Below, piece after piece: positions 1 through 64,000 of a DNA stretch of 64,000 nucleotides (within the stretch, counting starts at the first letter, position 1; the number at the start of each line of letters is the position of its first letter). The translations under genes were made by a program, and so were the position numbers. The DNA is taken from NCBI GenBank assembly GCA_025057615.1, contig JANXBF010000002.1, positions 17,937-81,936 of the forward strand. Reading direction: 5' to 3'. The DNA is from Candidatus Calescibacterium sp. Its GTDB lineage: Bacteria > DRYD01. The notes under the pieces were generated by a model. That model made no database searches. It had not been told where the DNA came from and was given only the letters and a program-made list of their open reading frames with translations.

Positions 1-851
1 GATACTGGTTGCCCAAAGTATTTGTCTGTTGGTAGGTAGTAATCATATATTGCGTGTCCGAGTTCGTGTAATGTGCCAAATATTGCACTTTCAATGTTAG
101 TGTACCTTGTTGTTATTCTTACATCGAATGGAGATATTGCGGTTGCAAATGGATGGGATGTGGGGTCTAATCTTATATCTAAGTTACTGATTTTTTTTAC
201 TAGGTATTTACAAAATTGTTCCAATTTTTCTTTTTCGAATTTTATATTTTTCAGGTTAGTTTTTGTTTCTGTTTTGTCTTTATATTTTTTTATCAATGGT
301 ATCAGTTTTTCTTTTAATTTTGTAAATATTTTTTCTATTTGTTTAGGATTAATGTCGATTTCATATCCCTTAACTAGTGCTTCATATGGTTCTTCTTCAT
401 ATCCCCATTTTTCTATCATTTCTCTATTGATTTCTATTATTTTTTTTAGGAACGGTAGCAAATGTTTGAATTTTTTTTCTTTTTTATCTTGTTCCCAAGC
501 TTGTAGTGATGATGGTATTAGTTGTGACAATTTTGTGATTAATTTGGGGGGTATTTTTATGTTTCTTTCATATTCAAATTTCCACCATTTTATATTTACC
601 CATTCTGGACTATATTTTTCATATTCTTCTGGGCTTATGGATTCTATTAATTTTCCATAGTTTTTTGAGGTCTTTTGTTTGTGTATATATTCTGTAATTA
701 TTGCTATTTGTTGTCCTCTATATTTTGCAGCTTTGGGATTCATACATACTCTGTCATCCCAATACAGTAAACTCAGGATGCTTTCGTAATGCCCAAGTTT
801 CTCGTTTAACTTTAATAATTTTTTGTAGTTTTTGTTTTTTAAGCTTAACAT
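1..851 (-). CDS. M32 (Taq-type) metallocarboxypeptidase, 3' end cut by window edge
   Basis: Reading the minus strand from the ATG at 851 gives an open frame to the window edge (about 283 codons); it is absent from the ORF track because it has no stop here. The zinc-binding motif HELGH appears near the edge in the context GTLHELGHAIYDYYLPTDKYF, characteristic of the M32 carboxypeptidase Taq family, and the preceding PTSHPFATAISPFDVRITTRY also fits. The family is about 500 aa, so slightly over half is present. These cytoplasmic enzymes remove C-terminal residues from peptides. The start is supported by GGAGGG seven bases upstream. The plus-strand ORFs at 73-660 and 701-952 are shadows of this gene. 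Confidence 0.92.
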   Translation of the reverse strand, partial: MLSLKNKNYKKLLKLNEKLGHYESILSLLYWDDRVCMNPKAAKYRGQQIAIITEYIHKQKTSKNYGKLIESISPEEYEKYSPEWVNIKWWKFEYERNIKIPPKLITKLSQLIPSSLQAWEQDKKEKKFKHLLPFLKKIIEINREMIEKWGYEEEPYEALVKGYEIDINPKQIEKIFTKLKEKLIPLIKKYKDKTETKTNLKNIKFEKEKLEQFCKYLVKKISNLDIRLDPTSHPFATAISPFDVRITTRYTNIESAIFGTLHELGHAIYDYYLPTDKYFGQPV

Positions 852-964
852 TATTCCCTCCTTATTTGGTTTTTATAATTATTTCAACTCAGGTTTTTAT
901 TAAACCTCCTATAGGAAATGTTTTACATAGGAAGAATAATTATAAAAAATGAAAAATATATAAG
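852..964. promoter_or_regulatory. Divergent intergenic region with a small palindrome
   Basis: This 113-bp AT-rich gap lies between the minus-strand peptidase and the plus-strand HPRT-like gene, so it must hold both promoters unless the latter is read through. AGGTTT-ttatt-AAACCT at 891-907 is a perfect 6-bp inverted repeat that could be an operator or chance in AT-rich DNA. No convincing -35/-10 pair was found. Confidence 0.3.
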
Positions 965-1462
965 ATGGAATTGCTGTTTGATAGAATAAGTATAAACAAA
1001 GCTTTAGATAAAATATTTACGGATATCAAATGTTATCTTTCTGATATTAGTGGGGATGTTCACTTTATTACCATTCTTAAAGAGGGTATTCATTTCTCGG
1101 TCGATCTATCAAAAATGTTAAATGAATATGATTTAATTTTTGATTACATTTTTTTAGAAAACATTAATCCAGATAATAGAGAGCTGGCTATAGAAAAGGA
1201 TATTTTTTTGCCTGTCAAGAATAAGAGAGTGATTGTTTGTTCAGTTTTAACAAGGAGTGGTTATGAATTGAGTTTTATGGAAAATTATTTGAGAATAAGA
1301 GGTGCCTTGGAAGTTAAGACTGTTTCCTTGATATGTAAAGAGGGTGCTAATAAAAAGCCGGATTTCTATTTTTTTGAAGTTCCTTCGAGTTACTATCTTG
1401 TTGGTTATGGTCTTGGATTTGATGAGAAGTATAGGAATTTGGAAGGAATATACAAGTTATAA
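965..1462 (+). CDS. HPRT-like protein with a degenerate active site
   Basis: 165 aa. The fold resembles hypoxanthine phosphoribosyltransferase: a beta strand and turn ITILKEGIHFSVDLSK where HPRTs have VGxLKGGxxFxADL, and the C-terminal signature YLVGYGLGFDEKYRNLEGIY, which is very HPRT-like. The PRPP-binding loop, normally VxDIIDTGxTL, reads VIVCSVLTRSGYEL here, so both conserved acidic residues are missing, and the flexible SYG loop is not recognisable. Catalysis is therefore doubtful; a regulatory or structural role is possible. HPRT often sits beside tilS or ftsH; here the neighbour is a 5'-3' exonuclease three bases downstream. No Shine-Dalgarno (SD) sequence is seen before the ATG. Confidence 0.7.
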   Translation: MELLFDRISINKALDKIFTDIKCYLSDISGDVHFITILKEGIHFSVDLSKMLNEYDLIFDYIFLENINPDNRELAIEKDIFLPVKNKRVIVCSVLTRSGYELSFMENYLRIRGALEVKTVSLICKEGANKKPDFYFFEVPSSYYLVGYGLGFDEKYRNLEGIYKL

Positions 1463-1465
1463 AAG

Positions 1466-2311
1466 ATGCTATTTTTAATTGATACTTATAGTATTCTGTA
1501 TCGTCTTTTTTTTGCTCTACCTAAGCTTTCTTATAATGGTATTCAGCTTAATTCAATATATGGAATATCAAAGTTAATGATAAAATTGACTAAACAATAT
1601 AGACCGAAATATTTGGCTTTCTGTATAGATAAAGGTAGATCTAATCGCAATGAAGTAATTAAAGAATACAAAATGAATAGGAAGCCAACATTGGATGAGT
1701 TCAAACAGCAGATACCTATATTTTATGAATTTGCAAACTCTGCGGGATTCATGGTTTATGGTATTGATAATCTGGAAGCCGATGATGTTATTTTTACTCT
1801 AACTCGGATTTTTAAAAACCAATCTGAAATTTACGTTCTTACTGGAGATAAAGATTTACTACAAGTTATAGACGACAATGTTAATGTTTTACTAATGAAA
1901 AAGGGGATAACGGATATCGATTTTTTCAATTACATCAATTTTGAAAAGGAGTTTGGATTTTGTAGTAAGTTTTATCCTTATTACAAAGCACTTGTTGGAG
2001 ACCCTTCGGATAATATAAAAGGAGTAAAGGGTATTGGACCTAAAAAAGCAACTCAAATATTGAAAAATATCCAATCATTGGAAGAAATATACAAACATTT
2101 GAGCCCATCCGAGACTAAAATTTTCAATGATAATCTTTCTGTAATTATACTTAAAGATTATTCTAAAAATTTGAAAATCGAAATAAATCTGGATGATCTT
2201 AAAGTTGTATATGATTGGTACAAAAATGAAGAGTTTGTTAAATTTCTGAAGAATTACTCGTTTGTGAGTATTTTGAATGAAGTGGAGGATAAACAGTTAA
2301 AATTATTCTGA
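1466..2311 (+). CDS. Stand-alone 5'-3' exonuclease (FEN / Pol I N-domain family)
   Basis: 281 aa, matching the 5' nuclease domain of DNA polymerase I without the polymerase. Acidic metal ligands are visible in order: FLIDTYSILYR at the N-terminus, FCIDKGRSNRNE, LEADDVIFTL (about 110), LTGDKDLLQ (about 130) and GDPSDNIKGVKGIGPKKA (about 177-195), the last being the helix-hairpin-helix DNA-binding segment. It should remove RNA primers or flap strands during replication and repair. It starts three bases after the HPRT-like gene, suggesting co-transcription. Its stop lies only 14 nt before tRNA-Ser, so the tRNA is probably on the same transcript. A polA gene is not in this window. Confidence 0.9.
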   Translation: MLFLIDTYSILYRLFFALPKLSYNGIQLNSIYGISKLMIKLTKQYRPKYLAFCIDKGRSNRNEVIKEYKMNRKPTLDEFKQQIPIFYEFANSAGFMVYGIDNLEADDVIFTLTRIFKNQSEIYVLTGDKDLLQVIDDNVNVLLMKKGITDIDFFNYINFEKEFGFCSKFYPYYKALVGDPSDNIKGVKGIGPKKATQILKNIQSLEEIYKHLSPSETKIFNDNLSVIILKDYSKNLKIEINLDDLKVVYDWYKNEEFVKFLKNYSFVSILNEVEDKQLKLF

Positions 2312-2325
2312 TGAGGAGATTTTTG

Positions 2326-2414
2326 GGAGGGATGGCTGAGCGGTCTAAGGCGGCGGTCTCGAAAACCGTTGTGGGATTTTATTCCCACCGGGGGTTCGAA
2401 TCCCCCTCCCTCCT
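2326..2414 (+). tRNA. tRNA-Ser (anticodon CGA)
   Basis: The acceptor stem GGAGGGA pairs with TCCCTCC. The anticodon stem-loop is CGGT-CTCGAAA-ACCG, giving CGA. A class II long variable arm (GTGGGA/TCCCAC) is present and the T-arm is GGGGG-TTCGAAT-CCCCC. CCA is not encoded, and base 73 would be T, whereas serine tRNAs usually have G73. It lies between the exonuclease stop (14 nt upstream) and an ORF starting 9 nt downstream. Confidence 0.96.
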
Positions 2415-2423
2415 TAGATTCTG

Positions 2424-3683
2424 ATGGATATAATTGAGATAAAGAAAATAATTTCTGAGTGGAATCAATCTATATCTAAACCCGATAATTATAAAATGAT
2501 AAAAACCATTCGTGAAATAATAGGTGTTTATTCTAAATTGGATGAAAAACAAAAAGAATTATTTATTTTTAATTTTAAGCCTATTCAGAAAAAAATATTT
2601 GATAATATATATTCTAATGATCCTTTGTTGAGAAGGTCTGTTGTTAATCTTGCCATTTCTCTTAATACTAATGAATTGATAGCAGACGTTATAAAATATC
2701 TGAAAGTTGAGAAGGATTACGAGAATATAATGGTTTATTTGAAATATATAGATAAATTTAAGGTTGTGGGTTTTATAGAAAACTTGTTTGGCTTCGCTAA
2801 ACAGGTTGACCTTCCATTGATTATCAGGTTTAAGACTTTTTCTATTATATTTTCATTAGCAATAAATTATAAAAATAATTCTCTTATTTTAGACCATTTT
2901 TTTTCAATGTTAAATGAGTTAGTGAGAAACCAAAATTTTAATTACTCTGTTTTATCGTTATTTTTAAAAAACTTGATTAATGATCTTTTAGTTTATTATA
3001 GAGGGGATGATGTTCCAAAAGTTGTTTCTATTTTTTCTGACTTCTATAACAGTCTTTTCTTCAAAATATTTGATTTTATCAGGTATTTTTTGGTTAGAGT
3101 TGATAATGAGGAAAAATCGGAAATTTTGGTTTTGGCCTTTATTTTAATTTTTCTAATATCTGTAACATTAGATAAGATAGGATACTTTTCTGATGAAAAG
3201 AATATTTCTGGTGTTAAGGGGTTATTGTACAAGGATTTAGATTTGGTTTCCTTTTTAAAACAGATAGTCCTTGAGCTAAAAAACAAAACTTACTTTTTTT
3301 TATTTTTTAGTAATTTCTTGAAGGATTACGGTCTTTTGAATGAGTTGAAGAAAATTTTGGATACAGATCAAAGTTTTACTGAAATTCTTGTTAGTTTACT
3401 TTCTAATGATAATGAAAAGTTGAATTATCAAATTTTGAGTTTAATTTCTGAATTTGATTTGACAATTGGACATAATGGATTGAAAAAAATAGCCGATTTT
3501 GCTAAAAATAGTTTTAATGAAAATATTGTTTATACTTGTCTGGAAATATTTGATAAAAATGGATATTATGAAGATATTTTTTATTTTGCGAAATATTCAA
3601 GTTCTTACGGTGAAAGGATTAAAATTAAGATTAAGGAATTGTTAAAAAAAATGACGAAAGGAAAAACTGAGGATGAAGGATAG
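2424..3683 (+). CDS. Predicted all-helical repeat protein of unknown function
   Basis: 419 aa, not recognised. The sequence is almost entirely amphipathic helix with spacing reminiscent of HEAT/ARM repeats (NDPLLRRSVVNLAISLNTNELIADVIKYL, then KDYENIMVYLKYIDKFKVVGFIENLFG) and no signal peptide. It begins 9 nt after the 3' end of tRNA-Ser with no SD, and its last 11 bases overlap the start of pth, so it is probably translated with pth. A scaffold or interaction role is the most that can be inferred. The minus ORF 3044-3286 is a shadow. Confidence 0.8.
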   Translation: MDIIEIKKIISEWNQSISKPDNYKMIKTIREIIGVYSKLDEKQKELFIFNFKPIQKKIFDNIYSNDPLLRRSVVNLAISLNTNELIADVIKYLKVEKDYENIMVYLKYIDKFKVVGFIENLFGFAKQVDLPLIIRFKTFSIIFSLAINYKNNSLILDHFFSMLNELVRNQNFNYSVLSLFLKNLINDLLVYYRGDDVPKVVSIFSDFYNSLFFKIFDFIRYFLVRVDNEEKSEILVLAFILIFLISVTLDKIGYFSDEKNISGVKGLLYKDLDLVSFLKQIVLELKNKTYFFLFFSNFLKDYGLLNELKKILDTDQSFTEILVSLLSNDNEKLNYQILSLISEFDLTIGHNGLKKIADFAKNSFNENIVYTCLEIFDKNGYYEDIFYFAKYSSSYGERIKIKIKELLKKMTKGKTEDEG

Positions 3684-4272
3684 GTTAACAATTTTTGTTG
3701 GTCTGGGAAACCCTGGAAAACAATACAAAAATACACGTCATAATGTTGGTTTTATTGTCTTGGAGAATTTTTTAGAGAATTTGCGTGATCTTTCGGAAAT
3801 AAGGAAAGATTATAAATTTAATAGTATTATAAATGAGTTTATTTTATTTGACTCTAAAGTTGTTTGTGTTTTTCCCTTAACTTATATGAATTTAGCTGGT
3901 ATAGCAGTAAAACAGATAATCAATTATTATAAAGTTAATGATTTAAGGAATAGCCTTGTAGTTATCAATGATGATATGGATGTTGATTTGGGTTATTTTA
4001 AGTTGCGGATTAATGGAGGTGATGGTGGACATAATGGGGTTAGATCTATTATTGATCATATAGGTAAGGATTTTTGTCGTATAAAGGTTGGAATATCTAG
4101 ACCCGCTGATAAAAATTATAAAGAGTATGTGCTTCAAAATTTCTCTGATGAAGAAATTATTAGGATCAAAGAAATATTACCTACTTTGTCTTTGGTATTA
4201 AAAAATATTATAAAAGAGGGTTTTGTTTTAACGATGTCTAAAGTAGGAACATTCTTGATAAAAAAAAATTGA
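3673..4272 (+). CDS. pth: Peptidyl-tRNA hydrolase
   Basis: 199 aa, normal length. It cleaves the ester bond of peptidyl-tRNAs released by stalled ribosomes. Family motifs are intact: FVGLGNPGKQY at 8-18, TRHNVGF with catalytic His23, LTYMNLAG with Asn73, VVINDDMDV with Asp100/101, and GGDGGHNGVRSI with Asn121. The start overlaps the upstream helical-repeat gene by 11 bases. It is followed 19 nt later by a class-III aminotransferase preceded by GAAAGGGG. Confidence 0.97.
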   Translation: MKDRLTIFVGLGNPGKQYKNTRHNVGFIVLENFLENLRDLSEIRKDYKFNSIINEFILFDSKVVCVFPLTYMNLAGIAVKQIINYYKVNDLRNSLVVINDDMDVDLGYFKLRINGGDGGHNGVRSIIDHIGKDFCRIKVGISRPADKNYKEYVLQNFSDEEIIRIKEILPTLSLVLKNIIKEGFVLTMSKVGTFLIKKN

Positions 4273-4291
4273 TTGAAAGGGGTTTTTATCT

Positions 4292-5647
4292 ATGGATAAG
4301 CAAAAATTTTATGAAATAGCTACGAAGAGGCTAATACCTCATTTTGCATTGTGGAAAGAAATAGAAAAATATGGACCAAGAATAATTTCTCGTGCTAAAG
4401 GAGTGTATCTTTGGGATATTGATGGGAACAAATATGTTGATGCAATGTCTATTCTTTGGGTTGTTAACGTTGGACATGGAAGAAGAGAAATTATAGATGC
4501 TATGAGGGAGCAAATGGAGAAGATAAATTATGTTTCTCTTTTTGGGGGTTATCATCATGAAAAAGCTCTTGAGTTGGCTGACTTGATTTGTTCAATCTTG
4601 CCCGTTGAATCAGTGTTTTTTTCTAATAGTGGTAGTGAAGCCATAGAAACTGCTATAAAGTTAGCAAGGCAGTATCATCACATTGTTGGTAACTCTCAGA
4701 AATACAAGATTGTTGGAAGATGGCATTCTTATCATGGGGTTACTTATGGTGCATTGAGTGTTTCTGGTATAAGACAGAATAGGAATTTTTTTGAGCCTTT
4801 GGTTCCAGGTTTTATTCATTTTGAGGTGCCTTATTGCTACAGATGTCCTTTTAATCAACGTTTTCCTGAGTGCGGGTTAAGGTGTGCAGATGATTTTGAG
4901 AGATTGGTTGAGAATGAAGGACCTAAGACCATTGCTGCTGTCATTGTTGAGCCTATTATGTCAGCTTTGGGTTCTGTTTATCCTCCTGATATTAAAAGAT
5001 ATTATTCTAAAATAAGGGAAATTTGTGATAAATATGATATTCTCTTAATATTTGATGAGGTTAATAATGGTTTTGGTAGAACGGGTAGATTTTTTGCTTA
5101 TGAACATACTGGAGTTATTCCTGATATGTTTGTATTTGGAAAAGGAATAACAAGTGGTTATGCTCCGTTAGGTGCTACTGCTGTTAGTAAAAAAATAAGT
5201 GATGTTTTTAAGGATTGGATGTTTGTTCATGGGTTTACTTTTGGGGGACATCCGGTATCCTCAGCTGCTTCTATAGAAAATATAAAAATAATACAGAATG
5301 AGAGGTTATATGATAATGCGCGTGTTATGGGTGAGTATCTCCATCAAAGGTTACAGGAGTTGTATGAGTTTGATATTGTTGGTGATGTAAGGGGTATAGG
5401 TTTACATTGGTCTATTGAATATGTGGATGATAAGAAGACAAAGAAAAGTATTCCTTCTAAATTCTGGGTTGCTTCCAAAATTGAGAAAGAGCTTTTGAAG
5501 AATGGAGTATATTTAGCTCGTGCTTCTGTGGATAGAACCTATATTGCGCCTCCTTTGATTATTAACAAAGAAGAAATAGACTATATAGTAGAGGCTTTAA
5601 AGAAATCTATTTATGCTGTTCAAAAGGAATACAAATCGGCTGTATAG
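4292..5647 (+). CDS. Class-III PLP aminotransferase (omega-amino acid type)
   Basis: 451 aa, full length for the fold-type I class-III family (GABA, beta-alanine, taurine or DAPA aminotransferases). Visible: SNSGSEAIETAIKLARQ (PLP phosphate cup, about 112-128), the WHSYHG segment, IFDEVNNGFGRTG (PLP-binding Asp) and VFGKGITSGYAPLGA with the Schiff-base Lys at about 290. An insert with four cysteines, YCYRCPFNQRFPECGLRC (about 187-204), is also found in the second aminotransferase of this window. The exact amino donor cannot be read from sequence. It lies between pth and tRNA-Thr, the tRNA starting 36 nt after the stop. Confidence 0.9.
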   Translation: MDKQKFYEIATKRLIPHFALWKEIEKYGPRIISRAKGVYLWDIDGNKYVDAMSILWVVNVGHGRREIIDAMREQMEKINYVSLFGGYHHEKALELADLICSILPVESVFFSNSGSEAIETAIKLARQYHHIVGNSQKYKIVGRWHSYHGVTYGALSVSGIRQNRNFFEPLVPGFIHFEVPYCYRCPFNQRFPECGLRCADDFERLVENEGPKTIAAVIVEPIMSALGSVYPPDIKRYYSKIREICDKYDILLIFDEVNNGFGRTGRFFAYEHTGVIPDMFVFGKGITSGYAPLGATAVSKKISDVFKDWMFVHGFTFGGHPVSSAASIENIKIIQNERLYDNARVMGEYLHQRLQELYEFDIVGDVRGIGLHWSIEYVDDKKTKKSIPSKFWVASKIEKELLKNGVYLARASVDRTYIAPPLIINKEEIDYIVEALKKSIYAVQKEYKSAV

Positions 5648-5683
5648 AGGGTTTAGGAATTTTTTATTGAATATTATTTTTGT

Positions 5684-5755
5684 GCCGGTGTAGCTCAGTG
5701 GCAGAGCAGGTGATTTGTAATCACCAGGTCAGGGGTTCAAATCCCCTCACCGGCT
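5684..5755 (+). tRNA. tRNA-Thr (anticodon TGT)
   Basis: Acceptor GCCGGTG pairs with CACCGGC. The D-arm is GCTCAGTGGCAGAGC. The anticodon arm GGTGA-TTTGTAA-TCACC gives TGT. The T-arm is AGGGG-TTCAAAT-CCCCT. Base 73 is T and CCA is not encoded. The pilT start codon follows after a 12-nt leader, and TATTAT about 8 nt before the tRNA could be a -10 box. Confidence 0.97.
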
Positions 5756-5767
5756 TAAATTCCAACT

Positions 5768-6895
5768 ATGTCTAAAAGTGAGGTCATTTTCAATGAGCTC
5801 TTAAGAGCAATGGTTGCCAATAGAGCTTCTGACCTCTATATTAAACCTTTACATAGTCCTATTTTTAGAATAGAAGGGGAGCTTTATCCTGTTAAGATAG
5901 ATGATATATTACCGAATTTTACAGAGGATATATTGGACCTTGTTGCCACTCCAAGTCAAAAGAAATCATTTGAGACCTCTCCTGAGCTCAATTTGATGTA
6001 TTCTGTACCTGACGTAAGGGACAGGTATAGGATTAATTTCTATAAAAATAAAGGATATATTTCTTTGGTTGTTAGGAGGATAAATTCTGTTATCCCGACT
6101 ATTGAAGAATTAAATTTACCTTCTATATTGAAAAAGTTTGTTCTTTATAAAAGGGGATTGGTTATAGTTTCTGGTGCTACCGGAACAGGTAAGTCAACAA
6201 CTTTGGCTTCCATGCTTGATTTTGTTAATCAGAATTATAGAAAACATATAGTTACAATAGAAGATCCAATTGAATTTATAATAGAGGATAAGAAATCCTA
6301 TATTTCACAAAGAGAAGTTGGGATAGATACCAATAGTTTTTCTGATGCTTTGAAAAGTGTTGTTAGACAGACACCTGATATAATAATGGTTGGAGAGACA
6401 AGAGACAAAATAACTGCATCAAGTATCCTTCAGTTATCTGAGACCGGGCATTTGATATTGACAACTCTGCACTCTCCAAATACCGTACAGGCTATAATTA
6501 GGATATTACAGTTTTTTGAACAATCTGAACATAGAGAAATTGTCAATTACTTAGCTTCCAATCTTATAGCTGTTGTTAGTCAGAGACTTATCCCTCGAAT
6601 TGATAAGAAGGGAAGAGTTCCAGTTGCTGAAGTTTTGATAATAAATGCAAGAATGCAGGAATTGTTGATGGATATGGAGTTTAAACGAATGAAATCAGAA
6701 ATAGATAGTTTTTTGACTGATGGTATGCAGTCTTTTGATATTTCATTAATAAGACTCTATGCTAAGGGATTAATTAGCTTAGAGACTGCTCTGGAATATG
6801 CTGAAGTTCCACATGATTTACAGTTAAAAATAAGAACTTGGGGTGTAAAACCAGGTGGAGAGTTGCCTGAAAATCTCGAAGCACTATCTGAATAA
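5768..6895 (+). CDS. pilT: PilT-type retraction ATPase
   Basis: 375 aa. A hexameric ATPase at the cytoplasmic base of type IV pili that powers retraction (twitching, DNA uptake). Visible: an N-terminal PAS-like domain with LLRAMVANRASDLYIKP, Walker A GATGTGKST (about 136-144), Asp box IEDPIEFI, Walker B region RQTPDIIMVGETRD, His box TGHLILTTLHSPNT and an arginine-rich C-terminal part. It begins 12 nt after tRNA-Thr with no SD. No pilB, pilC or prepilin peptidase gene is in the window, but pilus-related remnants occur at 38-40 kb. Confidence 0.94.
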   Translation: MSKSEVIFNELLRAMVANRASDLYIKPLHSPIFRIEGELYPVKIDDILPNFTEDILDLVATPSQKKSFETSPELNLMYSVPDVRDRYRINFYKNKGYISLVVRRINSVIPTIEELNLPSILKKFVLYKRGLVIVSGATGTGKSTTLASMLDFVNQNYRKHIVTIEDPIEFIIEDKKSYISQREVGIDTNSFSDALKSVVRQTPDIIMVGETRDKITASSILQLSETGHLILTTLHSPNTVQAIIRILQFFEQSEHREIVNYLASNLIAVVSQRLIPRIDKKGRVPVAEVLIINARMQELLMDMEFKRMKSEIDSFLTDGMQSFDISLIRLYAKGLISLETALEYAEVPHDLQLKIRTWGVKPGGELPENLEALSE

Positions 6896-6945
6896 AGGAA
6901 AAAGATGATATTTGGTGTATTAAAAAATAGGAGGTAGAAGTTTGT

Positions 6946-7140
6946 ATGTCAAGAGTATGTTATCTTTCAGGTAAGAAAACTGTTACCGGTTTTGCTGTTA
7001 GTCATTCAAACAGACATACGAAAAGAAAATGGAAAGTAAATTTGAGAAAAGTTAGGGTTGGAGATAAGGTTATTAAAGTTTCAGCCAAATACTTGAGAAA
7101 GTTTGGTGTTATTCTTAAATCTGGAAATATGAATATCTAA
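6946..7140 (+). CDS. rpmB: 50S ribosomal protein L28
   Basis: 64 aa, usual for L28. The N-terminus SRVCYLSGKKTVTGFAVSHSNRHTKRKW matches the family pattern (Cys, GK, VSHSNxxTKR), followed by the basic beta-rich core ending in KYLRKFGVI. AGGAGG nine bases upstream of the ATG supports the start. It precedes rplU by 24 nt and is probably co-transcribed with it. Confidence 0.96.
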   Translation: MSRVCYLSGKKTVTGFAVSHSNRHTKRKWKVNLRKVRVGDKVIKVSAKYLRKFGVILKSGNMNI

Positions 7141-7164
7141 AATTTTAAAAGAGAGGGAGATAAT

Positions 7165-7479
7165 ATGTTGGCAATTGTTGAAATAAAAGGACATCAATAT
7201 ACTGTTAAGGATGGTCAAGTAATAACAACAGAAAAAATAGATGAAGAGCCTGGTAAAGAAATAGAAATAAAAAATGTTCTTTTACATTATGATGGTAAAG
7301 AACTGAAATTGGGAAAACCATATTTAGACCCCAGTAGTTTGAATATTAATTTAAGAGGTAAAATTTTGAGACATTTTAAAGGACCTAAAATAATTGATTT
7401 TAAATATACACCTAAAAAGAGATATAGAAAAAAAAGAGGACATAGACAAGAATTAACGGAACTACAAATATTGTTTTGA
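7165..7479 (+). CDS. rplU: 50S ribosomal protein L21
   Basis: 104 aa, standard length. L21 signatures: LAIVEIKGHQYTVKDGQVITTEKI at the N-terminus, VLLHYDGKELKLGKPYL in the middle and KRYRKKRGHRQELTELQI at the C-terminus, which binds 23S rRNA. GAGGGAG precedes the ATG. In most bacteria rplU is followed by rpmA (L27); here L28 precedes it and a 140-bp non-coding gap and tRNA-His follow. Confidence 0.96.
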   Translation: MLAIVEIKGHQYTVKDGQVITTEKIDEEPGKEIEIKNVLLHYDGKELKLGKPYLDPSSLNINLRGKILRHFKGPKIIDFKYTPKKRYRKKRGHRQELTELQILF

Positions 7480-7619
7480 TTTTTTGTAATATTAGTTCTC
7501 TTTTGTAGTGATTATATTCTTTCCATGCAGATCGCCATGTTAATTTGGTTTGTCTCTAATTCATATATAAAGGGATAAATATCTGTTGTGTAGTATTATA
7601 TTGAGTAGGGTAGAATTAT

Positions 7620-7693
7620 GGTGGGTGTAGCTCAGCGGTTAGAGCAGTGGACTGTGGATCCACGGGTCGGGGGTTCAAGTCCCCTCACCCACC
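7620..7693 (+). tRNA. tRNA-His (anticodon GTG)
   Basis: The acceptor is GTGGGTG/CACCCAC with an extra G-1 at 7620 opposite C73 at 7693, the identity element for histidine. The anticodon arm GTGGA-CTGTGGA-TCCAC gives GTG. The next bases are CCA (7694-7696), so the 3' CCA may be encoded, unlike the other three tRNAs here. An aminotransferase ATG follows after 11 nt. The 140 bases upstream (7480-7619) hold no gene; TAGAAT at 7611 is too close to be a confident -10. Confidence 0.97.
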
Positions 7694-7704
7694 CCAAGTA
7701 AAAA

Positions 7705-9033
7705 ATGTCAATAAAAGTTACTCAAATACCGGGACCAAAGGTTGAAGAAATAGCAAGAGAAGAAAGAGAATTATTAGCCACATCAACTAAATGTTGGGAT
7801 ACTCCAGCAGGTCCTGTTGAGGCCAAGGGAATATACTTTAGAGATAAAGATGGTAATGTTTTGATGGATTGGACAAATGGAATGGTTGTTATCTTGGGTC
7901 ATAATCATCCTAGATGGAATGAATCTGTAATAGACCAGATAAATAAATTTGTTTATTTCAATGGTCCAGATTTTGTTTATGATGTTCAGAAAGAGGCTGC
8001 AAAGATTCTTACCCAGATAACTCCAGGTAACTGGAAAAAGAAAGTTTTCTTTTGTAACTCAGGTACTGAAGCTAATGAAGCCGCTATGAAACTTGCCAGA
8101 ATATCTCAGAAAAAGAACTTAATTATAGGTTTTCTTGGAGCATTTCATGGCAGAACTCAAGGTTCCCTATCTGTTACAGCTAGTAAGAGTGTTCAGAGAA
8201 AAGGTTATACTTCTTACTTAAATAACTCTTTTTCTGTTCCTTATCCTTATTGTTATAGATGTTGGTATAATATGACCTATCCTTCGTGTGATCTTTATTG
8301 TATTAGAGTAATAGAGAGATATTTTCAGCATAATTTACCTCCTGATGATGTTGCTGCTTTTATATTTGAGCCTGTTCAAGGAGAAGGTGGATACATTGTT
8401 CCTCCACAGGAATCGTTTAAATTGTTGAAATCGATATTGGATAAGTATGGAATTTTAATGATAGCGGATGAAGTTCAGACAGGTTTTGGAAAAAGTGGTT
8501 ACATGTTTGCTTCTTCATACTTTGGAGTAGAACCAGATATAATCACTATCGCCAAAGCCATATCGAACGGTCTTCCCATGGGTGCAACAGTTTTCAGGGC
8601 TTCATTGGATTTTAAAGAGCAGGGGATGCACTCCAACACTTTTGGTGGAAATCCCTTATCCTGTAGATCTCTTATAGAAGTCTATAATATCATACAAGAA
8701 GAAAGTTTGTTAAAAAGAGTTGTGGATATGGGAAATTACTTCAAACAGAAGTTGTATGAACTTATGGAAAACAGCAGAACCATAGGTGATGTTAGAGTTT
8801 TGGGTATGTTAATTGGTATAGAGTTTGTTAAGGATAGAAGTACCAAGGAACCTGCTAAGGAAATAAGAGATTTTGTGGTAAAAAGAGCATATGAAAAAGG
8901 GCTGTTACTTTTATCTTGTGGGCAATCTGTAATTAGAATAACTGCTTCTTATATTATTACTCAACAGGAAATAGATGAGGGTATTAGAATAATTAAAGAG
9001 GCGGTTGAGGAGGCTGAAAAGCTATTTTTATAA
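7705..9033 (+). CDS. Class-III PLP aminotransferase (4-aminobutyrate aminotransferase-like)
   Basis: 442 aa, full length. Motifs resemble GABA aminotransferases: FCNSGTEANEAAMKLAR (PLP cup), GFLGAFHGRTQGSLS, FIFEPVQGEGGYIVPP, IADEVQTGFGKSGYMFA with the PLP Asp, and ITIAKAISNGLPMGA with the Schiff-base Lys at about 275. It carries the same type of Cys insert as the first aminotransferase (YCYRCWYNMTYPSCDLYC). The N-terminus IPGPKVEEIAREE is typical, so the ATG 11 nt after tRNA-His is the right start although no SD is present. It probably transfers the amino group of a 4- or 5-carbon omega-amino acid to 2-oxoglutarate or pyruvate. Confidence 0.92.
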   Translation: MSIKVTQIPGPKVEEIAREERELLATSTKCWDTPAGPVEAKGIYFRDKDGNVLMDWTNGMVVILGHNHPRWNESVIDQINKFVYFNGPDFVYDVQKEAAKILTQITPGNWKKKVFFCNSGTEANEAAMKLARISQKKNLIIGFLGAFHGRTQGSLSVTASKSVQRKGYTSYLNNSFSVPYPYCYRCWYNMTYPSCDLYCIRVIERYFQHNLPPDDVAAFIFEPVQGEGGYIVPPQESFKLLKSILDKYGILMIADEVQTGFGKSGYMFASSYFGVEPDIITIAKAISNGLPMGATVFRASLDFKEQGMHSNTFGGNPLSCRSLIEVYNIIQEESLLKRVVDMGNYFKQKLYELMENSRTIGDVRVLGMLIGIEFVKDRSTKEPAKEIRDFVVKRAYEKGLLLLSCGQSVIRITASYIITQQEIDEGIRIIKEAVEEAEKLFL

Positions 9034-9035
9034 AA

Positions 9036-9515
9036 TTGAGGCGCTTATTAATTTTATTCGTTTTATTATTTTCACTGACTATTTCTGTGGGTCAGGAGTT
9101 ACTAAAGATTAAAAATATGACTTTATTTTATCCTTCATATTATATAAAAGTTGAGTTGTATAATCAGTATCAGACGGTTGTTCTTCTTGATTCAAGAAAT
9201 CAAAACAGGAGCTTATATGTTGAACTGTTGAGAACTGATATTAAGGATTATATAAAGCAAAACCTTTTGGATCTATATAGCCTTTATGAAGGGAAATATA
9301 AGGTGATTACAAATGAAGTTAGGAATTATAAGGGAAGAAATTTGTATGTTTTGGAGTACACTTTTGTTCAGCTTAATGAAGAGTATAAGACTGTAAAATA
9401 CTTTTGGGAGTTTGAGAGTGGTTCTTATTTGGGTTTGTATTGTTTATCTCCTTTTGCTGAGTTTTCTCAAATTTATAGTGATTTTGTAAATCTTTTTCAA
9501 TCAATTAAGGAGTGA
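9036..9515 (+). CDS. Exported protein of unknown function
   Basis: 159 aa. The N-terminus RRLLILFVLLFSLTISVGQE is a signal peptide with a likely cut after about residue 19, followed by a beta-rich domain (NMTLFYPSYYIKVELYNQYQTVVLL, then YKTVKYFWEFESGSYLGLYC). It resembles small PsbP/DcrB-like periplasmic domains in overall pattern only. The start is a TTG two bases after the aminotransferase stop, with GGAGGC inside that gene. gcvPB follows after 7 nt. The hydrophobic signal supports it being a real gene. Confidence 0.75.
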   Translation: MRRLLILFVLLFSLTISVGQELLKIKNMTLFYPSYYIKVELYNQYQTVVLLDSRNQNRSLYVELLRTDIKDYIKQNLLDLYSLYEGKYKVITNEVRNYKGRNLYVLEYTFVQLNEEYKTVKYFWEFESGSYLGLYCLSPFAEFSQIYSDFVNLFQSIKE

Positions 9516-9522
9516 GTATATT

Positions 9523-10890
9523 ATGACAAATTATATTGAATTTTCTAAAGAGGACGTATGTAGTTTAGAAAGGAAAGATATTGATATTCCTGATTTTTCT
9601 GAATTGGAAGTTGTAAGATATTTTACCAATTTGAGTAGGATAAATTGGGCTGTTGATGTTGGTTTTTATCCTCTGGGTTCCTGTACTATGAAGTATAATC
9701 CTAAGATTAATGATTTTATAGCCAATAAGTTTAATGATTTTCATCCTTATTTGGATGATGCTCAACCAATTTTGGAATTATTGAAGAAGTTGGAGCATAG
9801 TATAGCTTATTTGGTTGGTTTGGATGCTGTGTCTCTTTTACCCGCTGCTGGTGCCCAAGGGGAATATACAGCTTTACTTATTGCAAAGAAATATTTTAAT
9901 ACAAAATCTGAGTTGAGAGATACTGTTTTGATCCCAGACAGTGCACATGGGACCAATCCTGCTTCTGCCTCTATGGCAGGTTTCAATGTTATTACAATAA
10001 AAAGTAATAATCAGGGTCAGATAGATATTGATGATTTGAAGAATAAACTTGGTTCTCATGTTGCAGTGTTTATGATTACTAATCCTAATACTTTGGGAAT
10101 TTATGAAAAAAATATAGAAGATATTACAAGGTTGTGTAGAGATTATGGGGTTTTGACTTATTATGATGGAGCAAATTTCAATGCTATTATTGGTAAGTTA
10201 AGACCTGGGGATATGGGATTTGACATGGTTCACTTGAATTTGCACAAGACTTTTTCTACTCCTCATGGTTCTGGAGGACCTGGTGCTGGACCTATTGCAG
10301 TTAGAGAGTTTTTGAAAAGGTTTCTCCCTGTTCCAGTGATCTCTTACAATGGTAAATACCGTTTGGATTTTGATTTGCCTGACAGTATTGGAATGATTAG
10401 AGATTTTTGGGGTAATATTGGTGTATTGGTAAGAGCTTTGGCTTATATATTATCCTATGGTAAAGATATAAGAAAAGTTTCTGAGTTTGCTGTTCTAAAC
10501 GCAAATTATTTGAGAAAGAGGCTTAAAGATTATTTTGTTGATCCTTATGACCAGGAGTTTTGTGCACATGAGTTTGTCTTGTCTGCTTCAAATTATAAAC
10601 CTATTAAAGCAATGGATATAGCAAAAAGAATGTTGGATTATAATGTTCATTCTCCGACAACTTATTTTCCTCTTATTGTTGAGGAAGCTTTGATGATAGA
10701 ACCGACGGAGACGGAAACTATTCATACTTTGGACCATTTTGTTGAGGTTGTGAAATCAGTTGTTAACGATATTAATACAGATCCTTCTTTACTCACAGAG
10801 GCTCCATTTAATACTCCTGTTGGTAGAGTTAATGATGCTCTTGCTTCAAGGGAACCTAAGCCTACTAAAAAGAGTCTGAACAAAGAATAG
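9523..10890 (+). CDS. gcvPB: Glycine dehydrogenase (decarboxylating) subunit 2
   Basis: 455 aa, the PLP-binding half of the split glycine-cleavage P-protein. It decarboxylates glycine and loads the aminomethyl group on GcvH. Visible: VGFYPLGSCTMKYNPKIND at the N-terminus, PDSAHGTNPASASMAGF, and the lysine loop LNLHKTFSTPHGSGGPGAGP at about 238-257. GGAGTG precedes the ATG. Subunit 1 (gcvPA), gcvH and gcvT are not in this window, so the complex is assembled from separate loci. Its stop overlaps the lnt start by one base. Confidence 0.96.
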   Translation: MTNYIEFSKEDVCSLERKDIDIPDFSELEVVRYFTNLSRINWAVDVGFYPLGSCTMKYNPKINDFIANKFNDFHPYLDDAQPILELLKKLEHSIAYLVGLDAVSLLPAAGAQGEYTALLIAKKYFNTKSELRDTVLIPDSAHGTNPASASMAGFNVITIKSNNQGQIDIDDLKNKLGSHVAVFMITNPNTLGIYEKNIEDITRLCRDYGVLTYYDGANFNAIIGKLRPGDMGFDMVHLNLHKTFSTPHGSGGPGAGPIAVREFLKRFLPVPVISYNGKYRLDFDLPDSIGMIRDFWGNIGVLVRALAYILSYGKDIRKVSEFAVLNANYLRKRLKDYFVDPYDQEFCAHEFVLSASNYKPIKAMDIAKRMLDYNVHSPTTYFPLIVEEALMIEPTETETIHTLDHFVEVVKSVVNDINTDPSLLTEAPFNTPVGRVNDALASREPKPTKKSLNKE

Positions 10891-12374
10891 TGATTTTATC
10901 TGTTTTACTTTTTTATTTTTGTTTTTTTTTAACTTTTTATTTTGATTTCGAGTTCAATGGTTTCTTATTTTTATTTGCATCTTTTTTTCTCGTGAGGAAA
11001 TTGTTTGAGTATCAGATTGATTTGAAGAGGGTTTGGTTTTTCAGTTTGGGGCTCGGTTTTCTGTGTGTTCTATGGATGTGGTTTATTGTCAATTATGTTG
11101 GGTTTTTTTTCACTATACTGGCAATGTCGTTATCAATTTTTATTTTGAGTATTTTTTTTAGTTTGATGTTTTTACCATTTATTTGGATGAAGGCGAAAAG
11201 AGGGATTTTGGTATATTCATTGATTTATGGACTATATTTTGTTTTGTGGAATTATCTTTTTTATATTTTTGATGATTTAGGTCTGAGTTTTTTACAGTTC
11301 TATTTTACACAGAGTAGTATTTACTTGTTTTATCCCTTGTTTTCTATACATCCGATTCTTGTCAATTTTGTTATGGTATTGTTGGTGTTTTACTTTGTTT
11401 ATTTGGCATTTTTTAAAAATGTGAAAATGGTTTATTGGATTTTAGGAGTTCTTGTTTTATCAAATTTGATTGCTAAGTTTTACTATGACTTTCTTTCTGG
11501 TATGATTTTGGGATATTTGAATGATAAGTTGAATAGAGAGAATGTTTTTTTATTTTTTATTTCTACAGATACTGTTGCCCAGCCTCCAGATTATAGAATT
11601 AGGAACGAGAATATGACTTTTTATAAGTTATCCGTTGCTCTAGCATCAGCTTATTCCACTAAAAGGAATAATAAATCAATTTTTATTTTTTTCTTACCAG
11701 AGGGATCTTTGAGTAAGGATGAAAGGTATACGTTTAATTTGAATAATCCAAATTTAAGTTATTCAATAACTAATTTGAAATATAACATGAATAATTTGAT
11801 TGGTAATCGGGATTTTTTTTCTATTTTTGGAAATAGCTTTCTTTTTTTTAATCCGACTTCTGTAGATTATGAAATAAAGAAGATATTTAATAGTGTTGTT
11901 TTATTAAGTTTTAATGATATAAATAACTTGAGAATTATTGATTATCAGATATACAGTAAACGTTTTTTGGTTCCATTTACTGAGGTTACACCTGGTTTTT
12001 TCAAATCCATTTCCAAATTTTTATCCAAATGGATAGTTCTTTACAAGTATCTCGATTATAGTGAAGGTAAAGATTATTTTAAAGAATTTGCTATTAGGGA
12101 TATAAAATTCGTTCCACTTATATGTTTTGAAAGTTTTAAACACATATATCCTATATCGATTTATTCTAATGTTGATTTTTTAGTGGTTTCTTCCAATGAT
12201 AGTTGGTTTAAAAATAACCCGATGTTGTTTTTACATTTGAAAAGTGTTAGAGTTCTCTCTGTTGTTAAGAGAAAACCTGTTATTTTCTTAGCTAATGGTT
12301 ATGAAAATAGGATCTTTATTTTCAGTGATAAGACTAGGAATATAAGAAATACAATTCATATAATTAGTTTTTAG
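10890..12374 (+). CDS. lnt: Apolipoprotein N-acyltransferase
   Basis: 494 aa, normal size. Inner-membrane enzyme that adds the third acyl chain to lipoproteins. About six to eight very hydrophobic segments occupy residues 1-205, followed by a periplasmic nitrilase-like domain with the full Glu-Lys-Cys triad: LPEGS (about 269), YSKRFLVPFTEVTPGF (Lys about 356) and VPLICFESF (Cys about 411), then SSNDSWFKNNP and a final hydrophobic stretch. The GTG start overlaps the gcvPB stop (TAGTG). Divergence from E. coli Lnt is high but every catalytic residue is kept. It argues for an outer membrane or at least triacylated lipoproteins. Confidence 0.9.
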   Translation: MILSVLLFYFCFFLTFYFDFEFNGFLFLFASFFLVRKLFEYQIDLKRVWFFSLGLGFLCVLWMWFIVNYVGFFFTILAMSLSIFILSIFFSLMFLPFIWMKAKRGILVYSLIYGLYFVLWNYLFYIFDDLGLSFLQFYFTQSSIYLFYPLFSIHPILVNFVMVLLVFYFVYLAFFKNVKMVYWILGVLVLSNLIAKFYYDFLSGMILGYLNDKLNRENVFLFFISTDTVAQPPDYRIRNENMTFYKLSVALASAYSTKRNNKSIFIFFLPEGSLSKDERYTFNLNNPNLSYSITNLKYNMNNLIGNRDFFSIFGNSFLFFNPTSVDYEIKKIFNSVVLLSFNDINNLRIIDYQIYSKRFLVPFTEVTPGFFKSISKFLSKWIVLYKYLDYSEGKDYFKEFAIRDIKFVPLICFESFKHIYPISIYSNVDFLVVSSNDSWFKNNPMLFLHLKSVRVLSVVKRKPVIFLANGYENRIFIFSDKTRNIRNTIHIISF

Positions 12375-12401
12375 ATTGAGGTAATTTTTTATATATTATC
12401 T

Positions 12402-12422
12402 TTTTTACATTTTTTTTACAAA
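12402..12422 (+). promoter_or_regulatory. TTTTTACA-T8-ACAAA element upstream of the C11 peptidase gene
   Basis: A 21-base AT-rich string in the 117-bp gap between lnt and the clostripain-family gene. The identical 21-mer occurs at 58571-58591 upstream of the charged-protein gene, and related TTTTTACA repeats occur before pgk and before the 208-aa protein gene. It may be a promoter-associated or regulatory element. TTTACA could act as a -35 box, but I could not place a good -10. Confidence 0.3.
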
Positions 12423-12491
12423 TGAACCTCTTTATTTGTGTAAAAGTGATCAAAAAGAACGTTAAAATAATCATTAAGGAGGTAAATAATC

Positions 12492-14060
12492 ATGGCAAAT
12501 ATAAATAACAAGATTGTATATCCTGGAGTAAATCCGTTTATACCATTTTCTTCTGAGCCTGTTGTCTGGAATAAGGATGTTCCTGTTGACTACGATGTAA
12601 AATTGGATGATAGTTATAATGTTGAGCAGAGCGTGGGAGAGGAGGGGAAAAGGAAGAAATGGTTGGTTATACATTATGGAGCAGGAGATAATAACTTGGC
12701 AAAGATGATATTTTCTGATACTGATGAATTAGAAAAAGTTGGTTCTGACATTAATACACATATTGTCTCCATACTTGATGTTGGTAAGCAATGGGGTGTT
12801 CCGTTTAAAGGTGCCAGAATTTTTTACTTGAAGAAGGACGATGTTTCTGGTAAGATAAACTCACCTGTTTTAAAGAACTTGGGACAGGTAAATACTGCTG
12901 ACCCTGCATTTATGGCAAGTGTATTGAAAGAGATTATAAAGAGGTTCCCTGCTGATAACATCGCTATATTTATAGGTGATCACGGGGCTGGCTGGGAAGG
13001 TGCTATTGAAGATGATAGTTCTAATGGAAAGTTTATGAAAATAGGAGAGATAAGAGAGGCCTTAGAAAGTGTTGCTCAAAGTTTGGGTAAGAAAATAGAT
13101 GTTTTGGCTTTTGATGCTTGTTTAATGGCAATGGCAGAAGTTGGGTATGAATTGAAGAATGCTGTTAAATATATGGTTGCAAGTGAGCAATTGGAAGGTG
13201 GGGGTGGATATAACTACACTATACTTTTCTCTAAGGCAATGGCTGATGCTATTAAAAATCTTCAACAGGCAAATTTGGTAAAGATAAAGGTTGGTCCTGA
13301 AGAGTTTGCCAAACTTATAGTTAATGCTGCTAAAGAATATAGTAGAGATATAGAAACAATATCAGCAGTTGATTTGGAAAAAGTTTCCGATTTAGCAAAT
13401 TCTATAAACCTATTTGCTGAGACTGTTATATCTAAAGCCAAGGAATCACAAATCTATGAAGCACTTAGTAATTATCAAAAATTGACAGAGGAATTGAAAT
13501 CTTTAAAATCGCAGAAGACTGAAGTTGATTATGATAAAGTCATAGAAATTTTGAAGAACTATAATAATTTGATGCAAACTTTAGCTAATATTCTTGGAAG
13601 TGGTTCTAAGAGCGATCTAGATTTAGAGAAACAGTTGTCTCAATTGAAGGAGTTCGACGCTAAACTGAATCAATTCTTATCTGCTTATTCCGCACTCAGT
13701 TTGTCTTCTAAGGTTCAAGATTTATTTGCTGAGCTCAATAATACCGATGCTAAAAAAATAAGAGAAAAAATAACTAAGACTCAGGGATTCTATGGTTCTT
13801 TCAGAGATCTGAAACATTTTATGCAGCTAATAGCTGAGGATAATACAATAAGTTTGGATGTTAGAGAAAAAGCAAAGGAAGTTATCAAATCTCTGGATCA
13901 ATATGTTATAGCGGAGTTTCATGTTGAAAAGTATCCAAATGCAAATGGTGTAACAATAGAGCTTCCTTCATATGGTGGTGTCAAATCAGATTATAAGGAT
14001 ACCATGTTTGCAAAAGATACGAAATGGGATGAAATGTTGGATAAATTAAACAAGGTTTAA
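12492..14060 (+). CDS. Clostripain-family (C11) cysteine peptidase, no signal peptide
   Basis: 522 aa. The caspase-like catalytic pair is clear: FIGDHGAGWEGAIEDD with catalytic His at about 162 and DVLAFDACLMAMAEVGYEL with catalytic Cys at about 209. The preceding KWLVIHYGAGDNNLAKMIF is the usual first strand of the fold. Residues about 300-430 form a long charged helical (coiled-coil-like) insert, followed by a C-terminal domain with GVTIELPSYGG as in other C11 enzymes. There is no signal peptide or membrane anchor although most characterised members are exported; the N-terminus is polar and Pro-rich. AAGGAGG precedes the ATG. It is monocistronic, ending at a terminator hairpin. Confidence 0.9.
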   Translation: MANINNKIVYPGVNPFIPFSSEPVVWNKDVPVDYDVKLDDSYNVEQSVGEEGKRKKWLVIHYGAGDNNLAKMIFSDTDELEKVGSDINTHIVSILDVGKQWGVPFKGARIFYLKKDDVSGKINSPVLKNLGQVNTADPAFMASVLKEIIKRFPADNIAIFIGDHGAGWEGAIEDDSSNGKFMKIGEIREALESVAQSLGKKIDVLAFDACLMAMAEVGYELKNAVKYMVASEQLEGGGGYNYTILFSKAMADAIKNLQQANLVKIKVGPEEFAKLIVNAAKEYSRDIETISAVDLEKVSDLANSINLFAETVISKAKESQIYEALSNYQKLTEELKSLKSQKTEVDYDKVIEILKNYNNLMQTLANILGSGSKSDLDLEKQLSQLKEFDAKLNQFLSAYSALSLSSKVQDLFAELNNTDAKKIREKITKTQGFYGSFRDLKHFMQLIAEDNTISLDVREKAKEVIKSLDQYVIAEFHVEKYPNANGVTIELPSYGGVKSDYKDTMFAKDTKWDEMLDKLNKV

Positions 14061-14078
14061 GATTAAACAAGGTTTAAA
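14045..14078 (+). repeat. 17-bp tandem duplication across the C11 gene stop
   Basis: ATTAAACAAGGTTTAAG is followed directly by ATTAAACAAGGTTTAAA. The first copy encodes the last residues and stop (LNKV*); the second lies after the stop. It looks like a recent slippage duplication. Confidence 0.85.
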
Positions 14079-14098
14079 TTGGGTTTTCATAGTCATTA

Positions 14099-14131
14099 CC
14101 AAAGGGAGGTTGTAAATTACCTCCCTTTTGG
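14099..14131 (+). terminator. Hairpin terminator after the C11 peptidase gene
   Basis: CCAAAGGGAGGT and ACCTCCCTTTTGG form a 12-bp stem with one bulged T around an 8-nt loop. It is the strongest hairpin seen between genes here. There is no clean downstream T-run, so termination may be partial; the asd start lies 42 nt further on. Confidence 0.6.
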
Positions 14132-14172
14132 ATTATGTAAAAAATAATTTAATTATAAAGGAGGTAGTTTTA

Positions 14173-15129
14173 ATGAGAGTTTCTATTGTTGGTATTAATG
14201 GTTTGGTTGGTAAAGAATTAGAAAAATTGATAAAAGATAATACTAATTGGGATATTGAGGGTTTTGGTTCGTCTGATAAAATAGATTACGAAAAAATGAG
14301 AAAAAAGGATATTGTATTTTTATGTGTTGACAATGATGTTAGTGCTTCTATAGCTCCACATATATATGATTACACTACTGTTATAGATAATAGTTCTTAT
14401 TACAGGATGGATAGTGATGTGCCTCTTGTGGTTCCAGAAGTGAACATGGTTTATGATTGGGATAGTAGGAAATCAAAGAGAATAATTGCTAATCCTAATT
14501 GTTCAACCATTCAGCTTGTTATACCTTTGAAGCCAATTTTTGATAGTTACGGTATTGAGGAGGTTTTCGTTGCGACGTATCAATCAGTTTCCGGAGCGGG
14601 TAAGAAAGCTCTTGATGAGTTTAAGGATCAAATAAAGAGTAATCACTTTGAGAATAAATATTTGCCATATCCAATTGCATATAATTTGTTTCCTGTTATT
14701 GGAAATTTTTTTGAGGATAATATAGAAAACATTGTCTGTACTGAAGAAAAAAAGATTATGGAGGAAACGAATAAAATATTAAACTCTGATATAAATGTTC
14801 ATCCTTTTACGGTAAGGGTTCCTGTTATAAGAGCTCATAGTCAGGCTGTTTTTGTAAGAACTAAGAGGGATTTTGAATATGAGCAACTTATTGGTTTACT
14901 TGATGAATTTGCAAGGTCGGGTGGTTTGAAAGTCTGGGTGGATAACAGTGTTTTACCACAACCATATACTGTTTCAAATACAAATGAAGTTCATATTTCA
15001 AGAATAAGGAAGCTTGGTAGTAAATTAATCGGTTTTTGGAGTGTTTCTGATAATTTACTTCGTGGTGCTGCTTATAACGCTTTCCTGATTGCAAAGAAAA
15101 TATTACAGAACAAAGTTGCTACTAAATGA
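14173..15129 (+). CDS. asd: Aspartate-semialdehyde dehydrogenase
   Basis: 318 aa from the chosen start. It reduces beta-aspartyl phosphate to aspartate semialdehyde for Lys, Met, Thr and diaminopimelate synthesis. Motifs: MRVSIVGINGLVGKE (NADP fold), IANPNCSTIQLVIPLKP with catalytic Cys at about 110, YQSVSGAGKKALDEF, and VRVPVIRAHSQAVFVR with the substrate Arg and base His. The ORF extends to 14128, but AAAGGAGG lies seven to nine bases before the ATG at 14173 and the family N-terminus begins there. It is slightly shorter than the usual 330-370 aa. Confidence 0.95.
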   Translation: MRVSIVGINGLVGKELEKLIKDNTNWDIEGFGSSDKIDYEKMRKKDIVFLCVDNDVSASIAPHIYDYTTVIDNSSYYRMDSDVPLVVPEVNMVYDWDSRKSKRIIANPNCSTIQLVIPLKPIFDSYGIEEVFVATYQSVSGAGKKALDEFKDQIKSNHFENKYLPYPIAYNLFPVIGNFFEDNIENIVCTEEKKIMEETNKILNSDINVHPFTVRVPVIRAHSQAVFVRTKRDFEYEQLIGLLDEFARSGGLKVWVDNSVLPQPYTVSNTNEVHISRIRKLGSKLIGFWSVSDNLLRGAAYNAFLIAKKILQNKVATK

Positions 15130-15227
15130 AATGCTTTTAATAAAATTTTTTAATGAAATTTTTAAGTTAGGTTTTTACTTATAAAAGAAAGGATAGTTAT
15201 CTTTTTTGTTGAAAAAACTTTTATAGA

Positions 15228-16388
15228 ATGAAGAACATTTGTATATTGGGTTCTACTGGTTCGATAGGTTTCCAATCTATGGATGTAATATCCAAGTATC
15301 CGGAAATTTTGAGGGTTTATTCTATTGCTGCTTATGGAAGAAACCCGAATAGTATAATTGCTCAGATAAAGAGGTATAACCCGAAATATGTTGCTGTTTT
15401 TGATGAGCAAACTGCAAAGAAAATATCCAGTGAGGTTAATGTTAAAATTTTTACTGGTATGGATGGTTTAATGAAATTGGTTGAAGATGATAATGTGGAT
15501 TTAGTTATCAGTGCTATGGTTGGATTTGTTGGATTAAAACCAACACTTTATGCTTTAGAAAAAGGTAAATATGTTGCCTTGGCTAACAAAGAATCTGTTG
15601 TTGTTGGTGGACCTTTAATACAGAAGTATATAGATAAAATCATTCCTGTTGATAGTGAACATAGTGCAATATTTCAGCTTATAGAAAATAAGAATAAAAG
15701 CGATATAAAAGAGATTGTAATTACTGCTTCTGGTGGACCGTTTTGGAAAAAAAAGGAGAGTCAACTTAAAAATGTTAGAATTGAGGATGCTCTTAAGCAT
15801 CCTGTTTGGAAAATGGGAAACAAAATAACTATTGATAGTGCAACTTTGATGAATAAGGCTCTTGAGATAATAGAGGCATACTTTTTATTTTCTCTTCCTT
15901 ATGATAAAATAAAGGCTGTAATTCATCCACAGAGTTATATTCATTCACTCGTAATTTTTAATGATAATAATGTTTTTGCTCATATTGCAAAGCCTGATAT
16001 GAGGATACCTATTACTTATGCTCTATTCTATCCCCATAGAGTTGAGAACCAGTTCTCAGAATTCAGCTTTGCTGATTTATATAATAAGAGGTTGGAGTTT
16101 TATGAAATACCTTCTCATTTCAGGTCTATAAAATTTGCTTATTCTGTTTTATCAAATGGAGGTGTTTTTCCAACTATTATGAACGCTTCAAATGAAGTCG
16201 CAGTGGATTTATTTATTCAAAGAAAAATAGGGTTTACTGATATTTTTAATATAGTTGAAGATACTTTATGTTGTTATGGTGGTCCTAATTATGATGATTT
16301 GAATTTGGAAATACTTGAGCAGGTTGACTCGTGGGCCAGAAGGACAGCTGTTGATTTGGCTAAGAAATCAAAAATATTTATAAACTGA
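15228..16388 (+). CDS. dxr: 1-deoxy-D-xylulose 5-phosphate reductoisomerase
   Basis: 386 aa, full length. It converts DXP to MEP with NADPH, the first committed step of the non-mevalonate isoprenoid pathway. Visible: ICILGSTGSIGFQSMDVI (5-22), ALANKESVVVGG, PVDSEHSAIFQLIE with metal ligands, ITASGGPFWKK, and HPVWKMGNKITIDSATLMNK. No strong SD before the ATG. Its stop overlaps the next gene by one base, opening a run dxr-NERD-smpB-DUF47-pit. The 98 bases upstream (15130-15227) are AT-rich with no gene. Confidence 0.96.
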   Translation: MKNICILGSTGSIGFQSMDVISKYPEILRVYSIAAYGRNPNSIIAQIKRYNPKYVAVFDEQTAKKISSEVNVKIFTGMDGLMKLVEDDNVDLVISAMVGFVGLKPTLYALEKGKYVALANKESVVVGGPLIQKYIDKIIPVDSEHSAIFQLIENKNKSDIKEIVITASGGPFWKKKESQLKNVRIEDALKHPVWKMGNKITIDSATLMNKALEIIEAYFLFSLPYDKIKAVIHPQSYIHSLVIFNDNNVFAHIAKPDMRIPITYALFYPHRVENQFSEFSFADLYNKRLEFYEIPSHFRSIKFAYSVLSNGGVFPTIMNASNEVAVDLFIQRKIGFTDIFNIVEDTLCCYGGPNYDDLNLEILEQVDSWARRTAVDLAKKSKIFIN

Positions 16389-17053
16389 TGGCAAAGATAA
16401 TTTCCCCGGCTGCTATTAGTACTAGAAAATTAGAAATTCAACGTAAGAACAAGTTAATAATAATTTATATCACTGCTTTTGTTTTGTTAATTATTATCAT
16501 TTTTTTTATTGTAAAATCTAATGTTTGGGCAGTCATTTTTGTTGCTTTTGTGTTGTCTTTTTTTTTATATAACATAATAATTTTTTCTAAGAAGATTAAT
16601 GATGCCAAGATAGGTGCTAAAGCAGAAAAATATTTATCAGATTTTTTGGATACTCATCTTTCTCCAGCTTATTGGGTTGTTAATGATGTGAAAATTAAAT
16701 ATGGTAATATAGATTGTTTAGTTATTGATACAATCAAGAATTGTATTTTTCTATTAGAGATAAAGTCTTCAAAGAGGTTTGATTCTTCTAAGGTTTCTAA
16801 GTGGATAAAGCAGTGTAAATTGAGTGAAAAATTATTAAAAAGTATTGTTTTCAGAGTTTTGGGGCAAGAAGTTCCTATTTTTACTATTGTCTCTTTACCT
16901 TTTTTGGATAATCAGGATTATTCTTATCATTTTGAAAATTCTAATGTTTGGATGTTTGGAAACAGAAAGTTATTGGAATTTATAGACAGTGTTCCTAAAA
17001 ATAACAGCAAGGTAGATTGGTATAAATTTATAGATGATATTTGCAGTAAATAA
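16388..17053 (+). CDS. Membrane-anchored NERD-domain protein
   Basis: 221 aa. Two hydrophobic segments at about 25-65 are followed by a nuclease-related domain: AKIGAKAEKYLSDFLDTHL, then YGNIDCLVIDTIKNCIFLLEIKSSKRF, which carries the Asp and E-x-K residues of the restriction-endonuclease-like core. NERD proteins are thought to process DNA or RNA, but their function is mostly unknown. It overlaps dxr by one base and smpB by 20 bases. The ATG is the first in frame. Confidence 0.82.
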   Translation: MAKIISPAAISTRKLEIQRKNKLIIIYITAFVLLIIIIFFIVKSNVWAVIFVAFVLSFFLYNIIIFSKKINDAKIGAKAEKYLSDFLDTHLSPAYWVVNDVKIKYGNIDCLVIDTIKNCIFLLEIKSSKRFDSSKVSKWIKQCKLSEKLLKSIVFRVLGQEVPIFTIVSLPFLDNQDYSYHFENSNVWMFGNRKLLEFIDSVPKNNSKVDWYKFIDDICSK

Positions 17054-17483
17054 GAAGCTCAGAGATTTACAAATATTAGAAACTTTTGAGGCTGGAGTTT
17101 CTCTTATTGGTCCTGAAGTAAAAGCTATTAGAAATAAGAATTTATCAATAAGTGAAGCTTTTATTAAAATAAAGAATGGAGAAGTATTCATAATAAATAT
17201 GAATATTATACCTATTTCTCAAAATTCCTTTTTTGGAAGGTTTAATCCTGTTAGATCTAGAAAATTATTATTAAAGAAGAGTGAAATAAAAAGGTTAATT
17301 GGTAAAGTGGAGGAAAAAGGGTTAACCATAGTTCCTACAAAGGTTTATCAAAAAGGGAAGTGGATAAAAGTGGAGATTGCTATTGCTAAACATAAAACTC
17401 AATACGATAAGCGCCAAGAAATAAGGAAGAAGGAAGTCGATAGAAAAATTCAAGAAATAATGAAAAGGAGGGGATTAAGATAG
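17034..17483 (+). CDS. smpB: SsrA-binding protein SmpB
   Basis: 149 aa, typical. It binds tmRNA and delivers it to stalled ribosomes. Signatures: NKKLRDLQILETFEAGVSLIGPEVKAIR (3-30), NFFGRFNP-like RFNPVRSRKLLLKKSEI, IVPTKVYQKGKWIKVEIAIAKHKTQYDKRQEIRKKE and a basic C-terminal tail. The usual GTEVKS reads GPEVKA. It starts inside the end of the NERD gene. The ssrA gene is not in this window. Confidence 0.96.
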   Translation: MIFAVNKKLRDLQILETFEAGVSLIGPEVKAIRNKNLSISEAFIKIKNGEVFIINMNIIPISQNSFFGRFNPVRSRKLLLKKSEIKRLIGKVEEKGLTIVPTKVYQKGKWIKVEIAIAKHKTQYDKRQEIRKKEVDRKIQEIMKRRGLR

Positions 17484-18106
17484 TGTCTAAAGGTTTACTT
17501 TCTATTTTCCCTAAACATGTCGATTTTTTTAGATACCTCTGTGAATGTTCTGAAATACTTATTGAAGTATGTAAAGAATTAAAGGTTTTATATGATGACC
17601 CTAAGGAGGAAATTTTTAACAAGATAATTGAACTTGAGCATAGAGCAGATAAGTTGGTTTATGAATACAGACATAAGCTAAATGAGGTATTTATAACACC
17701 TCTTGATCGTGAAGATCTTCATCAGTTGATTATAGAACTTGATGATATAATAGATTTTGCTAAATCTTCTGCAGAGAAGTATTTTCTTTATAAACCAAAA
17801 GGTAAATATGATTTTATAGACCAGATACTGGAGGTTTTAATGAAGTCTGCTCAAAAAGTTAAGGATTTGATGAAAATTCTGAAAAATCAGAATAACGAGA
17901 TAATAAAAATAGTGAATGAAATATGTGACTTGGAAAAGCAAGCTGATGTTATAAATAGGAGAGGTATTGCTAACCTCTTTAATAATGGACAAGATATTCT
18001 TGAAATAATCAAAGTGAAAGAAATCCTGTCTCAATTGGAAGAAACTATTGATAGAACGCAAATGCTTGCTATAACTATTGAAAATAGTATTTTTAAACAT
18101 ATATAG
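17483..18106 (+). CDS. DUF47 / PhoU-like partner of the Pit transporter
   Basis: 207 aa, wholly helical. The family is found directly upstream of pit genes and is proposed to regulate phosphate uptake. Visible: KEEIFNKIIELEHRADKLVYEYRHKL, FITPLDREDLHQLIIELDDIIDFA and EICDLEKQADVINRRG, which carry the acidic E-x-x-D metal-binding repeats. The GTG start overlaps the smpB stop (TAGTG) with GGAGGGG ahead. Pit follows two bases after the stop. Confidence 0.93.
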   Translation: MSKGLLSIFPKHVDFFRYLCECSEILIEVCKELKVLYDDPKEEIFNKIIELEHRADKLVYEYRHKLNEVFITPLDREDLHQLIIELDDIIDFAKSSAEKYFLYKPKGKYDFIDQILEVLMKSAQKVKDLMKILKNQNNEIIKIVNEICDLEKQADVINRRGIANLFNNGQDILEIIKVKEILSQLEETIDRTQMLAITIENSIFKHI

Positions 18107-18108
18107 TT

Positions 18109-19104
18109 ATGGAATCTGTTACAATTCTATTAATAATAGTTATACTGTTAGCTTGGATTTTCGATTATACTAATGGTTTAAATGATTCCGCAAATGCTAT
18201 TGCTACTGTTGTTTCAACTAGAGTTCTAAAACCTTTTGCTGCTGTTGCTCTGGCAGCAATATTCAACTTTCTTGGTGCTTTTATTACTGTTGAAGTTGCT
18301 ACGACCATTGGTAAAGGCATAGTTGATCCTAAGTCAATAGATATATATACCATACTTTCTGCTTTGATTGGTGCTACTTTTTGGAATATTTTTGCAACTT
18401 ATCTGGGGTTACCTATAAGTGCCAGTTATTCACTAATTGGTGGTATAGTGGGTGCTTCTATTTCTCATGCTTCATTAAGTGTGGTAAATATGAGTGGCTT
18501 GATCTCTAAGTTTATGGTTCCTTCGATATTGTCTCCTTTTTTGGGTATGTTGGCTGCCATTTTGTTTTTTTCTATTTCTTATTTTGTAGCTTCTTGGTTG
18601 AAAGCGACTACAGTAAACAGGGTTTTTAGTGTGCTTCAACTTATTTCAGCTTCGTATATGGCTTTCAGTCATGGTTCAAATGATGCTCAAAAAACAATGG
18701 GAGTGATTGCTATGGCTCTGGTGACTGGTGGTATGTTGTCTAATTTTGAGGTTCCTTTTTGGGTAAAATTCAGTGCTGCCTTTTTTATTTCTTTGGGAAC
18801 TCTTATGGGTGGATGGAAGGTTATAAAGACTCTGGGTATGAAATTGACAAAATTGAGACCAATAGATGGATTTTCTGCTGAGACTGCCGCTGCCACTACC
18901 ATAATAACAGCTTCATTTCTGGGTATGCCCATAAGTACTACATACGTTATAACATCCTCTGTTATGGGAGTTGGAATGTCCAAGAAAATCAATGCAGTAA
19001 AATGGAGCCTTTTTTCTACAATAATACTGGCTTGGTTATTTACTATTCCAGGTTCTGCTATTGTAGCCTTTGTTTCATACAAATTGATCAAGCTGTTATT
19101 TTAA
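18109..19104 (+). CDS. pit: Inorganic phosphate transporter (Pit family)
   Basis: 331 aa, about ten membrane segments. Low-affinity phosphate symporter of the inner membrane. The two inverted-repeat signatures are present: DYTNGLNDSANAIATVVSTRVL (about 20-40) and MAFSHGSNDAQKTMGVIAMAL (about 184-204), together with TTTVI-type loops near GMPISTTYVITSSVMGVGM. It is co-transcribed with its DUF47 partner. The long minus-strand ORF at 18687-19091 is a shadow caused by codon bias. Confidence 0.95.
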   Translation: MESVTILLIIVILLAWIFDYTNGLNDSANAIATVVSTRVLKPFAAVALAAIFNFLGAFITVEVATTIGKGIVDPKSIDIYTILSALIGATFWNIFATYLGLPISASYSLIGGIVGASISHASLSVVNMSGLISKFMVPSILSPFLGMLAAILFFSISYFVASWLKATTVNRVFSVLQLISASYMAFSHGSNDAQKTMGVIAMALVTGGMLSNFEVPFWVKFSAAFFISLGTLMGGWKVIKTLGMKLTKLRPIDGFSAETAAATTIITASFLGMPISTTYVITSSVMGVGMSKKINAVKWSLFSTIILAWLFTIPGSAIVAFVSYKLIKLLF

Positions 19105-19126
19105 TAAATCTTTTACAATTTTTTTG

Positions 19127-19132
19127 TATAAT
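19127..19132 (+). promoter_or_regulatory. Possible -10 box before the 208-aa protein gene
   Basis: TATAAT within TTTTTTTGTATAATTC lies about 54 bases before the ATG. No matching -35 at 17 bp is seen; TTTTACA occurs too close. It is a candidate only. Confidence 0.3.
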
Positions 19133-19185
19133 TCATAGGGAATTTCACTATTAAATGCATAAATTTAGATTGGGAGGTTTTGTAT

Positions 19186-19812
19186 ATGTTTCGAGATGTG
19201 AATATTGGAAAGTATATACCCTTTTTAAACAGAGAGGTTGAAAACATATCGTCGAGTAATTCTTCAATCCAAAATAATGACAAAAAAATAGATGTTGATG
19301 CTATTCTTAGAGATCTTTATAAAGGTAAGGTTGAAATGACCAGGGATGGGGTTAAAGTTTCTGGTTTTTTTGGAGAGGAAGAGGTGAAAATTTTTGGTGA
19401 TGATCTTGAGAAGATGCCTGACCAATCCTTATTCGAAGGTATAATAAAAGGATTATTAGTTGGATTACTTGGTATAAGTTATCCACTTTTCCTTGCTATT
19501 GCTAAATCAATTCGAGGATATTTTGATGGAGCTGGAGCTGCAATAGGTGTTGGATTGAGTTTAAAAGATAGTATAAAAGCTGGTGGAATTCTTGCTCTTC
19601 ATGGTGCAGCAAAAGCATTACCTCATGGTATTATAGATTTGATTGGTATTATGGCATTCAATGCTGCTTGGCATGCTCTATTTGGAGGACCTGTGTCAAT
19701 TGGGATTACTGCTCTAGTTGGGGGTTTTTACAACCTTTTCAAGGATGATTTTAGACATATTTATAAGAGAATCCAGGAGAGAAAGGAAAATTTAGATAGT
19801 ACCGGAGAGTAG
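19186..19812 (+). CDS. Gly/Ala-rich membrane-interacting protein, unknown
   Basis: 208 aa from the ATG at 19186, chosen because GGGAGG sits eight bases upstream; the track start at 19180 is a TTG too close to it. The N-terminal 80 residues are polar, then come hydrophobic Gly-rich segments (IIKGLLVGLLGISYPLFLAIAKSI, IIDLIGIMAFNAAWHALFGGPVSIGITALVGGFYNLF) and a basic tail. The pattern recalls proteins that insert into membranes without a signal peptide. I do not recognise a family. The following 400 bases appear to hold a decayed relative. Confidence 0.72.
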   Translation: MFRDVNIGKYIPFLNREVENISSSNSSIQNNDKKIDVDAILRDLYKGKVEMTRDGVKVSGFFGEEEVKIFGDDLEKMPDQSLFEGIIKGLLVGLLGISYPLFLAIAKSIRGYFDGAGAAIGVGLSLKDSIKAGGILALHGAAKALPHGIIDLIGIMAFNAAWHALFGGPVSIGITALVGGFYNLFKDDFRHIYKRIQERKENLDSTGE

Positions 19813-19929
19813 TGTAAATGATAAATAAATTGGGATAAGGATTGTGTGCTCCGAAGTTACCCATAATTTTTCTCAGATTCAGTGGGCAAAGAAAAGATAA
19901 TTATGTTCTAAAAAAATATTATCCTATTA

Positions 19930-20233
19930 GTGAGTACGCTGTTTAAATCTATTGATGGGTATAGAAAAATTTATGACTCTGGTAGGAAAGTAGGTTTGGA
20001 AGGGTGTAACATTATAAGATCAGATTTAAGGGGAATTTGGGTAGTGGATAGATTTACTCATCATTTTTGTATTTTATATTACTGCACTAACAGGTATGGG
20101 TATGGTTATAGTAGTCCTTTTGGGTAATGCTATCATAACGGTTTTTGGTGAAAGATTTTGTAACCTGCTGAAAGATGCTTTGAGGAATGATTGGTTAATT
20201 TTGGATTATTTATGTGAAGGTTTTTTGGGGTAA
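19930..20233 (+). pseudogene. Likely decayed paralogue of the preceding gene
   Basis: One frame reads LFKSIDGYRKIYDSGRKVGLEG, comparable to AKSIRGYFDGAGAAIGVGLS in the intact protein. About 130 bases later another frame reads ITVFGERFCNLLKDALRNDW, comparable to ITALVGGFYNLFKDDFRHIY. Order and spacing agree, but frames differ and no start or SD is evident. The track ORF 19930-20127 (65 aa) covers only the first piece. The identity is low, so this is inference; the alternative is chance similarity in a non-coding spacer. Bases 19813-19929 show nothing else. Confidence 0.4.
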
Positions 20234-20261
20234 GTTGTAGAATTTAAGAAAAGAAAGGGTA

Positions 20262-20336
20262 CGGGGTGTAGCTCAGCCTGGCTAGAGCGCGTGCCTTGGG
20301 AGCACGAGGTCCGCGGTTCAAGTCCGCGCACCCCGA
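20262..20336 (+). tRNA. tRNA-Pro (anticodon TGG)
   Basis: Acceptor CGGGGTG pairs with CACCCCG and A73 follows. The anticodon arm CGTGC-CTTGGGA-GCACG gives TGG. The T-arm is CGCGG-TTCAAGT-CCGCG. CCA is not encoded. An ORF starts 9 nt downstream. Confidence 0.97.
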
Positions 20337-20345
20337 TAATAATAA

Positions 20346-20900
20346 ATGAAAATCAAAACCACTTTTGTTTCTTCCTCGTTTGAAAATAATGTTTATCCCA
20401 AAGGTATAGCTTGTGTTCAATGTACCGTTCAAACCAAAGATTCAGAAGTATCCTTTATGTTTATTAGAAAGGCCGATGAAAATACCGTGGAATCGTTTGT
20501 TGAAAATGATAATATTTGTCAAAAATTTGCTATTCAAAAGACGTTGAAAATCATTAAGTACATAGAAAACTATGGTTTTGATGAATTATCCGAAATTCCT
20601 CAATATACTGAAGTCAATTATCGTAATGATATAGGTTATCGTAAAGAAGAAAAAAAGAATATTTCTTATAAACAAAAAGTTATTGAACTTGTAAATTTGT
20701 TAGATTGGAGTATTGAAAAGTTATCCAAATTTGTTCAAAAGTATAGCAAGAAAAAGTTGAGTGAGCTGACAGAAAATGAATGGGCAAGAATTTATGATTA
20801 TCTTTCTAAAATGAATACGACGTATAATGTAAATAATGAAAAAATTGATGATGTAGAATCTGAAATTATAAAACCTGAAGAATGGGAAGAAATAATATAG
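20346..20900 (+). CDS. Hypothetical protein downstream of tRNA-Pro
   Basis: 184 aa, not recognised. The N-terminal half is mixed alpha/beta (MKIKTTFVSSSFENNVYPKGIACVQCTVQ) and the C-terminal half is helical and acidic (LVNLLDWSIEKLSKFVQKYSKKKLSELTENEWARIYDYLSKM), ending in PEEWEEII. There is no signal peptide. It starts 9 nt after the tRNA with no SD and its stop is immediately followed by the ABC ATPase ATG, so it heads a co-directional run up to 28.4 kb. Confidence 0.78.
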   Translation: MKIKTTFVSSSFENNVYPKGIACVQCTVQTKDSEVSFMFIRKADENTVESFVENDNICQKFAIQKTLKIIKYIENYGFDELSEIPQYTEVNYRNDIGYRKEEKKNISYKQKVIELVNLLDWSIEKLSKFVQKYSKKKLSELTENEWARIYDYLSKMNTTYNVNNEKIDDVESEIIKPEEWEEII

Positions 20901-21626
20901 ATGCTTGAGATTCAGGATATTCACAAAACCTATAGAAAAGGTAATCAAATCATAAATGCTCTTAGGGGTTTGAGCTTTGTGATTAATGAAAATGAATCTT
21001 TTGCTCTCATTGGTCCAAACGGTGCTGGTAAAACTACAACTATAAAAGCGATTCTTAATTTGATAAAAATTGATAAGGGGAAAATATTAATTAATGGAGT
21101 TGATGCTACTCTTGACGAGAATAGAAAATTAATAGGTTACGCTCCTGAGATACCATATTATCCTACTCATATGCCAGCAATAAACTTACTTAAAGTATAT
21201 CTTGATATATACGGAAAAAATATATCTTATGATAAAATAGAATATTACTTTGAACTTGTTAACCTGAAGAAATTCATTAATTCTCCTTTGTCTAATTATT
21301 CTAAAGGTATGTTGCAAAGATTTAGTATTTTGCAGGCTATTATTGTTGAACCCAAATTACTTATATTGGATGAGCTAACCAGTGGGCTTGACCCAATAGG
21401 ACAATATGAGATAATTGAGATAGTTAAAAGTTTAAAGCAAAAAACTACTATACTATTTACTTCTCATAATTTGGCAGAAATAGAACAAATATGTGACAAA
21501 GTGATGATAATAAACAAAGGGCGTGGAATCTTTTATGGTTCCATATCAGACCTGAAAAACCAGTTTGGTAAAGATCTATACAGAATATTTTTTGAATTGA
21601 TTATGAATGATAATAAAATGGAGTGA
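20901..21626 (+). CDS. ABC transporter ATP-binding protein, permease not adjacent
   Basis: 241 aa. Complete nucleotide-binding domain: GPNGAGKTTTIKAIL Walker A (about 38-52), YSKGMLQRFSILQAI signature (about 133), LLILDELTSGLDPIG Walker B/D-loop and TSHNLAEIEQICDKV His switch. It resembles the NatA/CcmA-type exporters (ABC-2 class). No membrane subunit lies on either side; the next gene is an acyl-CoA synthetase seven bases on, so its permease must be elsewhere. Confidence 0.92.
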   Translation: MLEIQDIHKTYRKGNQIINALRGLSFVINENESFALIGPNGAGKTTTIKAILNLIKIDKGKILINGVDATLDENRKLIGYAPEIPYYPTHMPAINLLKVYLDIYGKNISYDKIEYYFELVNLKKFINSPLSNYSKGMLQRFSILQAIIVEPKLLILDELTSGLDPIGQYEIIEIVKSLKQKTTILFTSHNLAEIEQICDKVMIINKGRGIFYGSISDLKNQFGKDLYRIFFELIMNDNKME

Positions 21627-21632
21627 TATATT

Positions 21633-23570
21633 ATGGAAATGAATCTTGAGAATCTTAAAATTGTTTATACTCCCGCTGAGGAGGACATATTTAATTCAAA
21701 TATCTATAGAATTTTGAAAGAAGAAAATATTAACTATCAGGAATTTTATGAAAAGTCTATAAAAGATGAGGATTGGTTTTGGAAAAGGTTTTTTAATGAT
21801 ATTCAGTTTAAATGGATCAAGTATCCCGATAAGATAGTTGAGAAAGATGGTTTAAATACAAAATGGTTTTTGGGTGGAATTCTTAACATATCATCCAATT
21901 GTTTGGATGCTCCAAAGGAAAAAATTGCTGTTATTGATGTTGATGAGAATTTGAATGAAGTTATTATTTCCTATGGTCAATTGGAGATTATGGTTAATAA
22001 GTTGGCTAATTTTTTGGCTAATAGTGGCATAGGTGTTGGAGATAGGGTGGCTCTGTATATGCCTCTCTGTTATGAGAGTGTTGTTTGTTTTCTTGCTATT
22101 GCAAGAATTGGAGCTATTGTTGTCCCTCTTTTCTCTGGATTTGGTAAGGATTCTATTAATATTAGACTTAAAGCTTCAAAATCAAAAATGGTCATATCTT
22201 TTACTTCTAATCTTAGAAGAGGTAAGCTAATCGATATGAAAAATATTCTCTTTTCTGCAATTGATGATACATTTGTTGAAAAAATATTATTTATAGATAG
22301 GTATGATGATTATGGTAAATATCAGAGATATGATAAGGTTAAAATATATTACTATGATGAAATTGAGGATTGTGCTTCAAATATAAAGGTTCCATACTTC
22401 AGTTCTGATCATCCTTTAATGATAATATATACTTCTGGAACTACCGGTTTACCTAAAGGGATTTTACATTTTCATGCTGGTTTTCCTATAAAGGCCTCTC
22501 AGGATATGTTCCATGTTTTTGATATTAAACAGAATGATGTGGTAACATGGATAACTGACATAGGTTGGATGATGGGACCTTGGTTGATTTATGGAACTCT
22601 TATAAATAGAGCAACTATATTTATTTATAATGGTTCTCCTGATTATCCTGATGTTGATATTATTTGGAAGTTGGTTGATAAATATGGGGTTACCTGTGTT
22701 GGATTGTCTCCTTCGTATGTGAGAGCTATTTCTACCAGATCACAGGTTGAAAGAATGGAATTGAATTCTCTTAGGATGGTAGGTTCTACTGGTGAGGTTT
22801 GGGATGAGCATCATTGGAATTGGGTTTTCCAAAAAGTTTGCAAAAACAAAAAACCTATAATAAACTATTCTGGTGGTACTGAAATAAGCGGCGGTATACT
22901 GGGAAATGTAATCGTTAAACCTATAAAGCCTTTATCTTTTAATACAGTTGTTCCAGGAATAGAGGCTGATGTTCTTGACGATAGTGGTAAAAGTGTAAGG
23001 GGTGAAGTTGGGTATTTATGTGTTAAGAATCATAATCCTGGTATGGCTACAACATTTTTGGATGATCATCAGAGGTATATAGATACTTATTGGTCAAGAT
23101 TTGAGAATGTATGGTTCCATGGAGATTTGGCATATGTCGATAAAGACGATTTTTACTACATTCTTGGTAGGGCCGACGATACTTTAAAGATAGCTGGTAA
23201 GAGGATAGGCCCTGCAGAATACGAAACTATAATAAATGACATTGAAGGTGTAAGGGAGTCTGCGGTAGTTGGTGCACCCGACGAATTGAAAGGTATGGTT
23301 CCTGTGGCTTTTGTTGTTATTGATAGTCATTCAGAAGATGACATAAAGAAGCAGATAATATCAAAAATTATTGAGATGCTAGGTAAACCATTTGCTCTCA
23401 AAGATGTATTTTTTGTGGAGGATTTGCCAAAAACCAGAAACTTTAAAATAATGAGAAGAATATTAAGGGATATAGTGGTTTATGGTTATATAAAAGGAGA
23501 TACCAGTAATTTGGTTAATCCAGAAGTTTGTGAAAAGATAATAAATAAGGTTAAAAGGGTGAGCTTATGA
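21633..23570 (+). CDS. AMP-forming acyl-CoA (acetyl-CoA-like) synthetase
   Basis: 645 aa, the size of acetyl/propionyl-CoA synthetases. It activates a short-chain carboxylate via an acyl-adenylate. Visible: the P-loop IIYTSGTTGLPKGILHFHAG (about 264-283), ITDIGWMMGPWLIYGTL, the ATP motif NYSGGTEISGG, hinge FYYILGRADDTLKIAGKRIGPAEYE, and a C-terminal PKTRNFKIMRRIL. The family usually has SGKIMRR; the catalytic Lys is kept while SG is replaced by NF. It overlaps leuS by four bases (ATGA). The substrate cannot be fixed from sequence. Confidence 0.9.
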   Translation: MEMNLENLKIVYTPAEEDIFNSNIYRILKEENINYQEFYEKSIKDEDWFWKRFFNDIQFKWIKYPDKIVEKDGLNTKWFLGGILNISSNCLDAPKEKIAVIDVDENLNEVIISYGQLEIMVNKLANFLANSGIGVGDRVALYMPLCYESVVCFLAIARIGAIVVPLFSGFGKDSINIRLKASKSKMVISFTSNLRRGKLIDMKNILFSAIDDTFVEKILFIDRYDDYGKYQRYDKVKIYYYDEIEDCASNIKVPYFSSDHPLMIIYTSGTTGLPKGILHFHAGFPIKASQDMFHVFDIKQNDVVTWITDIGWMMGPWLIYGTLINRATIFIYNGSPDYPDVDIIWKLVDKYGVTCVGLSPSYVRAISTRSQVERMELNSLRMVGSTGEVWDEHHWNWVFQKVCKNKKPIINYSGGTEISGGILGNVIVKPIKPLSFNTVVPGIEADVLDDSGKSVRGEVGYLCVKNHNPGMATTFLDDHQRYIDTYWSRFENVWFHGDLAYVDKDDFYYILGRADDTLKIAGKRIGPAEYETIINDIEGVRESAVVGAPDELKGMVPVAFVVIDSHSEDDIKKQIISKIIEMLGKPFALKDVFFVEDLPKTRNFKIMRRILRDIVVYGYIKGDTSNLVNPEVCEKIINKVKRVSL

Positions 23571-26017
23571 AAACATTGAATTTTCAAGAGATAGAGCGTA
23601 AGTGGCAGAAATATTGGGAAGACAACCAGATATATAAAGCTGTGTTTGATAAAACCAAACCCAAATATTATGTTTTGGAGATGTTTCCCTATCCCAGTGG
23701 TCAGCTTCATATGGGTCACGCCAGGAATTATTGTATAGGTGATGCCATTGCAAGGTATTACTTATTAAAGGGGTATAATGTTTTGCATCCGATAGGGTGG
23801 GATGCTTTTGGGCTACCTGCTGAAAACGCCGCTATAAAGCATAAAATACATCCAAAGAAGTGGACAGACAACAATATAGAAAATATGAGAAAGCAACTCA
23901 AACAGTTGGGTATATCCTATGACTGGTCAAGAGAGATTAATACTTCTCTACCAGAGTATTATAAATTCACACAATGGATGTTTCTAAAACTGTATGAAAA
24001 TGACATGGTTTATAGGAAAAAAGGAATAGTAAACTGGTGTGCTTATTGTAATACCGTTTTAGCAAATGAGCAAGTTATTGATGGAAAATGTTGGAGATGT
24101 CACAATATTGTTGGTAAAAAAGAACTTGAACAGTGGTATGTGAGAATAACCAAGTATGCTGATAGTCTTCTATCTGAGCTGGATAGTTTGGAAGGTTGGA
24201 GCGATTATGTTAAACAAATGCAACGCAATTGGATAGGTAAAAGTAGTGGTGCAAAAATAAACTTTAGGGTTCCTGAGTTGAACGAATTTTTAGAGGTTTT
24301 TACAACCAGAGCTGATACTTTACCAGGTGTTACTTTCATATCTATTGCTCCCGAACATCCGATGGTCAGAAAAATTTTGGAAAAAAATAGTAATCCTGAA
24401 TTGGATTTATACCTTCGAAGATCAATGTCTTTAACTACCACTGAAAGAACAAAAGAAAAAACAGGGGTATTTACAGGACTCTATGCTGAGAACCCTTTAA
24501 ATGGTAATTTAATTCCTATTTGGGTTGCTAATTATGTTTTAGTTGATTATGCCACGGGTGCAGTTATGGGGGTTCCTGCCCATGACCAAAGGGATTATGA
24601 ATTTGCTAAAGTTTATAATCTACCTATAATTCCTGTTATTATGCCTGAGTATGAAGTAGAAAATGCTGCTTATGAGGAAAGCAAAGGAAAGATGTTTAAT
24701 GTTGGTTTTGTTGGCGGTATTTTAGTTGATGGCATGGATTGCAACGATTTTAGAAAATTTGTTGTAAAGTATTTAGAATCAAGAGGAATTGCTAAAGAAG
24801 ACATAAATTACAGATTAAAGGATTGGTTGATTTCCCGGCAGAGATATTGGGGAGCACCTATTCCGATAGTTTACTGTGATTCTTGTGGTGTTGTTCCAGT
24901 ACCATTTGAAGATTTGCCTGTTATGTTACCAGATGATATAGAGATAACTGGAAAAGGTGATTCTCCTTTGGCTTACTCTTCTGAATTTGTTAATACCTTG
25001 TGTCCAAAATGTAAGGGGAAAGCTAAGAGAGAAACAGATACAATGGACACTTTCGTTTGCTCAAGTTGGTATTTTTGGAGATATACGAGTCCTAATGAGA
25101 CAGATAAACCATTCGATCCTGAAGAATTGGGTTATTGGATGCCCGTCGATCAATATATAGGTGGGATAGAACATGCTGTTATGCATCTGTTATATTCTCG
25201 TTTTATGAGCCACTTTCTGTATGATTTGGGAGTTGTTCCTACTAAGGAGCCATTCAAAAATTTGCTTAATCAGGGAATGGTATGCAAAGATGGTAAGGCT
25301 ATGTCTAAATCTCTTGGGAATATAGTTTCTATTGAAGAAATTATTGAGAAGTATGGTGCAGATACTGGAAGAGTATTTGAATTGTTTGTTGCTCCTCCAG
25401 AAAAAGATATAGAATGGTCAGATAATGGTATAGAAGGTGTACATAGATTTTTAAACAGATATTTTAAGTATTGTATTGAATTAATAAATAGTGAAGTTTA
25501 TAATCATGATCAAGAAGTTGATCATAAAAGGATATTAAATAAAGTATATAAATCTCTGTATAAGATAACGGAAGAATTCGAAACGCAGAGATATCATTTC
25601 AATACTTCTATAGCATCACTTATGGAAATGTTGAATTACTTAGAGGATAATAAAGATAGTGTTAGAAGATTGAATATTAAGCATAAGGAAATATTGATAA
25701 ATATATTGATAAAGGTGTTAGCTCCGTTTGCACCCCACATAGCTGAAGAGCTATGGAGTTTATGGGGTAAGAAAGATAGTGTTTTTAAGGACAAGTGGCC
25801 AGATATAAATACAGAGTATCTTGTAGAAGAAAAGATAACTATTCCTGTTCAGATTAATGGTAAATTGAGAGGACAAATTGAAATAGAAAATAACGCAGAA
25901 ATAGACCAAATAATGGATTGTATAAAAATGGACCATAAAATTTACAAGCATATAAGTGATAAGACAATAAAAAATATTATTTTTGTAAAGAATAAAATAG
26001 TAAATATAATTGTCTAG
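23567..26017 (+). CDS. leuS: Leucyl-tRNA synthetase
   Basis: 816 aa, full length. Class I synthetase: MFPYPSGQLHMGHARNYCIGD contains the HMGH signature (about 48-51), WDAFGLPAENAAI follows, the CP1 editing domain holds TTRADTLPGVTF and DYATGAVMGVPAHDQRDYEFA, and the KMSKS loop reads GKAMSKSLGN (about 578) with the first Lys replaced by Ala. A zinc-type Cys cluster (WCAYC, CWRCH) is present. It overlaps both neighbours by a few bases. Confidence 0.97.
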   Translation: MKTLNFQEIERKWQKYWEDNQIYKAVFDKTKPKYYVLEMFPYPSGQLHMGHARNYCIGDAIARYYLLKGYNVLHPIGWDAFGLPAENAAIKHKIHPKKWTDNNIENMRKQLKQLGISYDWSREINTSLPEYYKFTQWMFLKLYENDMVYRKKGIVNWCAYCNTVLANEQVIDGKCWRCHNIVGKKELEQWYVRITKYADSLLSELDSLEGWSDYVKQMQRNWIGKSSGAKINFRVPELNEFLEVFTTRADTLPGVTFISIAPEHPMVRKILEKNSNPELDLYLRRSMSLTTTERTKEKTGVFTGLYAENPLNGNLIPIWVANYVLVDYATGAVMGVPAHDQRDYEFAKVYNLPIIPVIMPEYEVENAAYEESKGKMFNVGFVGGILVDGMDCNDFRKFVVKYLESRGIAKEDINYRLKDWLISRQRYWGAPIPIVYCDSCGVVPVPFEDLPVMLPDDIEITGKGDSPLAYSSEFVNTLCPKCKGKAKRETDTMDTFVCSSWYFWRYTSPNETDKPFDPEELGYWMPVDQYIGGIEHAVMHLLYSRFMSHFLYDLGVVPTKEPFKNLLNQGMVCKDGKAMSKSLGNIVSIEEIIEKYGADTGRVFELFVAPPEKDIEWSDNGIEGVHRFLNRYFKYCIELINSEVYNHDQEVDHKRILNKVYKSLYKITEEFETQRYHFNTSIASLMEMLNYLEDNKDSVRRLNIKHKEILINILIKVLAPFAPHIAEELWSLWGKKDSVFKDKWPDINTEYLVEEKITIPVQINGKLRGQIEIENNAEIDQIMDCIKMDHKIYKHISDKTIKNIIFVKNKIVNIIV

Positions 26018-27080
26018 ATTGGAAAGGAAATTTTTGGTGTCAAAGGAAAAATTTTTAAACCAAGCTACTTCAGTAGATAACATAGAAAAATTCTTAGAAA
26101 TTTTAGGAAAATTTTATATAATGTTTGACCAAAATAAGATAACATATAATGAAGATGTTTTCAGGGATGTTTTTCTACCAAATGATTTTATTAAATCTTT
26201 GATTGATAAAGTTAGAAATTTCTATTTTACTAATATCGAAAATATTGATAAAATAAATACTGCAATTATTACCACTTCTTTGCATGGGAGAGAAATGAAT
26301 TTAGAATTCATCATAATCAATAAAGATAATAAATACTTTTTTGTTCTTTCGAATGATAGCTATATTCGCTATGAATTTTTTAGAACTAATATTTTAAACA
26401 CTCTTTCTCATGAACTTAAAACTCCTTTGACGATAATAAAGGGATATGTACAGTATGTTATGAAATCTTTACCAGAGAGGAATGCTCTTATGAACATTAT
26501 GTCCGTTATTTTGAATGAGACTTATAGATTGGAAGAAATAATATCTGAGTTAATAGAAGTTTCAAAATTTTACTCAAATTCGGTCATTATTAAAAAGGAT
26601 ATCTTTTCTGTTAATAGTTTGATTAATATGGTTATAAATAAGTTTGAGCCTAAGATTAAGTCTAAGGGAGTTTCTATGTCTGTGGAAATACAGAATAATG
26701 ATTTTGAAGTAGTTGCGGATTTTGAAAAGATGAGATATGTTATTTCTGAATTAATAGAGAATTCCATAAAATATGGTAAAGATAAGATTTTTTTGAGATG
26801 TTTTGAAAATACAGAAGGTTTTTATTTTGAAATTATTGATAATGGTAAAGGAATGTCAAAAGAAATTATCAAAAACTTATTTAACTTGTTTATTAGGACG
26901 GAGAATGAGCTTAACAGAAAGATATATGGGCTTGGTGTAGGATTGTTTCTTGTTAAAAAGATAGTTGAAGCTCATGGAGGAGAAATATACATTAAATCTA
27001 AGCTTAATAAAGGAACCAGAGTGATGATATTTATACCGAGGACTTTTTCTGCAGCTGGTAGCCTATTTGCAGGTGAGTGA
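26010..27080 (+). CDS. Soluble sensor histidine kinase
   Basis: 356 aa. The N-terminal 125 residues are a possible sensor domain without membrane segments, followed by the H-box NTLSHELKTPLTIIKGYVQYV (His about 133), N-box LIENSIKYGKD (about 248), G1 EIIDNGKGMS and G2 YGLGVGLFLVKKIVEAHGG. Class I kinase of HisKA/HATPase type. The listed TTG start overlaps leuS by eight bases; a GTG at 26038 preceded by GGAAAGGA is an alternative. No response regulator is adjacent; its partner may be one of the regulators at 45-47 kb, or elsewhere. Confidence 0.9.
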   Translation: MSRLERKFLVSKEKFLNQATSVDNIEKFLEILGKFYIMFDQNKITYNEDVFRDVFLPNDFIKSLIDKVRNFYFTNIENIDKINTAIITTSLHGREMNLEFIIINKDNKYFFVLSNDSYIRYEFFRTNILNTLSHELKTPLTIIKGYVQYVMKSLPERNALMNIMSVILNETYRLEEIISELIEVSKFYSNSVIIKKDIFSVNSLINMVINKFEPKIKSKGVSMSVEIQNNDFEVVADFEKMRYVISELIENSIKYGKDKIFLRCFENTEGFYFEIIDNGKGMSKEIIKNLFNLFIRTENELNRKIYGLGVGLFLVKKIVEAHGGEIYIKSKLNKGTRVMIFIPRTFSAAGSLFAGE

Positions 27081-28423
27081 TTATGAAAAGTTTTGATATC
27101 TACAAATATAAAGTTGTTGAAAAAATAAATATCTTGAGTATAGAAGAACGGGAAAAGATACTAGAAAAAGCCGGATATAATTTATTTAATATTAGTTCTA
27201 AGAATGTAACTATTGATTTGCTTACAGACAGTGGTACAAACGCTATCAGTGATTTACAGTTATCTATGATGATGCTTTTTGATGAGTCTTATGCAGGTTC
27301 ATCGAGTTTTGAAAGATTCTTAGAAAGTGCTCAAAATTTCTGTAATAAAAAATATATAATTCCTGTACATCAGGGTAGGGCAGCTGAAAAGATAATAGCA
27401 GATATATTTTGCAAGGAAGGAAACTATGTTTTAAGTAATACTCATTTCGACACTGGATTTGCTATATACAGATATAAAGGCGCAATTCCTATAAATATAC
27501 CTACACCTGAGATAGATGATGATAGTTTTTGTTTCAAGGGTAACATTGATCTTTCTAGGTTAGAGTATCTACTTACAAATGAATGCAATAGAATTAGTCA
27601 TGTTGTTATGACTATTACGAATAATGCATTGGGTGGCCAACCTGTAGATATTGAAAATCTAAAACAAGCCTATTTACTTGTTAAACGTTATGATAAACCG
27701 TTTATTATAGATGGTTGCAGAATAGCTGAGAATGCAATGCTTTATAAAAAAGCAAAGAATGTGAATTTAAACATACGAGAAATCATACATTCATACACTT
27801 CTTACTGTGATATTTTCTATATGAGTACAAAGAAAGATGGGATTGCTCATATGGGTGGTTTTTTAGCGACTGATGAAGAGAAATGGGTATCAAAAATTAG
27901 GCAGCTGGCCATAATTTTTGAAGGTTTCCCTTCATATGGTGGTCTTTCGGGTAAAGATATGGAAATAATAGCTCGGGGATTAAATGAGGTTCTCTCAGAA
28001 GATTATTTGAATGATAGAATAAATCAGGTGTCTTTTTTGGGTTCATTACTTCACAAAGAAGGAATACCAGTAATAAAGCCATTTGGTGGACATGCTATAT
28101 TTGTGGATGCCCAGAAATTTATTGAACATATAACTCCTGATGATTTGGTAGGTCAGAGTTTGGTTGTGGAACTTTATAGACTTGGGGGAATAAGGGCTGT
28201 CGAAGTTGGTAATCTTATGTATGGAAAAGATGCTATTAAAAATCTCGTTAGGTTGGCTATACCTCGTAGAGTTTATACATATAGCCATCTGGAGTATGTT
28301 TGCGAAATTTTTAAAGAAATAAAAAATAATAAGAAAAATTTAACTGGTTTTGAAGTGGTTTCATCAGATCCTTTAGTTCCTCATTTTACTGCTGTTCTTA
28401 GACCTAAAAAGGTAGGTGGATAG
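27077..28423 (+). CDS. Tryptophanase / tyrosine phenol-lyase family beta-eliminating lyase
   Basis: 448 aa, a little shorter than E. coli TnaA. PLP enzyme that splits an aromatic amino acid to pyruvate, ammonia and indole or phenol. Visible: DESYAGSSSFERFLESAQ, VPVHQGRAAEKI-like HQGRAAEKI, FIIDGCRIAENAMLYKKA, the lysine loop FYMSTKKDGIAHMGGFLAT (about 249) and RLAIPRRVYTYSHLEYV. The RRVYTYSH string resembles tyrosine phenol-lyases, but GGIRAVEVGNL has Val where TPL needs the Arg that recognises the phenol, as in tryptophanase. Substrate is therefore unresolved. It overlaps the kinase by four bases. Confidence 0.85.
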   Translation: MIMKSFDIYKYKVVEKINILSIEEREKILEKAGYNLFNISSKNVTIDLLTDSGTNAISDLQLSMMMLFDESYAGSSSFERFLESAQNFCNKKYIIPVHQGRAAEKIIADIFCKEGNYVLSNTHFDTGFAIYRYKGAIPINIPTPEIDDDSFCFKGNIDLSRLEYLLTNECNRISHVVMTITNNALGGQPVDIENLKQAYLLVKRYDKPFIIDGCRIAENAMLYKKAKNVNLNIREIIHSYTSYCDIFYMSTKKDGIAHMGGFLATDEEKWVSKIRQLAIIFEGFPSYGGLSGKDMEIIARGLNEVLSEDYLNDRINQVSFLGSLLHKEGIPVIKPFGGHAIFVDAQKFIEHITPDDLVGQSLVVELYRLGGIRAVEVGNLMYGKDAIKNLVRLAIPRRVYTYSHLEYVCEIFKEIKNNKKNLTGFEVVSSDPLVPHFTAVLRPKKVGG

Positions 28424-28466
28424 GTTTTTAGGTTGTTAATTTTTTGTTAATTTTTTTTCGAAAAAC

Positions 28467-28494
28467 TTGACAAAACAATTTTTTACGATATTAA
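28467..28494 (+). promoter_or_regulatory. Sigma70-type promoter of the HD-GYP gene
   Basis: TTGACA, a 16-bp spacer, and TATTAA. A start about seven bases downstream would leave a leader of only about 10 nt before the ATG at 28511, with GGGGAGAG largely retained. It is the best -35 hexamer seen in the window. Confidence 0.5.
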
Positions 28495-28510
28495 TTCAGG
28501 GGAGAGTAAA

Positions 28511-29551
28511 ATGCCTCAAATAAAAGTTTTTTTTGATATAGAAAATAGTAAAGTAGAAAAATTTCTAAGGGATATTATTCGCAATTATGGAGAATTTGAT
28601 TTAGCAGAGGGAATAGGAAATTGCCAATTGATATTTACTGACAAAGAAACAAAATATACCATAATAAATAGCGATAATTTTATTCTATCTCCATCTGAAC
28701 CTACTGTAAATAAATCAATATTTGTCATAAAAGTTATAGAAAAGATTAATAATTACGATTTTGAGGATTTAAACCAGAGTGATTTACCAGTATTGATTGT
28801 TGATTTTAATGATCCTTTAAAAACATCTACAAATGTTAGAAATGTCCTAATTTTTTGTAAGAGAATTTTTCAATGTGGGTATCCTGATGAAATATCTGCT
28901 CTAAAAAGGAAAATAGAAGAATTAGATAATCAAGTTATTGTTATTAGCAAAGGTTTGCAAGAAACTCTTGAGGAGATGATATTGAGATTATCATTAGCTG
29001 TTGAAGCACGGGATTATTTCACAGGGGATCACGTAAAGAGAGTTGCTAACTATTGTAAAGTAATAGCTGAATATATTGGTCTTCCTTCTGATTTAGTTAA
29101 TAAAATTTATTTAGCTAGTCCATTACACGATGTTGGTAAGATAGGTATCCCAGATAACATACTTCTTAAGCCCGGTAAACTGACAACTGAGGAATTCGAA
29201 GTGGTTAAAAAGCATACTTTAATAGGGGCTCAGATACTTTCAAATTCTAAGCACGATGTTATAAAAAAGGCCGAGATAATAGCCTTGACACACCATGAAA
29301 AATATAATGGTACAGGGTATCCTTTGGGATTAAAGAAGGAGGAAATACCAATTGAGGGTAGGATAGTTGCTGTTGCAGACGTTTTTGATGCTTTGACAAC
29401 AAGAAGACCATATAAAGAGCCATGGACAGTGGAAAATGCAATGATGCAAATAAAAAAGGAAGCAAATCAACATTTTGATCCTGAAATTGTTAACGCCTTT
29501 GTTAAGTGTATTAAAAAGATAATCGAAATTAAACATACTTTTTCTTGTTAG
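28511..29551 (+). CDS. HD-GYP domain cyclic-di-GMP phosphodiesterase-like protein
   Basis: 346 aa. Residues 1-130 look like a receiver-type alpha/beta domain without the phosphorylatable Asp pattern, then a short helix (ALKRKIEELDNQVIVISKGLQ). The HD-GYP domain is complete: HDVGKIGIPDNILLKPGKL (about 205), HTLIGAQIL, ALTHHEKYNGTGYPLGLKKEEIPIEGRIVAVADVFDALTTRRPYK with the GYP motif at about 267. It probably hydrolyses c-di-GMP in response to a cytoplasmic signal. No GGDEF gene is in the window. It ends 15 bases from a convergent gene. Confidence 0.93.
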   Translation: MPQIKVFFDIENSKVEKFLRDIIRNYGEFDLAEGIGNCQLIFTDKETKYTIINSDNFILSPSEPTVNKSIFVIKVIEKINNYDFEDLNQSDLPVLIVDFNDPLKTSTNVRNVLIFCKRIFQCGYPDEISALKRKIEELDNQVIVISKGLQETLEEMILRLSLAVEARDYFTGDHVKRVANYCKVIAEYIGLPSDLVNKIYLASPLHDVGKIGIPDNILLKPGKLTTEEFEVVKKHTLIGAQILSNSKHDVIKKAEIIALTHHEKYNGTGYPLGLKKEEIPIEGRIVAVADVFDALTTRRPYKEPWTVENAMMQIKKEANQHFDPEIVNAFVKCIKKIIEIKHTFSC

Positions 29552-29566
29552 AACCTTTTATTTTAA

Positions 29567-29980
29567 TTATTCTATCTTTTTTATTTCTTTTTCTATTATC
29601 AATTCTATAGAATTTTCGGTTTCTTTAACCAGAAATTTTGAACACAAGTAAGTTAGTATATGAATTGTTAGACCATTCTTTGAAAAATTTTGAAGAATAT
29701 ATTCACTTATTTTAGTGGAAATATTTATTTTTAAGAGTATTTTTTGATCCTCATCTTCAAGATTAAATTTGGTCGTTATATGGTTTTGTTTATTCATATC
29801 TATTAGTAGGTTGATTGCTTCAGAAACAATTAATTTTATATTCTCTATTTCTTCTAGAGTTATTTTTTGGGTTGATAGTAACCCTGAGATTACAAGTCTG
29901 GGTATTATTATTATATTTTCTTGTGAAGGGAAAGTTATAGTTATCTCGAGATTAGTTTTTGTGTTTTCCACAATTTTCAC
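29567..29980 (-). CDS. RsbW-like HATPase (anti-sigma factor type), divergent
   Basis: 137 aa. The pattern FPSQENIIIIPRLVISGLLSTQKITLEEIENIKLIVSEAINLLID follows the first half of RsbW/SpoIIAB-type ATPases, where the N-box usually reads SExxxNAxxHA; here the Asn position gives SEAINLLID, and the C-terminal G-box is hard to see. Function as a kinase is uncertain. It is the last gene of the grpE-dnaK-dnaJ operon and overlaps the fur-type gene by 29 bases. No anti-anti-sigma factor or sigma factor is nearby. Confidence 0.65.
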   Translation of the reverse strand: MKIVENTKTNLEITITFPSQENIIIIPRLVISGLLSTQKITLEEIENIKLIVSEAINLLIDMNKQNHITTKFNLEDEDQKILLKINISTKISEYILQNFSKNGLTIHILTYLCSKFLVKETENSIELIIEKEIKKIE

Positions 29981-30353
29981 ACGTTCCTTCTAAATATATG
30001 TTTACTTTTTCTACATAGAAATCGTTGGGAAAGATTTCTATTTTCAACTCTTTTAGAGGTATATCAAAGATTTTTTTACATAGTTTACAGTAGAAGTTTA
30101 AATGTTCTTCTTCCATAAAATCAAATCTCTGTTCTTCTTTTATTTTTATATCGTGAATTATTTTTTTTTGTAAAAATAGATTCAGGTTAAGGTATACCGA
30201 GGTTTTGGATAGTGTTGGCAATTCTTTTTTGAGATGTGAATATATTTCATCTGCGGTAGGGTGAGTCTTGTTTTTCATCAGATATTCCAATATTTTTACT
30301 CTTATTATCGAAGGTTTTATATTATTCTTTTCTAATATTTTTTTTACTTTCAT
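29952..30353 (-). CDS. Fur/PerR-family metal-dependent repressor
   Basis: 133 aa. Winged-helix N-terminus with IKPSIIRVKILEYLMKNKTHPTADEIYSHLKKELPTLSKTSVYLNLNLF, then the dimerisation domain with HLNFYCKLCKKIFDIP and C-terminal GTCENCGKHKN, giving two CxxC pairs for a structural zinc site as in PerR. The His/Asp set around the sensing site cannot be assigned by eye. It overlaps the adenosyltransferase by four bases (ATGA). A metal permease heads the same operon, so it may regulate metal uptake or peroxide stress together with chaperones. Confidence 0.9.
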   Translation of the reverse strand: MKVKKILEKNNIKPSIIRVKILEYLMKNKTHPTADEIYSHLKKELPTLSKTSVYLNLNLFLQKKIIHDIKIKEEQRFDFMEEEHLNFYCKLCKKIFDIPLKELKIEIFPNDFYVEKVNIYLEGTCENCGKHKN

Positions 30354-30931
30354 TGCTCTAATTTTTTGTTATTTTTTATTATTGATAAGTTTTTGTTAAT
30401 AAGTAAATCAATTTTGATGGATATAGAAAAAAGTAAATCAGAGATTCTATTTACTATTTTCAGGATTAAAGGATTTATATTGTATTTGGAATTTGCTTGT
30501 AATAATATTGGTTCTACTTCTCTACATATTGATCTAGCTAAGTGCAAAGAGGCGCTGTAGGGGTCATTCCCAGGGATTATAAAGTTTTTGAGTTGTGGTA
30601 ATTCTTCCCATATTTTGTCTATTTGTGATTCTATATACTCAATATCTTTTTCTTCTATTCTTTCTATATTTTGAATATTTGTTCCAGCTAAGTCTGTCAT
30701 AATTTTGAAACAAATTATTTGTAGTTTTTCTAACTCGTTTGCTATCTCTTTTATTTTTGCTCTACTATTTTTTCTCTTTATTGAACTTATTAATGATTTG
30801 GAGAATCCTATGAACGATACTAATGTATCAATTTTACCATACGCCATTACTAGAGGATCATTTTTAGGGACTGTTTCTCCGCTGTAAAGTCTTGTTGATC
30901 CTTTATCTCCTATTTTTGTATATATTTTCAT
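30350..30931 (-). CDS. PduO-type ATP:cob(I)alamin adenosyltransferase
   Basis: 193 aa. Makes adenosylcobalamin. Visible: the ATP-binding N-terminus [35 protein letters not shown], then [29 protein letters not shown] and a helical end with [12 protein letters not shown]. The family usually reads YGxxDELNS and CRRxER; here these are DTLVS and CREVEP, so the protein is divergent although the core Asp and first Arg are kept. It implies a B12-dependent enzyme somewhere. It overlaps dnaJ and the fur-type gene by four bases each. Confidence 0.87.
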
Positions 30932-32049
30932 TGTTTTTTCTTGAATATTTTGTCAAAAAAACTTTTTTTGTTATCTTCTTTTGATTCTGAAAACAGATGT
31001 CTAATTGATTCCAATGCTTTAATTTGCTCTGATGATAACTTTTTAGGAAATACTATTTTTAATTTTATGATAAAGTCTCCTTTTTTGTTTGAATCCTTGG
31101 TTGGCATACCTTGATTTTTTATTACTATTTCTGAGCCTGGTTGAGTTGATGGAGGTACTTCTGCTTCTATGTAACCACTAATATGTGGAACTTTTATTTT
31201 TGTTCCCAGTATTGCATCTATGAAATTTATGGGGTATTCTATTATTAAATTGCTATTTTTTCTGATTAAAAATGGATGATCCAATATTTTTATTTTTATG
31301 TATAAATCTCCATTTCTGCCACCATTTATTCCTTCATTTCCTTGTCCCTGGATTAGTAGAACTTCTCCATTTTCTACTCCTTTGGGTATATTTATTTCTA
31401 TTTCTTTTTCTTGTTGTATAAATTTGTTGCCTTGGCATGTGGGACATATTCTTTTTGGTGTATAGCCCCAACCATGACATTGATCACAGGTGTACGTACT
31501 TACGACAGTTCCCCATAAAGATTTCGCTCTATAACTGACTTGTCCAGTTCCTTTACATTTTTCACATTTTATCAATTCCTCTTTCGGGAATCCCAATCCT
31601 TGACATTGGTGACATACTTTTTTGTAGGGTATTTTTATTTTCTGTGTTTTCCCAAAATATGCATCTTCTAATGTTATTTCTAAGTTTAATGTTATGTCTT
31701 TTCCTTTTTGCGGTCTATATAGTTCATCTATAGGATTAACTCTGTTGTAAGTAGTGGATTTGAAAATAAAGTCATCGAATAATTCTGAAAAGATATCGAA
31801 AATATCTGATGTTTGAACATTTCCTTGATAAGTATTTTCTATTTTTCCGTAGCGATCATATATCCTTCTTTTTTCTGGATCGCTTAATACTTGAAAAGCC
31901 TCATTTATTTCTTTGAATTTTTTTTCTGCCTCTTCTTTGTTTTCTGCTACATCTGGATGATATGTTTTAGCCAATTTCCTATATGCTGTTTTTATTTCTT
32001 CTTCTGAAGCGTTTCTACTGACCCCAAGGATTTCGTAATAATCTTTCAT
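30928..32049 (-). CDS. dnaJ: Chaperone protein DnaJ
   Basis: 373 aa, full-length type I J-protein that stimulates DnaK ATPase and delivers clients. J-domain [34 protein letters not shown] with the HPD motif at about 32-34; a short spacer; four CxxCxGxG-type repeats [24 protein letters not shown] and CPTCQGNK (the last G replaced by K), giving two zinc sites; then C-terminal substrate domains. The usual Gly/Phe linker is short and poor in glycine. It starts seven bases after dnaK. Confidence 0.97.
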
Positions 32050-32056
32050 ACCCTAT

Positions 32057-33940
32057 TTAGCTTTCTTTCTTCTTTTTGAACCATGATAATATATCTTCAT
32101 CTGTTACTTTTTTAATTTGTTCTAATATTGATGAATCTTTGGTTTTCTGTTGAGAAGGTCCTGCTTCAATTAAGATTTTTTCTTTTTGTTCACTTATTTG
32201 TTTTTCCATTATGTTGTACAGTTCTGTACCTAGCGCAAAATTTAAGCTCCTCAACTCTTCTGTTAATTTTTTTATTTCCTCAAATTTTTTGGAATCTATT
32301 GCCAATTTTAATGCTTCCATTACTTTTTTGGCTTTTTCGAGCATTTTTAGATCCAGTAACTCGGAATGATTTCTTATTATGTTTTCTGCAGAATCAAGTT
32401 CCACGCTTGCTTGTGACAATATTTGCTGTTCTTCTCTTATTTTTCTGTCTACTTGAGCATATTTTGAAGCTTCTTCTAACATTCTCTCTACTTCTGTCCT
32501 ATCTAAATGTAGAACAGAATGTATTACCACTCTTTGTTTGTTTCCTGTCGCTAAATCTATAGCACTAACGTGCAATATTCCATCTGCGTCTATCTCAAAA
32601 GTTACTTCTATTTTAGGTACTCCTTTTGGTGCTGGTGGAATACCTACCAAATCAAATCTTGCCAATGATTTGTTATACTTTGCTAACTCTCTTTCTCCTT
32701 GTAAGATATGTACTTCCACTACTTGTTGCCCATCCTGAACTGTGGTAAATATTTTTGTTTTTTTGACGGGTATTTGAGTGTTTCTTGGGATTATTTTAGT
32801 AAATCCTCCACCTGCTGTTTCAACTCCTAGCGATAGTGATGTAACATCAAGCAAGACCATTTCCTTAACATTTCCTTCTATGATTCCTGCTTGTATTGCA
32901 GCACCAATTGCCACTACTTTATCTGGATCTATATCTTTTCTGGGCTCTCTGTTGAATATTTTTTTTGCCATTTCTTGAACCATTGGCATCCTTGTTGCTC
33001 CACCAACCAAGATTACATCATCTATTTGGTTATATCGCAGATTGGCTGCTTTGAACGCTTCTTCTACAGGTATTCTTAGTCTTTCTACTAAATCTTTTGT
33101 CATCTCTTCAAATTCTTTTCTTGTTAAGGAGTAGTTTATATGCTTTGCTCCTGTGGCATCTGAGGTTATGAATGGAATTTTTATTGTTGTTTCTTCCTTA
33201 CTTGAAAGTTCTATTTTAGCTTTTTCTGAAGCTTCTAATATTTTTTGTAGAGCTTCTTTTTGTATTTTTAAATCTATTCCGTAGTCTTCATAGAACTTGT
33301 TTATTATCCAGTTCATTATTCTTTCATCCCAATCGTCTCCACCTAGGAAGTTATCTCCTGCTGTTCCGAGAACTTGGTAAATACCTTCTCCTATCTCTAG
33401 GATAGATACATCAAATGTTCCTCCACCCAGATCGAAAACTACTATTGTTTGTATTTTTTGTTGTTTATCGAAACCATATGCCATGGCTGCAGCAGTTGGT
33501 TCATTGAGGATTCTGACTACTTCCAATCCTGCAATTGTCCCAGCATCTTTTGTTGCTTGACGTTGAGCATCATCAAAGTGTGCGGGCACTGTTATAACAG
33601 CCTTATCTATTTTTGTTTCCAAATAACTTTCACAGTCCAGTTTCATTTTTTGTAATATCATTCCGGATATTTCTTGTGGAGTATACTCTTTGTTATCTAT
33701 TTTAACTTTGTAATTGGTTCCCATTTTTCGTTTTATACTTTTGATTGTCCTATCTGGATTTATAATTAATTGCCTTTTGGCAAGAGATCCAACTATCCTC
33801 TCACCTGTTTTTGTGAAACTAACTATTGATGGTGTTAGGTATTCTCCTTCAGAATTTGGTATAACAGTTGGTTTACCTCCTTCTATTATTGCCATTACAC
33901 TATTTGTTGTGCCAAGATCTATACCTAAAATTTTGGGCAT
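32057..33940 (-). CDS. dnaK: Chaperone protein DnaK (Hsp70)
   Basis: 627 aa from the ATG at 33940; the track start (GTG, 33946) adds two residues, but GAGGTG lies five bases before this ATG, which also follows the grpE stop by two bases. ATPase motifs: ILGIDLGTTNSVMAI, VVFDLGGGTFDVSILE, DDVILVGGATRMPMVQ; the substrate domain has the linker VLLDVTSLSLGVETAGG. The C-terminal lid ends in a Lys/Glu-rich tail. Plus-strand ORFs at 32128-33971 are shadows. Confidence 0.98.
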   Translation of the reverse strand: MPKILGIDLGTTNSVMAIIEGGKPTVIPNSEGEYLTPSIVSFTKTGERIVGSLAKRQLIINPDRTIKSIKRKMGTNYKVKIDNKEYTPQEISGMILQKMKLDCESYLETKIDKAVITVPAHFDDAQRQATKDAGTIAGLEVVRILNEPTAAAMAYGFDKQQKIQTIVVFDLGGGTFDVSILEIGEGIYQVLGTAGDNFLGGDDWDERIMNWIINKFYEDYGIDLKIQKEALQKILEASEKAKIELSSKEETTIKIPFITSDATGAKHINYSLTRKEFEEMTKDLVERLRIPVEEAFKAANLRYNQIDDVILVGGATRMPMVQEMAKKIFNREPRKDIDPDKVVAIGAAIQAGIIEGNVKEMVLLDVTSLSLGVETAGGGFTKIIPRNTQIPVKKTKIFTTVQDGQQVVEVHILQGERELAKYNKSLARFDLVGIPPAPKGVPKIEVTFEIDADGILHVSAIDLATGNKQRVVIHSVLHLDRTEVERMLEEASKYAQVDRKIREEQQILSQASVELDSAENIIRNHSELLDLKMLEKAKKVMEALKLAIDSKKFEEIKKLTEELRSLNFALGTELYNIMEKQISEQKEKILIEAGPSQQKTKDSSILEQIKKVTDEDILSWFKKKKES

Positions 33941-33942
33941 AA

Positions 33943-34728
33943 TCACACCTCACTTTGGTTTCTTAGTTTAAAAACCTTGACTGATGCTGGTCTTATAACT
34001 TTGTCCATTAATTTGTATGCAGGTCTATATTCCTGAGATATTATCCTATCTTTTTCTTCTTGTTCTGTTTCTTCTGTTTCTATTGCCTCATGTATTGATG
34101 GATCAAATTGATCTCCCACATTTGATTTGATTATTTCTAATCCCTCATTTTTTAAAACATCGATTAATTGAGTATATATTAATTCTACCCCTTTTATTAT
34201 TTCTTCTATGTTTTGTGTATTTCTTATTGATTTTAGAGATATTTCAAAACTGTCTATAACTGGTATTAAATTATATATTATTCTTTCTTTTGATTCTCTT
34301 TTAAGTTTTTCAAAATTTTTTTCTGTTCTATGTATGTAATTTTCATATTCTGTTTTTATGTCTCTGTATGCTATGCTTAGCTTTTGATATCTGTCAACTA
34401 ATTCCTGGTATTTATATTCATATTCTTGGACTTGTGTTTTAAGCTCCTTTTCTAAATTTTCTTTCTCTTGCTTTATTTTTTCATACTCTTCTGTTGAGAA
34501 TTCCTCTTTTAAGGCTTTGACTTTTTCATTTTCTTTTTCTATGTAATTACTTAATTCAGAGATTTTTTCTTCAAAAATTGAGCATATTAATCTCAGTAGA
34601 TCGTTAATTTTATATATATCTTGGGTTTCTTTGATTTTTTCTAATGATTTTTGGAAAGTATTTAAAAAATCATATTTTTGTATAATTTCTTCTATATATT
34701 GTATATTTCTTTGGATTTTGTTTTCCAT
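33943..34728 (-). CDS. grpE: Nucleotide exchange factor GrpE, long N-terminus
   Basis: 261 aa versus 170-200 typical. The C-terminal half is GrpE: KRESKERIIYNLIPVIDSFEISL, GVELIYTQLIDVLKNEGLEII, FDPSIHEAIETEE and PAYKLMDKVIRPASVKVFK. The N-terminal 110 residues are a long charged coiled coil (EKENEKVKALKEEFSTEEYEKIKQEKENLEKELK), which may extend the dimer stalk. It overlaps the end of the permease gene by 37 bases; GGGGAAT precedes the ATG. Confidence 0.95.
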   Translation of the reverse strand: MENKIQRNIQYIEEIIQKYDFLNTFQKSLEKIKETQDIYKINDLLRLICSIFEEKISELSNYIEKENEKVKALKEEFSTEEYEKIKQEKENLEKELKTQVQEYEYKYQELVDRYQKLSIAYRDIKTEYENYIHRTEKNFEKLKRESKERIIYNLIPVIDSFEISLKSIRNTQNIEEIIKGVELIYTQLIDVLKNEGLEIIKSNVGDQFDPSIHEAIETEETEQEEKDRIISQEYRPAYKLMDKVIRPASVKVFKLRNQSEV

Positions 34729-35510
34729 ACTATTCCCCGCTTTCTTTTTATTATTTCTGACAGAAGGAATATGAATACCAATGTTATTGTTATTGTTGAA
34801 CTTACAGGGATATTAAATGTGAACGAGATAAAGTATCCTGATAAGAATGAAAAAAAGCTTAATATTGAAGTTAAAAATATGCATTTTTCAATACTGTTTG
34901 AGTTTTTTATTGCTATTGTTGCAGGTATTGTAAGTATCGCAATTAATAATATTATTCCCATTGCTTTTATTGTGAATACTATTGCTAATCCTACTAATGA
35001 TAAAATCAATATATTAAACAAATCTGTTTTTACCCCTATTATTTTACTATACTCTTCATCTATTATTAAGTTCTTTATTTCTCTATTGAACACCGTATAG
35101 ATTATTATACAGATTAAAGAAAAAATTGTGGATATTATTATGTCTGAATTATCTGTAAACAATATATTTCCAAAAAGGTAGAAAGAAATAGTAGATGAGT
35201 AAGTGTTTGACAAGTTTATTAATATTATACCTATTGATACCCCTATAACCCATATTATTGATAATGCTATTTCTTCATTAATTTTCTTATTTTGTTTTAT
35301 GTAATGAATTATTATTGATGTTAAAAATACAAATGGTATTGAAGTTATAACGGGATTTACTTTTAATATATTTGATAATGCTACGCTTGCAAGCAAAGAA
35401 TGTGATATACTACCTGCTATTGACGACATTTTTTTTAATACAACTATTGTTCCTATTATACCTGTTATTATACTAACATTTATAAAAAATAGCAATAATT
35501 GAATATCCAC
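34692..35510 (-). CDS. ABC-3 family metal ion permease (ZnuB/MntB type)
   Basis: 272 aa with about eight membrane segments. Family features: SSIAGSISHSLLASVALS near the N-terminus (the SxxDAxxHSxL-like region) and TIKAMGIILLIAILTIPATIA towards the end, typical of Zn/Mn/Fe importer membrane subunits. The GTG start at 35510 has no SD. Neither the ATPase nor the binding protein is adjacent; the gene heads the grpE-dnaK-dnaJ operon instead. A Fur-family gene in the same operon is consistent with metal regulation. Confidence 0.9.
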   Translation of the reverse strand: MDIQLLLFFINVSIITGIIGTIVVLKKMSSIAGSISHSLLASVALSNILKVNPVITSIPFVFLTSIIIHYIKQNKKINEEIALSIIWVIGVSIGIILINLSNTYSSTISFYLFGNILFTDNSDIIISTIFSLICIIIYTVFNREIKNLIIDEEYSKIIGVKTDLFNILILSLVGLAIVFTIKAMGIILLIAILTIPATIAIKNSNSIEKCIFLTSILSFFSFLSGYFISFTFNIPVSSTITITLVFIFLLSEIIKRKRGIVWKTKSKEIYNI

Positions 35511-35527
35511 AATAATCTATTTTGACG

Positions 35528-35556
35528 ATATTAATTTTTTACCTCTTGCTGACCAA
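35528..35556 (-). promoter_or_regulatory. Putative promoter of the permease-grpE-dnaK-dnaJ operon
   Basis: On the minus strand, TTGGTC (35556-35551), a 17-bp spacer and TAATAT (35533-35528). The predicted start lies about 11 nt before the GTG at 35510, so the transcript would be nearly leaderless. No CIRCE inverted repeat is visible in this 106-bp divergent gap. Confidence 0.4.
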
Positions 35557-35592
35557 TAGGTGTTTTGTTAAGGATTTTATGGAGGTTATTTA

Positions 35593-35604
35593 ATGTTTTT
35601 GTAG
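35593..35604 (+). other. Three-codon upstream ORF (Met-Phe-Leu-stop) before nuoJ
   Basis: ATG TTT TTG TAG directly follows a strong SD (ATGGAGG, 8 nt spacing). It is in frame with nuoJ, whose ATG lies 12 nt after the TAG and has no SD of its own. It may be a leader controlling re-initiation at nuoJ, or the natural nuoJ start interrupted by a stop. Confidence 0.5.
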
Positions 35605-35616
35605 AACTTTAAAAAC

Positions 35617-36147
35617 ATGTTATCCGAGGTTGTATACTTGGTTTTGTTGTTAGGGGTATTGATACTCAGTTTAGTTGCTATTTTTAGCAGAGAAATTTTT
35701 AAGGCAGCCGTTTCTTTGGTTTTTGCCTTTATATTTCTAAGTGGTATGTATTTACTTCTGGGTGCAGAGTTTCTTGCTGTTATCCAGCTTATAATATACG
35801 CTGGTGCTATTGCTATCCTAATACTTTTTGCTATAATGCATACTCCTGCAAAGATAGAGAATTTGGGTGATGCTAAAATTTTTGACTACAAACCACATTA
35901 CATCAATGCTTTTATAATCGGAATTATTATTTTTTCAATACTTATGTTTGTAGCAATAGTTATATTAAATGAATTAAACATAAATGTTAATAATTATAAA
36001 GTTACTTTGGTTGACTTTGCCAATGCTCTTTTCAATATAAAAGATTTTGATAATTATGGAGGTAGGTTTGTTCTAGTTTTTGAACTTGCAGGAATATTGA
36101 TACTTGCTTCTATTGTGGCTGCTATAACTGTTGCAAAAAAGGAGTAA
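35617..36147 (+). CDS. nuoJ: NADH-quinone oxidoreductase subunit J
   Basis: 176 aa, five membrane segments; proton-channel-side subunit of complex I. The core is well conserved: SGMYLLLGAEFLAVIQLIIYAGAIAILILFAIMHT (about 46-80). The N-terminus MLSEVVYLVLLLGVLILSLVAI aligns with ordinary NuoJ starts, so the 35617 ATG is probably correct despite lacking an SD. nuoK follows two bases after the stop. Other nuo genes are absent here except nuoL at 56.4-58.4 kb on the other strand. Confidence 0.95.
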   Translation: MLSEVVYLVLLLGVLILSLVAIFSREIFKAAVSLVFAFIFLSGMYLLLGAEFLAVIQLIIYAGAIAILILFAIMHTPAKIENLGDAKIFDYKPHYINAFIIGIIIFSILMFVAIVILNELNINVNNYKVTLVDFANALFNIKDFDNYGGRFVLVFELAGILILASIVAAITVAKKE

Positions 36148-36149
36148 TT

Positions 36150-36482
36150 ATGGATAATATACTTGTAATAACAACATTCATTGTTAGTTTGATAATGATA
36201 ACCGCTGGATTGGTTGGTATTATATACAGGAGAAATTTGGTTGCTATCTTAATATCTATAGAAGTTATACTTAATGCTATAAATCTTGACTTCATAATGT
36301 TTTCGCGATTGAAATCAAACATGAATCAACTTATTGATGGTCAAACTTTCGCGCTTTTTAACATATTGATTGCCGCAGTTGAAATAACGGTTGGACTGGC
36401 CATAATATTTGCCATAAGAAATACAATGCAAACAAGTGATATTGACAAATTGAGTAATATCAAAGAAATAACAGAAGATTAG
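36150..36482 (+). CDS. nuoK: NADH-quinone oxidoreductase subunit K
   Basis: 110 aa, three membrane helices. The two conserved membrane glutamates are present in LISIEVILNAINLDFIMFS and IAAVEITVGLAIIFAI. It starts two bases after nuoJ with AAAGGAG ahead. The C-terminal ten residues are polar. fmt follows after 48 bases. Confidence 0.96.
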   Translation: MDNILVITTFIVSLIMITAGLVGIIYRRNLVAILISIEVILNAINLDFIMFSRLKSNMNQLIDGQTFALFNILIAAVEITVGLAIIFAIRNTMQTSDIDKLSNIKEITED

Positions 36483-36530
36483 TAATCTTTCTTATCTTCT
36501 GTATTTTTAAATTGGAAGGGGGAGTAAACG

Positions 36531-37469
36531 TTGAATATTGCTGTTTTTTCATCAGGATCTTTATCCTTAGGGATTATTCAATACATTTTTGAGAATTTTT
36601 CTAACTTTATTTTGATAACAAAAAGTGATAAACACCAAGGTAGGGGAATGAAAATAAGATCTAATATTGTTAAACAAAGAGTCACTGAAGTTTCAGAAAA
36701 AGTGAAGGTATATGAATTTGATACTCTAAAAAAAATGGAAAATACCGAAGAAAAAGAAAGATTTGAAAATCTAAAAGATGATCTCAGAAATACGGACTTA
36801 GCTATTTCTTGTGATATAGGTTTAATTATACCTGAGGAACTGATAAATTTACCAAAAATTTTTATAAATATTCATCCCTCATTGCTACCATTATACAGAG
36901 GGCCTTCTCCTATACAATACACACTACTTAACGGTGACGAGTTAACAGGAATTACTATTTGCTTATTATCTAAGGAAGTAGATAAAGGTGACATAATTCT
37001 CCAATCTGTTTTAAGAGTTGAAGAAAATGATAATTTTCATACTTTAAAAGAGCGATTATCCAGTTTGGCTGTTAGTAGTTTCAAAAGGTTTATAAAAATG
37101 TATGAAAAAGGAGAACTACAGTATTTTAAACAGGATGAAAATAAAGCAACATATACCAAAAAGATTGAGGATACAATTCTTGATTTTTCCAAAAGTGCAG
37201 AGTATTTGCATAACCAAGTAAGAGCTTTCTACCCCAATGCTTATATTGTAACAGAATTAAATAATCAACTGAAAAGAATAAAAATACTCAAGACTAAAGT
37301 ATTGGAAAGTATTGATTTTGAAGTTTCTAAGAAAGGCTTATTTCTTTTTTCCAAAGATAGACTATTTTTACATAAGGATTCAAAAATGGTTGAAATACTT
37401 GAAATTCATGTAGAAGGTAAAAAACCTATCTCTCCTTTATCTTTTATAAATGGATATCTTAAGAAATGA
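36531..37469 (+). CDS. fmt: Methionyl-tRNA formyltransferase
   Basis: 312 aa, normal. It formylates initiator Met-tRNA with 10-formyl-THF. Visible: FINIHPSLLPLYRGPSPIQYTLLNGDELTGITI (about 113-146) with the catalytic Asn-His-Asp environment, LSKEVDKGDII, and a C-terminal OB-like domain starting near FYPNAYIV. The TTG start is supported by GGAAGGGGGAG seven bases upstream. It overlaps the glycosylase gene by four bases (ATGA). Confidence 0.94.
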   Translation: MNIAVFSSGSLSLGIIQYIFENFSNFILITKSDKHQGRGMKIRSNIVKQRVTEVSEKVKVYEFDTLKKMENTEEKERFENLKDDLRNTDLAISCDIGLIIPEELINLPKIFINIHPSLLPLYRGPSPIQYTLLNGDELTGITICLLSKEVDKGDIILQSVLRVEENDNFHTLKERLSSLAVSSFKRFIKMYEKGELQYFKQDENKATYTKKIEDTILDFSKSAEYLHNQVRAFYPNAYIVTELNNQLKRIKILKTKVLESIDFEVSKKGLFLFSKDRLFLHKDSKMVEILEIHVEGKKPISPLSFINGYLKK

Positions 37470-38044
37470 ATATTAAGAAAGAAAATTTTTTGGAATTAAA
37501 AAAAATAGAAAAGCAGATAAAAGAGTGTAGTAAGTGTAGGTTACATCAGTTCAGAAAAAATGCTGTTCCTGGAAACGGGGTATATAACACAAAGATCATG
37601 CTTGTAGGGGAGGCTCCAGGTAGAAACGAAGATATAGAAGGTTTACCTTTTGTTGGCCAGGCCGGAAAACTTCTTGAACAAATGTTGAACAATATAGGAA
37701 TCTCTAGAAATGATATTTTTATTACCAATGTGGTGAAATGTAGACCCCCTGAAAATAGGGATCCATTGGATGATGAAATACAAACATGTAAACCATACTT
37801 GTTCAGACAAATAGAACTCGTAAACCCGAAACTTATAATTTTGGTTGGTAAATATTCCATTAGTACAATATTGAACATTAACATCAAAATATCTCATATT
37901 AAAGGTAGAACTTTTGTTAAAGATGGAAGATATATTTTCTGCACTTATCACCCAGCTTTTATTCTTAGAAACTATTCTTCATATATAGAGGAATATACCT
38001 ATCACTTTGAAAAAATAAAAAAAATTATAAATGAGTTTTTTTAG
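37466..38044 (+). CDS. Family 4 uracil-DNA glycosylase ([4Fe-4S])
   Basis: 192 aa. Removes uracil from DNA. Four cluster cysteines are visible: C21 and C24 in ECSKCRLHQ, one in VVKCRPPENRDP (about 92) and one in TCKPYL (about 108). Motifs: MLVGEAPGRNEDIEGLPFVGQAGKLL and YHPAFILRN, typical of UDGa. Family 4 enzymes are common in thermophiles. Shadow ORFs on the minus strand are ignored. Confidence 0.95.
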   Translation: MNIKKENFLELKKIEKQIKECSKCRLHQFRKNAVPGNGVYNTKIMLVGEAPGRNEDIEGLPFVGQAGKLLEQMLNNIGISRNDIFITNVVKCRPPENRDPLDDEIQTCKPYLFRQIELVNPKLIILVGKYSISTILNINIKISHIKGRTFVKDGRYIFCTYHPAFILRNYSSYIEEYTYHFEKIKKIINEFF

Positions 38045-38072
38045 AATTTAATTAAACTTATAGTTGAGCTTA

Positions 38073-38102
38073 TTAGGATATTTTAGGATATTTTAGGATT
38101 TT
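38073..38102 (+). repeat. Three tandem copies of a 10-bp unit
   Basis: TTAGGATATT, TTAGGATATT, TTAGGATTTT lie in the gap between the glycosylase gene and the broken pilus gene; another TTAGGATAAA follows at 38112. The unit repeats close to one helical turn. Confidence 0.75.
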
Positions 38103-38120
38103 TTATCATGTTAGGATAAA

Positions 38121-39647
38121 TTGTTATTAGGAATCTTTAAAGGGAGATTTTTTTGGAGGATGTTTACTAAAGGGTATATACTGTATTTGTGGTTAGCATT
38201 GTTCACAGTATTTGTTAGTATATTTAGTTTGATATTATTTGAATACGTCGGAAGTGATATAAAGGTAGTTAGGAAAATATACATGGAGACAAGAAAGTAT
38301 TTTATAGATCAATAATCATGGCAGTGGCAGAGATATATAAAGAGACTGAAAGAAAAAGAGGAAGATATCAAATAAATTTGGGCGGTATAAGATATAATTT
38401 AGAATATGAAATAACAAATTTGAGTGGTACTGATATAATTGTGGACTTGAAAAAAGGAAGACATTTAGTAGCACGTGGAATGATTCGTATAAGAGAGAGA
38501 TTTGATAAATTTGCTTTTATAACAGGGAAGAACCAAATAAATTTAATAGCTGGTAATTATTATTCATCTGGATGGTTGTTGGGACAGAGAATAAGTATAG
38601 AGGGGGATATAGATGTAAATAAGAAACCATTGAGTTTGGTAATGATAAGAGAGGACACTATAGTTAATGGAAAAGGCTCTAATAACATGGAAAATGTGAA
38701 GGAGTTGGAAAAATATGCTGATTTTGTCTCATACGGAGATAACAGACATGTATTGATGAGCTATTATAATCAGTTATATGATGAGTTGTACAATCAAACA
38801 AGGGATTATAGAGGTATGGAGAGGTTTTATAATGTAAGTGGTTTACCAGCAAATCATCCACATAATTTTATAAGGCTAACGCCCTCGGGAATACTTTATA
38901 TTGGTAGAAATAACTCTTATAAGAATATTGCCTTGCAGTTGTATGGCAATAGTTCTTACAATTCTATTTCACAGAATATAAGGATAATCGGAGTTAGTAA
39001 TAATGATAGTTTGGTTGATTTGGGGGAGTTCAATTTTTACAGTAATGTCTCGAAGACTGTCAATTACGGAACCATACTTATATCTAATGATCCTGAACTG
39101 TGGAAACTATAATAAAGTACGATAAAAGTACTATGCCGGTTCTATCTATCATTTCGGAAATGCCTATTGATATAGTTGGTTATTATGACTATCGAAGGAG
39201 AACTGCTCAAGGTTCTATTGTTCTTTGGAAAATATTGATATTGACTAAAAAATCAGTAATAATTATTCTAATCCCTATCCTGAGTTAAAGATAGTAGCAG
39301 AAGAGATACTTTTAGACTATAATTATCCTGACATATATAGATATCTTGGAACTGGGGTAAATTTAGTTAGTCCAAAATTTTTCCTAATGGGAAGCTTTAT
39401 ATCATTTTTTGATAATGATAGTAGAATAGACATTATATCTACTCACGGTGAGATTCCTAGCATATACTTTTTTGGTTCTATTCAAGCTTTTAACTTGAAT
39501 ATATTAAATAGAAACGTATCACAAGAATATGTGGTAGATAATAGACAAGCTTGTAAAGATGGAAATTCAATGATTGAGCCTTCAAACATCGATAATCAAG
39601 TCTATTTGAATACATTAGTTCCCTATTTTATAGAAGTTTATAAATGA
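38121..39647 (+). pseudogene. Broken PilX-like pilus-associated gene (four fragments, three frameshifts)
   Basis: Four consecutive ORFs (38121-38315, 38318-39112, 39100-39288, 39387-39647) make sense only when joined. The first holds a pilin-like hydrophobic N-terminus (GYILYLWLALFTVFVSIFSL) and ends YMETRKYFIDQ; the second continues MAVAEIYKETERKRGRYQINLGG. The second to third junction is near SNDPELW/ETIIKYDKS and the third to fourth near LTKKSV/NNYSNPYPEL. Every shift is in the same direction, as if one base were lost each time; joined they give about 508 codons ending in the pseudopilin start (ATGA overlap). The layout resembles PilX-type minor pilus proteins with a large beta-rich domain. 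The first ATG at 38160 or TTG at 38121 could be the start. Confidence 0.6.
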
Positions 39648-40153
39648 TTAGGGGATTGACAATAGTAGAAGTTGTAATTTCATTTTCTATAGCTCTAGTG
39701 TTGATAATATCATTATATGTGATAGTATATTGGGGATCAAATTTTAATACTGTAAATGAAAAAATAATGGAAGTGAATAATGTACTTACTTTTATACAAT
39801 CTGATATGTTAAAGAACATGACTTTGTACTTTGATTACGATCAGAATACAGGAAATATTTATCCCAGATCTAATATAGACGTTATAATTCAGGACAGAAT
39901 AAGAAATAAAGGCTACAAAATAAGATTTGTTGAGAGTATAAATGTTATAAGTTTTGAAAAAGAGCAAAAGCCGGGGGGTGGAACGTTTGAAAATCTATAC
40001 AGGGTTGGAATAAGAGTCAGATGGAAACATAAGAATTATAGTAAAAACTACGATGTTGAAATATTATTAAGCAGTTACGATTACAAAAAAATAATCTCAG
40101 GTCAGAATCTTGGTGCAGTGAGTTTGAGTTTAAATATACCAAGTACTCACTAG
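39644..40153 (+). CDS. Prepilin-like protein (PilW-type minor pseudopilin)
   Basis: 169 aa. The N-terminus MIRG-LTIVEVVISFSIALVLIISLYVIVYW is a canonical type III signal: Gly at -1, Glu at +5 and a 20-residue hydrophobic helix, so it should be cut by a prepilin peptidase. The rest is polar and beta-rich (VIIQDRIRNKGYKIRFVESINVISF). The start overlaps the broken PilX-like gene by four bases, the usual order in minor-pilin clusters. Its own frame is intact. Confidence 0.85.
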   Translation: MIRGLTIVEVVISFSIALVLIISLYVIVYWGSNFNTVNEKIMEVNNVLTFIQSDMLKNMTLYFDYDQNTGNIYPRSNIDVIIQDRIRNKGYKIRFVESINVISFEKEQKPGGGTFENLYRVGIRVRWKHKNYSKNYDVEILLSSYDYKKIISGQNLGAVSLSLNIPSTH

Positions 40154-40189
40154 TATGTATAACACAACTATTCAGAGGCCGTGAATTTA

Positions 40190-40522
40190 AATTTGTATCT
40201 TATCAAAAAGAATTAGGTGTGTGCAGCGAGGTTTTTGTAGCCACATATTTTTTAGCCAGTATTCATCATATCCAACGACGTTATTCGAAAAAGCTAGTCT
40301 ATGGTTAAAATACACTAAATATATCTTATAAAGTATTGATAGATTATCTACTTCATTAGTTGTTTTTTCCCATGTTTATGATTTAATTGATGGACATAAT
40401 ATTCCTATGTAGATGTTGGATCTATCCGTTCCTGGGTTTTCTACTCTTGAACCGAAAAATAACATAGCGTAATCTTTGCTATCCAGATATTTTGAGAAAA
40501 TTGAAGCTAATTGTTTTTTAGC
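40190..40522 (-). pseudogene. Dead MNT-type nucleotidyltransferase (MntA-like)
   Basis: One minus-strand frame reads YLDSKDYAMLFFGSRVENPGTDRSNIYIGIL, matching the nucleotidyltransferase core (LFGSRxxGxxxxSDIDIGI), and after an in-frame TAA continues NEVDNLSILYKIYLVYFNHRLAFSNN, matching the usual LPYKVDLVDFN segment. Both catalytic Asp positions of SDID are lost (SNIY). The frame has no start codon (TAA just upstream) and an internal stop at 40378-40376. These enzymes normally pair with a HEPN toxin; no HEPN remnant was found. The other parts of the 40154-40587 gap hold nothing recognisable. Confidence 0.75.
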
Positions 40523-40587
40523 TTATTTATATCGTAATATTCTAATTTCGTCTCAATTTATATTTTTTATTATTTTTTGAATTATTT

Positions 40588-41274
40588 TTAGACGACTTGT
40601 TTGTCAAAAATTTCTCCGGGTTTGAGAACTATACATTTGGTTTCTGTTTGTTTTTCAACCAATTCTTTGAATTCATAAGGGTTTGCTTTTATTAGATCAA
40701 ATGTGTTATAGTGCATTGGTATTGTATATTGTGGTTGAATAATTTTCACTGCTTCTACAGCTTCTTCTATGTCCATTGTGAAAAGTCCTCCTATTGGTAG
40801 CATGGCTATTTCAATGTTATAGCGGGGGAGTAATTGCATTTCTGCATTTAGGCAGGTATCACCCGCATGGTAGATTGTGGTTTTATCTATGTTTATAACA
40901 ATGGAGGTGGCTAGTCCTGCATAGTTACCCTCAGGAGTTGAGCTTCCATGGAAAGCAGGGAGAAATTTTATGTATCCCCATTCAAACTTTATTTTTCCTC
41001 CCATATAGGCTCCGTTGGCTTCTATACCTTTGTTGATAAAGTAATTTGATAATTCAAAATTACACCATATTTGGCTTCTGAATTTTTTGTATATGTTTTC
41101 CACATCTGCTATATGGTCAAAGTGTCCATGGGTAACAAGTACATAATCTATCTTTGGGAGGTTGTCTATGGAAAGTAATTGGTTGGAGGGGTTGTTATTT
41201 ATCCAGGGATCTATTATGATATTTTTTGAAGCTAGTACAAGAAAACAAGAGTGCCCAATATATTGTATTTTCAT
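40588..41274 (-). CDS. UPF0173 metallo-beta-lactamase-fold hydrolase
   Basis: 228 aa from the ATG at 41274, preceded by GGGGGTGAGAAG; the track start at 41298 adds eight unlikely residues. MBL-fold motifs: IQYIGHSCFLV, IIIDPWINNNPSN, VLVTHGHFDHIADV (HxHxDH), TTIYHAGDTCL and the last metal His in IPMHYNTFD. The layout matches the UPF0173 (YtkL-type) family, metal-dependent hydrolases with unknown physiological substrate. The gene is alone, divergent from the sugar-binding protein gene. Confidence 0.93.
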   Translation of the reverse strand: MKIQYIGHSCFLVLASKNIIIDPWINNNPSNQLLSIDNLPKIDYVLVTHGHFDHIADVENIYKKFRSQIWCNFELSNYFINKGIEANGAYMGGKIKFEWGYIKFLPAFHGSSTPEGNYAGLATSIVINIDKTTIYHAGDTCLNAEMQLLPRYNIEIAMLPIGGLFTMDIEEAVEAVKIIQPQYTIPMHYNTFDLIKANPYEFKELVEKQTETKCIVLKPGEIFDKQVV

Positions 41275-41469
41275 TCTTCTCACCCCCTTGTGAAACATAT
41301 TCTCTAAGGAAATTAATTATACCTTTTACTCTTTTAAAAGTATTGTAAATGTATGAATGGATTTTTACAGAGTTGTATGAAGAACTTTTAAATTTTTCAT
41401 TTTTTGATTAGGAATTTTTATAAAAATTTTTAAATATAAAATGAGGGATTAATAGAAAGGAGGAAAAAA
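41275..41469. promoter_or_regulatory. Divergent intergenic region, UPF0173 / substrate-binding protein
   Basis: 195 bp, very AT-rich. AATTTTTATAAAAATT at about 41411 is a perfect palindrome and TATAAAAT lies about 25 bases before the SD (AAAGGAGG) of the binding-protein gene. No clear -35 partner. Confidence 0.3.
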
Positions 41470-42732
41470 ATGAAGGTACTTATAACAATAGTATATGTTC
41501 TGGTGTTTTTAACGATAGTTACTTTTGCAGAGGATGTAAGAATTAATTTCTGGCATTCTTTCTCTCCCAAATCTATGACGGGTAAAGCTTTGCAATCGTT
41601 GATAGATGAATTTAATCAAAAAGGTTTCAAAATTAACGGCAAAAAAATATTTGTGGATAGTATCTATAAGGGAGGTCATGGTAGTTTTAATAATCCTTAT
41701 AATTTTCTATTTTCTGAGCTTTTGAAGGCGAGTTATGAGAAAAAGTTACCTCATGTCTCAATAGCTTACGAAAATTGGGTTTCACAGTTTTACGAAGTGG
41801 ATGTCATTAGGGATTTCAACTCTTTTAATAGCACTGAAATTAAGGATTACATTAATAACCTCTATCCAGAGTTTAGACGTTCTTCTGAAATTGATGGAAA
41901 AGTTTATTCATTGAGTTTTAATAAAAGTTTGTTTGTATTGTATTATAACTCTAAATATGTTGATGCTATTCCTACAGATTTTAATAAGTTTATCGTGAAA
42001 TTGGAAGAAATAAGAAATAAAACCGGTAAAGCTCCTTTATATCTTGAACCAAATGAAGATGTTTTTATAATTCTCTACCTGCTTTCTGTTTCTGAAGACT
42101 TTTTCCGAATGGGTTCTAAAATACAACCTTTATTTTTAGGTGAGAACTTACAAAAAGTTACAAGACTTGTAAATGAACTTGAGAGTAAAGGTTTAATAAA
42201 ATGGACTGATAATTCATATGAGGATTTTATAAAAAACCGAGCACCTATAATACTGGCAACTACTAGTAAATACACCGATTTGAAAATGAGAAGTCGTGAT
42301 TACTATATTTCTCCATTACCCGCTGATAAGGGTAAAATATATGCTGCTGGAACAAATCTGGTGATATTTAAGTCAAACGAAGAAGAAGAGCTTGCTTCCC
42401 TTGAATTTATTAAATACCTTGTGGATCCAGTTAATTTGGAAAAGTTCTGCATCAGTACTGGCTATATTGTTCCTACTTTAAGTTATAGCAAAGTTTACAA
42501 TGAATTTTTGGATACAAACCCAGATTACAAGAGAGTTCTTGAATACAGTAAAGATAGGATTTATGTTCAACAGCCTGTATGGGCTTGGGAAAATGTTAGA
42601 TATTTTCTTAACGATTACATGTTATCAGTTTTTGTAAATAAGCTATCAGTAGAAATACAACAGAGAGATTTAGAGCAAAAAGTTAAACAGATAATGGTAA
42701 ATCAGAATTTGAAATATAGAGAGGGGGGATAA
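41470..42732 (+). CDS. Extracellular solute-binding protein (family 1, sugar type)
   Basis: 420 aa. Signal peptide MKVLITIVYVLVFLTIVTFA, then the mature start EDVRINFWHSFSPKSMTGKALQSLIDEFNQ, typical of UgpB/MalE-like lipid-free binding proteins; further motifs include SFNKSLFVLYYNSKYVDAIPT and AAGTNLVIFKSNEEEELASLEFIKYL. It lacks a lipobox Cys. No permease or ATPase subunits are adjacent. SD AAAGGAGG is strong. It should capture a sugar or polyol phosphate in the periplasm. Confidence 0.9.
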   Translation: MKVLITIVYVLVFLTIVTFAEDVRINFWHSFSPKSMTGKALQSLIDEFNQKGFKINGKKIFVDSIYKGGHGSFNNPYNFLFSELLKASYEKKLPHVSIAYENWVSQFYEVDVIRDFNSFNSTEIKDYINNLYPEFRRSSEIDGKVYSLSFNKSLFVLYYNSKYVDAIPTDFNKFIVKLEEIRNKTGKAPLYLEPNEDVFIILYLLSVSEDFFRMGSKIQPLFLGENLQKVTRLVNELESKGLIKWTDNSYEDFIKNRAPIILATTSKYTDLKMRSRDYYISPLPADKGKIYAAGTNLVIFKSNEEEELASLEFIKYLVDPVNLEKFCISTGYIVPTLSYSKVYNEFLDTNPDYKRVLEYSKDRIYVQQPVWAWENVRYFLNDYMLSVFVNKLSVEIQQRDLEQKVKQIMVNQNLKYREGG

Positions 42733-42735
42733 ATA

Positions 42736-42927
42736 TTGAGTGAATATGAAATAAATGAGTATGAATCAAAAGATATGGAGACCGAGAGTCTGGAACGCTT
42801 AATGTTAAAGGAATTTAAGAACATTATAAGAATATGTGATATATGTGGTGAAGAGATGCTTCTTGATGACGAAAATACTTTCATATGCCAAGGATGTGGA
42901 TATCATCTTAAAGTTGATACGAAATGA
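42736..42927 (+). CDS. Small zinc-ribbon protein
   Basis: 63 aa. A polar N-terminal helix is followed by IRICDICGEEMLLDDENTFICQGCGYHLKVD, with two CxxC knuckles 17 residues apart, likely binding one zinc. It starts with TTG three bases after the binding-protein stop, with GAGGGGGG ahead, and lies 35 bases before rimO. Function unknown; similar small ribbons act in transcription or RNA binding. Confidence 0.75.
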   Translation: MSEYEINEYESKDMETESLERLMLKEFKNIIRICDICGEEMLLDDENTFICQGCGYHLKVDTK

Positions 42928-42962
42928 AAGGTATAAAAATATATAAGTAGAATAAAATATAG

Positions 42963-44297
42963 ATGATTAGAACAAAAAATTTTAGCGTCATAACTCTCGG
43001 GTGTTCAAAAAATACCGTTGATAGTGAGCTTTTAATTGCTTCTCTAATTGATAAAGGATACAGGTATTCCGATAACATATTGGATAGTAGTTTTATTATT
43101 ATAAACACTTGTGGTTTTATAAAACCTGCAATAAACCAGTCTTTAGAAACAATCAAAAATGTTGTGAAAACAATAAAGGACAATAAAGTCAATTCAAAGG
43201 TGATTGTGTCCGGTTGTTTGGTAAGTAGGTATAAAAATAAAATAGTTGATGATCTTAAAGATGTTGATGCTTTTTATGATACCAATTCTTTTTTTCAAAT
43301 TCCTTTTGATGTTGAGAAAATAAGGAGCGGTAAAAAAATATTCAGTGTTTCACAATATACCCCAGATTATTCTTCAAAATTGTCCAAATTTGTATCAACC
43401 GGCTATTATTCGTACGTAAAGATAGCAGAGGGATGTAATCATACATGTTCTTTTTGTGCCATTCCTTTGATAAGGGGTAAGTACAAGTCAAGAACTATAG
43501 AAGACATAGTCAGTGAAGTAAAAAAGTTGGTTAACATAGGTATAAAGGAAGTGATTCTAGTTTCTCAGGATACTTCATTTTATGGGTACGATATATATAA
43601 GAAACTTTCTCTAGATAGGTTGTTATATTCTCTTAGTGAGTTGGATGGTGACTTTTGGATCAGACTACTTTATTTATATCCAACAACTTTGAATAAATCT
43701 GCTTTGAATGTTATCGGTCAGTCTCCAAAAATAGTCAAGTATATTGATATTCCTCTGCAACATGTTAGTTCCAATGTTCTTAAGGCTATGAGAAGACCAG
43801 GAAATAAGGATTTCTATAAAGATATGATTTATCAAATAAGGAATATTATACCTGATGTTGTTATAAGATCAACTTTTATAGTTGGGCATCCTATGGAGGA
43901 AGAAGAGGATTTCTTGGAGTTGATGGAATTTCTCAAGGAAGTAAAAATAGAAAGGGCTGGATTTTTTAAATATTACCGAGAAAAAAATACTCCCTCTTAT
44001 TCCTTGCCACAGGTTGATTATAAAACAAAAAGAAAAAGGTATAGTATGGTAACTTCTCTTCAGGATAGGATCCTTAAGGAGTGGTCTCTAAAACAAATTG
44101 GTAAAGTATTTAAGACTCTTATTACTGAAGAGAATGAAGATTACTATGTTGGTAGGGCTTATTTTGATGCTCCAGAAGTTGATTCGAGTATAAAAATATC
44201 GAAAAATAAAAAGAAAAAGATTTTAGTTGGGCAGTTCTATGATATCCAAATAACGGGTTTCGAGGAGTATGATTTTTATGGATCATGTGTTAGTTAG
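42963..44297 (+). CDS. rimO: Ribosomal protein S12 methylthiotransferase RimO
   Basis: 444 aa. Methylthiolates an Asp of ribosomal protein S12. Three parts: the N-terminal MTTase domain (ITLGCSKNTVDSELLIASL, NTCGFI, VSGCLV), the radical SAM core with EGCNHTCSFCAIPLIRGKYKSR (CxxxCxxC at about 158-165), and a C-terminal TRAM domain. The SKNxVDSE and GKYKSR spellings favour RimO over MiaB. It overlaps trpS by 29 bases. Confidence 0.95.
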   Translation: MIRTKNFSVITLGCSKNTVDSELLIASLIDKGYRYSDNILDSSFIIINTCGFIKPAINQSLETIKNVVKTIKDNKVNSKVIVSGCLVSRYKNKIVDDLKDVDAFYDTNSFFQIPFDVEKIRSGKKIFSVSQYTPDYSSKLSKFVSTGYYSYVKIAEGCNHTCSFCAIPLIRGKYKSRTIEDIVSEVKKLVNIGIKEVILVSQDTSFYGYDIYKKLSLDRLLYSLSELDGDFWIRLLYLYPTTLNKSALNVIGQSPKIVKYIDIPLQHVSSNVLKAMRRPGNKDFYKDMIYQIRNIIPDVVIRSTFIVGHPMEEEEDFLELMEFLKEVKIERAGFFKYYREKNTPSYSLPQVDYKTKRKRYSMVTSLQDRILKEWSLKQIGKVFKTLITEENEDYYVGRAYFDAPEVDSSIKISKNKKKKILVGQFYDIQITGFEEYDFYGSCVS

Positions 44298-45276
44298 TGG
44301 AATGAGACCAACCGGTAAATTACATATAGGCCATATATTTGGAACACTCAGCAACTGGGTTAATTATCAGGACAAATATAAGTGTTATTTTATAGTTGTT
44401 GATTGGCATGCTTTAACGACAAATTATGAGAATACTAAGGATATATCTTCAAATGTTATAGAGGTTCTGATTGACTATCTTGCCTTTGGCTTGGATCCAT
44501 TAAAGAGTACTATCTACCTTCAGTCTATGGTTGAGGAAGTTGCTGTTTTACATCTTATTTTATCTATGATAACCCCTATAAGTTGGTTAGAGAGGGTGCC
44601 TTCTTTTAAAGATCAGATACAGCAGCTTGGAAAAAGTATAGCCACTTATGGTTTTTTGGGTTATCCCGTTTTGATGACTTCTGATATACTTATTTTTAAC
44701 GGCAAATATGTTCCGGTTGGTCAGGATCAGATACCACATCTTGAGTTGGCAAGGGAAATAGCAAGGAGATTCAATTTTTTGTATGGGGACACTTTTGTTG
44801 AACCAGAACCTCTATTAACTGAAACACCTTATATTCCAGGATTTGATGGCAGAAAAATGAGTAAAAGCTACAACAATGCGATATTTATAGATGAATCAGA
44901 AGAAGAAACTGAAGAGAAAGTAAAAAAATATATAACTGATCCCCAGAAGATATACAAGCACTCTCCTGGAAGACCTGAAGTTTGCAATGTTTTTACCTTA
45001 CATAAAGCTTTTAAGAATTCTGAAATTGAAGAAATAGAACAAAGTTGTAAATCTGGAAAGCTCGGATGTGTAGAATGTAAGAAAAAACTATCTAAGTTAA
45101 TAAACTCTTCTCTAAAACCAATAAGGGAAAAAAGAAGAGATTTACAAAAGAATAAGAATAAGCTTCTTGAAATATTGATAGATGGTTCTAAGAAGGCTAA
45201 AAAGGTTGCAAAACAAAAAATTGAAGAAGTTAATCAAAAGGTTAATATTGGTTTACTAAGGGGTGTTCAATTATGA
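44269..45276 (+). CDS. trpS: Tryptophanyl-tRNA synthetase
   Basis: 335 aa. Class I synthetase with VSGMRPTGKLHIGHIFGTLSNW (HIGH at about 19-22), YFIVVDWHALTT, PVGQDQIPHLELAREIARRFN and the GRKMSKSYNNAIF loop (about 194). A Cys-rich segment CKSGKLGCVECKKKL near the C-terminus may bind metal or a cluster as in some thermophile TrpRS. The start may be the 44269 ATG (after GAGGAG) or the ATG at 44278. Confidence 0.95.
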   Translation: MIFMDHVLVSGMRPTGKLHIGHIFGTLSNWVNYQDKYKCYFIVVDWHALTTNYENTKDISSNVIEVLIDYLAFGLDPLKSTIYLQSMVEEVAVLHLILSMITPISWLERVPSFKDQIQQLGKSIATYGFLGYPVLMTSDILIFNGKYVPVGQDQIPHLELAREIARRFNFLYGDTFVEPEPLLTETPYIPGFDGRKMSKSYNNAIFIDESEEETEEKVKKYITDPQKIYKHSPGRPEVCNVFTLHKAFKNSEIEEIEQSCKSGKLGCVECKKKLSKLINSSLKPIREKRRDLQKNKNKLLEILIDGSKKAKKVAKQKIEEVNQKVNIGLLRGVQL

Positions 45277-45656
45277 AAAAGATTATGGTAGTAGATGATG
45301 ATCCAAATATAGTTGAATTGGTAAGAAAAATACTAGATTTGGAGGGTTACCAAAGTATAGGAGCGAACGGTTCTAAAGATGCTCTCGTTATTCTTGATGA
45401 GTATTGGAAAGATATTGGTTTAATAATTTGTGACTATATGATGCCTGAAATGGACGGTTTGGAACTTGTGAGAAATATTAGAAAAAATCCTTTATACAAT
45501 GATATAAAAATTATAATGTTAACTGCAATAGATACTTATGATATAATAAAACAGAGTATGGTTTTGGGAGTAGATGATTATATAGTTAAGCCTTTTGACC
45601 CACAGGAGGTTATTAATGCAATAGAAAGGATAAAAGAAGATGAAGTCAAGAGTTAA
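45273..45656 (+). CDS. Single-domain response regulator (CheY-like)
   Basis: 127 aa receiver domain only: MVVDDDPNIVEL (acidic pair), IICDYMMPEMDG with phospho-Asp at about 54, MLTAID (Thr) and DYIVKPFDP (Lys). It overlaps trpS by four bases and the next gene by 17. Without an output domain it must act by protein contact. Its kinase is not obvious; candidates include the soluble kinase at 26 kb. Confidence 0.94.
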   Translation: MKKIMVVDDDPNIVELVRKILDLEGYQSIGANGSKDALVILDEYWKDIGLIICDYMMPEMDGLELVRNIRKNPLYNDIKIIMLTAIDTYDIIKQSMVLGVDDYIVKPFDPQEVINAIERIKEDEVKS

Positions 45657-46299
45657 AGTAATTTTTGTTCTTTTTATTTTTGTTTTTACTGTTGTTTTTT
45701 CTAATGTCAGTACGGTGAAGAAATATGAAAGTAGGGCAGAGTCTTCTTATAGGTATGCCAAAGAGTATGCTTTACAGAGGGATTATATCAAATCGTTAGT
45801 TAGTTATGTTGAATCAATAACTTATTACACTTTGGCTTATCACGTTTATATTGATGAGCTCAAGGATAAGAATAATTTTTTTAGGCTTTCGGATATTGTT
45901 CTTAAGTTATCAATAGAAAGTGATGAAATAAATAAGAAAGCTTTTGAACAAACAAAAGATAATGACAAGAAAAATAATATACTCAATATAAAATCCTCTA
46001 ACTATCTAAATATTGCATCTACTTTGCAAAAAATGTATGGAGTTGATTATAAAATTGCAACGGAAAAATATGAAGAATTTAAGAAGAGCCTGAATGTGGA
46101 AGATAGTATAATATTGGGAATTGCAAAATATTTTGCAAAGTCAATAGATATACAACTCAGCTTAAAAGATCGTATGAAAGCAAAAGAATACTTCTATCAG
46201 TTGAATACATATTATAATACTTTGGATAACAGAATAAGAGACAAATACTCTGTTAAAGAGATAGTTGATTTTTATAGAAAAAAAATAGATAGTTATTAA
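45640..46299 (+). CDS. Exported helical protein between two response regulators
   Basis: 219 aa. Signal peptide KSRVKVIFVLFIFVFTVVFS, then an all-helical domain that looks TPR-like (YESRAESSYRYAKEYALQRDYIKSLVSYVESITYYTLAYHVY). No lipobox. Its position between a CheY-like and a PhoB-like regulator suggests a periplasmic part of the signalling path, but nothing shows this directly. Family not recognised. Confidence 0.75.
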   Translation: MKSRVKVIFVLFIFVFTVVFSNVSTVKKYESRAESSYRYAKEYALQRDYIKSLVSYVESITYYTLAYHVYIDELKDKNNFFRLSDIVLKLSIESDEINKKAFEQTKDNDKKNNILNIKSSNYLNIASTLQKMYGVDYKIATEKYEEFKKSLNVEDSIILGIAKYFAKSIDIQLSLKDRMKAKEYFYQLNTYYNTLDNRIRDKYSVKEIVDFYRKKIDSY

Positions 46300-46311
46300 G
46301 GGGGTGTTTTA

Positions 46312-47001
46312 ATGTCCGAAGCCAAAATACTTATCGTTGATGATGAAAAAAACATTGTAGAATTGATAAAATTCCACCTTAAAAAAGAAAGTTATAGAAT
46401 ATTGGAAGCTTATAAAGGTAGAGATGCTATAGAGGTATATAGGAAAGAGAAACCAGATCTTATAATATTGGACTTGATGCTTCCTGATATGGGAGGTTTT
46501 GAAGTTTGTAAATCAATTAGAAAGGAAAGTAAGGTTCCTATAATAATGTTGACTGCCAAAGGAGAAGAAGTTGATAAGATCTTAGGATTTGAATTGGGAG
46601 CAGACGATTATATTACTAAGCCTTTCAGTCCCAGGGAGTTGCTTGCCAGAATAAAAGCGATACTCAAAAGATCCAGAATGAATCCTAATGAGGCCAATGA
46701 AATTTCTATAGGGCCATTTAAAATAAATGCGACAACGAGAGAAATATACAAAGAAGAAAATCTTTTGGAATTGAAACCGAAAGAATTTGATCTTCTAAAA
46801 TTGTTTTTAACAAATCCTGGTAGGGTTTTTTCTAGACAGTATTTACTTGAACAGATTTGGGGCTATGATTATTTAGGTGATACACGAACTGTTGATGTTC
46901 ACATAAGAAGGCTTAGACAAAAAGTTGAAGACAATCCTGATAATCCCCTATACATTAGAACTGTTCATGGTGTTGGTTATAAATTCGTCATAGAAGAATA
47001 A
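46312..47001 (+). CDS. OmpR/PhoB-family response regulator
   Basis: 229 aa. Receiver domain: ILIVDDEKNIVELIKFHLKKE, LIILDLMLPDMGGFE with phospho-Asp at about 53, MLTAKGEEVDKILGFELGADDYITKPFSPREL; then a winged-helix output domain with LLEQIWGYDYLGDTRTVDVHIRRLRQKVEDNP and TVHGVGYKF. A complete DNA-binding regulator with SD GGGGGTG. It sits just before a kinase-like gene that lacks the phospho-acceptor histidine. Confidence 0.96.
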   Translation: MSEAKILIVDDEKNIVELIKFHLKKESYRILEAYKGRDAIEVYRKEKPDLIILDLMLPDMGGFEVCKSIRKESKVPIIMLTAKGEEVDKILGFELGADDYITKPFSPRELLARIKAILKRSRMNPNEANEISIGPFKINATTREIYKEENLLELKPKEFDLLKLFLTNPGRVFSRQYLLEQIWGYDYLGDTRTVDVHIRRLRQKVEDNPDNPLYIRTVHGVGYKFVIEE

Positions 47002-47003
47002 TT

Positions 47004-48158
47004 GTGAAAAACACAATAAAATATATCGTAGAAATAATAGACATACCTGCATTCGTTACTAATAAAAAACAAAAAATAATTGCTAATAACCAATATTTTA
47101 TTAATCTTTTACAAAACACAGATGTTTCAAAAAATAAGGAATTGAGTGAGCGAATAACCGATTTTATCGAAAAACCCGATAAATTCGTTGATATGATTTC
47201 CAATAAGGATAAAATTAGATTCCTTAAAACATTAACTAGTAATCATAAAATTATAAATTTGCTCTTCTTGTTGGACGATATCGGGTATAAGGTTACACAC
47301 TTCACTTCTTTGAATATTAGTATAGATTATGGTAAACCAATTTTATCCAGTGTTTTCATATTTAGATTATTTACTTCTAGCTTACCGAAGGATAATGAAT
47401 TGTTCATTGTTATGTTTGACCTAAACATTGTTGAATTTTTTAGTAGTATTGTTAGCAAGAAAGAGTTGAAGGAGATTGAAGAAATAAATAAAAAGTACAC
47501 AGTTTTGTTTCAGATAGCTAACAGGGTATTTTCTGTGGTTAAGGGATTTACGGAGACCCTTATCTTGGGTAAATACAAGGATAGTGATTTGATATATAAA
47601 TTCATAGAGGTTATTGATAATCAGGTTTCACAAGGTATAAAAATTTTGTTGAGTTTTAACCTTTCAGATCACATAGGAGATATTAGCTTTCAAAATATTA
47701 ATCTATACAAGTTTCTCAATGATTTAGTAAATAAGTATTCTGAAAAATTGATTAGCGATTATCCTGAGTTGATTTTCGATTATTATATTCAACCTAATAT
47801 ACCTGATTTGTATACTGATCCATCTAAATTGGAGCTCTGTCTTTATAACTTACTTGATAATGCAGTTAGATTTAGAGATGAAAAAAAAGAGAAATGCTTC
47901 ATAAAATTCACAGCTTTTTTCGAATCATCTGTTAATCATATATTGATGATTGTTGAGGATAATGGGATAGGTATGGATAAAGATGAAATATTACAGCTTG
48001 GTCAAATTTTTAAGACTTTCTCTGATAAATCTGGTATAGGATTGGGAATGTATACGGTTTATAAAATAATAAAAGCCATGAAATGGAACATAAAAATTGA
48101 GAGCGAAAAGTATAAGTATACAAAAGTAATTTTAACCATACCTTTGGAAAATGTTTGA
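47004..48158 (+). CDS. Histidine kinase-like protein without the phospho-acceptor His
   Basis: 384 aa, GTG start two bases after the regulator. An N-terminal PAS-like sensor (IIDIPAFVTNKKQKIIANNQYFINLLQ) is followed by a helical pair where the H-box would be; it reads LFQIANRVFSVVKGFTETL with Asn-Arg-Val in place of His-Glu-Leu. The ATPase domain is complete: LYNLLDNAVRFRD (N-box, about 282), VEDNGIGMD (G1) and SGIGLGMYTVYKIIKAM (G2). It could be a phosphatase or allosteric partner for the PhoB-like regulator. No membrane segments. It overlaps csaB by eight bases. Confidence 0.85.
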   Translation: MKNTIKYIVEIIDIPAFVTNKKQKIIANNQYFINLLQNTDVSKNKELSERITDFIEKPDKFVDMISNKDKIRFLKTLTSNHKIINLLFLLDDIGYKVTHFTSLNISIDYGKPILSSVFIFRLFTSSLPKDNELFIVMFDLNIVEFFSSIVSKKELKEIEEINKKYTVLFQIANRVFSVVKGFTETLILGKYKDSDLIYKFIEVIDNQVSQGIKILLSFNLSDHIGDISFQNINLYKFLNDLVNKYSEKLISDYPELIFDYYIQPNIPDLYTDPSKLELCLYNLLDNAVRFRDEKKEKCFIKFTAFFESSVNHILMIVEDNGIGMDKDEILQLGQIFKTFSDKSGIGLGMYTVYKIIKAMKWNIKIESEKYKYTKVILTIPLENV

Positions 48159-49122
48159 TAGCGATATAAAGGAAGTATGTATAATAGGTTATTATGGTTT
48201 TGGTAACATAGGGGATGATGCCATATTGATTGCAGCCTTGGAGGAATATACTAAAGCCTATGATATGTATGTTAGAATACTTGTTAACAAAAATGATTAT
48301 GTTGAAAGGATGTTAAAAGAGTTTCACTTGAATGATAATATTGTTTTATATGATAGATGGAATATAGGGCAAATAGCTGAATCTATACATTATTCTGATG
48401 CTCTGATATTTTGTGGGGGTGGTTTGTTTCAGGATAAAACATCTCTGAAAAGTTTCATGTATTACTTTTTTTTGGCTTTTTTAGCGCACTTAAAGAAAAA
48501 AAAGATAATCATAGAGAGAAATAGTATAGGTCCTCTAAATACTAAAGTTAGCAGATTTTTATTTTCAAAAGTTTTGAATTGGGCAAGCACCGTATCTGTT
48601 AGGGACACTATTTCATATAATTTTCTTGTTCAAAACTATCCTGAATTTTCACTGAAATATAGAATTAAACAAGATTTTGTAATGTCTGATATATCTTCCA
48701 ATATTTTTAAGAGATCTGTTAGTAAGGAAAAAAATTATGACATCCTTTTTATTTTGAGAAAATCTCAAGGGATTGAACAAATAGCAGATTTAATTAATCA
48801 GATTAAGAACGAATATAGCCTGAGAGTAATAGTTTTTCAAGAAGGAGATTTGTTTGTTTTAAAGGATATTATTCAAAATGTCGATTATCCAGGTCCAGGT
48901 AAGATTTACGAAACTCTGGAAATTATTCAATCTTCAAGAGTGGTAGTATCTAACAGGTTACATGGTCTGATTATGGCTTTTATGAACGATATAAAAACTA
49001 TAGGAATATCTACGGATCCTAAAATAGAGGGATTCTGCAAAGACTATAACCTGGATTATTTATGTGATAATGATTATCAACTTAAAGATAAACTGATTTC
49101 ACTCCTGAAAGTTTATTTATAA
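48151..49122 (+). CDS. csaB: Polysaccharide pyruvyl transferase CsaB
   Basis: 323 aa. The family adds pyruvyl ketals to cell-wall or capsule sugars, in some bacteria creating anchor sites for S-layer proteins with SLH domains. Visible: CIIGYYGFGNIGDDAILIAALEEY at the N-terminus, LIFCGGGLFQDKTS (about 88-100), RNSIGPLN and the C-terminal VVSNRLHGLIMAFMND. No SLH-domain protein is in this window. It ends 21 bases from the convergent pnp gene. Confidence 0.9.
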   Translation: MFDSDIKEVCIIGYYGFGNIGDDAILIAALEEYTKAYDMYVRILVNKNDYVERMLKEFHLNDNIVLYDRWNIGQIAESIHYSDALIFCGGGLFQDKTSLKSFMYYFFLAFLAHLKKKKIIIERNSIGPLNTKVSRFLFSKVLNWASTVSVRDTISYNFLVQNYPEFSLKYRIKQDFVMSDISSNIFKRSVSKEKNYDILFILRKSQGIEQIADLINQIKNEYSLRVIVFQEGDLFVLKDIIQNVDYPGPGKIYETLEIIQSSRVVVSNRLHGLIMAFMNDIKTIGISTDPKIEGFCKDYNLDYLCDNDYQLKDKLISLLKVYL

Positions 49123-49143
49123 AAAATATTAAATTACAAATTT

Positions 49144-51186
49144 TTATTCTGATATTAATCCTTTTCTTGTTAGTGTAAATTTGCCACTTTCGTCTATTCT
49201 GAGTATTTTTACTATTATTTCATCATCTATTTTAAATACTTTTCTTGCATCTTGTATGTATCCCATATCTGCTTCTGAGATATGTAGGAGTCCTATTTTA
49301 CCCTCTGCTATTTTGACAAATACTCCATATGGCTCGACTCTTACTATTTTGCCGATGTATACTTTTCCTTCTTGGAAATTGGTTATGTTTTCTATGAGTT
49401 CTTTTGCTTTTATTGCATTTTCCTCATTTGTTGAATAAATAATAACCCTTCCATCATCCTCTATATCTATTTTTACATTGGTCTGCTCTATAATTTTTTT
49501 AATAATTTTTCCTTGTGGACCGATGACTTCTGGTATTTTTGATTGTTCAATTTGTAGTAATGTCACTCTTGGTGCTCTTGGAGAGAGTGAATTGGGTTTT
49601 GGCAATTTTGAATACATCAATTCCAATATTTGTTCTCTGGCTTCTTTAGCTCTGAACAGAGTATCATATATTATATCAAATGTGATTCCTTCTAGTTTGG
49701 TATCCATTTGTATTGCTGTTATTCCATTTTTTGTTCCTGCTATTTTAAAATCCATTTCTCCAAAGAAATCTTCAAACCCTTGTATGTCTGTAAGTAAAAC
49801 ATATTCATTATTTTGAGTAAGCAGCCCTATTGATATACCAGCTATATGTTGTTCTATTGGAACTCCGGCATCCATCAGAGCTAAGCTACTGCCACACACT
49901 GAAGCCATTGATGTTGAACCATTTGATTCCAAAACTTCGGAAACAACTCTTATGGTATAAGGGAAAATATTTTCCGATGGTATCAATGGTTCTAGAGCTT
50001 TTTCTGCTAAATAACCATGTCCTATTTCTCTTCGTGATGGTGGACCTATTCTTTTGGCTTCTCCAACTGAGAACGGAGGGAAGTAATAATGATGCATAAA
50101 TCTCTTGAATTCTTCTTCAAAAGTTAAACCTTCTATCATTTGCTGATCTGCTTTAGTACCTAGAGTAACCACTGATAAAACCTGTGTCTGTCCTCTTGTG
50201 AATATTGCACTTCCATGTGGATATGCCAGTATTCCCGTTTCAATGCTTATCGGTCTTATTTCATTGAAATTTCTGTTGTCTATCCTTCTTTTATCTTTAA
50301 AAATTTGGTCTTTTAAGAACTTTTTTAAAAACTTTTTCTTTGTAACTGAGAATTGGAACTCTGTATATTTGCTTACTTCTTCGAGTAATTCTTTATTTTC
50401 TGAAATTTTTGATTTTAAATTTTCTAGAGTTAGTTCATTCAATAGAATATTTCTTTTTCTTTTATCTGCTTCATTTAAAATATTTTTAGTGATATTGGAG
50501 AAATGTTCAAGATATAATTTTTCCAGTGTTTCGGGAATACTTATTATTGATGGGGGAATTTTCGTTGGTTTTAAATCTTCAATAATTTTCTCTTGAAATT
50601 CTATTAGTTTTTTATTTATTTCAAAAGATTTTTTCATTGCTGAAAATATTTCTTGCTCTGATGTCTGTTTCCCTTTGAACTCTATCATTGTTATTTTATC
50701 TTTGGTAGAACACAGTACTAGCTCAAAATTATCTGTTTTATAGACGTTAGCGCTTACCGGTGATAATATTGGTATCTGGCTTATATTTAGTGCTATCGAA
50801 GCTCCTATGAGTCCAAGTATTTCTGGATTTTCATTTATGTCTGCTGAAAATACCTGAACAAAAACATTTATGTCATGATAAAAATCAGGTATTAGTGGCC
50901 TAAGTGTTCTATCAATCAGTCTAGCTTTAATAATTTCCTGGTCTGTGGGCTTACCCTCTTTCTTTATGAAACCACCAGGAATTTTTCCTACTGCATACAT
51001 TCTTTCCAAATAATCAACTGTTAATGGAGTGAAATCTATATCTTGACGAGGATTTTCTGAAAAAGTGACTGCTACCAGAACCCAACAGGTTCCACTCTTG
51101 ACAACAACACTGCTTGAAGCTTGTTTAGCTATAGTATTTATCTCAAATTCAATATTCTTATTCCCAATGGAGAATGAGTATTTCAT
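49144..51186 (-). CDS. pnp: Polyribonucleotide nucleotidyltransferase
   Basis: 680 aa from the ATG at 51186, which follows the nuc stop by one base and has AAGGAAG seven bases ahead; the track start (GTG 51195) is less likely. Two RNase PH domains: GTCWVLVAVTFSENPRQDIDFTPLTVDYLERMYAVGKIPGGF near the start and IAYPHGSAIFTRGQTQVLSVVTLG, RREIGHGYLAEKAL in the second; then KH (PEVIGPQGKIIKKIIEQT, about 560) and S1 (YIGKIVRVEPYGVFVKIAEGKIGLLHISE) RNA-binding domains. It degrades RNA 3'-5' with phosphate. Confidence 0.97.
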   Translation of the reverse strand: MKYSFSIGNKNIEFEINTIAKQASSSVVVKSGTCWVLVAVTFSENPRQDIDFTPLTVDYLERMYAVGKIPGGFIKKEGKPTDQEIIKARLIDRTLRPLIPDFYHDINVFVQVFSADINENPEILGLIGASIALNISQIPILSPVSANVYKTDNFELVLCSTKDKITMIEFKGKQTSEQEIFSAMKKSFEINKKLIEFQEKIIEDLKPTKIPPSIISIPETLEKLYLEHFSNITKNILNEADKRKRNILLNELTLENLKSKISENKELLEEVSKYTEFQFSVTKKKFLKKFLKDQIFKDKRRIDNRNFNEIRPISIETGILAYPHGSAIFTRGQTQVLSVVTLGTKADQQMIEGLTFEEEFKRFMHHYYFPPFSVGEAKRIGPPSRREIGHGYLAEKALEPLIPSENIFPYTIRVVSEVLESNGSTSMASVCGSSLALMDAGVPIEQHIAGISIGLLTQNNEYVLLTDIQGFEDFFGEMDFKIAGTKNGITAIQMDTKLEGITFDIIYDTLFRAKEAREQILELMYSKLPKPNSLSPRAPRVTLLQIEQSKIPEVIGPQGKIIKKIIEQTNVKIDIEDDGRVIIYSTNEENAIKAKELIENITNFQEGKVYIGKIVRVEPYGVFVKIAEGKIGLLHISEADMGYIQDARKVFKIDDEIIVKILRIDESGKFTLTRKGLISE

Positions 51187-51187
51187 A

Positions 51188-51781
51188 TTATTCACTTCCT
51201 TTCCATAATCCTTTTTTTTCTCTTTGTGCAGATCTTTGAGCTTCCAAGAATTTATCTTGATATTTTACATTGGGAGGCACTGTATATACTTTTGCATATC
51301 CCTCTTTTAAAAGTATATAATTTAACATTTGACTATTTTCTAAGTATACATAGGCTAACTTTCTATTGTATTTGTCATACATTTGTATATCGTATTCAAG
51401 GTACAGATATTTTGATCGACTAACTAGATTTTCTGTGAATTCTTTGCTTTTTATACCCATTTTTATTATTTCTTCCGAGTTTTTCCCAGTTTTTTTTGAA
51501 TCCCTTTTGAGTTTGGGGTTTTCATTACTTTCTGGAGTATCAACCCCTATTAACCTGACTTTGAATTCTTGGTTATTGTTATAAGATTTAACTTTTATTG
51601 TATCTCCGTCTATTACTTTGATTGGTATTACAATTTCTTTATCTTTCAGGAAGTTTGCATCTTTTTTGAATTCTTGTTGAGCATTCTGATAATTGTTGTT
51701 TAAATACAAGGATAGTAAGAGAATAATAAAGAGTATAATTAAATTGAAAGTTCTGGATATATAATTTATTTTCTTCCTCAT
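51188..51781 (-). CDS. Thermonuclease-family (SNase) nuclease, membrane-anchored or exported
   Basis: 197 aa. An N-terminal hydrophobic segment (FNLIILFIILLLSLYLNN) acts as signal or anchor. The staphylococcal nuclease fold is clear: VIDGDTIKVKSYNNNQEFKVRLIGVDTPESNENP with catalytic Asp and Arg, YDKYNRKLAYVYL with Arg, and GYAKVYTVPPN. It should cut DNA and RNA outside the cytoplasm with calcium. Translation is coupled to pnp (stop/start spacing of one base). Confidence 0.93.
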   Translation of the reverse strand: MRKKINYISRTFNLIILFIILLLSLYLNNNYQNAQQEFKKDANFLKDKEIVIPIKVIDGDTIKVKSYNNNQEFKVRLIGVDTPESNENPKLKRDSKKTGKNSEEIIKMGIKSKEFTENLVSRSKYLYLEYDIQMYDKYNRKLAYVYLENSQMLNYILLKEGYAKVYTVPPNVKYQDKFLEAQRSAQREKKGLWKGSE

Positions 51782-51792
51782 CTATAAAAAAA

Positions 51793-53148
51793 TTACAATA
51801 GTCTTTTTATACTTTCAAAATCTTGATTTTCTAATAATATGTTGTATATTGTCTCTATTTCTGATGGATTTAGATTCTTTAAATTATTTTTATACCAATC
51901 TATTGATTTTATAATTAATTCATACAATTCCTTTATTTCATATTTTGTTTTTGATTTATTTATAATGTATACATGTGTTATTTCATAATCATCTGGATAC
52001 TTTGAAAGATATTCTTTTATTGTTGTTAGTTTTTCTTCTAAATTTGTTTTGTTATTGATTTCTTCTATTATTTTCTGTTTTTCCATGTTTTTAATTTTTT
52101 CCCACGGTATTAGGTGAGAGAACTTTTGGATAATATAGTTATATTCATTATTTTTAGATAATTTTTGGAATTCTTCAAGTTTTTGGAATAGAATTTCCCC
52201 TATTTTTTCACTTGATTGATTGTTATTTAGCATTGATTCTACATACATTGATATATATTCTATATTATATGGTTCCAAATTTAGAAGAGTTTTAGCTATT
52301 GTTAACATTTTATCATTTAGTTTTTTTTCTGTACATATTTTGTAAGCATTTTTCAAGATTGTTTGTTGCTTTTCTTTTTGGTTGAATCTACCAAGCCAAT
52401 TTGAATATTCTACATAGAGATTTATGTTATATGGATCTATAGTTATCCTTTTCTCAAATGTTTTTATTATTATTTCTTGAAAATTGTTTATATTTTCTGG
52501 AAATATTTCTATAAAATTGTTTTTATTGATTATGTCTAATATTTCGATGTAGCTGTTTAGCTGTAATAGTATGTTAAACGCTTCGAAAAGGTATTTTTTA
52601 GCTGTTTCTTTTTCACCTAATTTCAAGAGAGTATTTGTTAGCTTTATGTACTCTGTAGATAATTGTATTTTTTTAGTTGGATCTGATTTTAATTTTTCTA
52701 CTTTTTTATAATATAGCCTCAGTAGATCTCTGTATAGACCGGATTCCAAATATATGTTTTCACTGTCATCATACCAGCTTATGCTTTGTAATAGCTCACT
52801 TATATCTCCAACCAATTCTTGTGATATGGCTTTTTCTATTGTATTTGTTGATGTTTTTATAACTTCTATTAGGTTAACTTTGTATATTGTTGATGATGTT
52901 TTCATTTTAGACAGTGCTAATAATAGATTAATTTTGGGATTATCGGGGAAAGATTTCTGTAGCTCTGTTAAAGTTGATTCCATTGTTTTAATATTACCTG
53001 CCATATATAAGCTTACTGCCCTTGGAATAGTGGAGTATAGCCTGTATTCTTGAGGATAATCCTTATCAACATTTGTTTTTATCTTGTTTATTTTGGATAT
53101 TAATTCTGTAAGTATCAATCTTAATTTTCTCTTTATAATACTCTTCAT
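51793..53148 (-). CDS. TPR-like helical repeat protein, overlaps upstream gene by 83 nt
   Basis: 451 aa, entirely helical with TPR-like spacing (GNIKTMESTLTELQKSFPDNPKINLLLALSKM, then LNDKMLTIAKTLLNLEPYNIEYISMYVESMLN). No signal peptide. The ATG at 53148 lies 83 bases inside the preceding 109-aa ORF in the next frame and has no SD; a stop in its frame lies 21 bases upstream. It may start there, or the two ORFs may be one gene with a frameshift. Function unknown. Confidence 0.72.
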   Translation of the reverse strand: MKSIIKRKLRLILTELISKINKIKTNVDKDYPQEYRLYSTIPRAVSLYMAGNIKTMESTLTELQKSFPDNPKINLLLALSKMKTSSTIYKVNLIEVIKTSTNTIEKAISQELVGDISELLQSISWYDDSENIYLESGLYRDLLRLYYKKVEKLKSDPTKKIQLSTEYIKLTNTLLKLGEKETAKKYLFEAFNILLQLNSYIEILDIINKNNFIEIFPENINNFQEIIIKTFEKRITIDPYNINLYVEYSNWLGRFNQKEKQQTILKNAYKICTEKKLNDKMLTIAKTLLNLEPYNIEYISMYVESMLNNNQSSEKIGEILFQKLEEFQKLSKNNEYNYIIQKFSHLIPWEKIKNMEKQKIIEEINNKTNLEEKLTTIKEYLSKYPDDYEITHVYIINKSKTKYEIKELYELIIKSIDWYKNNLKNLNPSEIETIYNILLENQDFESIKRLL

Positions 53149-53395
53149 ATTCGGTAATTTGTATGAAATTTATTTCACTAATTAGATATATTAGAGATAG
53201 CTGTAGAAGACTATTGTTTGTGTTTGCCAGTAAGTTGATTATATCATCAACTATATTTTTAACAAGATTATCATCAAAATAGGTTCTATAATAGAATGCT
53301 AAATCTTTTACTCCTTGTTCGTAAATGTAACCTATGTCTTTATCCTCAATTTTGGTTTTTAATATATCTAATTTGTTTTTCCAAAACTCATCCAT
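53066..53395 (-). CDS. Small helical protein between two TPR genes
   Basis: 109 aa (MDEFWKNKLDILKTKIEDKDIGYIYEQ...), helical, no recognised family. Its ATG overlaps the stop of the 985-aa gene (TAATG), indicating coupled translation and arguing that it is real. Its last 28 codons lie inside the next TPR gene in another frame. It could be the N-terminal part of that protein separated by a frameshift. Confidence 0.6.
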   Translation of the reverse strand: MDEFWKNKLDILKTKIEDKDIGYIYEQGVKDLAFYYRTYFDDNLVKNIVDDIINLLANTNNSLLQLSLIYLISEINFIQITEYEEYYKEKIKIDTYRINIQNKQDKNKC

Positions 53396-56352
53396 TATTT
53401 TATTGTTAATGTTTTATAAAATTCTATTAATTCTGTTTCTCTTATTTCATCAATAATTAGCTGAAGTTTTTCTAATATTTTTTGAGAGAATTCAGGGTCA
53501 ATATTTTTGTTGTACCAACATTGAATTAAACTTATCATAAACTGTGCATTTGGATCATCTAAATCCTCTATTACTTTGTTTATATAATTATTTATTAATG
53601 TTTGATCATTATTATTAATTATGAGTTCAATTATTTGTATGAGACTATTTTTTAGATTGTTTTTTACAATTTGACTTTCTTTAATTATATTTATCAAATT
53701 TGATAGATAGTTTTTAATTTCTTCAAACTTAATGAATATTAAACAGGGATAATTTGAAGCCGTTAAATAGGATATTATCCAAATATTTTTATTTAGTTTA
53801 TTATTTTCCAGTAATTTGAGATAAGAATCATATGGATTTTCAAATGTTGTAAAGGGTAATATTATTGTCCGTATATTTATATCTTCTATTAAAGATAGAT
53901 CTATCATAATTTTTTCTGTTATTTTGCTGTATATTTCTGTTAGCAAGTTTGTTATATCTGATGTCTTTTTTATTAATTTTTCTACGGTGCTGATTTTTTG
54001 GTTTTTTATTGCGTTTATAATTATCCATCCTTTAGTTTTGAGCGAAATATTTTCAAAAACTGAGCTATAATCAACGTTGTTTAAAAGCAATTCTATATTT
54101 TCCATACTTAATAATTCTATGTTTTTGAAAGAGGAAATTTTCAAAAAAATATATATAAAATCTATGTTTTTTTCTTCATTAAGTACATCTATGTACGTTT
54201 TTTTTATCTCTTCTTCTTTATCGGGATATTTTTCTGTCAGTAAAGTATATAATTTTATAAAGTTGCTTACATAGTTATTGTTTATTGTATATCTTATTAT
54301 TTCTTTTATAGAATATTTAAATTCTTCATAATTTTTTGATATTGAAACCTGTTCTAATATTGAAATTATTGGATCTGTATTTTGAATATTTGGTATTGAA
54401 ATATATTCCAAAGATTTTTCATATCCAATTTGTTTTATGGCTTCTATGAGTTTTTGTTTAACCATATTTAGATTGTAAGTATTTGCTATTATTAATATTC
54501 TGTAAATCCAAATAAATAAACGGAACTTATTTGTTGTTATTTGGGAAATGTTATTTATGAGTTGTATAGAATTTGATATTACTGTTTCTACTGAGTTAAA
54601 ATTTGAAAGGATGTTAAGAAGAGTGTTTTCATACATTTCTATTTCTATATTTCTAATTTGTTCGATATCTATTTTTGTATCTGTTTGTACTTCTATTTGT
54701 TTTTCTTCTTCTTGGTATACTTTTTCTTTTTCTATTTCTTTGATTAATTCTTCTTTTGTCATTATTACTGTAGATTTAATTTCTTCTTGAACATCTTCTT
54801 TTGTTGCTAATTCTAACTGATTTGAAGTTAATTCAGATTTATCTAATTCAGATTTATTTGGTATTAATTCTGTTTTGTCAAAATTTTTTTCTATTGTCGA
54901 TTTGGTTAATAATGGTTTTTCTAATGTTGGCTTTTCTAATGTTTGCTTTTCTGTGAAAGGTTTATCTTGTTTAGTGAGAGTTGGTTTATCAACTGTTTTC
55001 ATTTGAGAAAATTCTTTTTTAAGAAATGCTGATTGTTTTATACCTAATGTGCTTTCTTTTATCAGAACATTTTCTTTTTTTGTTAATAGAGTTTTTTTTG
55101 ATAAATCTTCTTGAGAGTCTTTTCTTATAAATATACCGGTGCTTTTTTTAGTTGTCTTTGGTAATGTCTCTCTGATTTCTGTATTTTTTTCTGTATTTTT
55201 ATAATAGATATATTTCGATTGATTTTCTTGGTTTGTTGATATTTTATCTTCAATTTTTGATTCTTGTTGAATTCCTTGTTTTGATGATATTATATCTTCT
55301 ATTTTTGACTCTTGTTGAGTTATTTGTTCTTCTATTAGGTTTTCCATATTTTCTACTTTAGTTTCTTCTTTGGTCATTTCTACTTTTTGTTCTTCTGTTG
55401 CAATATGTTCTATTATGTTTCTATACTTTTCCAAATATGATTCTTTTATAGTTACTAATATATCCATTGCTTCTTTTAATTCTTTATTTTGATTACTTTG
55501 GTATAGTTCGGGTATAACTTGATCCAGTACTTTTTCAGCTTCTACTTTATTACCCGAGTGGAAATGTATTATTCCTAGCAAATATCGATATTTGGGATTA
55601 AGCGGATCAAGCTCAATTGCTCTTTTTATTGCTATATTTGCTCCACGATAATTACCTTTTAGGTTATCTATTTCTGCTATTTTGTATAAAACTTCTGGAT
55701 CATTCTGGTTATATCTTAATAAGCTTCTGAGAATTTTGGAAGCAGATTCAAACTCTCTTTTTTTAGCATATAATTCTACTAATTCCATTATATTATCTCT
55801 GTTTGCTGGATCTATTACGCTTATTTGTTCTCGTAATTTTATTTTCTCTTCTAAATTGGAAATTTTTTCTATTGCCTGTAAATAGAAGTTGACTGCTTTA
55901 TCTATGTGTCCTTCTGTTTCATATACATTTGCAGCCAATATTATATTATCTATATCGTTGGGGTTTGCATTTATTATCTCCGTCATTATGTTTATTGCTT
56001 TTCCGAATTTCCCTATACTGGATAATACTTTTATATATGTTTTTATATATATATTTTTTTCTACTTGATCTATGTTTATATTACTTAGAAAGTTGATGAA
56101 TTTTTCAAAAATTTCATCATCTTCCGGAAAGATTGAAAGTGCTTTTTGATACTCTATCAATGCTATATTTGGCTTATTACTTATAAATTTGTCAATATAT
56201 AACATTATTCCGTCTCTTAGATCTGCTAAATATCCATATTTACAAAGAAAGTTAAGTATTTCGTTTATAACATTATAATCTATATTTTCATTTGATAATA
56301 ATTCTTTGTATTCGTTTAATTTATTTAGTATTTCTTCTCTACTATTGAACAT
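53395..56352 (-). CDS. Large TPR protein with a Lys/Glu/Thr-rich low-complexity linker
   Basis: 985 aa. Residues 1-310 hold classical TPRs (KPNIALIEYQKALSIFPEDDEIF; NPNDIDNIILAANVYETEGHIDKAVNFYLQAI; RYNQNDPEVLYKIAEIDNLKGNYRGANIAIKRAIELDPLNPKYRYLLGIIHFHSG). Residues about 330-560 are low complexity with near-repeats (TQQESKIEDIISS / IQQESKIEDKIST; QTLEKPTLEKPLLTK; NKSELDKSELTSN). Residues about 570-985 are helical without clear repeats. There is no signal peptide. It heads the three-gene TPR group, probably a cytoplasmic scaffold; function unknown. Confidence 0.82.
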   Translation of the reverse strand: MFNSREEILNKLNEYKELLSNENIDYNVINEILNFLCKYGYLADLRDGIMLYIDKFISNKPNIALIEYQKALSIFPEDDEIFEKFINFLSNINIDQVEKNIYIKTYIKVLSSIGKFGKAINIMTEIINANPNDIDNIILAANVYETEGHIDKAVNFYLQAIEKISNLEEKIKLREQISVIDPANRDNIMELVELYAKKREFESASKILRSLLRYNQNDPEVLYKIAEIDNLKGNYRGANIAIKRAIELDPLNPKYRYLLGIIHFHSGNKVEAEKVLDQVIPELYQSNQNKELKEAMDILVTIKESYLEKYRNIIEHIATEEQKVEMTKEETKVENMENLIEEQITQQESKIEDIISSKQGIQQESKIEDKISTNQENQSKYIYYKNTEKNTEIRETLPKTTKKSTGIFIRKDSQEDLSKKTLLTKKENVLIKESTLGIKQSAFLKKEFSQMKTVDKPTLTKQDKPFTEKQTLEKPTLEKPLLTKSTIEKNFDKTELIPNKSELDKSELTSNQLELATKEDVQEEIKSTVIMTKEELIKEIEKEKVYQEEEKQIEVQTDTKIDIEQIRNIEIEMYENTLLNILSNFNSVETVISNSIQLINNISQITTNKFRLFIWIYRILIIANTYNLNMVKQKLIEAIKQIGYEKSLEYISIPNIQNTDPIISILEQVSISKNYEEFKYSIKEIIRYTINNNYVSNFIKLYTLLTEKYPDKEEEIKKTYIDVLNEEKNIDFIYIFLKISSFKNIELLSMENIELLLNNVDYSSVFENISLKTKGWIIINAIKNQKISTVEKLIKKTSDITNLLTEIYSKITEKIMIDLSLIEDINIRTIILPFTTFENPYDSYLKLLENNKLNKNIWIISYLTASNYPCLIFIKFEEIKNYLSNLINIIKESQIVKNNLKNSLIQIIELIINNNDQTLINNYINKVIEDLDDPNAQFMISLIQCWYNKNIDPEFSQKILEKLQLIIDEIRETELIEFYKTLTIK

Positions 56353-56446
56353 GTTTTATCCCATTTATTAATATTCAACAATGCACATCTTTTCCCTTAT
56401 GTTTATATTTATTTCCTGCTTCAATAAATAATACAACTTAGAGATA

Positions 56447-58432
56447 TTATTTCTTCCATGTTAAATTTATAATTCCTATTATTATACCAATAAGAATCCA
56501 CGAATAATAGTTATAAAATAATCCATTGAAAACTTTCCTTGTTAATAATGATAAATATGTCATTAAAATAGCTAAGCCAATTATCAACCTTACTATTATT
56601 TTATTATCAATAAATGAAAGGAAAGTAGAGAATGGTTTCATTATATGAATATAAAACAATTCGTAAGCATTATCTATATAGTATCTTTTTTCTAGTAATT
56701 TGTATATACCCTGTACTATCGATGGAATTGTTCTTTTAGAATTGATAACATATATGAAATATCCTAGTATTAGTCCTATTATTAGCATTAATGTTGATCC
56801 ACTTGCCAAAAGTGGATCTATTTTTATGGATACAAATGGTATGGTTTTGTAGACTTCTTCTATATAGTGACCCATATAGTGTTTTGGAATTATGAAATCA
56901 AAAGGAAGATTTATTATTCCTCCTATTGTTGATAGAAAAGCTAAGATCCACAGAGGTACTGTCATATTCAGCGGGACTTCCTTAACGTGTAAGTTTATTT
57001 CATTGGATATTTGAGGATCTATTCCCACTGATTTAATTTCTTCTTGTGATTTTTCCTTTATGAAGGCCACCCAAATTATTCTTCCCATGTAAAAGGATGT
57101 CAAAAGAACGGTTATGAAACCTATTACAAAGAATAGGGGAAATTCCTTATACACTGAGAGAAGTATCTCATCTTTGCTAAAAAATCCACTCATTGGGAAT
57201 AGTCCTATCAATGCCAATGTGCCAATTAGAAAAAGCCAAAATGTTTGCTTCATATTCTTTTTGAGATTATTCATAAGCCATATATCGTTGGGGTCTATAT
57301 GATGATGTTGATGATTATGATGAGCTCTTTCTATTGCTGTAATTACATTTCCTGCGCTCATGAATAAGAGAGCTTTAAAGAAACCATGCGTTATTAAATG
57401 AAATATTGCTGCTACTATACCTGCTCCTGCACTTGATAAAGCCATGAACATGTATCCCAATTGACTCATTGTTGAATATGCTAGGATCCTCTTGATGTCC
57501 CTATTAACTAATCCCATTGTTGCTGCTAAGAAAGCGGATACGGCTCCTACTAATCCTATTAATACTGTAAGTTTTATTCCAAATATTTCTGTGTTATAAA
57601 ACATTGGATACAATCTGGCTATAAAATATACTCCTGCTGCTACCATTGTTGCTGCATGTATGAGAGCTGAAACTGGTGTTGGACCCTCCATGGCATCTGG
57701 TAACCATATGTGCAGTGGAAACTGAGCCGACTTTCCAAAAGCTGATATCATTATACCAATTGGTACTAATATTAATAAGCCCTTTATTAATTCTACATTA
57801 GAAAAATATTTGTTCAATTCGATTATATCTAAGCTTATACCGTTAGATATTAAAATGAATAAAGCAAGTAGTAATCCAAGATCTCCCAGTCTTGTTATAA
57901 AAAATGCTTTCTTTGCAGCTATTGAGGCACTGTCTTTGTGATACCAATAGCCAATTAAAAGATAGGAACATAGCCCCATTAGCTCCCACCCTATTATGAA
58001 AGTAATTAATGATGATGATAGAACTGTTATTAACATTCCTGATGTAAAAAGGCTTAGGTAAGCAAAGAAACGTGGATAGTCTTTGTCATGTTCCATGTAA
58101 CCTGTAGAGTATACTTGGATCATCAATACTACTACCGTAACCATTAATAAAACAAACATACTTAAATTATCGTAAAGAAATCCAATGTTTATAGGTATAA
58201 AATTTGTCCAGCTGTACAGATTTATTATCATTGGTTCTTTTCCTATTTGTTTGAAAAAAATAATGAAGCTGAGAATCATTGAAACAAATATTGATAATAT
58301 GGTTACTGAGGAATATACGTGTTTATTCAATTTTAATGATTTACCTGGCTTTTCAAACAAAAAAACCAGTAAAGCTACGACAAAGAAGGCTATTAATGGC
58401 AGGAGAGGGATTATTGTTCCCATTATCTCCAT
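56447..58432 (-). CDS. nuoL: NADH-quinone oxidoreductase subunit L
   Basis: 661 aa, antiporter-like membrane subunit of complex I. Visible: YDNLSMFVLLMVTVVVLMIQVYSTGYMEHD, FIIGWELMGLCSYLLIGYWYHKDSASIAAKKAFFITRLGDLGLLLA (proton-path Glu and Lys), PLHIWLPDAMEGPTPVSALIHAATMVAAGVYFIAR, and HLITHGFFKALLFMSAGNVI, about 16 membrane segments plus the long lateral helix region. GGAGGGAAT is eight bases before the ATG. It is separated by 20 kb and strand from nuoJ/nuoK; nuoM and nuoN are not adjacent. Confidence 0.96.
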   Translation of the reverse strand: MEIMGTIIPLLPLIAFFVVALLVFLFEKPGKSLKLNKHVYSSVTILSIFVSMILSFIIFFKQIGKEPMIINLYSWTNFIPINIGFLYDNLSMFVLLMVTVVVLMIQVYSTGYMEHDKDYPRFFAYLSLFTSGMLITVLSSSLITFIIGWELMGLCSYLLIGYWYHKDSASIAAKKAFFITRLGDLGLLLALFILISNGISLDIIELNKYFSNVELIKGLLILVPIGIMISAFGKSAQFPLHIWLPDAMEGPTPVSALIHAATMVAAGVYFIARLYPMFYNTEIFGIKLTVLIGLVGAVSAFLAATMGLVNRDIKRILAYSTMSQLGYMFMALSSAGAGIVAAIFHLITHGFFKALLFMSAGNVITAIERAHHNHQHHHIDPNDIWLMNNLKKNMKQTFWLFLIGTLALIGLFPMSGFFSKDEILLSVYKEFPLFFVIGFITVLLTSFYMGRIIWVAFIKEKSQEEIKSVGIDPQISNEINLHVKEVPLNMTVPLWILAFLSTIGGIINLPFDFIIPKHYMGHYIEEVYKTIPFVSIKIDPLLASGSTLMLIIGLILGYFIYVINSKRTIPSIVQGIYKLLEKRYYIDNAYELFYIHIMKPFSTFLSFIDNKIIVRLIIGLAILMTYLSLLTRKVFNGLFYNYYSWILIGIIIGIINLTWKK

Positions 58433-58676
58433 AAAATTCCCTCCACTTCTATTCTTGATTAAATAAAAAATTATATTTTTTAATGACTTATCCTTGTTAA
58501 AAATTAACAGTTTTCGAGTGTCTTTTCATTTGAAAAGTTACATTTCAAAAATAAAATATTTCATTAAAAATTTTTACATTTTTTTTACAAAATTTTAAGG
58601 GTAATATCATTTCCTTATCTAATTATTCTATAGAGAGGATAAATTGAAAAAAATTAGATTTGAGGGAGGAAATTGT
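58433..58676. promoter_or_regulatory. Divergent control region, nuoL / charged-protein gene
   Basis: 244 bp. For nuoL, a minus-strand TATAAT lies at 58475-58470 with TAACAA about 18 bp upstream, giving a leader of about 30 nt. Two palindromes are present: GTTAA-AAA-TTAAC (58496-58508) and CTTTTCA-TT-TGAAAAG (58522-58537), possible operators. The 21-mer TTTTTACATTTTTTTTACAAA (58571-58591), also found upstream of the C11 peptidase, lies on the rightward side. Confidence 0.45.
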
Positions 58677-59324
58677 ATGTCAGGTATAAATCCAAATGAT
58701 ATGGTTAATAGGCTTACTCAACAGGGAGCAAAGCAGACGGCTTCCACTTTTGGAGCTATGTCTAAGAAAACAGATGACAAACAAAAGTTAGAGAAACAAT
58801 CTTATGATATTAATAAACAGTATCAAATATTAGATAAACACAGTCAAACCAAGGAACTAGAGCAAAATGCTAAACATTCTGGATTAATTTCACAAAGCCT
58901 GACAAATAAAGAACTGGAAGAAGAATCTGTAATGTTTGATGAAGAGTTTTTAATAGAAGAAGGAGCTAAAGAACAAGGATTGTTGACAACTAAACAAGAT
59001 GTTAGTCTTGAAGAAAATGAGGAAATAGGAATCCAAACTCTTTCTTCAACTGCCGATAAAGAAAAAAGAATCTTTAACGAATTAGCCAGTAAAGTTGGAG
59101 TCTCTGCAGAAGAAATAGAATTGGCAGCCAGGCAGGAAGTGGAGAACCAATTAGCGACAAACAAGAATGAAATGAACCAACTTAAGTTTCCAACAGAAAC
59201 TTCTTATATTGAAACTGAGATATATCAAGATACTAAACCTGCAGGAACTGAAATAAAAGAAGGCAAATTAATAATACTAGATAATAATCCTATAGATATA
59301 GAAATTGCTGAAAAAGAATTTTAA
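58677..59324 (+). CDS. Highly charged, probably disordered protein
   Basis: 215 aa from the ATG at 58677, chosen because GGGAGGAAAT lies seven bases ahead; the track TTG at 58644 has no SD. It is rich in Glu, Lys, Gln and Ser with no hydrophobic core until about 130 (KEKRIFNELASKVGVSAEEIELAARQEVENQL), which may form a small helical hairpin. No family recognised. It has its own promoter region and precedes the Hsp100 gene by 56 bases, so a stress-linked role is possible but not shown. Confidence 0.7.
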   Translation: MSGINPNDMVNRLTQQGAKQTASTFGAMSKKTDDKQKLEKQSYDINKQYQILDKHSQTKELEQNAKHSGLISQSLTNKELEEESVMFDEEFLIEEGAKEQGLLTTKQDVSLEENEEIGIQTLSSTADKEKRIFNELASKVGVSAEEIELAARQEVENQLATNKNEMNQLKFPTETSYIETEIYQDTKPAGTEIKEGKLIILDNNPIDIEIAEKEF

Positions 59325-59380
59325 AATCGATAAATTAAAACTACAGAAAAATTTTCGATTGAATATTGTAAAAAATTACA

Positions 59381-61774
59381 ATGGATTTGAGTAAAGTTAC
59401 CAAAAGCGTCCAAGAAGCCATATATAGAGCACAAAAGTATCTTGAAAAATTCAAAAACAATCAACTTGATGTAGAACATTTGTTTCTCGCTTTTCTGGAA
59501 GATGAGTATAATATTTTACAGAAAATATTTCCTAAATTGGGAATAAATATTCCCAATTTTAAAAGCCAACTGGTAAATAATATAGAATCTAAACCAAAGG
59601 TTTCATATATTTCAAATCAAATATATATAACTCCTAGATTGAATGATATTTTAATTTTAGCAGATAAAAATAGGGAATTTCTTAAAGATGAATATATTGC
59701 TACTGAACATATAGTATTGGCAATATTGGAGGAGGGTAATAGCTTTACAGCAAAAATTCTAAGAAGTTATAATGTTGATAAAGAATCTTTTCTAAATGTT
59801 TTAAAAGAAGTGAGAGGAGGACATAGGGTGGACAGTGTAACAGCAGAAGAAAAGTATCAGAGTTTGAATAAATATGGAATAGATTTGAATGACCTTGCCA
59901 AAAAAGGTAAACTTGATCCAGTAGTTGGTAGAGAAAAAGAGATACAGAAATGTGTAGAAGTTTTGTCCAGGAGAACTAAAAACAATCCTGTTTTGATAGG
60001 TGATCCCGGTGTTGGTAAAACTGCAATTGTAGAAGGCCTAGCTCAAAAAATTGTAAATAATGATGTTCCTGAAAATCTGAGAAACAAGAGGATAATAAAG
60101 ATAGATTTAACAAGAATGTTAGCGGGTGCTAAATATAGAGGAGAATTTGAAGAAAGATTAAAAGCTGTTTTGGATGAAGTTAAGTCTTCAAAGGATGTCA
60201 TAATATTTATAGATGAGATTCATACTGTTGTCGGAGCTGGAGCTGCTGAAGGTGCCATCGATGCTTCTAATATCTTGAAACCTGATTTGGCAAGAGGAGA
60301 AATCCAAATGATAGGTGCAACCACTATAGATGAATATAGAAAATATATAGAAAAAGACGCTGCTTTGGAAAGAAGATTCCAACCAATATTGGTAGAGGAA
60401 CCTTCATTGGAAAAGACTATTGAAATATTGAAAGGTTTAAGACCTAAATATGAGGATTACCATAAAGTGAAGATAACTGATGATGCTATTACTGCTGCAG
60501 CTTCACTTTCCCAAAAATACATAACCAATAGGTTTTTACCTGATAAGGCAATAGATTTAATAGATCAGTCCTGTGCAAAGATAAGGACTTTATATCAACA
60601 CGTTCCCAATATTTTGAAGGATTTTGAAAAAAAGATGAAAGAATTGAATGAAAAAATAAATTACTATGTTTATAATTCTATGTACCAGGAAGCTGCAGAA
60701 GCTCAGGTTGAACTAAAAAAGCTACAAAAACAATATGATGAAGAATATGAAAAATTTAAAAAGCAGTATCCTCTCAAAAGTGTTGTTGATAAGGAGATTG
60801 TTGCCTTGGTTGTCTCTGAGTTAACGGGTGTACCAGTCTCCTCTCTTACTCAAGATGAAAAACAAAAATTAATTAATTTGGAAGAAATAATTCATAATAG
60901 GTTAATTGATCAGGAAGAAGCTGTATACAGTGTTTCTGAAGCTATAAGAAGAGCAAGAGTTGGTCTAAAAGATCCCAACAGGCCTATTGCTGTTTTTTTG
61001 TTTTTGGGTCCAACTGGTGTGGGGAAAACAGAGACTGCTAAAACGTTGGCAGAGGCACTCTTTGGATCTGAAAATATGTTGATAAGATTTGATATGACAG
61101 AATATATGGAAAAGCACGAAGTTTCAAAACTTATAGGTGCTCCACCAGGATATGTGGGATATGAAGAAGCTGGGCAATTGACGGAAAGTGTCAGAAGGAA
61201 ACCATTTTCTGTATTGCTTTTTGATGAAATAGAAAAGGCACACCCACAAGTTTTTGATATATTTTTGCAGGTTTTTGATGATGGTAGATTAACTGATAGT
61301 CACGGTAAAACTGCCGATTTTAAAAATACAATAATAATAATGACCTCCAATATTGCAAGTGATGTCATACGAGAATTGAGTGAAAGGAATGTCAGTTACC
61401 AAAATATAAAAGAAGAAGTATTAAGGATTCTTGAGAAAAGATTAAAACCAGAATTTTTGAACAGAATAGATGAAATTATCGTATTTAGACCTTTGCAAAA
61501 GGAACATGTAGATAAAATACTGGATATAATGCTCACAAAACTCAATGAAAAACTGTCTTCTAGGAATATTAGAATTGAGTTGACTGAAAATTTAAAGCAA
61601 TATTTGTTAGACAACGGTTATTCTCCTGTCTATGGAGCAAGAAATATTAAAAGAGTATTTACAAAAGTAGTTGAGAGTGCTGTATCAAACTTTATTCTCC
61701 AGGATAAAATAAAAGATAACATGGTTGTTAAATTGGATGTAAATGATGGTAAGATAGAGATAATCGATAATTAA
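59381..61774 (+). CDS. clpB: Hsp100 AAA+ ATPase, ClpB-like with a short middle domain
   Basis: 797 aa. Two N-terminal Clp repeats ([30 protein letters not shown] and [14 protein letters not shown]), D1 with [15 protein letters not shown] (about 206) and [12 protein letters not shown], a short coiled middle segment ([42 protein letters not shown], about 408-465), and D2 with [15 protein letters not shown] (about 542) and [11 protein letters not shown]. The middle domain is ClpC-sized, not the 120-residue ClpB type, yet the tripeptide (I/L/V)GF ClpP-docking loop is absent after IIIMTSN. Hence disaggregase rather than protease partner is inferred. No SD before the ATG. Confidence 0.9.
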
Positions 61775-62017
61775 GTAAGATTGTATTTAGTAAGGTTTTC
61801 TATGTTTAAGTCTTTGGGTTCGAGAATTGTTTATTAAAAATTAAAAAACAAAATTTTGCTACTAATTTTTACATTTTTTACATTTTTACATTTATAGTCT
61901 AACTTAATGAAAAGTGTGTGGACAAGTTTATATAATTGTATTTTTCGAGAGGAGGTTATTATAATACAATAGAATCATTAAATTAAGTGATACAGTAGAA
62001 AATTATGGAGGTATTTA
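61775..62017. promoter_or_regulatory. Intergenic region with pgk promoter candidate
   Basis: 243 bp without a gene. TTTTTACATTTTTTACATTTTTACATTTA (61865-61893) is a run of TTTACA-like units related to the motif at 12402 and 58571. TTGTAT (61936) with an 18-bp spacer and TATAAT (61960-61965) is a plausible promoter giving a leader of about 45 nt before the pgk SD (GGAGG). No hairpin terminator for the Hsp100 gene was seen. Confidence 0.4.
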
Positions 62018-63169
62018 ATGCTTAAGCTGAGTTATGTTGACCAAAATCTCGAAGATATAAGAAATAAAAGGGTAATCTTAAGGGTGGATTATAATGTTCC
62101 TATTGAAAATGGTGAAGTTAAGGATGACACAAGGATATTACAAAGTAAACGAACTATAGATTTTTTGCTTGGTCTTAACTGTGATATAATTTTGTTGACT
62201 CACCTTGGAAGACCAAAAACTGATGAAGATAGGAAGAAATACACTACCAGAAGTATATTGAACCACTTGAACGGTAAGAAATTGTTTAATATTAATGTTG
62301 ATTTTATTGATAATTTTGAAAAAGAAATATATTACAAAGGTGGAAAAATATATTTATTTGAGAATGTTAGATTTTTTGATGGTGAGACTAAAAATTCTCT
62401 CGATTTAGCAAAAAATTTTTCAAAATATGGTGATGTTTTTGTTAATGATGCGTTTAGTTCTTTACATAGGGTTCATTCTTCTGTGGCTGGTATAAGTAAT
62501 TTTCTGCCTACTTATTTCGGTTTCCTTGTTAAGAGCGAAATAGAGAATTTAAGTAAGTTTTTCAATCCTGTAAGTCCTTTCACAGTTATTCTCGGTGGTG
62601 CAAAAATATCTGATAAATTGGGATTAATAAAAAAAATAAAAGCTGATAATGTGATAATTTGCGGTGCCATGGCCTTGACTATATACAAAAAAATGGGAAA
62701 GAATATAGGAAGATCTCTTTTCGAAGATGTTGATGTAAGTGGTTTGATTGATAATCCACGGGTTATTTTGCCGGATACCTTTGTTGTCGTTGATGAAAAA
62801 TTTGAAAAACAATCAGTAAGAACCATAGATGACATAGGTGATATGGTTGTTGTTGATACTGTTATAAGTGACAAGATTTTATCTATCATAAAGGGATCCA
62901 AGATGGTTTTTTGGAATGGTCCTGTTGGTATTTTCGAAAAAGGTTTTAAAGATGGTTCATTAAGTATTTTACAAGCTCTGGCTCAAACAAACGGATTCAG
63001 AGCTGTTGGAGGAGGAGATACTGTTAGATTTATTAATGCTGTTTTAGGTGCTGATTACTCAAGGAATGTTGATTTTGTTTCTACGGGAGGAGGTGCTACT
63101 TTAGAATTTCTTGAAAAAGAAACTCTTGATGCTATAGAATACATAAATCAGAATGTTGCGAGGAGGTAA
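62018..63169 (+). CDS. pgk: Phosphoglycerate kinase
   Basis: 383 aa, slightly below the usual 390-400. It makes ATP from 1,3-bisphosphoglycerate in glycolysis. Visible: KRVILRVDYNVPIENGEVKDDTRI (substrate Arg/Asp), ILLTHLGRPKTD, DVFVNDAFSSLHRVHSSV, FTVILGGAKISDKLGLIKKI, VFWNGPVGIFE and RAVGGGDTVRF with FVSTGGGATLEFLE (ATP site). ATGGAGG is eight bases ahead of the ATG. Thioredoxin follows six bases after the stop. Confidence 0.97.
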   Translation: MLKLSYVDQNLEDIRNKRVILRVDYNVPIENGEVKDDTRILQSKRTIDFLLGLNCDIILLTHLGRPKTDEDRKKYTTRSILNHLNGKKLFNINVDFIDNFEKEIYYKGGKIYLFENVRFFDGETKNSLDLAKNFSKYGDVFVNDAFSSLHRVHSSVAGISNFLPTYFGFLVKSEIENLSKFFNPVSPFTVILGGAKISDKLGLIKKIKADNVIICGAMALTIYKKMGKNIGRSLFEDVDVSGLIDNPRVILPDTFVVVDEKFEKQSVRTIDDIGDMVVVDTVISDKILSIIKGSKMVFWNGPVGIFEKGFKDGSLSILQALAQTNGFRAVGGGDTVRFINAVLGADYSRNVDFVSTGGGATLEFLEKETLDAIEYINQNVARR

Positions 63170-63175
63170 ATGATT

Positions 63176-63496
63176 ATGACAATTATATATGCTGATCAAC
63201 ATACATTTGATAAAGAAGTTTTGAATAGTTCTATTCCTGTTTTGGTTGATTTTTGGGCTCCATGGTGTATGCCTTGCAAGATGCTTGAACCCATATTTGA
63301 GGAAGTTTCCAAGGAATACCAAGGAAGAATTAAATTCGTAAAAGTTAATACTGATGAAAATGTTGATGTTGCTCAAAGATATTACATTACTGGAATACCA
63401 ACTTTAATGTTTTTTAAAGATGGTAGGCCGGTTAATACTATAGTGGGTTTTGTTTCCAAAAAAGAGTTGACGAAATTTATCGAGGAAAACATGTAA
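63176..63496 (+). CDS. trxA: Thioredoxin (CMPC active site)
   Basis: 106 aa from the ATG at 63176, nine bases after AGGAGG; the track ATG at 63170 is only three bases from it. The thioredoxin fold is complete: VLVDFWAPWCMPCKMLEPIFEEVSKEY, KVNTDENVDVAQRYYITGIPTLMFFKDG (cis-Pro) and FVSKKELTKFI. The active site is WCMPC rather than the common WCGPC, which may shift the redox potential. It is coupled to pgk. Confidence 0.93.
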   Translation: MTIIYADQHTFDKEVLNSSIPVLVDFWAPWCMPCKMLEPIFEEVSKEYQGRIKFVKVNTDENVDVAQRYYITGIPTLMFFKDGRPVNTIVGFVSKKELTKFIEENM

Positions 63497-63593
63497 TATA
63501 TAGATTTTTTTGTAAGATCAGTAAAGCATAATAGTATCCCCTTAGCATGATATTACATCCGAAATAATGATCACAGAAACAAAAAATATTTTT

Positions 63594-64000
63594 TCACATT
63601 TCTATTATATTTAGTTTAGGGTAGAGTTTTTCTACTTCTTTTTTTATACTCTTTGTATCCAATGTATTTTTCATAAGCTCCGCATTAAATGAATTAACTA
63701 CGATTGAATATTTTTGTGGCTTGTTTTTAACAAAAATTTTATATTCTTTCATTATTTTAGATATAGATTCATAATCTATTATTATTTTACCCAGGTTTTC
63801 AATAACATAAGTTTCGGATTGTTGTAAGTGATTTATGTTAGATTTATTCAATGATGATAATAGGTTTATTTGTTTGCTTATGAACATTTCTTTGTTAAAT
63901 ATAGGTATTTCAAACATTTCTACTATTCCTATTATTGTATCTATTATTTTTTTGGGATTTGTTGAGAATGTTGGTCCTATGATAAAAAATATTTCACTGG
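63594..64000 (-). CDS. Unrecognised protein, 5' part beyond window
   Basis: The frame of the 107-aa track ORF stays open to the right edge, giving at least 135 codons (reading EIFFIIGPTFSTNPKKIIDTIIGIVEMFEIPIFNKEMF before the listed Met), so the true start is outside. The sequence is mixed alpha/beta, with NKPQKYSIVVNSFNAELMKNTLDTKSIKKEVEKLYPKLNIIEM at the C-terminus, and no motif I recognise. The 97 bases between it and trxA hold nothing clear. Confidence 0.6.
   Translation of the reverse strand, partial: SEIFFIIGPTFSTNPKKIIDTIIGIVEMFEIPIFNKEMFISKQINLLSSLNKSNINHLQQSETYVIENLGKIIIDYESISKIMKEYKIFVKNKPQKYSIVVNSFNAELMKNTLDTKSIKKEVEKLYPKLNIIEM

Follow-up and report, generated by a model that had tools for sequence, protein, structure and literature searches.

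Short gaps without Shine-Dalgarno sites between tRNA genes and protein genes in a Candidatus Calescibacterium lineage suggest a tRNA-punctuation-like arrangement

In the 64,000-nt stretch of Candidatus Calescibacterium sp. DNA analysed here (the window), four tRNA genes are each followed at a very short distance by the ATG of a protein gene that lacks a Shine-Dalgarno (SD) site, which raises the question of whether maturation of the tRNA could form the 5' end of the mRNA behind it. The genome holding the window (G000; 1.40 Mb, 84% complete, GC content about 30%) was analysed in a family set of five genomes (G000–G004, 71–90% complete), including one of the same genus (G002) and one of the same family (G004), and was compared with tRNA samples of three more distant genomes, namely an order-level relative (G005), G006, and G007. 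The closest named relatives, JAUQQQ (Tibet) and CAKZQG/SRR5214706, are MAGs of an uncultured, hot-spring type. In all genomes, a gene was counted as near when a same-strand ATG ORF of ≥60 aa started 0–30 nt past the discriminator base, and the statistics are based on stretches of these genomes.

tRNA genes and the protein genes behind them

The features of the four loci are listed in Table 1. An earlier note on this DNA had described discriminator-to-ATG gaps of 9, 12, 11, and 9 nt, leaders devoid of SD-like sites, and SD sites before many other genes; the sequence confirmed all four gaps, the missing SD (0/4 leaders), and many strong SDs elsewhere. It had also taken these tRNAs to lack an encoded CCA, which holds for tRNA-Ser, tRNA-Thr, and tRNA-Pro but not for tRNA-His; CCA is encoded in 5 of the 37 tRNAs of G000. 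The tRNA-Ser(CGA) gene is probably located inside an operon, given that the upstream ORF ends only 14 nt before it. In G002, the counterpart of its leader (tactatccca) occupies the same place, and a Pfam search with the ortholog of the 419-aa ORF gave no match. The G002 ortholog of PilT matches TIGR01420 (365 bits, profile position 3 at residue 9), the tRNA-His/aminotransferase pair is also present there with a 10-nt SD-less gap (ccataataat) and 82% identity, and the leader after tRNA-Pro reads cactacaac.

Table 1. Coordinates of the tRNA genes, leaders, and adjoining genes in the window
Feature	Position	Strand	Remarks
ORF upstream of tRNA-Ser	1466..2311		
tRNA-Ser(CGA)	2326..2414	+	CCA not encoded; ARAGORN, Rfam RF00005 (55 bits)
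Leader/trailer after tRNA-Ser	2415..2423	+	TAGATTCTG; 9 nt, no SD
ORF, 419 aa	2424..3683	+	tRNA-Ser-CGA in front in each of the three genomes
tRNA-Thr(TGT)	5684..5755	+	CCA not encoded; ARAGORN, Rfam
Leader after tRNA-Thr	5756..5767	+	TAAATTCCAACT; 12 nt, no SD
PilT-family type IV pilus ATPase	5768..6895	+	tRNA-Thr-TGT in front in G000, G002, and G004
tRNA-His(GTG)	7621..7693	+	Discriminator C, then encoded CCA (7694-7696); ARAGORN, Rfam
Discriminator-to-ATG stretch after tRNA-His	7694..7704	+	CCAAGTAAAAA; 11 nt, 8 nt past the encoded CCA
Class-III aminotransferase	7705..9033	+	Pfam PF00202 (G002 ortholog)
TAGAAT, -10-like element	20238..20243	+	18 nt upstream of tRNA-Pro
tRNA-Pro(TGG)	20262..20336	+	CCA not encoded; ARAGORN, Rfam
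Leader after tRNA-Pro	20337..20345	+	TAATAATAA; 9 nt, no SD
ORF, 184 aa	20346..20900	+	After tRNA-Pro-TGG; gap 9 nt in G000 and G002, about 24 nt in G004

A tabulation of tRNA-to-start distances in this genome and its relatives, which the earlier note had proposed, showed that the arrangement recurs genome-wide, is conserved, and is specific to the lineage. An ATG ORF starts within 30 nt after the tRNA in 18/37, 27/42, and 16/42 cases in G000, G002, and G004, respectively, counts that are rather low because the custom gene finder overlooked some true starts (the pilin after tRNA-Pro-GGG and gatC after tRNA-Leu-TAA); with GTG and TTG starts included, the G000 count is 24/37. The corresponding numbers in G005, G006, and G007 are 3/19, 2/18, and 1/28 (6/65 in total; family versus distant genomes, p = 8e-9). 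The opposite, divergent flank of these tRNAs gave 1/119 (1/37 in G000), and shuffled downstream sequences yielded an expectation of 0.05–0.1 per genome (0.05 in G000). These controls bear out the view that four of four is unlikely to be chance, and the wording that every tRNA is so followed is accurate inside the window (4/4) but not genome-wide. The spacings in G000 are 4, 7, 8, 8, 8, 8, 9, 9, 10, 10, 11, 11, 11, 12, 12, 20, 24, and 30 nt, those in G002 look alike, and a few of these values are 1 nt too small, the pairing-based end-finder having sometimes set the discriminator one base late. Across the family, the spacing is mostly 7–13 nt. A quarter to half of the family tRNAs lack the arrangement.

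Between G000 and G002, 22 of the 24 near tRNA–ORF pairs are kept, and eight orthologous pairs are shared between G000 and G004 and likewise between G002 and G004. The leaders themselves are close to random (G000/G002 identity 0.50; mismatched pairs give 0.46). Most downstream genes have housekeeping functions, including dnaA, infA (IF-1), topA, gatC, hemL, hemE, tkt, and lspA; others encode a trypsin-like/PDZ protease, an RluA-family pseudouridine synthase, and YraN, among others. Ahead of dnaA stands tRNA-Arg-CCT in three genomes (G000, G002, and G003) but tRNA-Pro-CGG in G004, each time at a distance of about 9–11 nt; in G005 the gene has no tRNA ahead and carries a strong SD (AAGGAGAGGGG). 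This comparison suggests that, for dnaA, the presence of some tRNA ahead may outweigh its identity. A regained SD was also looked for at topA in G004, where its tRNA is missing, and no clear SD was found there either.

Shine-Dalgarno absence and the composition of the flank

The 3' end of 16S rRNA in two relatives (...GGATCACCTCCTTT) contains an intact anti-SD. An SD core is present in none of the 45 leaders of ≤14 nt, whereas equally long windows ahead of other ATGs predict 10.1. Among the tRNA-led genes of G000 and G002, the sole exception with a clear SD is a YbaB/EbfC-like ORF after tRNA-Ser-GCT, the leader of which is 20–21 nt long.

Ordinary compact operons, in which tRNAs stand at normal spacing and ribosomes start on uncut or internally degraded transcripts with no need for a cut, would explain short gaps as such: gaps of 4–14 nt between CDSs are common (15 of 120 same-strand pairs in G000), and some tRNAs are located 8–36 nt behind a same-strand gene. 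However, an SD precedes 74% of the G002 CDSs at 4–14 nt behind another CDS (35/47, window -18..-1) and 86% of those at 15–30 nt, whereas tRNA-led genes at 4–14 nt have none in the leader (0/22, p = 9e-10) and one within -18..-1 (1/22, p = 3e-8). The rarity of the arrangement in the three more distant genomes also speaks against compact operons, as does general ribosome geometry: the 30S subunit needs a single strand just ahead of the AUG, a zone that a folded tRNA 8–12 nt before the start codon would occupy. We consider this explanation unlikely.

The leaders are poor in G (14 G in 440 nt, versus 85 expected) and have an excess of C, and the 3' flanks of tRNAs without a near gene are just as G-poor. 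The SD absence is thus in part a tRNA-side constraint, because flanks are G-poor after all tRNAs, with a near gene or not, and the missing SD cannot be read as a plain signal of translation mode; it may result from tRNA maturation instead of any requirement for leaderless translation. The first 60 nt of tRNA-led ORFs in G002 contain C and G at 0.18 and 0.11, respectively, compared with 0.10–0.12 and 0.16–0.18 in all other gene classes, and this skew extends, fading, about 100 nt into the ORFs. The folding energy of leader plus ORF is significantly weaker in G002 only (p = 0.04). The G-poor flank may be due to tRNA processing, weak structure, S1, or a Rho-like C>G bubble.

These compositional data are consistent with selection on the G-poor, C-rich stretch itself, e.g. 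for tRNA folding or 3' processing, S1 binding, or a Rho-utilisation-like C>G bubble; loss of the SD would then be a by-product, and the gene would be translated independently of an SD, with or without excision of the tRNA. Such selection would leave unexplained, however, both the constant 7–13 nt distance of the start codons and the retention of a tRNA before dnaA despite the change in tRNA identity. As for the particular uses, tRNA folding was only slightly better with the natural than with a swapped downstream sequence (81 of 121 tRNAs, with a lower mean in G000), a weak and inconsistent result on which selection of the trailer for folding was set aside, and a motif search for Rho in stretches covering part of the genome did not find it. 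We regard this explanation as improbable.

Transcription and start codons

TAGAAT elements are enriched 4- to 6-fold upstream of tRNAs, with 11, 13, and 10 observed versus 1.8, 2.2, and 2.5 expected in G000, G002, and G004, respectively. The same enrichment was looked for before operon-first CDSs and was not found, and leaderless promoters as a general start mode were rejected on this basis. No intrinsic terminator-like site is present within 100 nt past 74 near tRNAs, compared with 3/16 at convergent gene ends, and the tRNA–ORF gap is too small to hold a terminator. Co-transcription of tRNA and gene is therefore strongly implied, and appears nearly unavoidable, because neither a terminator nor room for a promoter exists between them. 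Some bacteria have many leaderless transcripts that arise from -10 boxes just before start codons, and a promoter inside the tRNA gene could in principle give the downstream gene a primary leaderless transcript. Its -10 box would, however, fall in the GC-rich 3' strand of the acceptor and T arms (e.g. CCCCTCACCGGCT), a strand whose sequence is dictated by the tRNA structure, and the -10-like elements sit upstream of the tRNA instead; this option is very improbable and was rejected on sequence grounds.

The called start codons are real, as judged from conserved tRNA–ORF pairs, randomised leaders, and codon-periodic conservation that begins at the ATG. Of 24 same-tRNA pairs between G000 and G002, 17 align without gaps; in these, leader identity (0.30–0.46) matches that of third codon positions (0.46), and codon positions 1 and 2 reach 0.72 and 0.86 from codon 2 onward. 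The family profiles of HemL, PilT, TopA, transketolase (Tkt), LspA, and DUF503 start at or near residue 1. An AT-rich genome offers many ATGs, but this periodicity in orthologous N-termini and the profile starts, together with the shuffled and divergent-side controls, make chance or an ORF-calling artefact hardly credible, and it was rejected.

Processing enzymes and comparison with known systems

The enzyme named in the earlier note as the cutter was RNase Z, and this part of the proposal was not supported. The TIGR02651 model gave no credible match in any of the five family genomes, as opposed to matches in 14/14 control genomes; a PF12706 search likewise found no RNase Z, and the metallo-beta-lactamase candidates inspected are unlike it. 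At the given completeness, absence from all five genomes by chance seems unlikely, and sequence divergence may be an alternative reason for the null result. Canonical RNase Z, searched for with these two models and not found, was rejected as the cutting enzyme. Because a weak 287-aa match in G005 did not resemble RNase Z on inspection, we claim no correlation with loss of this enzyme. RNase E/G was found in 3/3 genomes tested (277–303 bits, under the curated cut-off), RNase P RNA in three genomes, and nucleotidyltransferases of the PolyA_pol/CCA type at two per genome.

Based on the genomic arrangement, we propose, with a probability of roughly 60%, that the family possesses a tRNA-punctuation-like unit in which excision of the tRNA would generate short-leader, SD-less mRNAs. 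The unit would consist, for most family tRNAs, of a promoter, the tRNA, a G-poor trailer of 7–13 nt, and an SD-less ORF, the tRNA forming the first segment of a transcription unit or standing inside one. RNA polymerase would pass through the tRNA into the ORF, since no terminator stands between them. RNase P would free the tRNA 5' end, and an endonuclease would cut in the short, unstructured trailer on the 3' side, with RNase E/G as the most likely candidate because canonical RNase Z was not found; exonucleases and the CCA-adding enzyme would then finish the tRNA. The remaining mRNA would begin about 0–13 nt ahead of the AUG and would be translated with no SD, initiating in a short-leader or leaderless mode that is aided by a G-poor, weakly structured start. 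Because co-transcription is almost inescapable and the downstream genes are genuine but lack an SD, excision would fix or constrain where the mRNA begins; on this point the genome-wide pattern supports the earlier proposal. Maturation of tRNAs would form mRNA 5' ends, and tRNA transcription would govern mRNA supply for dnaA, infA, topA, gatC, hemL, and tkt.

The closest parallel is the tRNA punctuation of animal mitochondria (Ojala, Montoya, and Attardi, 1981; as set out in PMC10941002). In both cases tRNAs abut protein genes, and excision would free short-leader, SD-less mRNAs. Unlike the mitochondrial case, the genes here are chromosomal genes of a bacterium whose anti-SD is intact and whose other genes include SD-led ones. 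Mitochondrial mRNAs start 0–3 nt ahead of the start codon, whereas the genomic gap here is 4–14 nt, mostly 7–13 nt; the mitochondrial model relies on RNase P plus RNase Z, of which only the former is represented here, by its RNA, and on few promoters and genome-length polycistrons, whereas here TAGAAT -10-like elements precede individual tRNAs. The lineage resembles mitochondrial tRNA punctuation but is not a member of it, since RNase Z and genome-length polycistrons were both looked for and neither was found.

In Escherichia coli, the tRNA–mRNA operons thrU-tyrU-glyT-thrT-tufB and metY-nusA-infB likewise place tRNA and protein gene on one transcript that is split by tRNA processing, but these are single instances in which the spacers are longer and the ORFs carry an SD, unlike the short SD-less spacers that follow half to two thirds of the tRNAs in this genus. 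The t-elements of plant mitochondria, tRNA-like structures that form mRNA termini, also set mRNA ends, but they are organellar, based on RNase Z/PRORP, and do not involve the majority of tRNAs in a bacterium. Leaderless bacterial mRNAs, with the start codon at or near the 5' end, no SD, and possible 70S-type initiation, resemble the tRNA-led genes in lacking an SD; the portion of the review available to us discusses MazF cleavage as a source of processed leaderless mRNAs, and a tRNA excision route does not appear in that portion (PMC9031893). Propionibacterium acnes, as described in the available part of PMC3848588, transcribes tRNAs individually and also has no obvious tRNase Z, its tRNA 3' cut being endonucleolytic, a few nucleotides after or inside CCA, but in that part the cut is not tied to downstream mRNA 5' ends. 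A literature search largely restricted to openly accessible journals found no genome-scale bacterial precedent for this layout, which is known from mitochondria.

A further step would be a dedicated bacterial tRNA-punctuation system that operates without canonical RNase Z, forms the 5' ends of dozens of SD-less mRNAs in one family of hot-spring bacteria, and ties DnaA, IF-1, TopA, GatC, HemL, and transketolase to tRNA transcription and maturation beside SD-led translation; we advance it tentatively, at somewhat under even odds. If this is true, tRNA maturation would create mRNA 5' ends on a genome scale in a free-living bacterium, something previously deemed an organellar trait, and the question would arise of which nuclease stands in for RNase Z. 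The lineage would also offer, within one cell, dozens of naturally SD-less genes next to SD-led ones, making the requirements of short-leader initiation directly testable, and the arrangement would suggest a direct tie of tRNA supply to the synthesis of DnaA or IF-1.

Upstream element and tRNA-headed infA

The hexamer TAGAAT found ahead of tRNAs seems to be a -10 element specific to tRNAs, and no enrichment of it was detected upstream of protein operons (operon-first CDSs). In this family IF-1, the product of the tRNA-headed infA, is extended at its N-terminus by some 15–25 residues rich in lysine and asparagine.

Positions of a TAGAAT example and of infA genes with the extension (L-numbers, genome stretches)
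Feature	Stretch	Positions	Strand	Remark
TAGAAT	window	20238-20243	+	upstream of tRNA
infA	L010	1588-1872		with extension
infA	L174	1244-1516		with extension
infA	L214	1673-1927		with extension

tRNA-Trp and rRNA regions

In the window's own genome (G000, stretch L015), an ATG lies 8 nt 3' of tRNA-Trp, but its reading frame soon meets a stop after ten consecutive T, possibly a frameshift or assembly error; the corresponding place in G002, of the same genus, holds a 700-aa ORF with a GTG start. The rRNA regions of G002 and G004, assigned to different genera, share 95% identity over 3 kb, and the 40 nt directly after 16S are identical (stretches L241 and L242).

Processing and composition at tRNA 3' ends

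Most tRNAs of the family lack an encoded CCA, yet canonical RNase Z (TIGR02651 profile) was not found in its five genomes G000–G004. PolyA_pol/CCA-type nucleotidyltransferases number two per genome (stretches L264–L267); the pair may divide CCA addition between a CC-adding and an A-adding enzyme, or may consist of one CCA enzyme and one poly(A) polymerase. In G000, G002, and G004 (same family), the 0–100 nt downstream of tRNAs are C-rich and G-poor. This stretch starts where the tRNA ends and reaches into the opening codons of the gene that follows, and its composition is the reverse of the G-rich skew at other gene starts.
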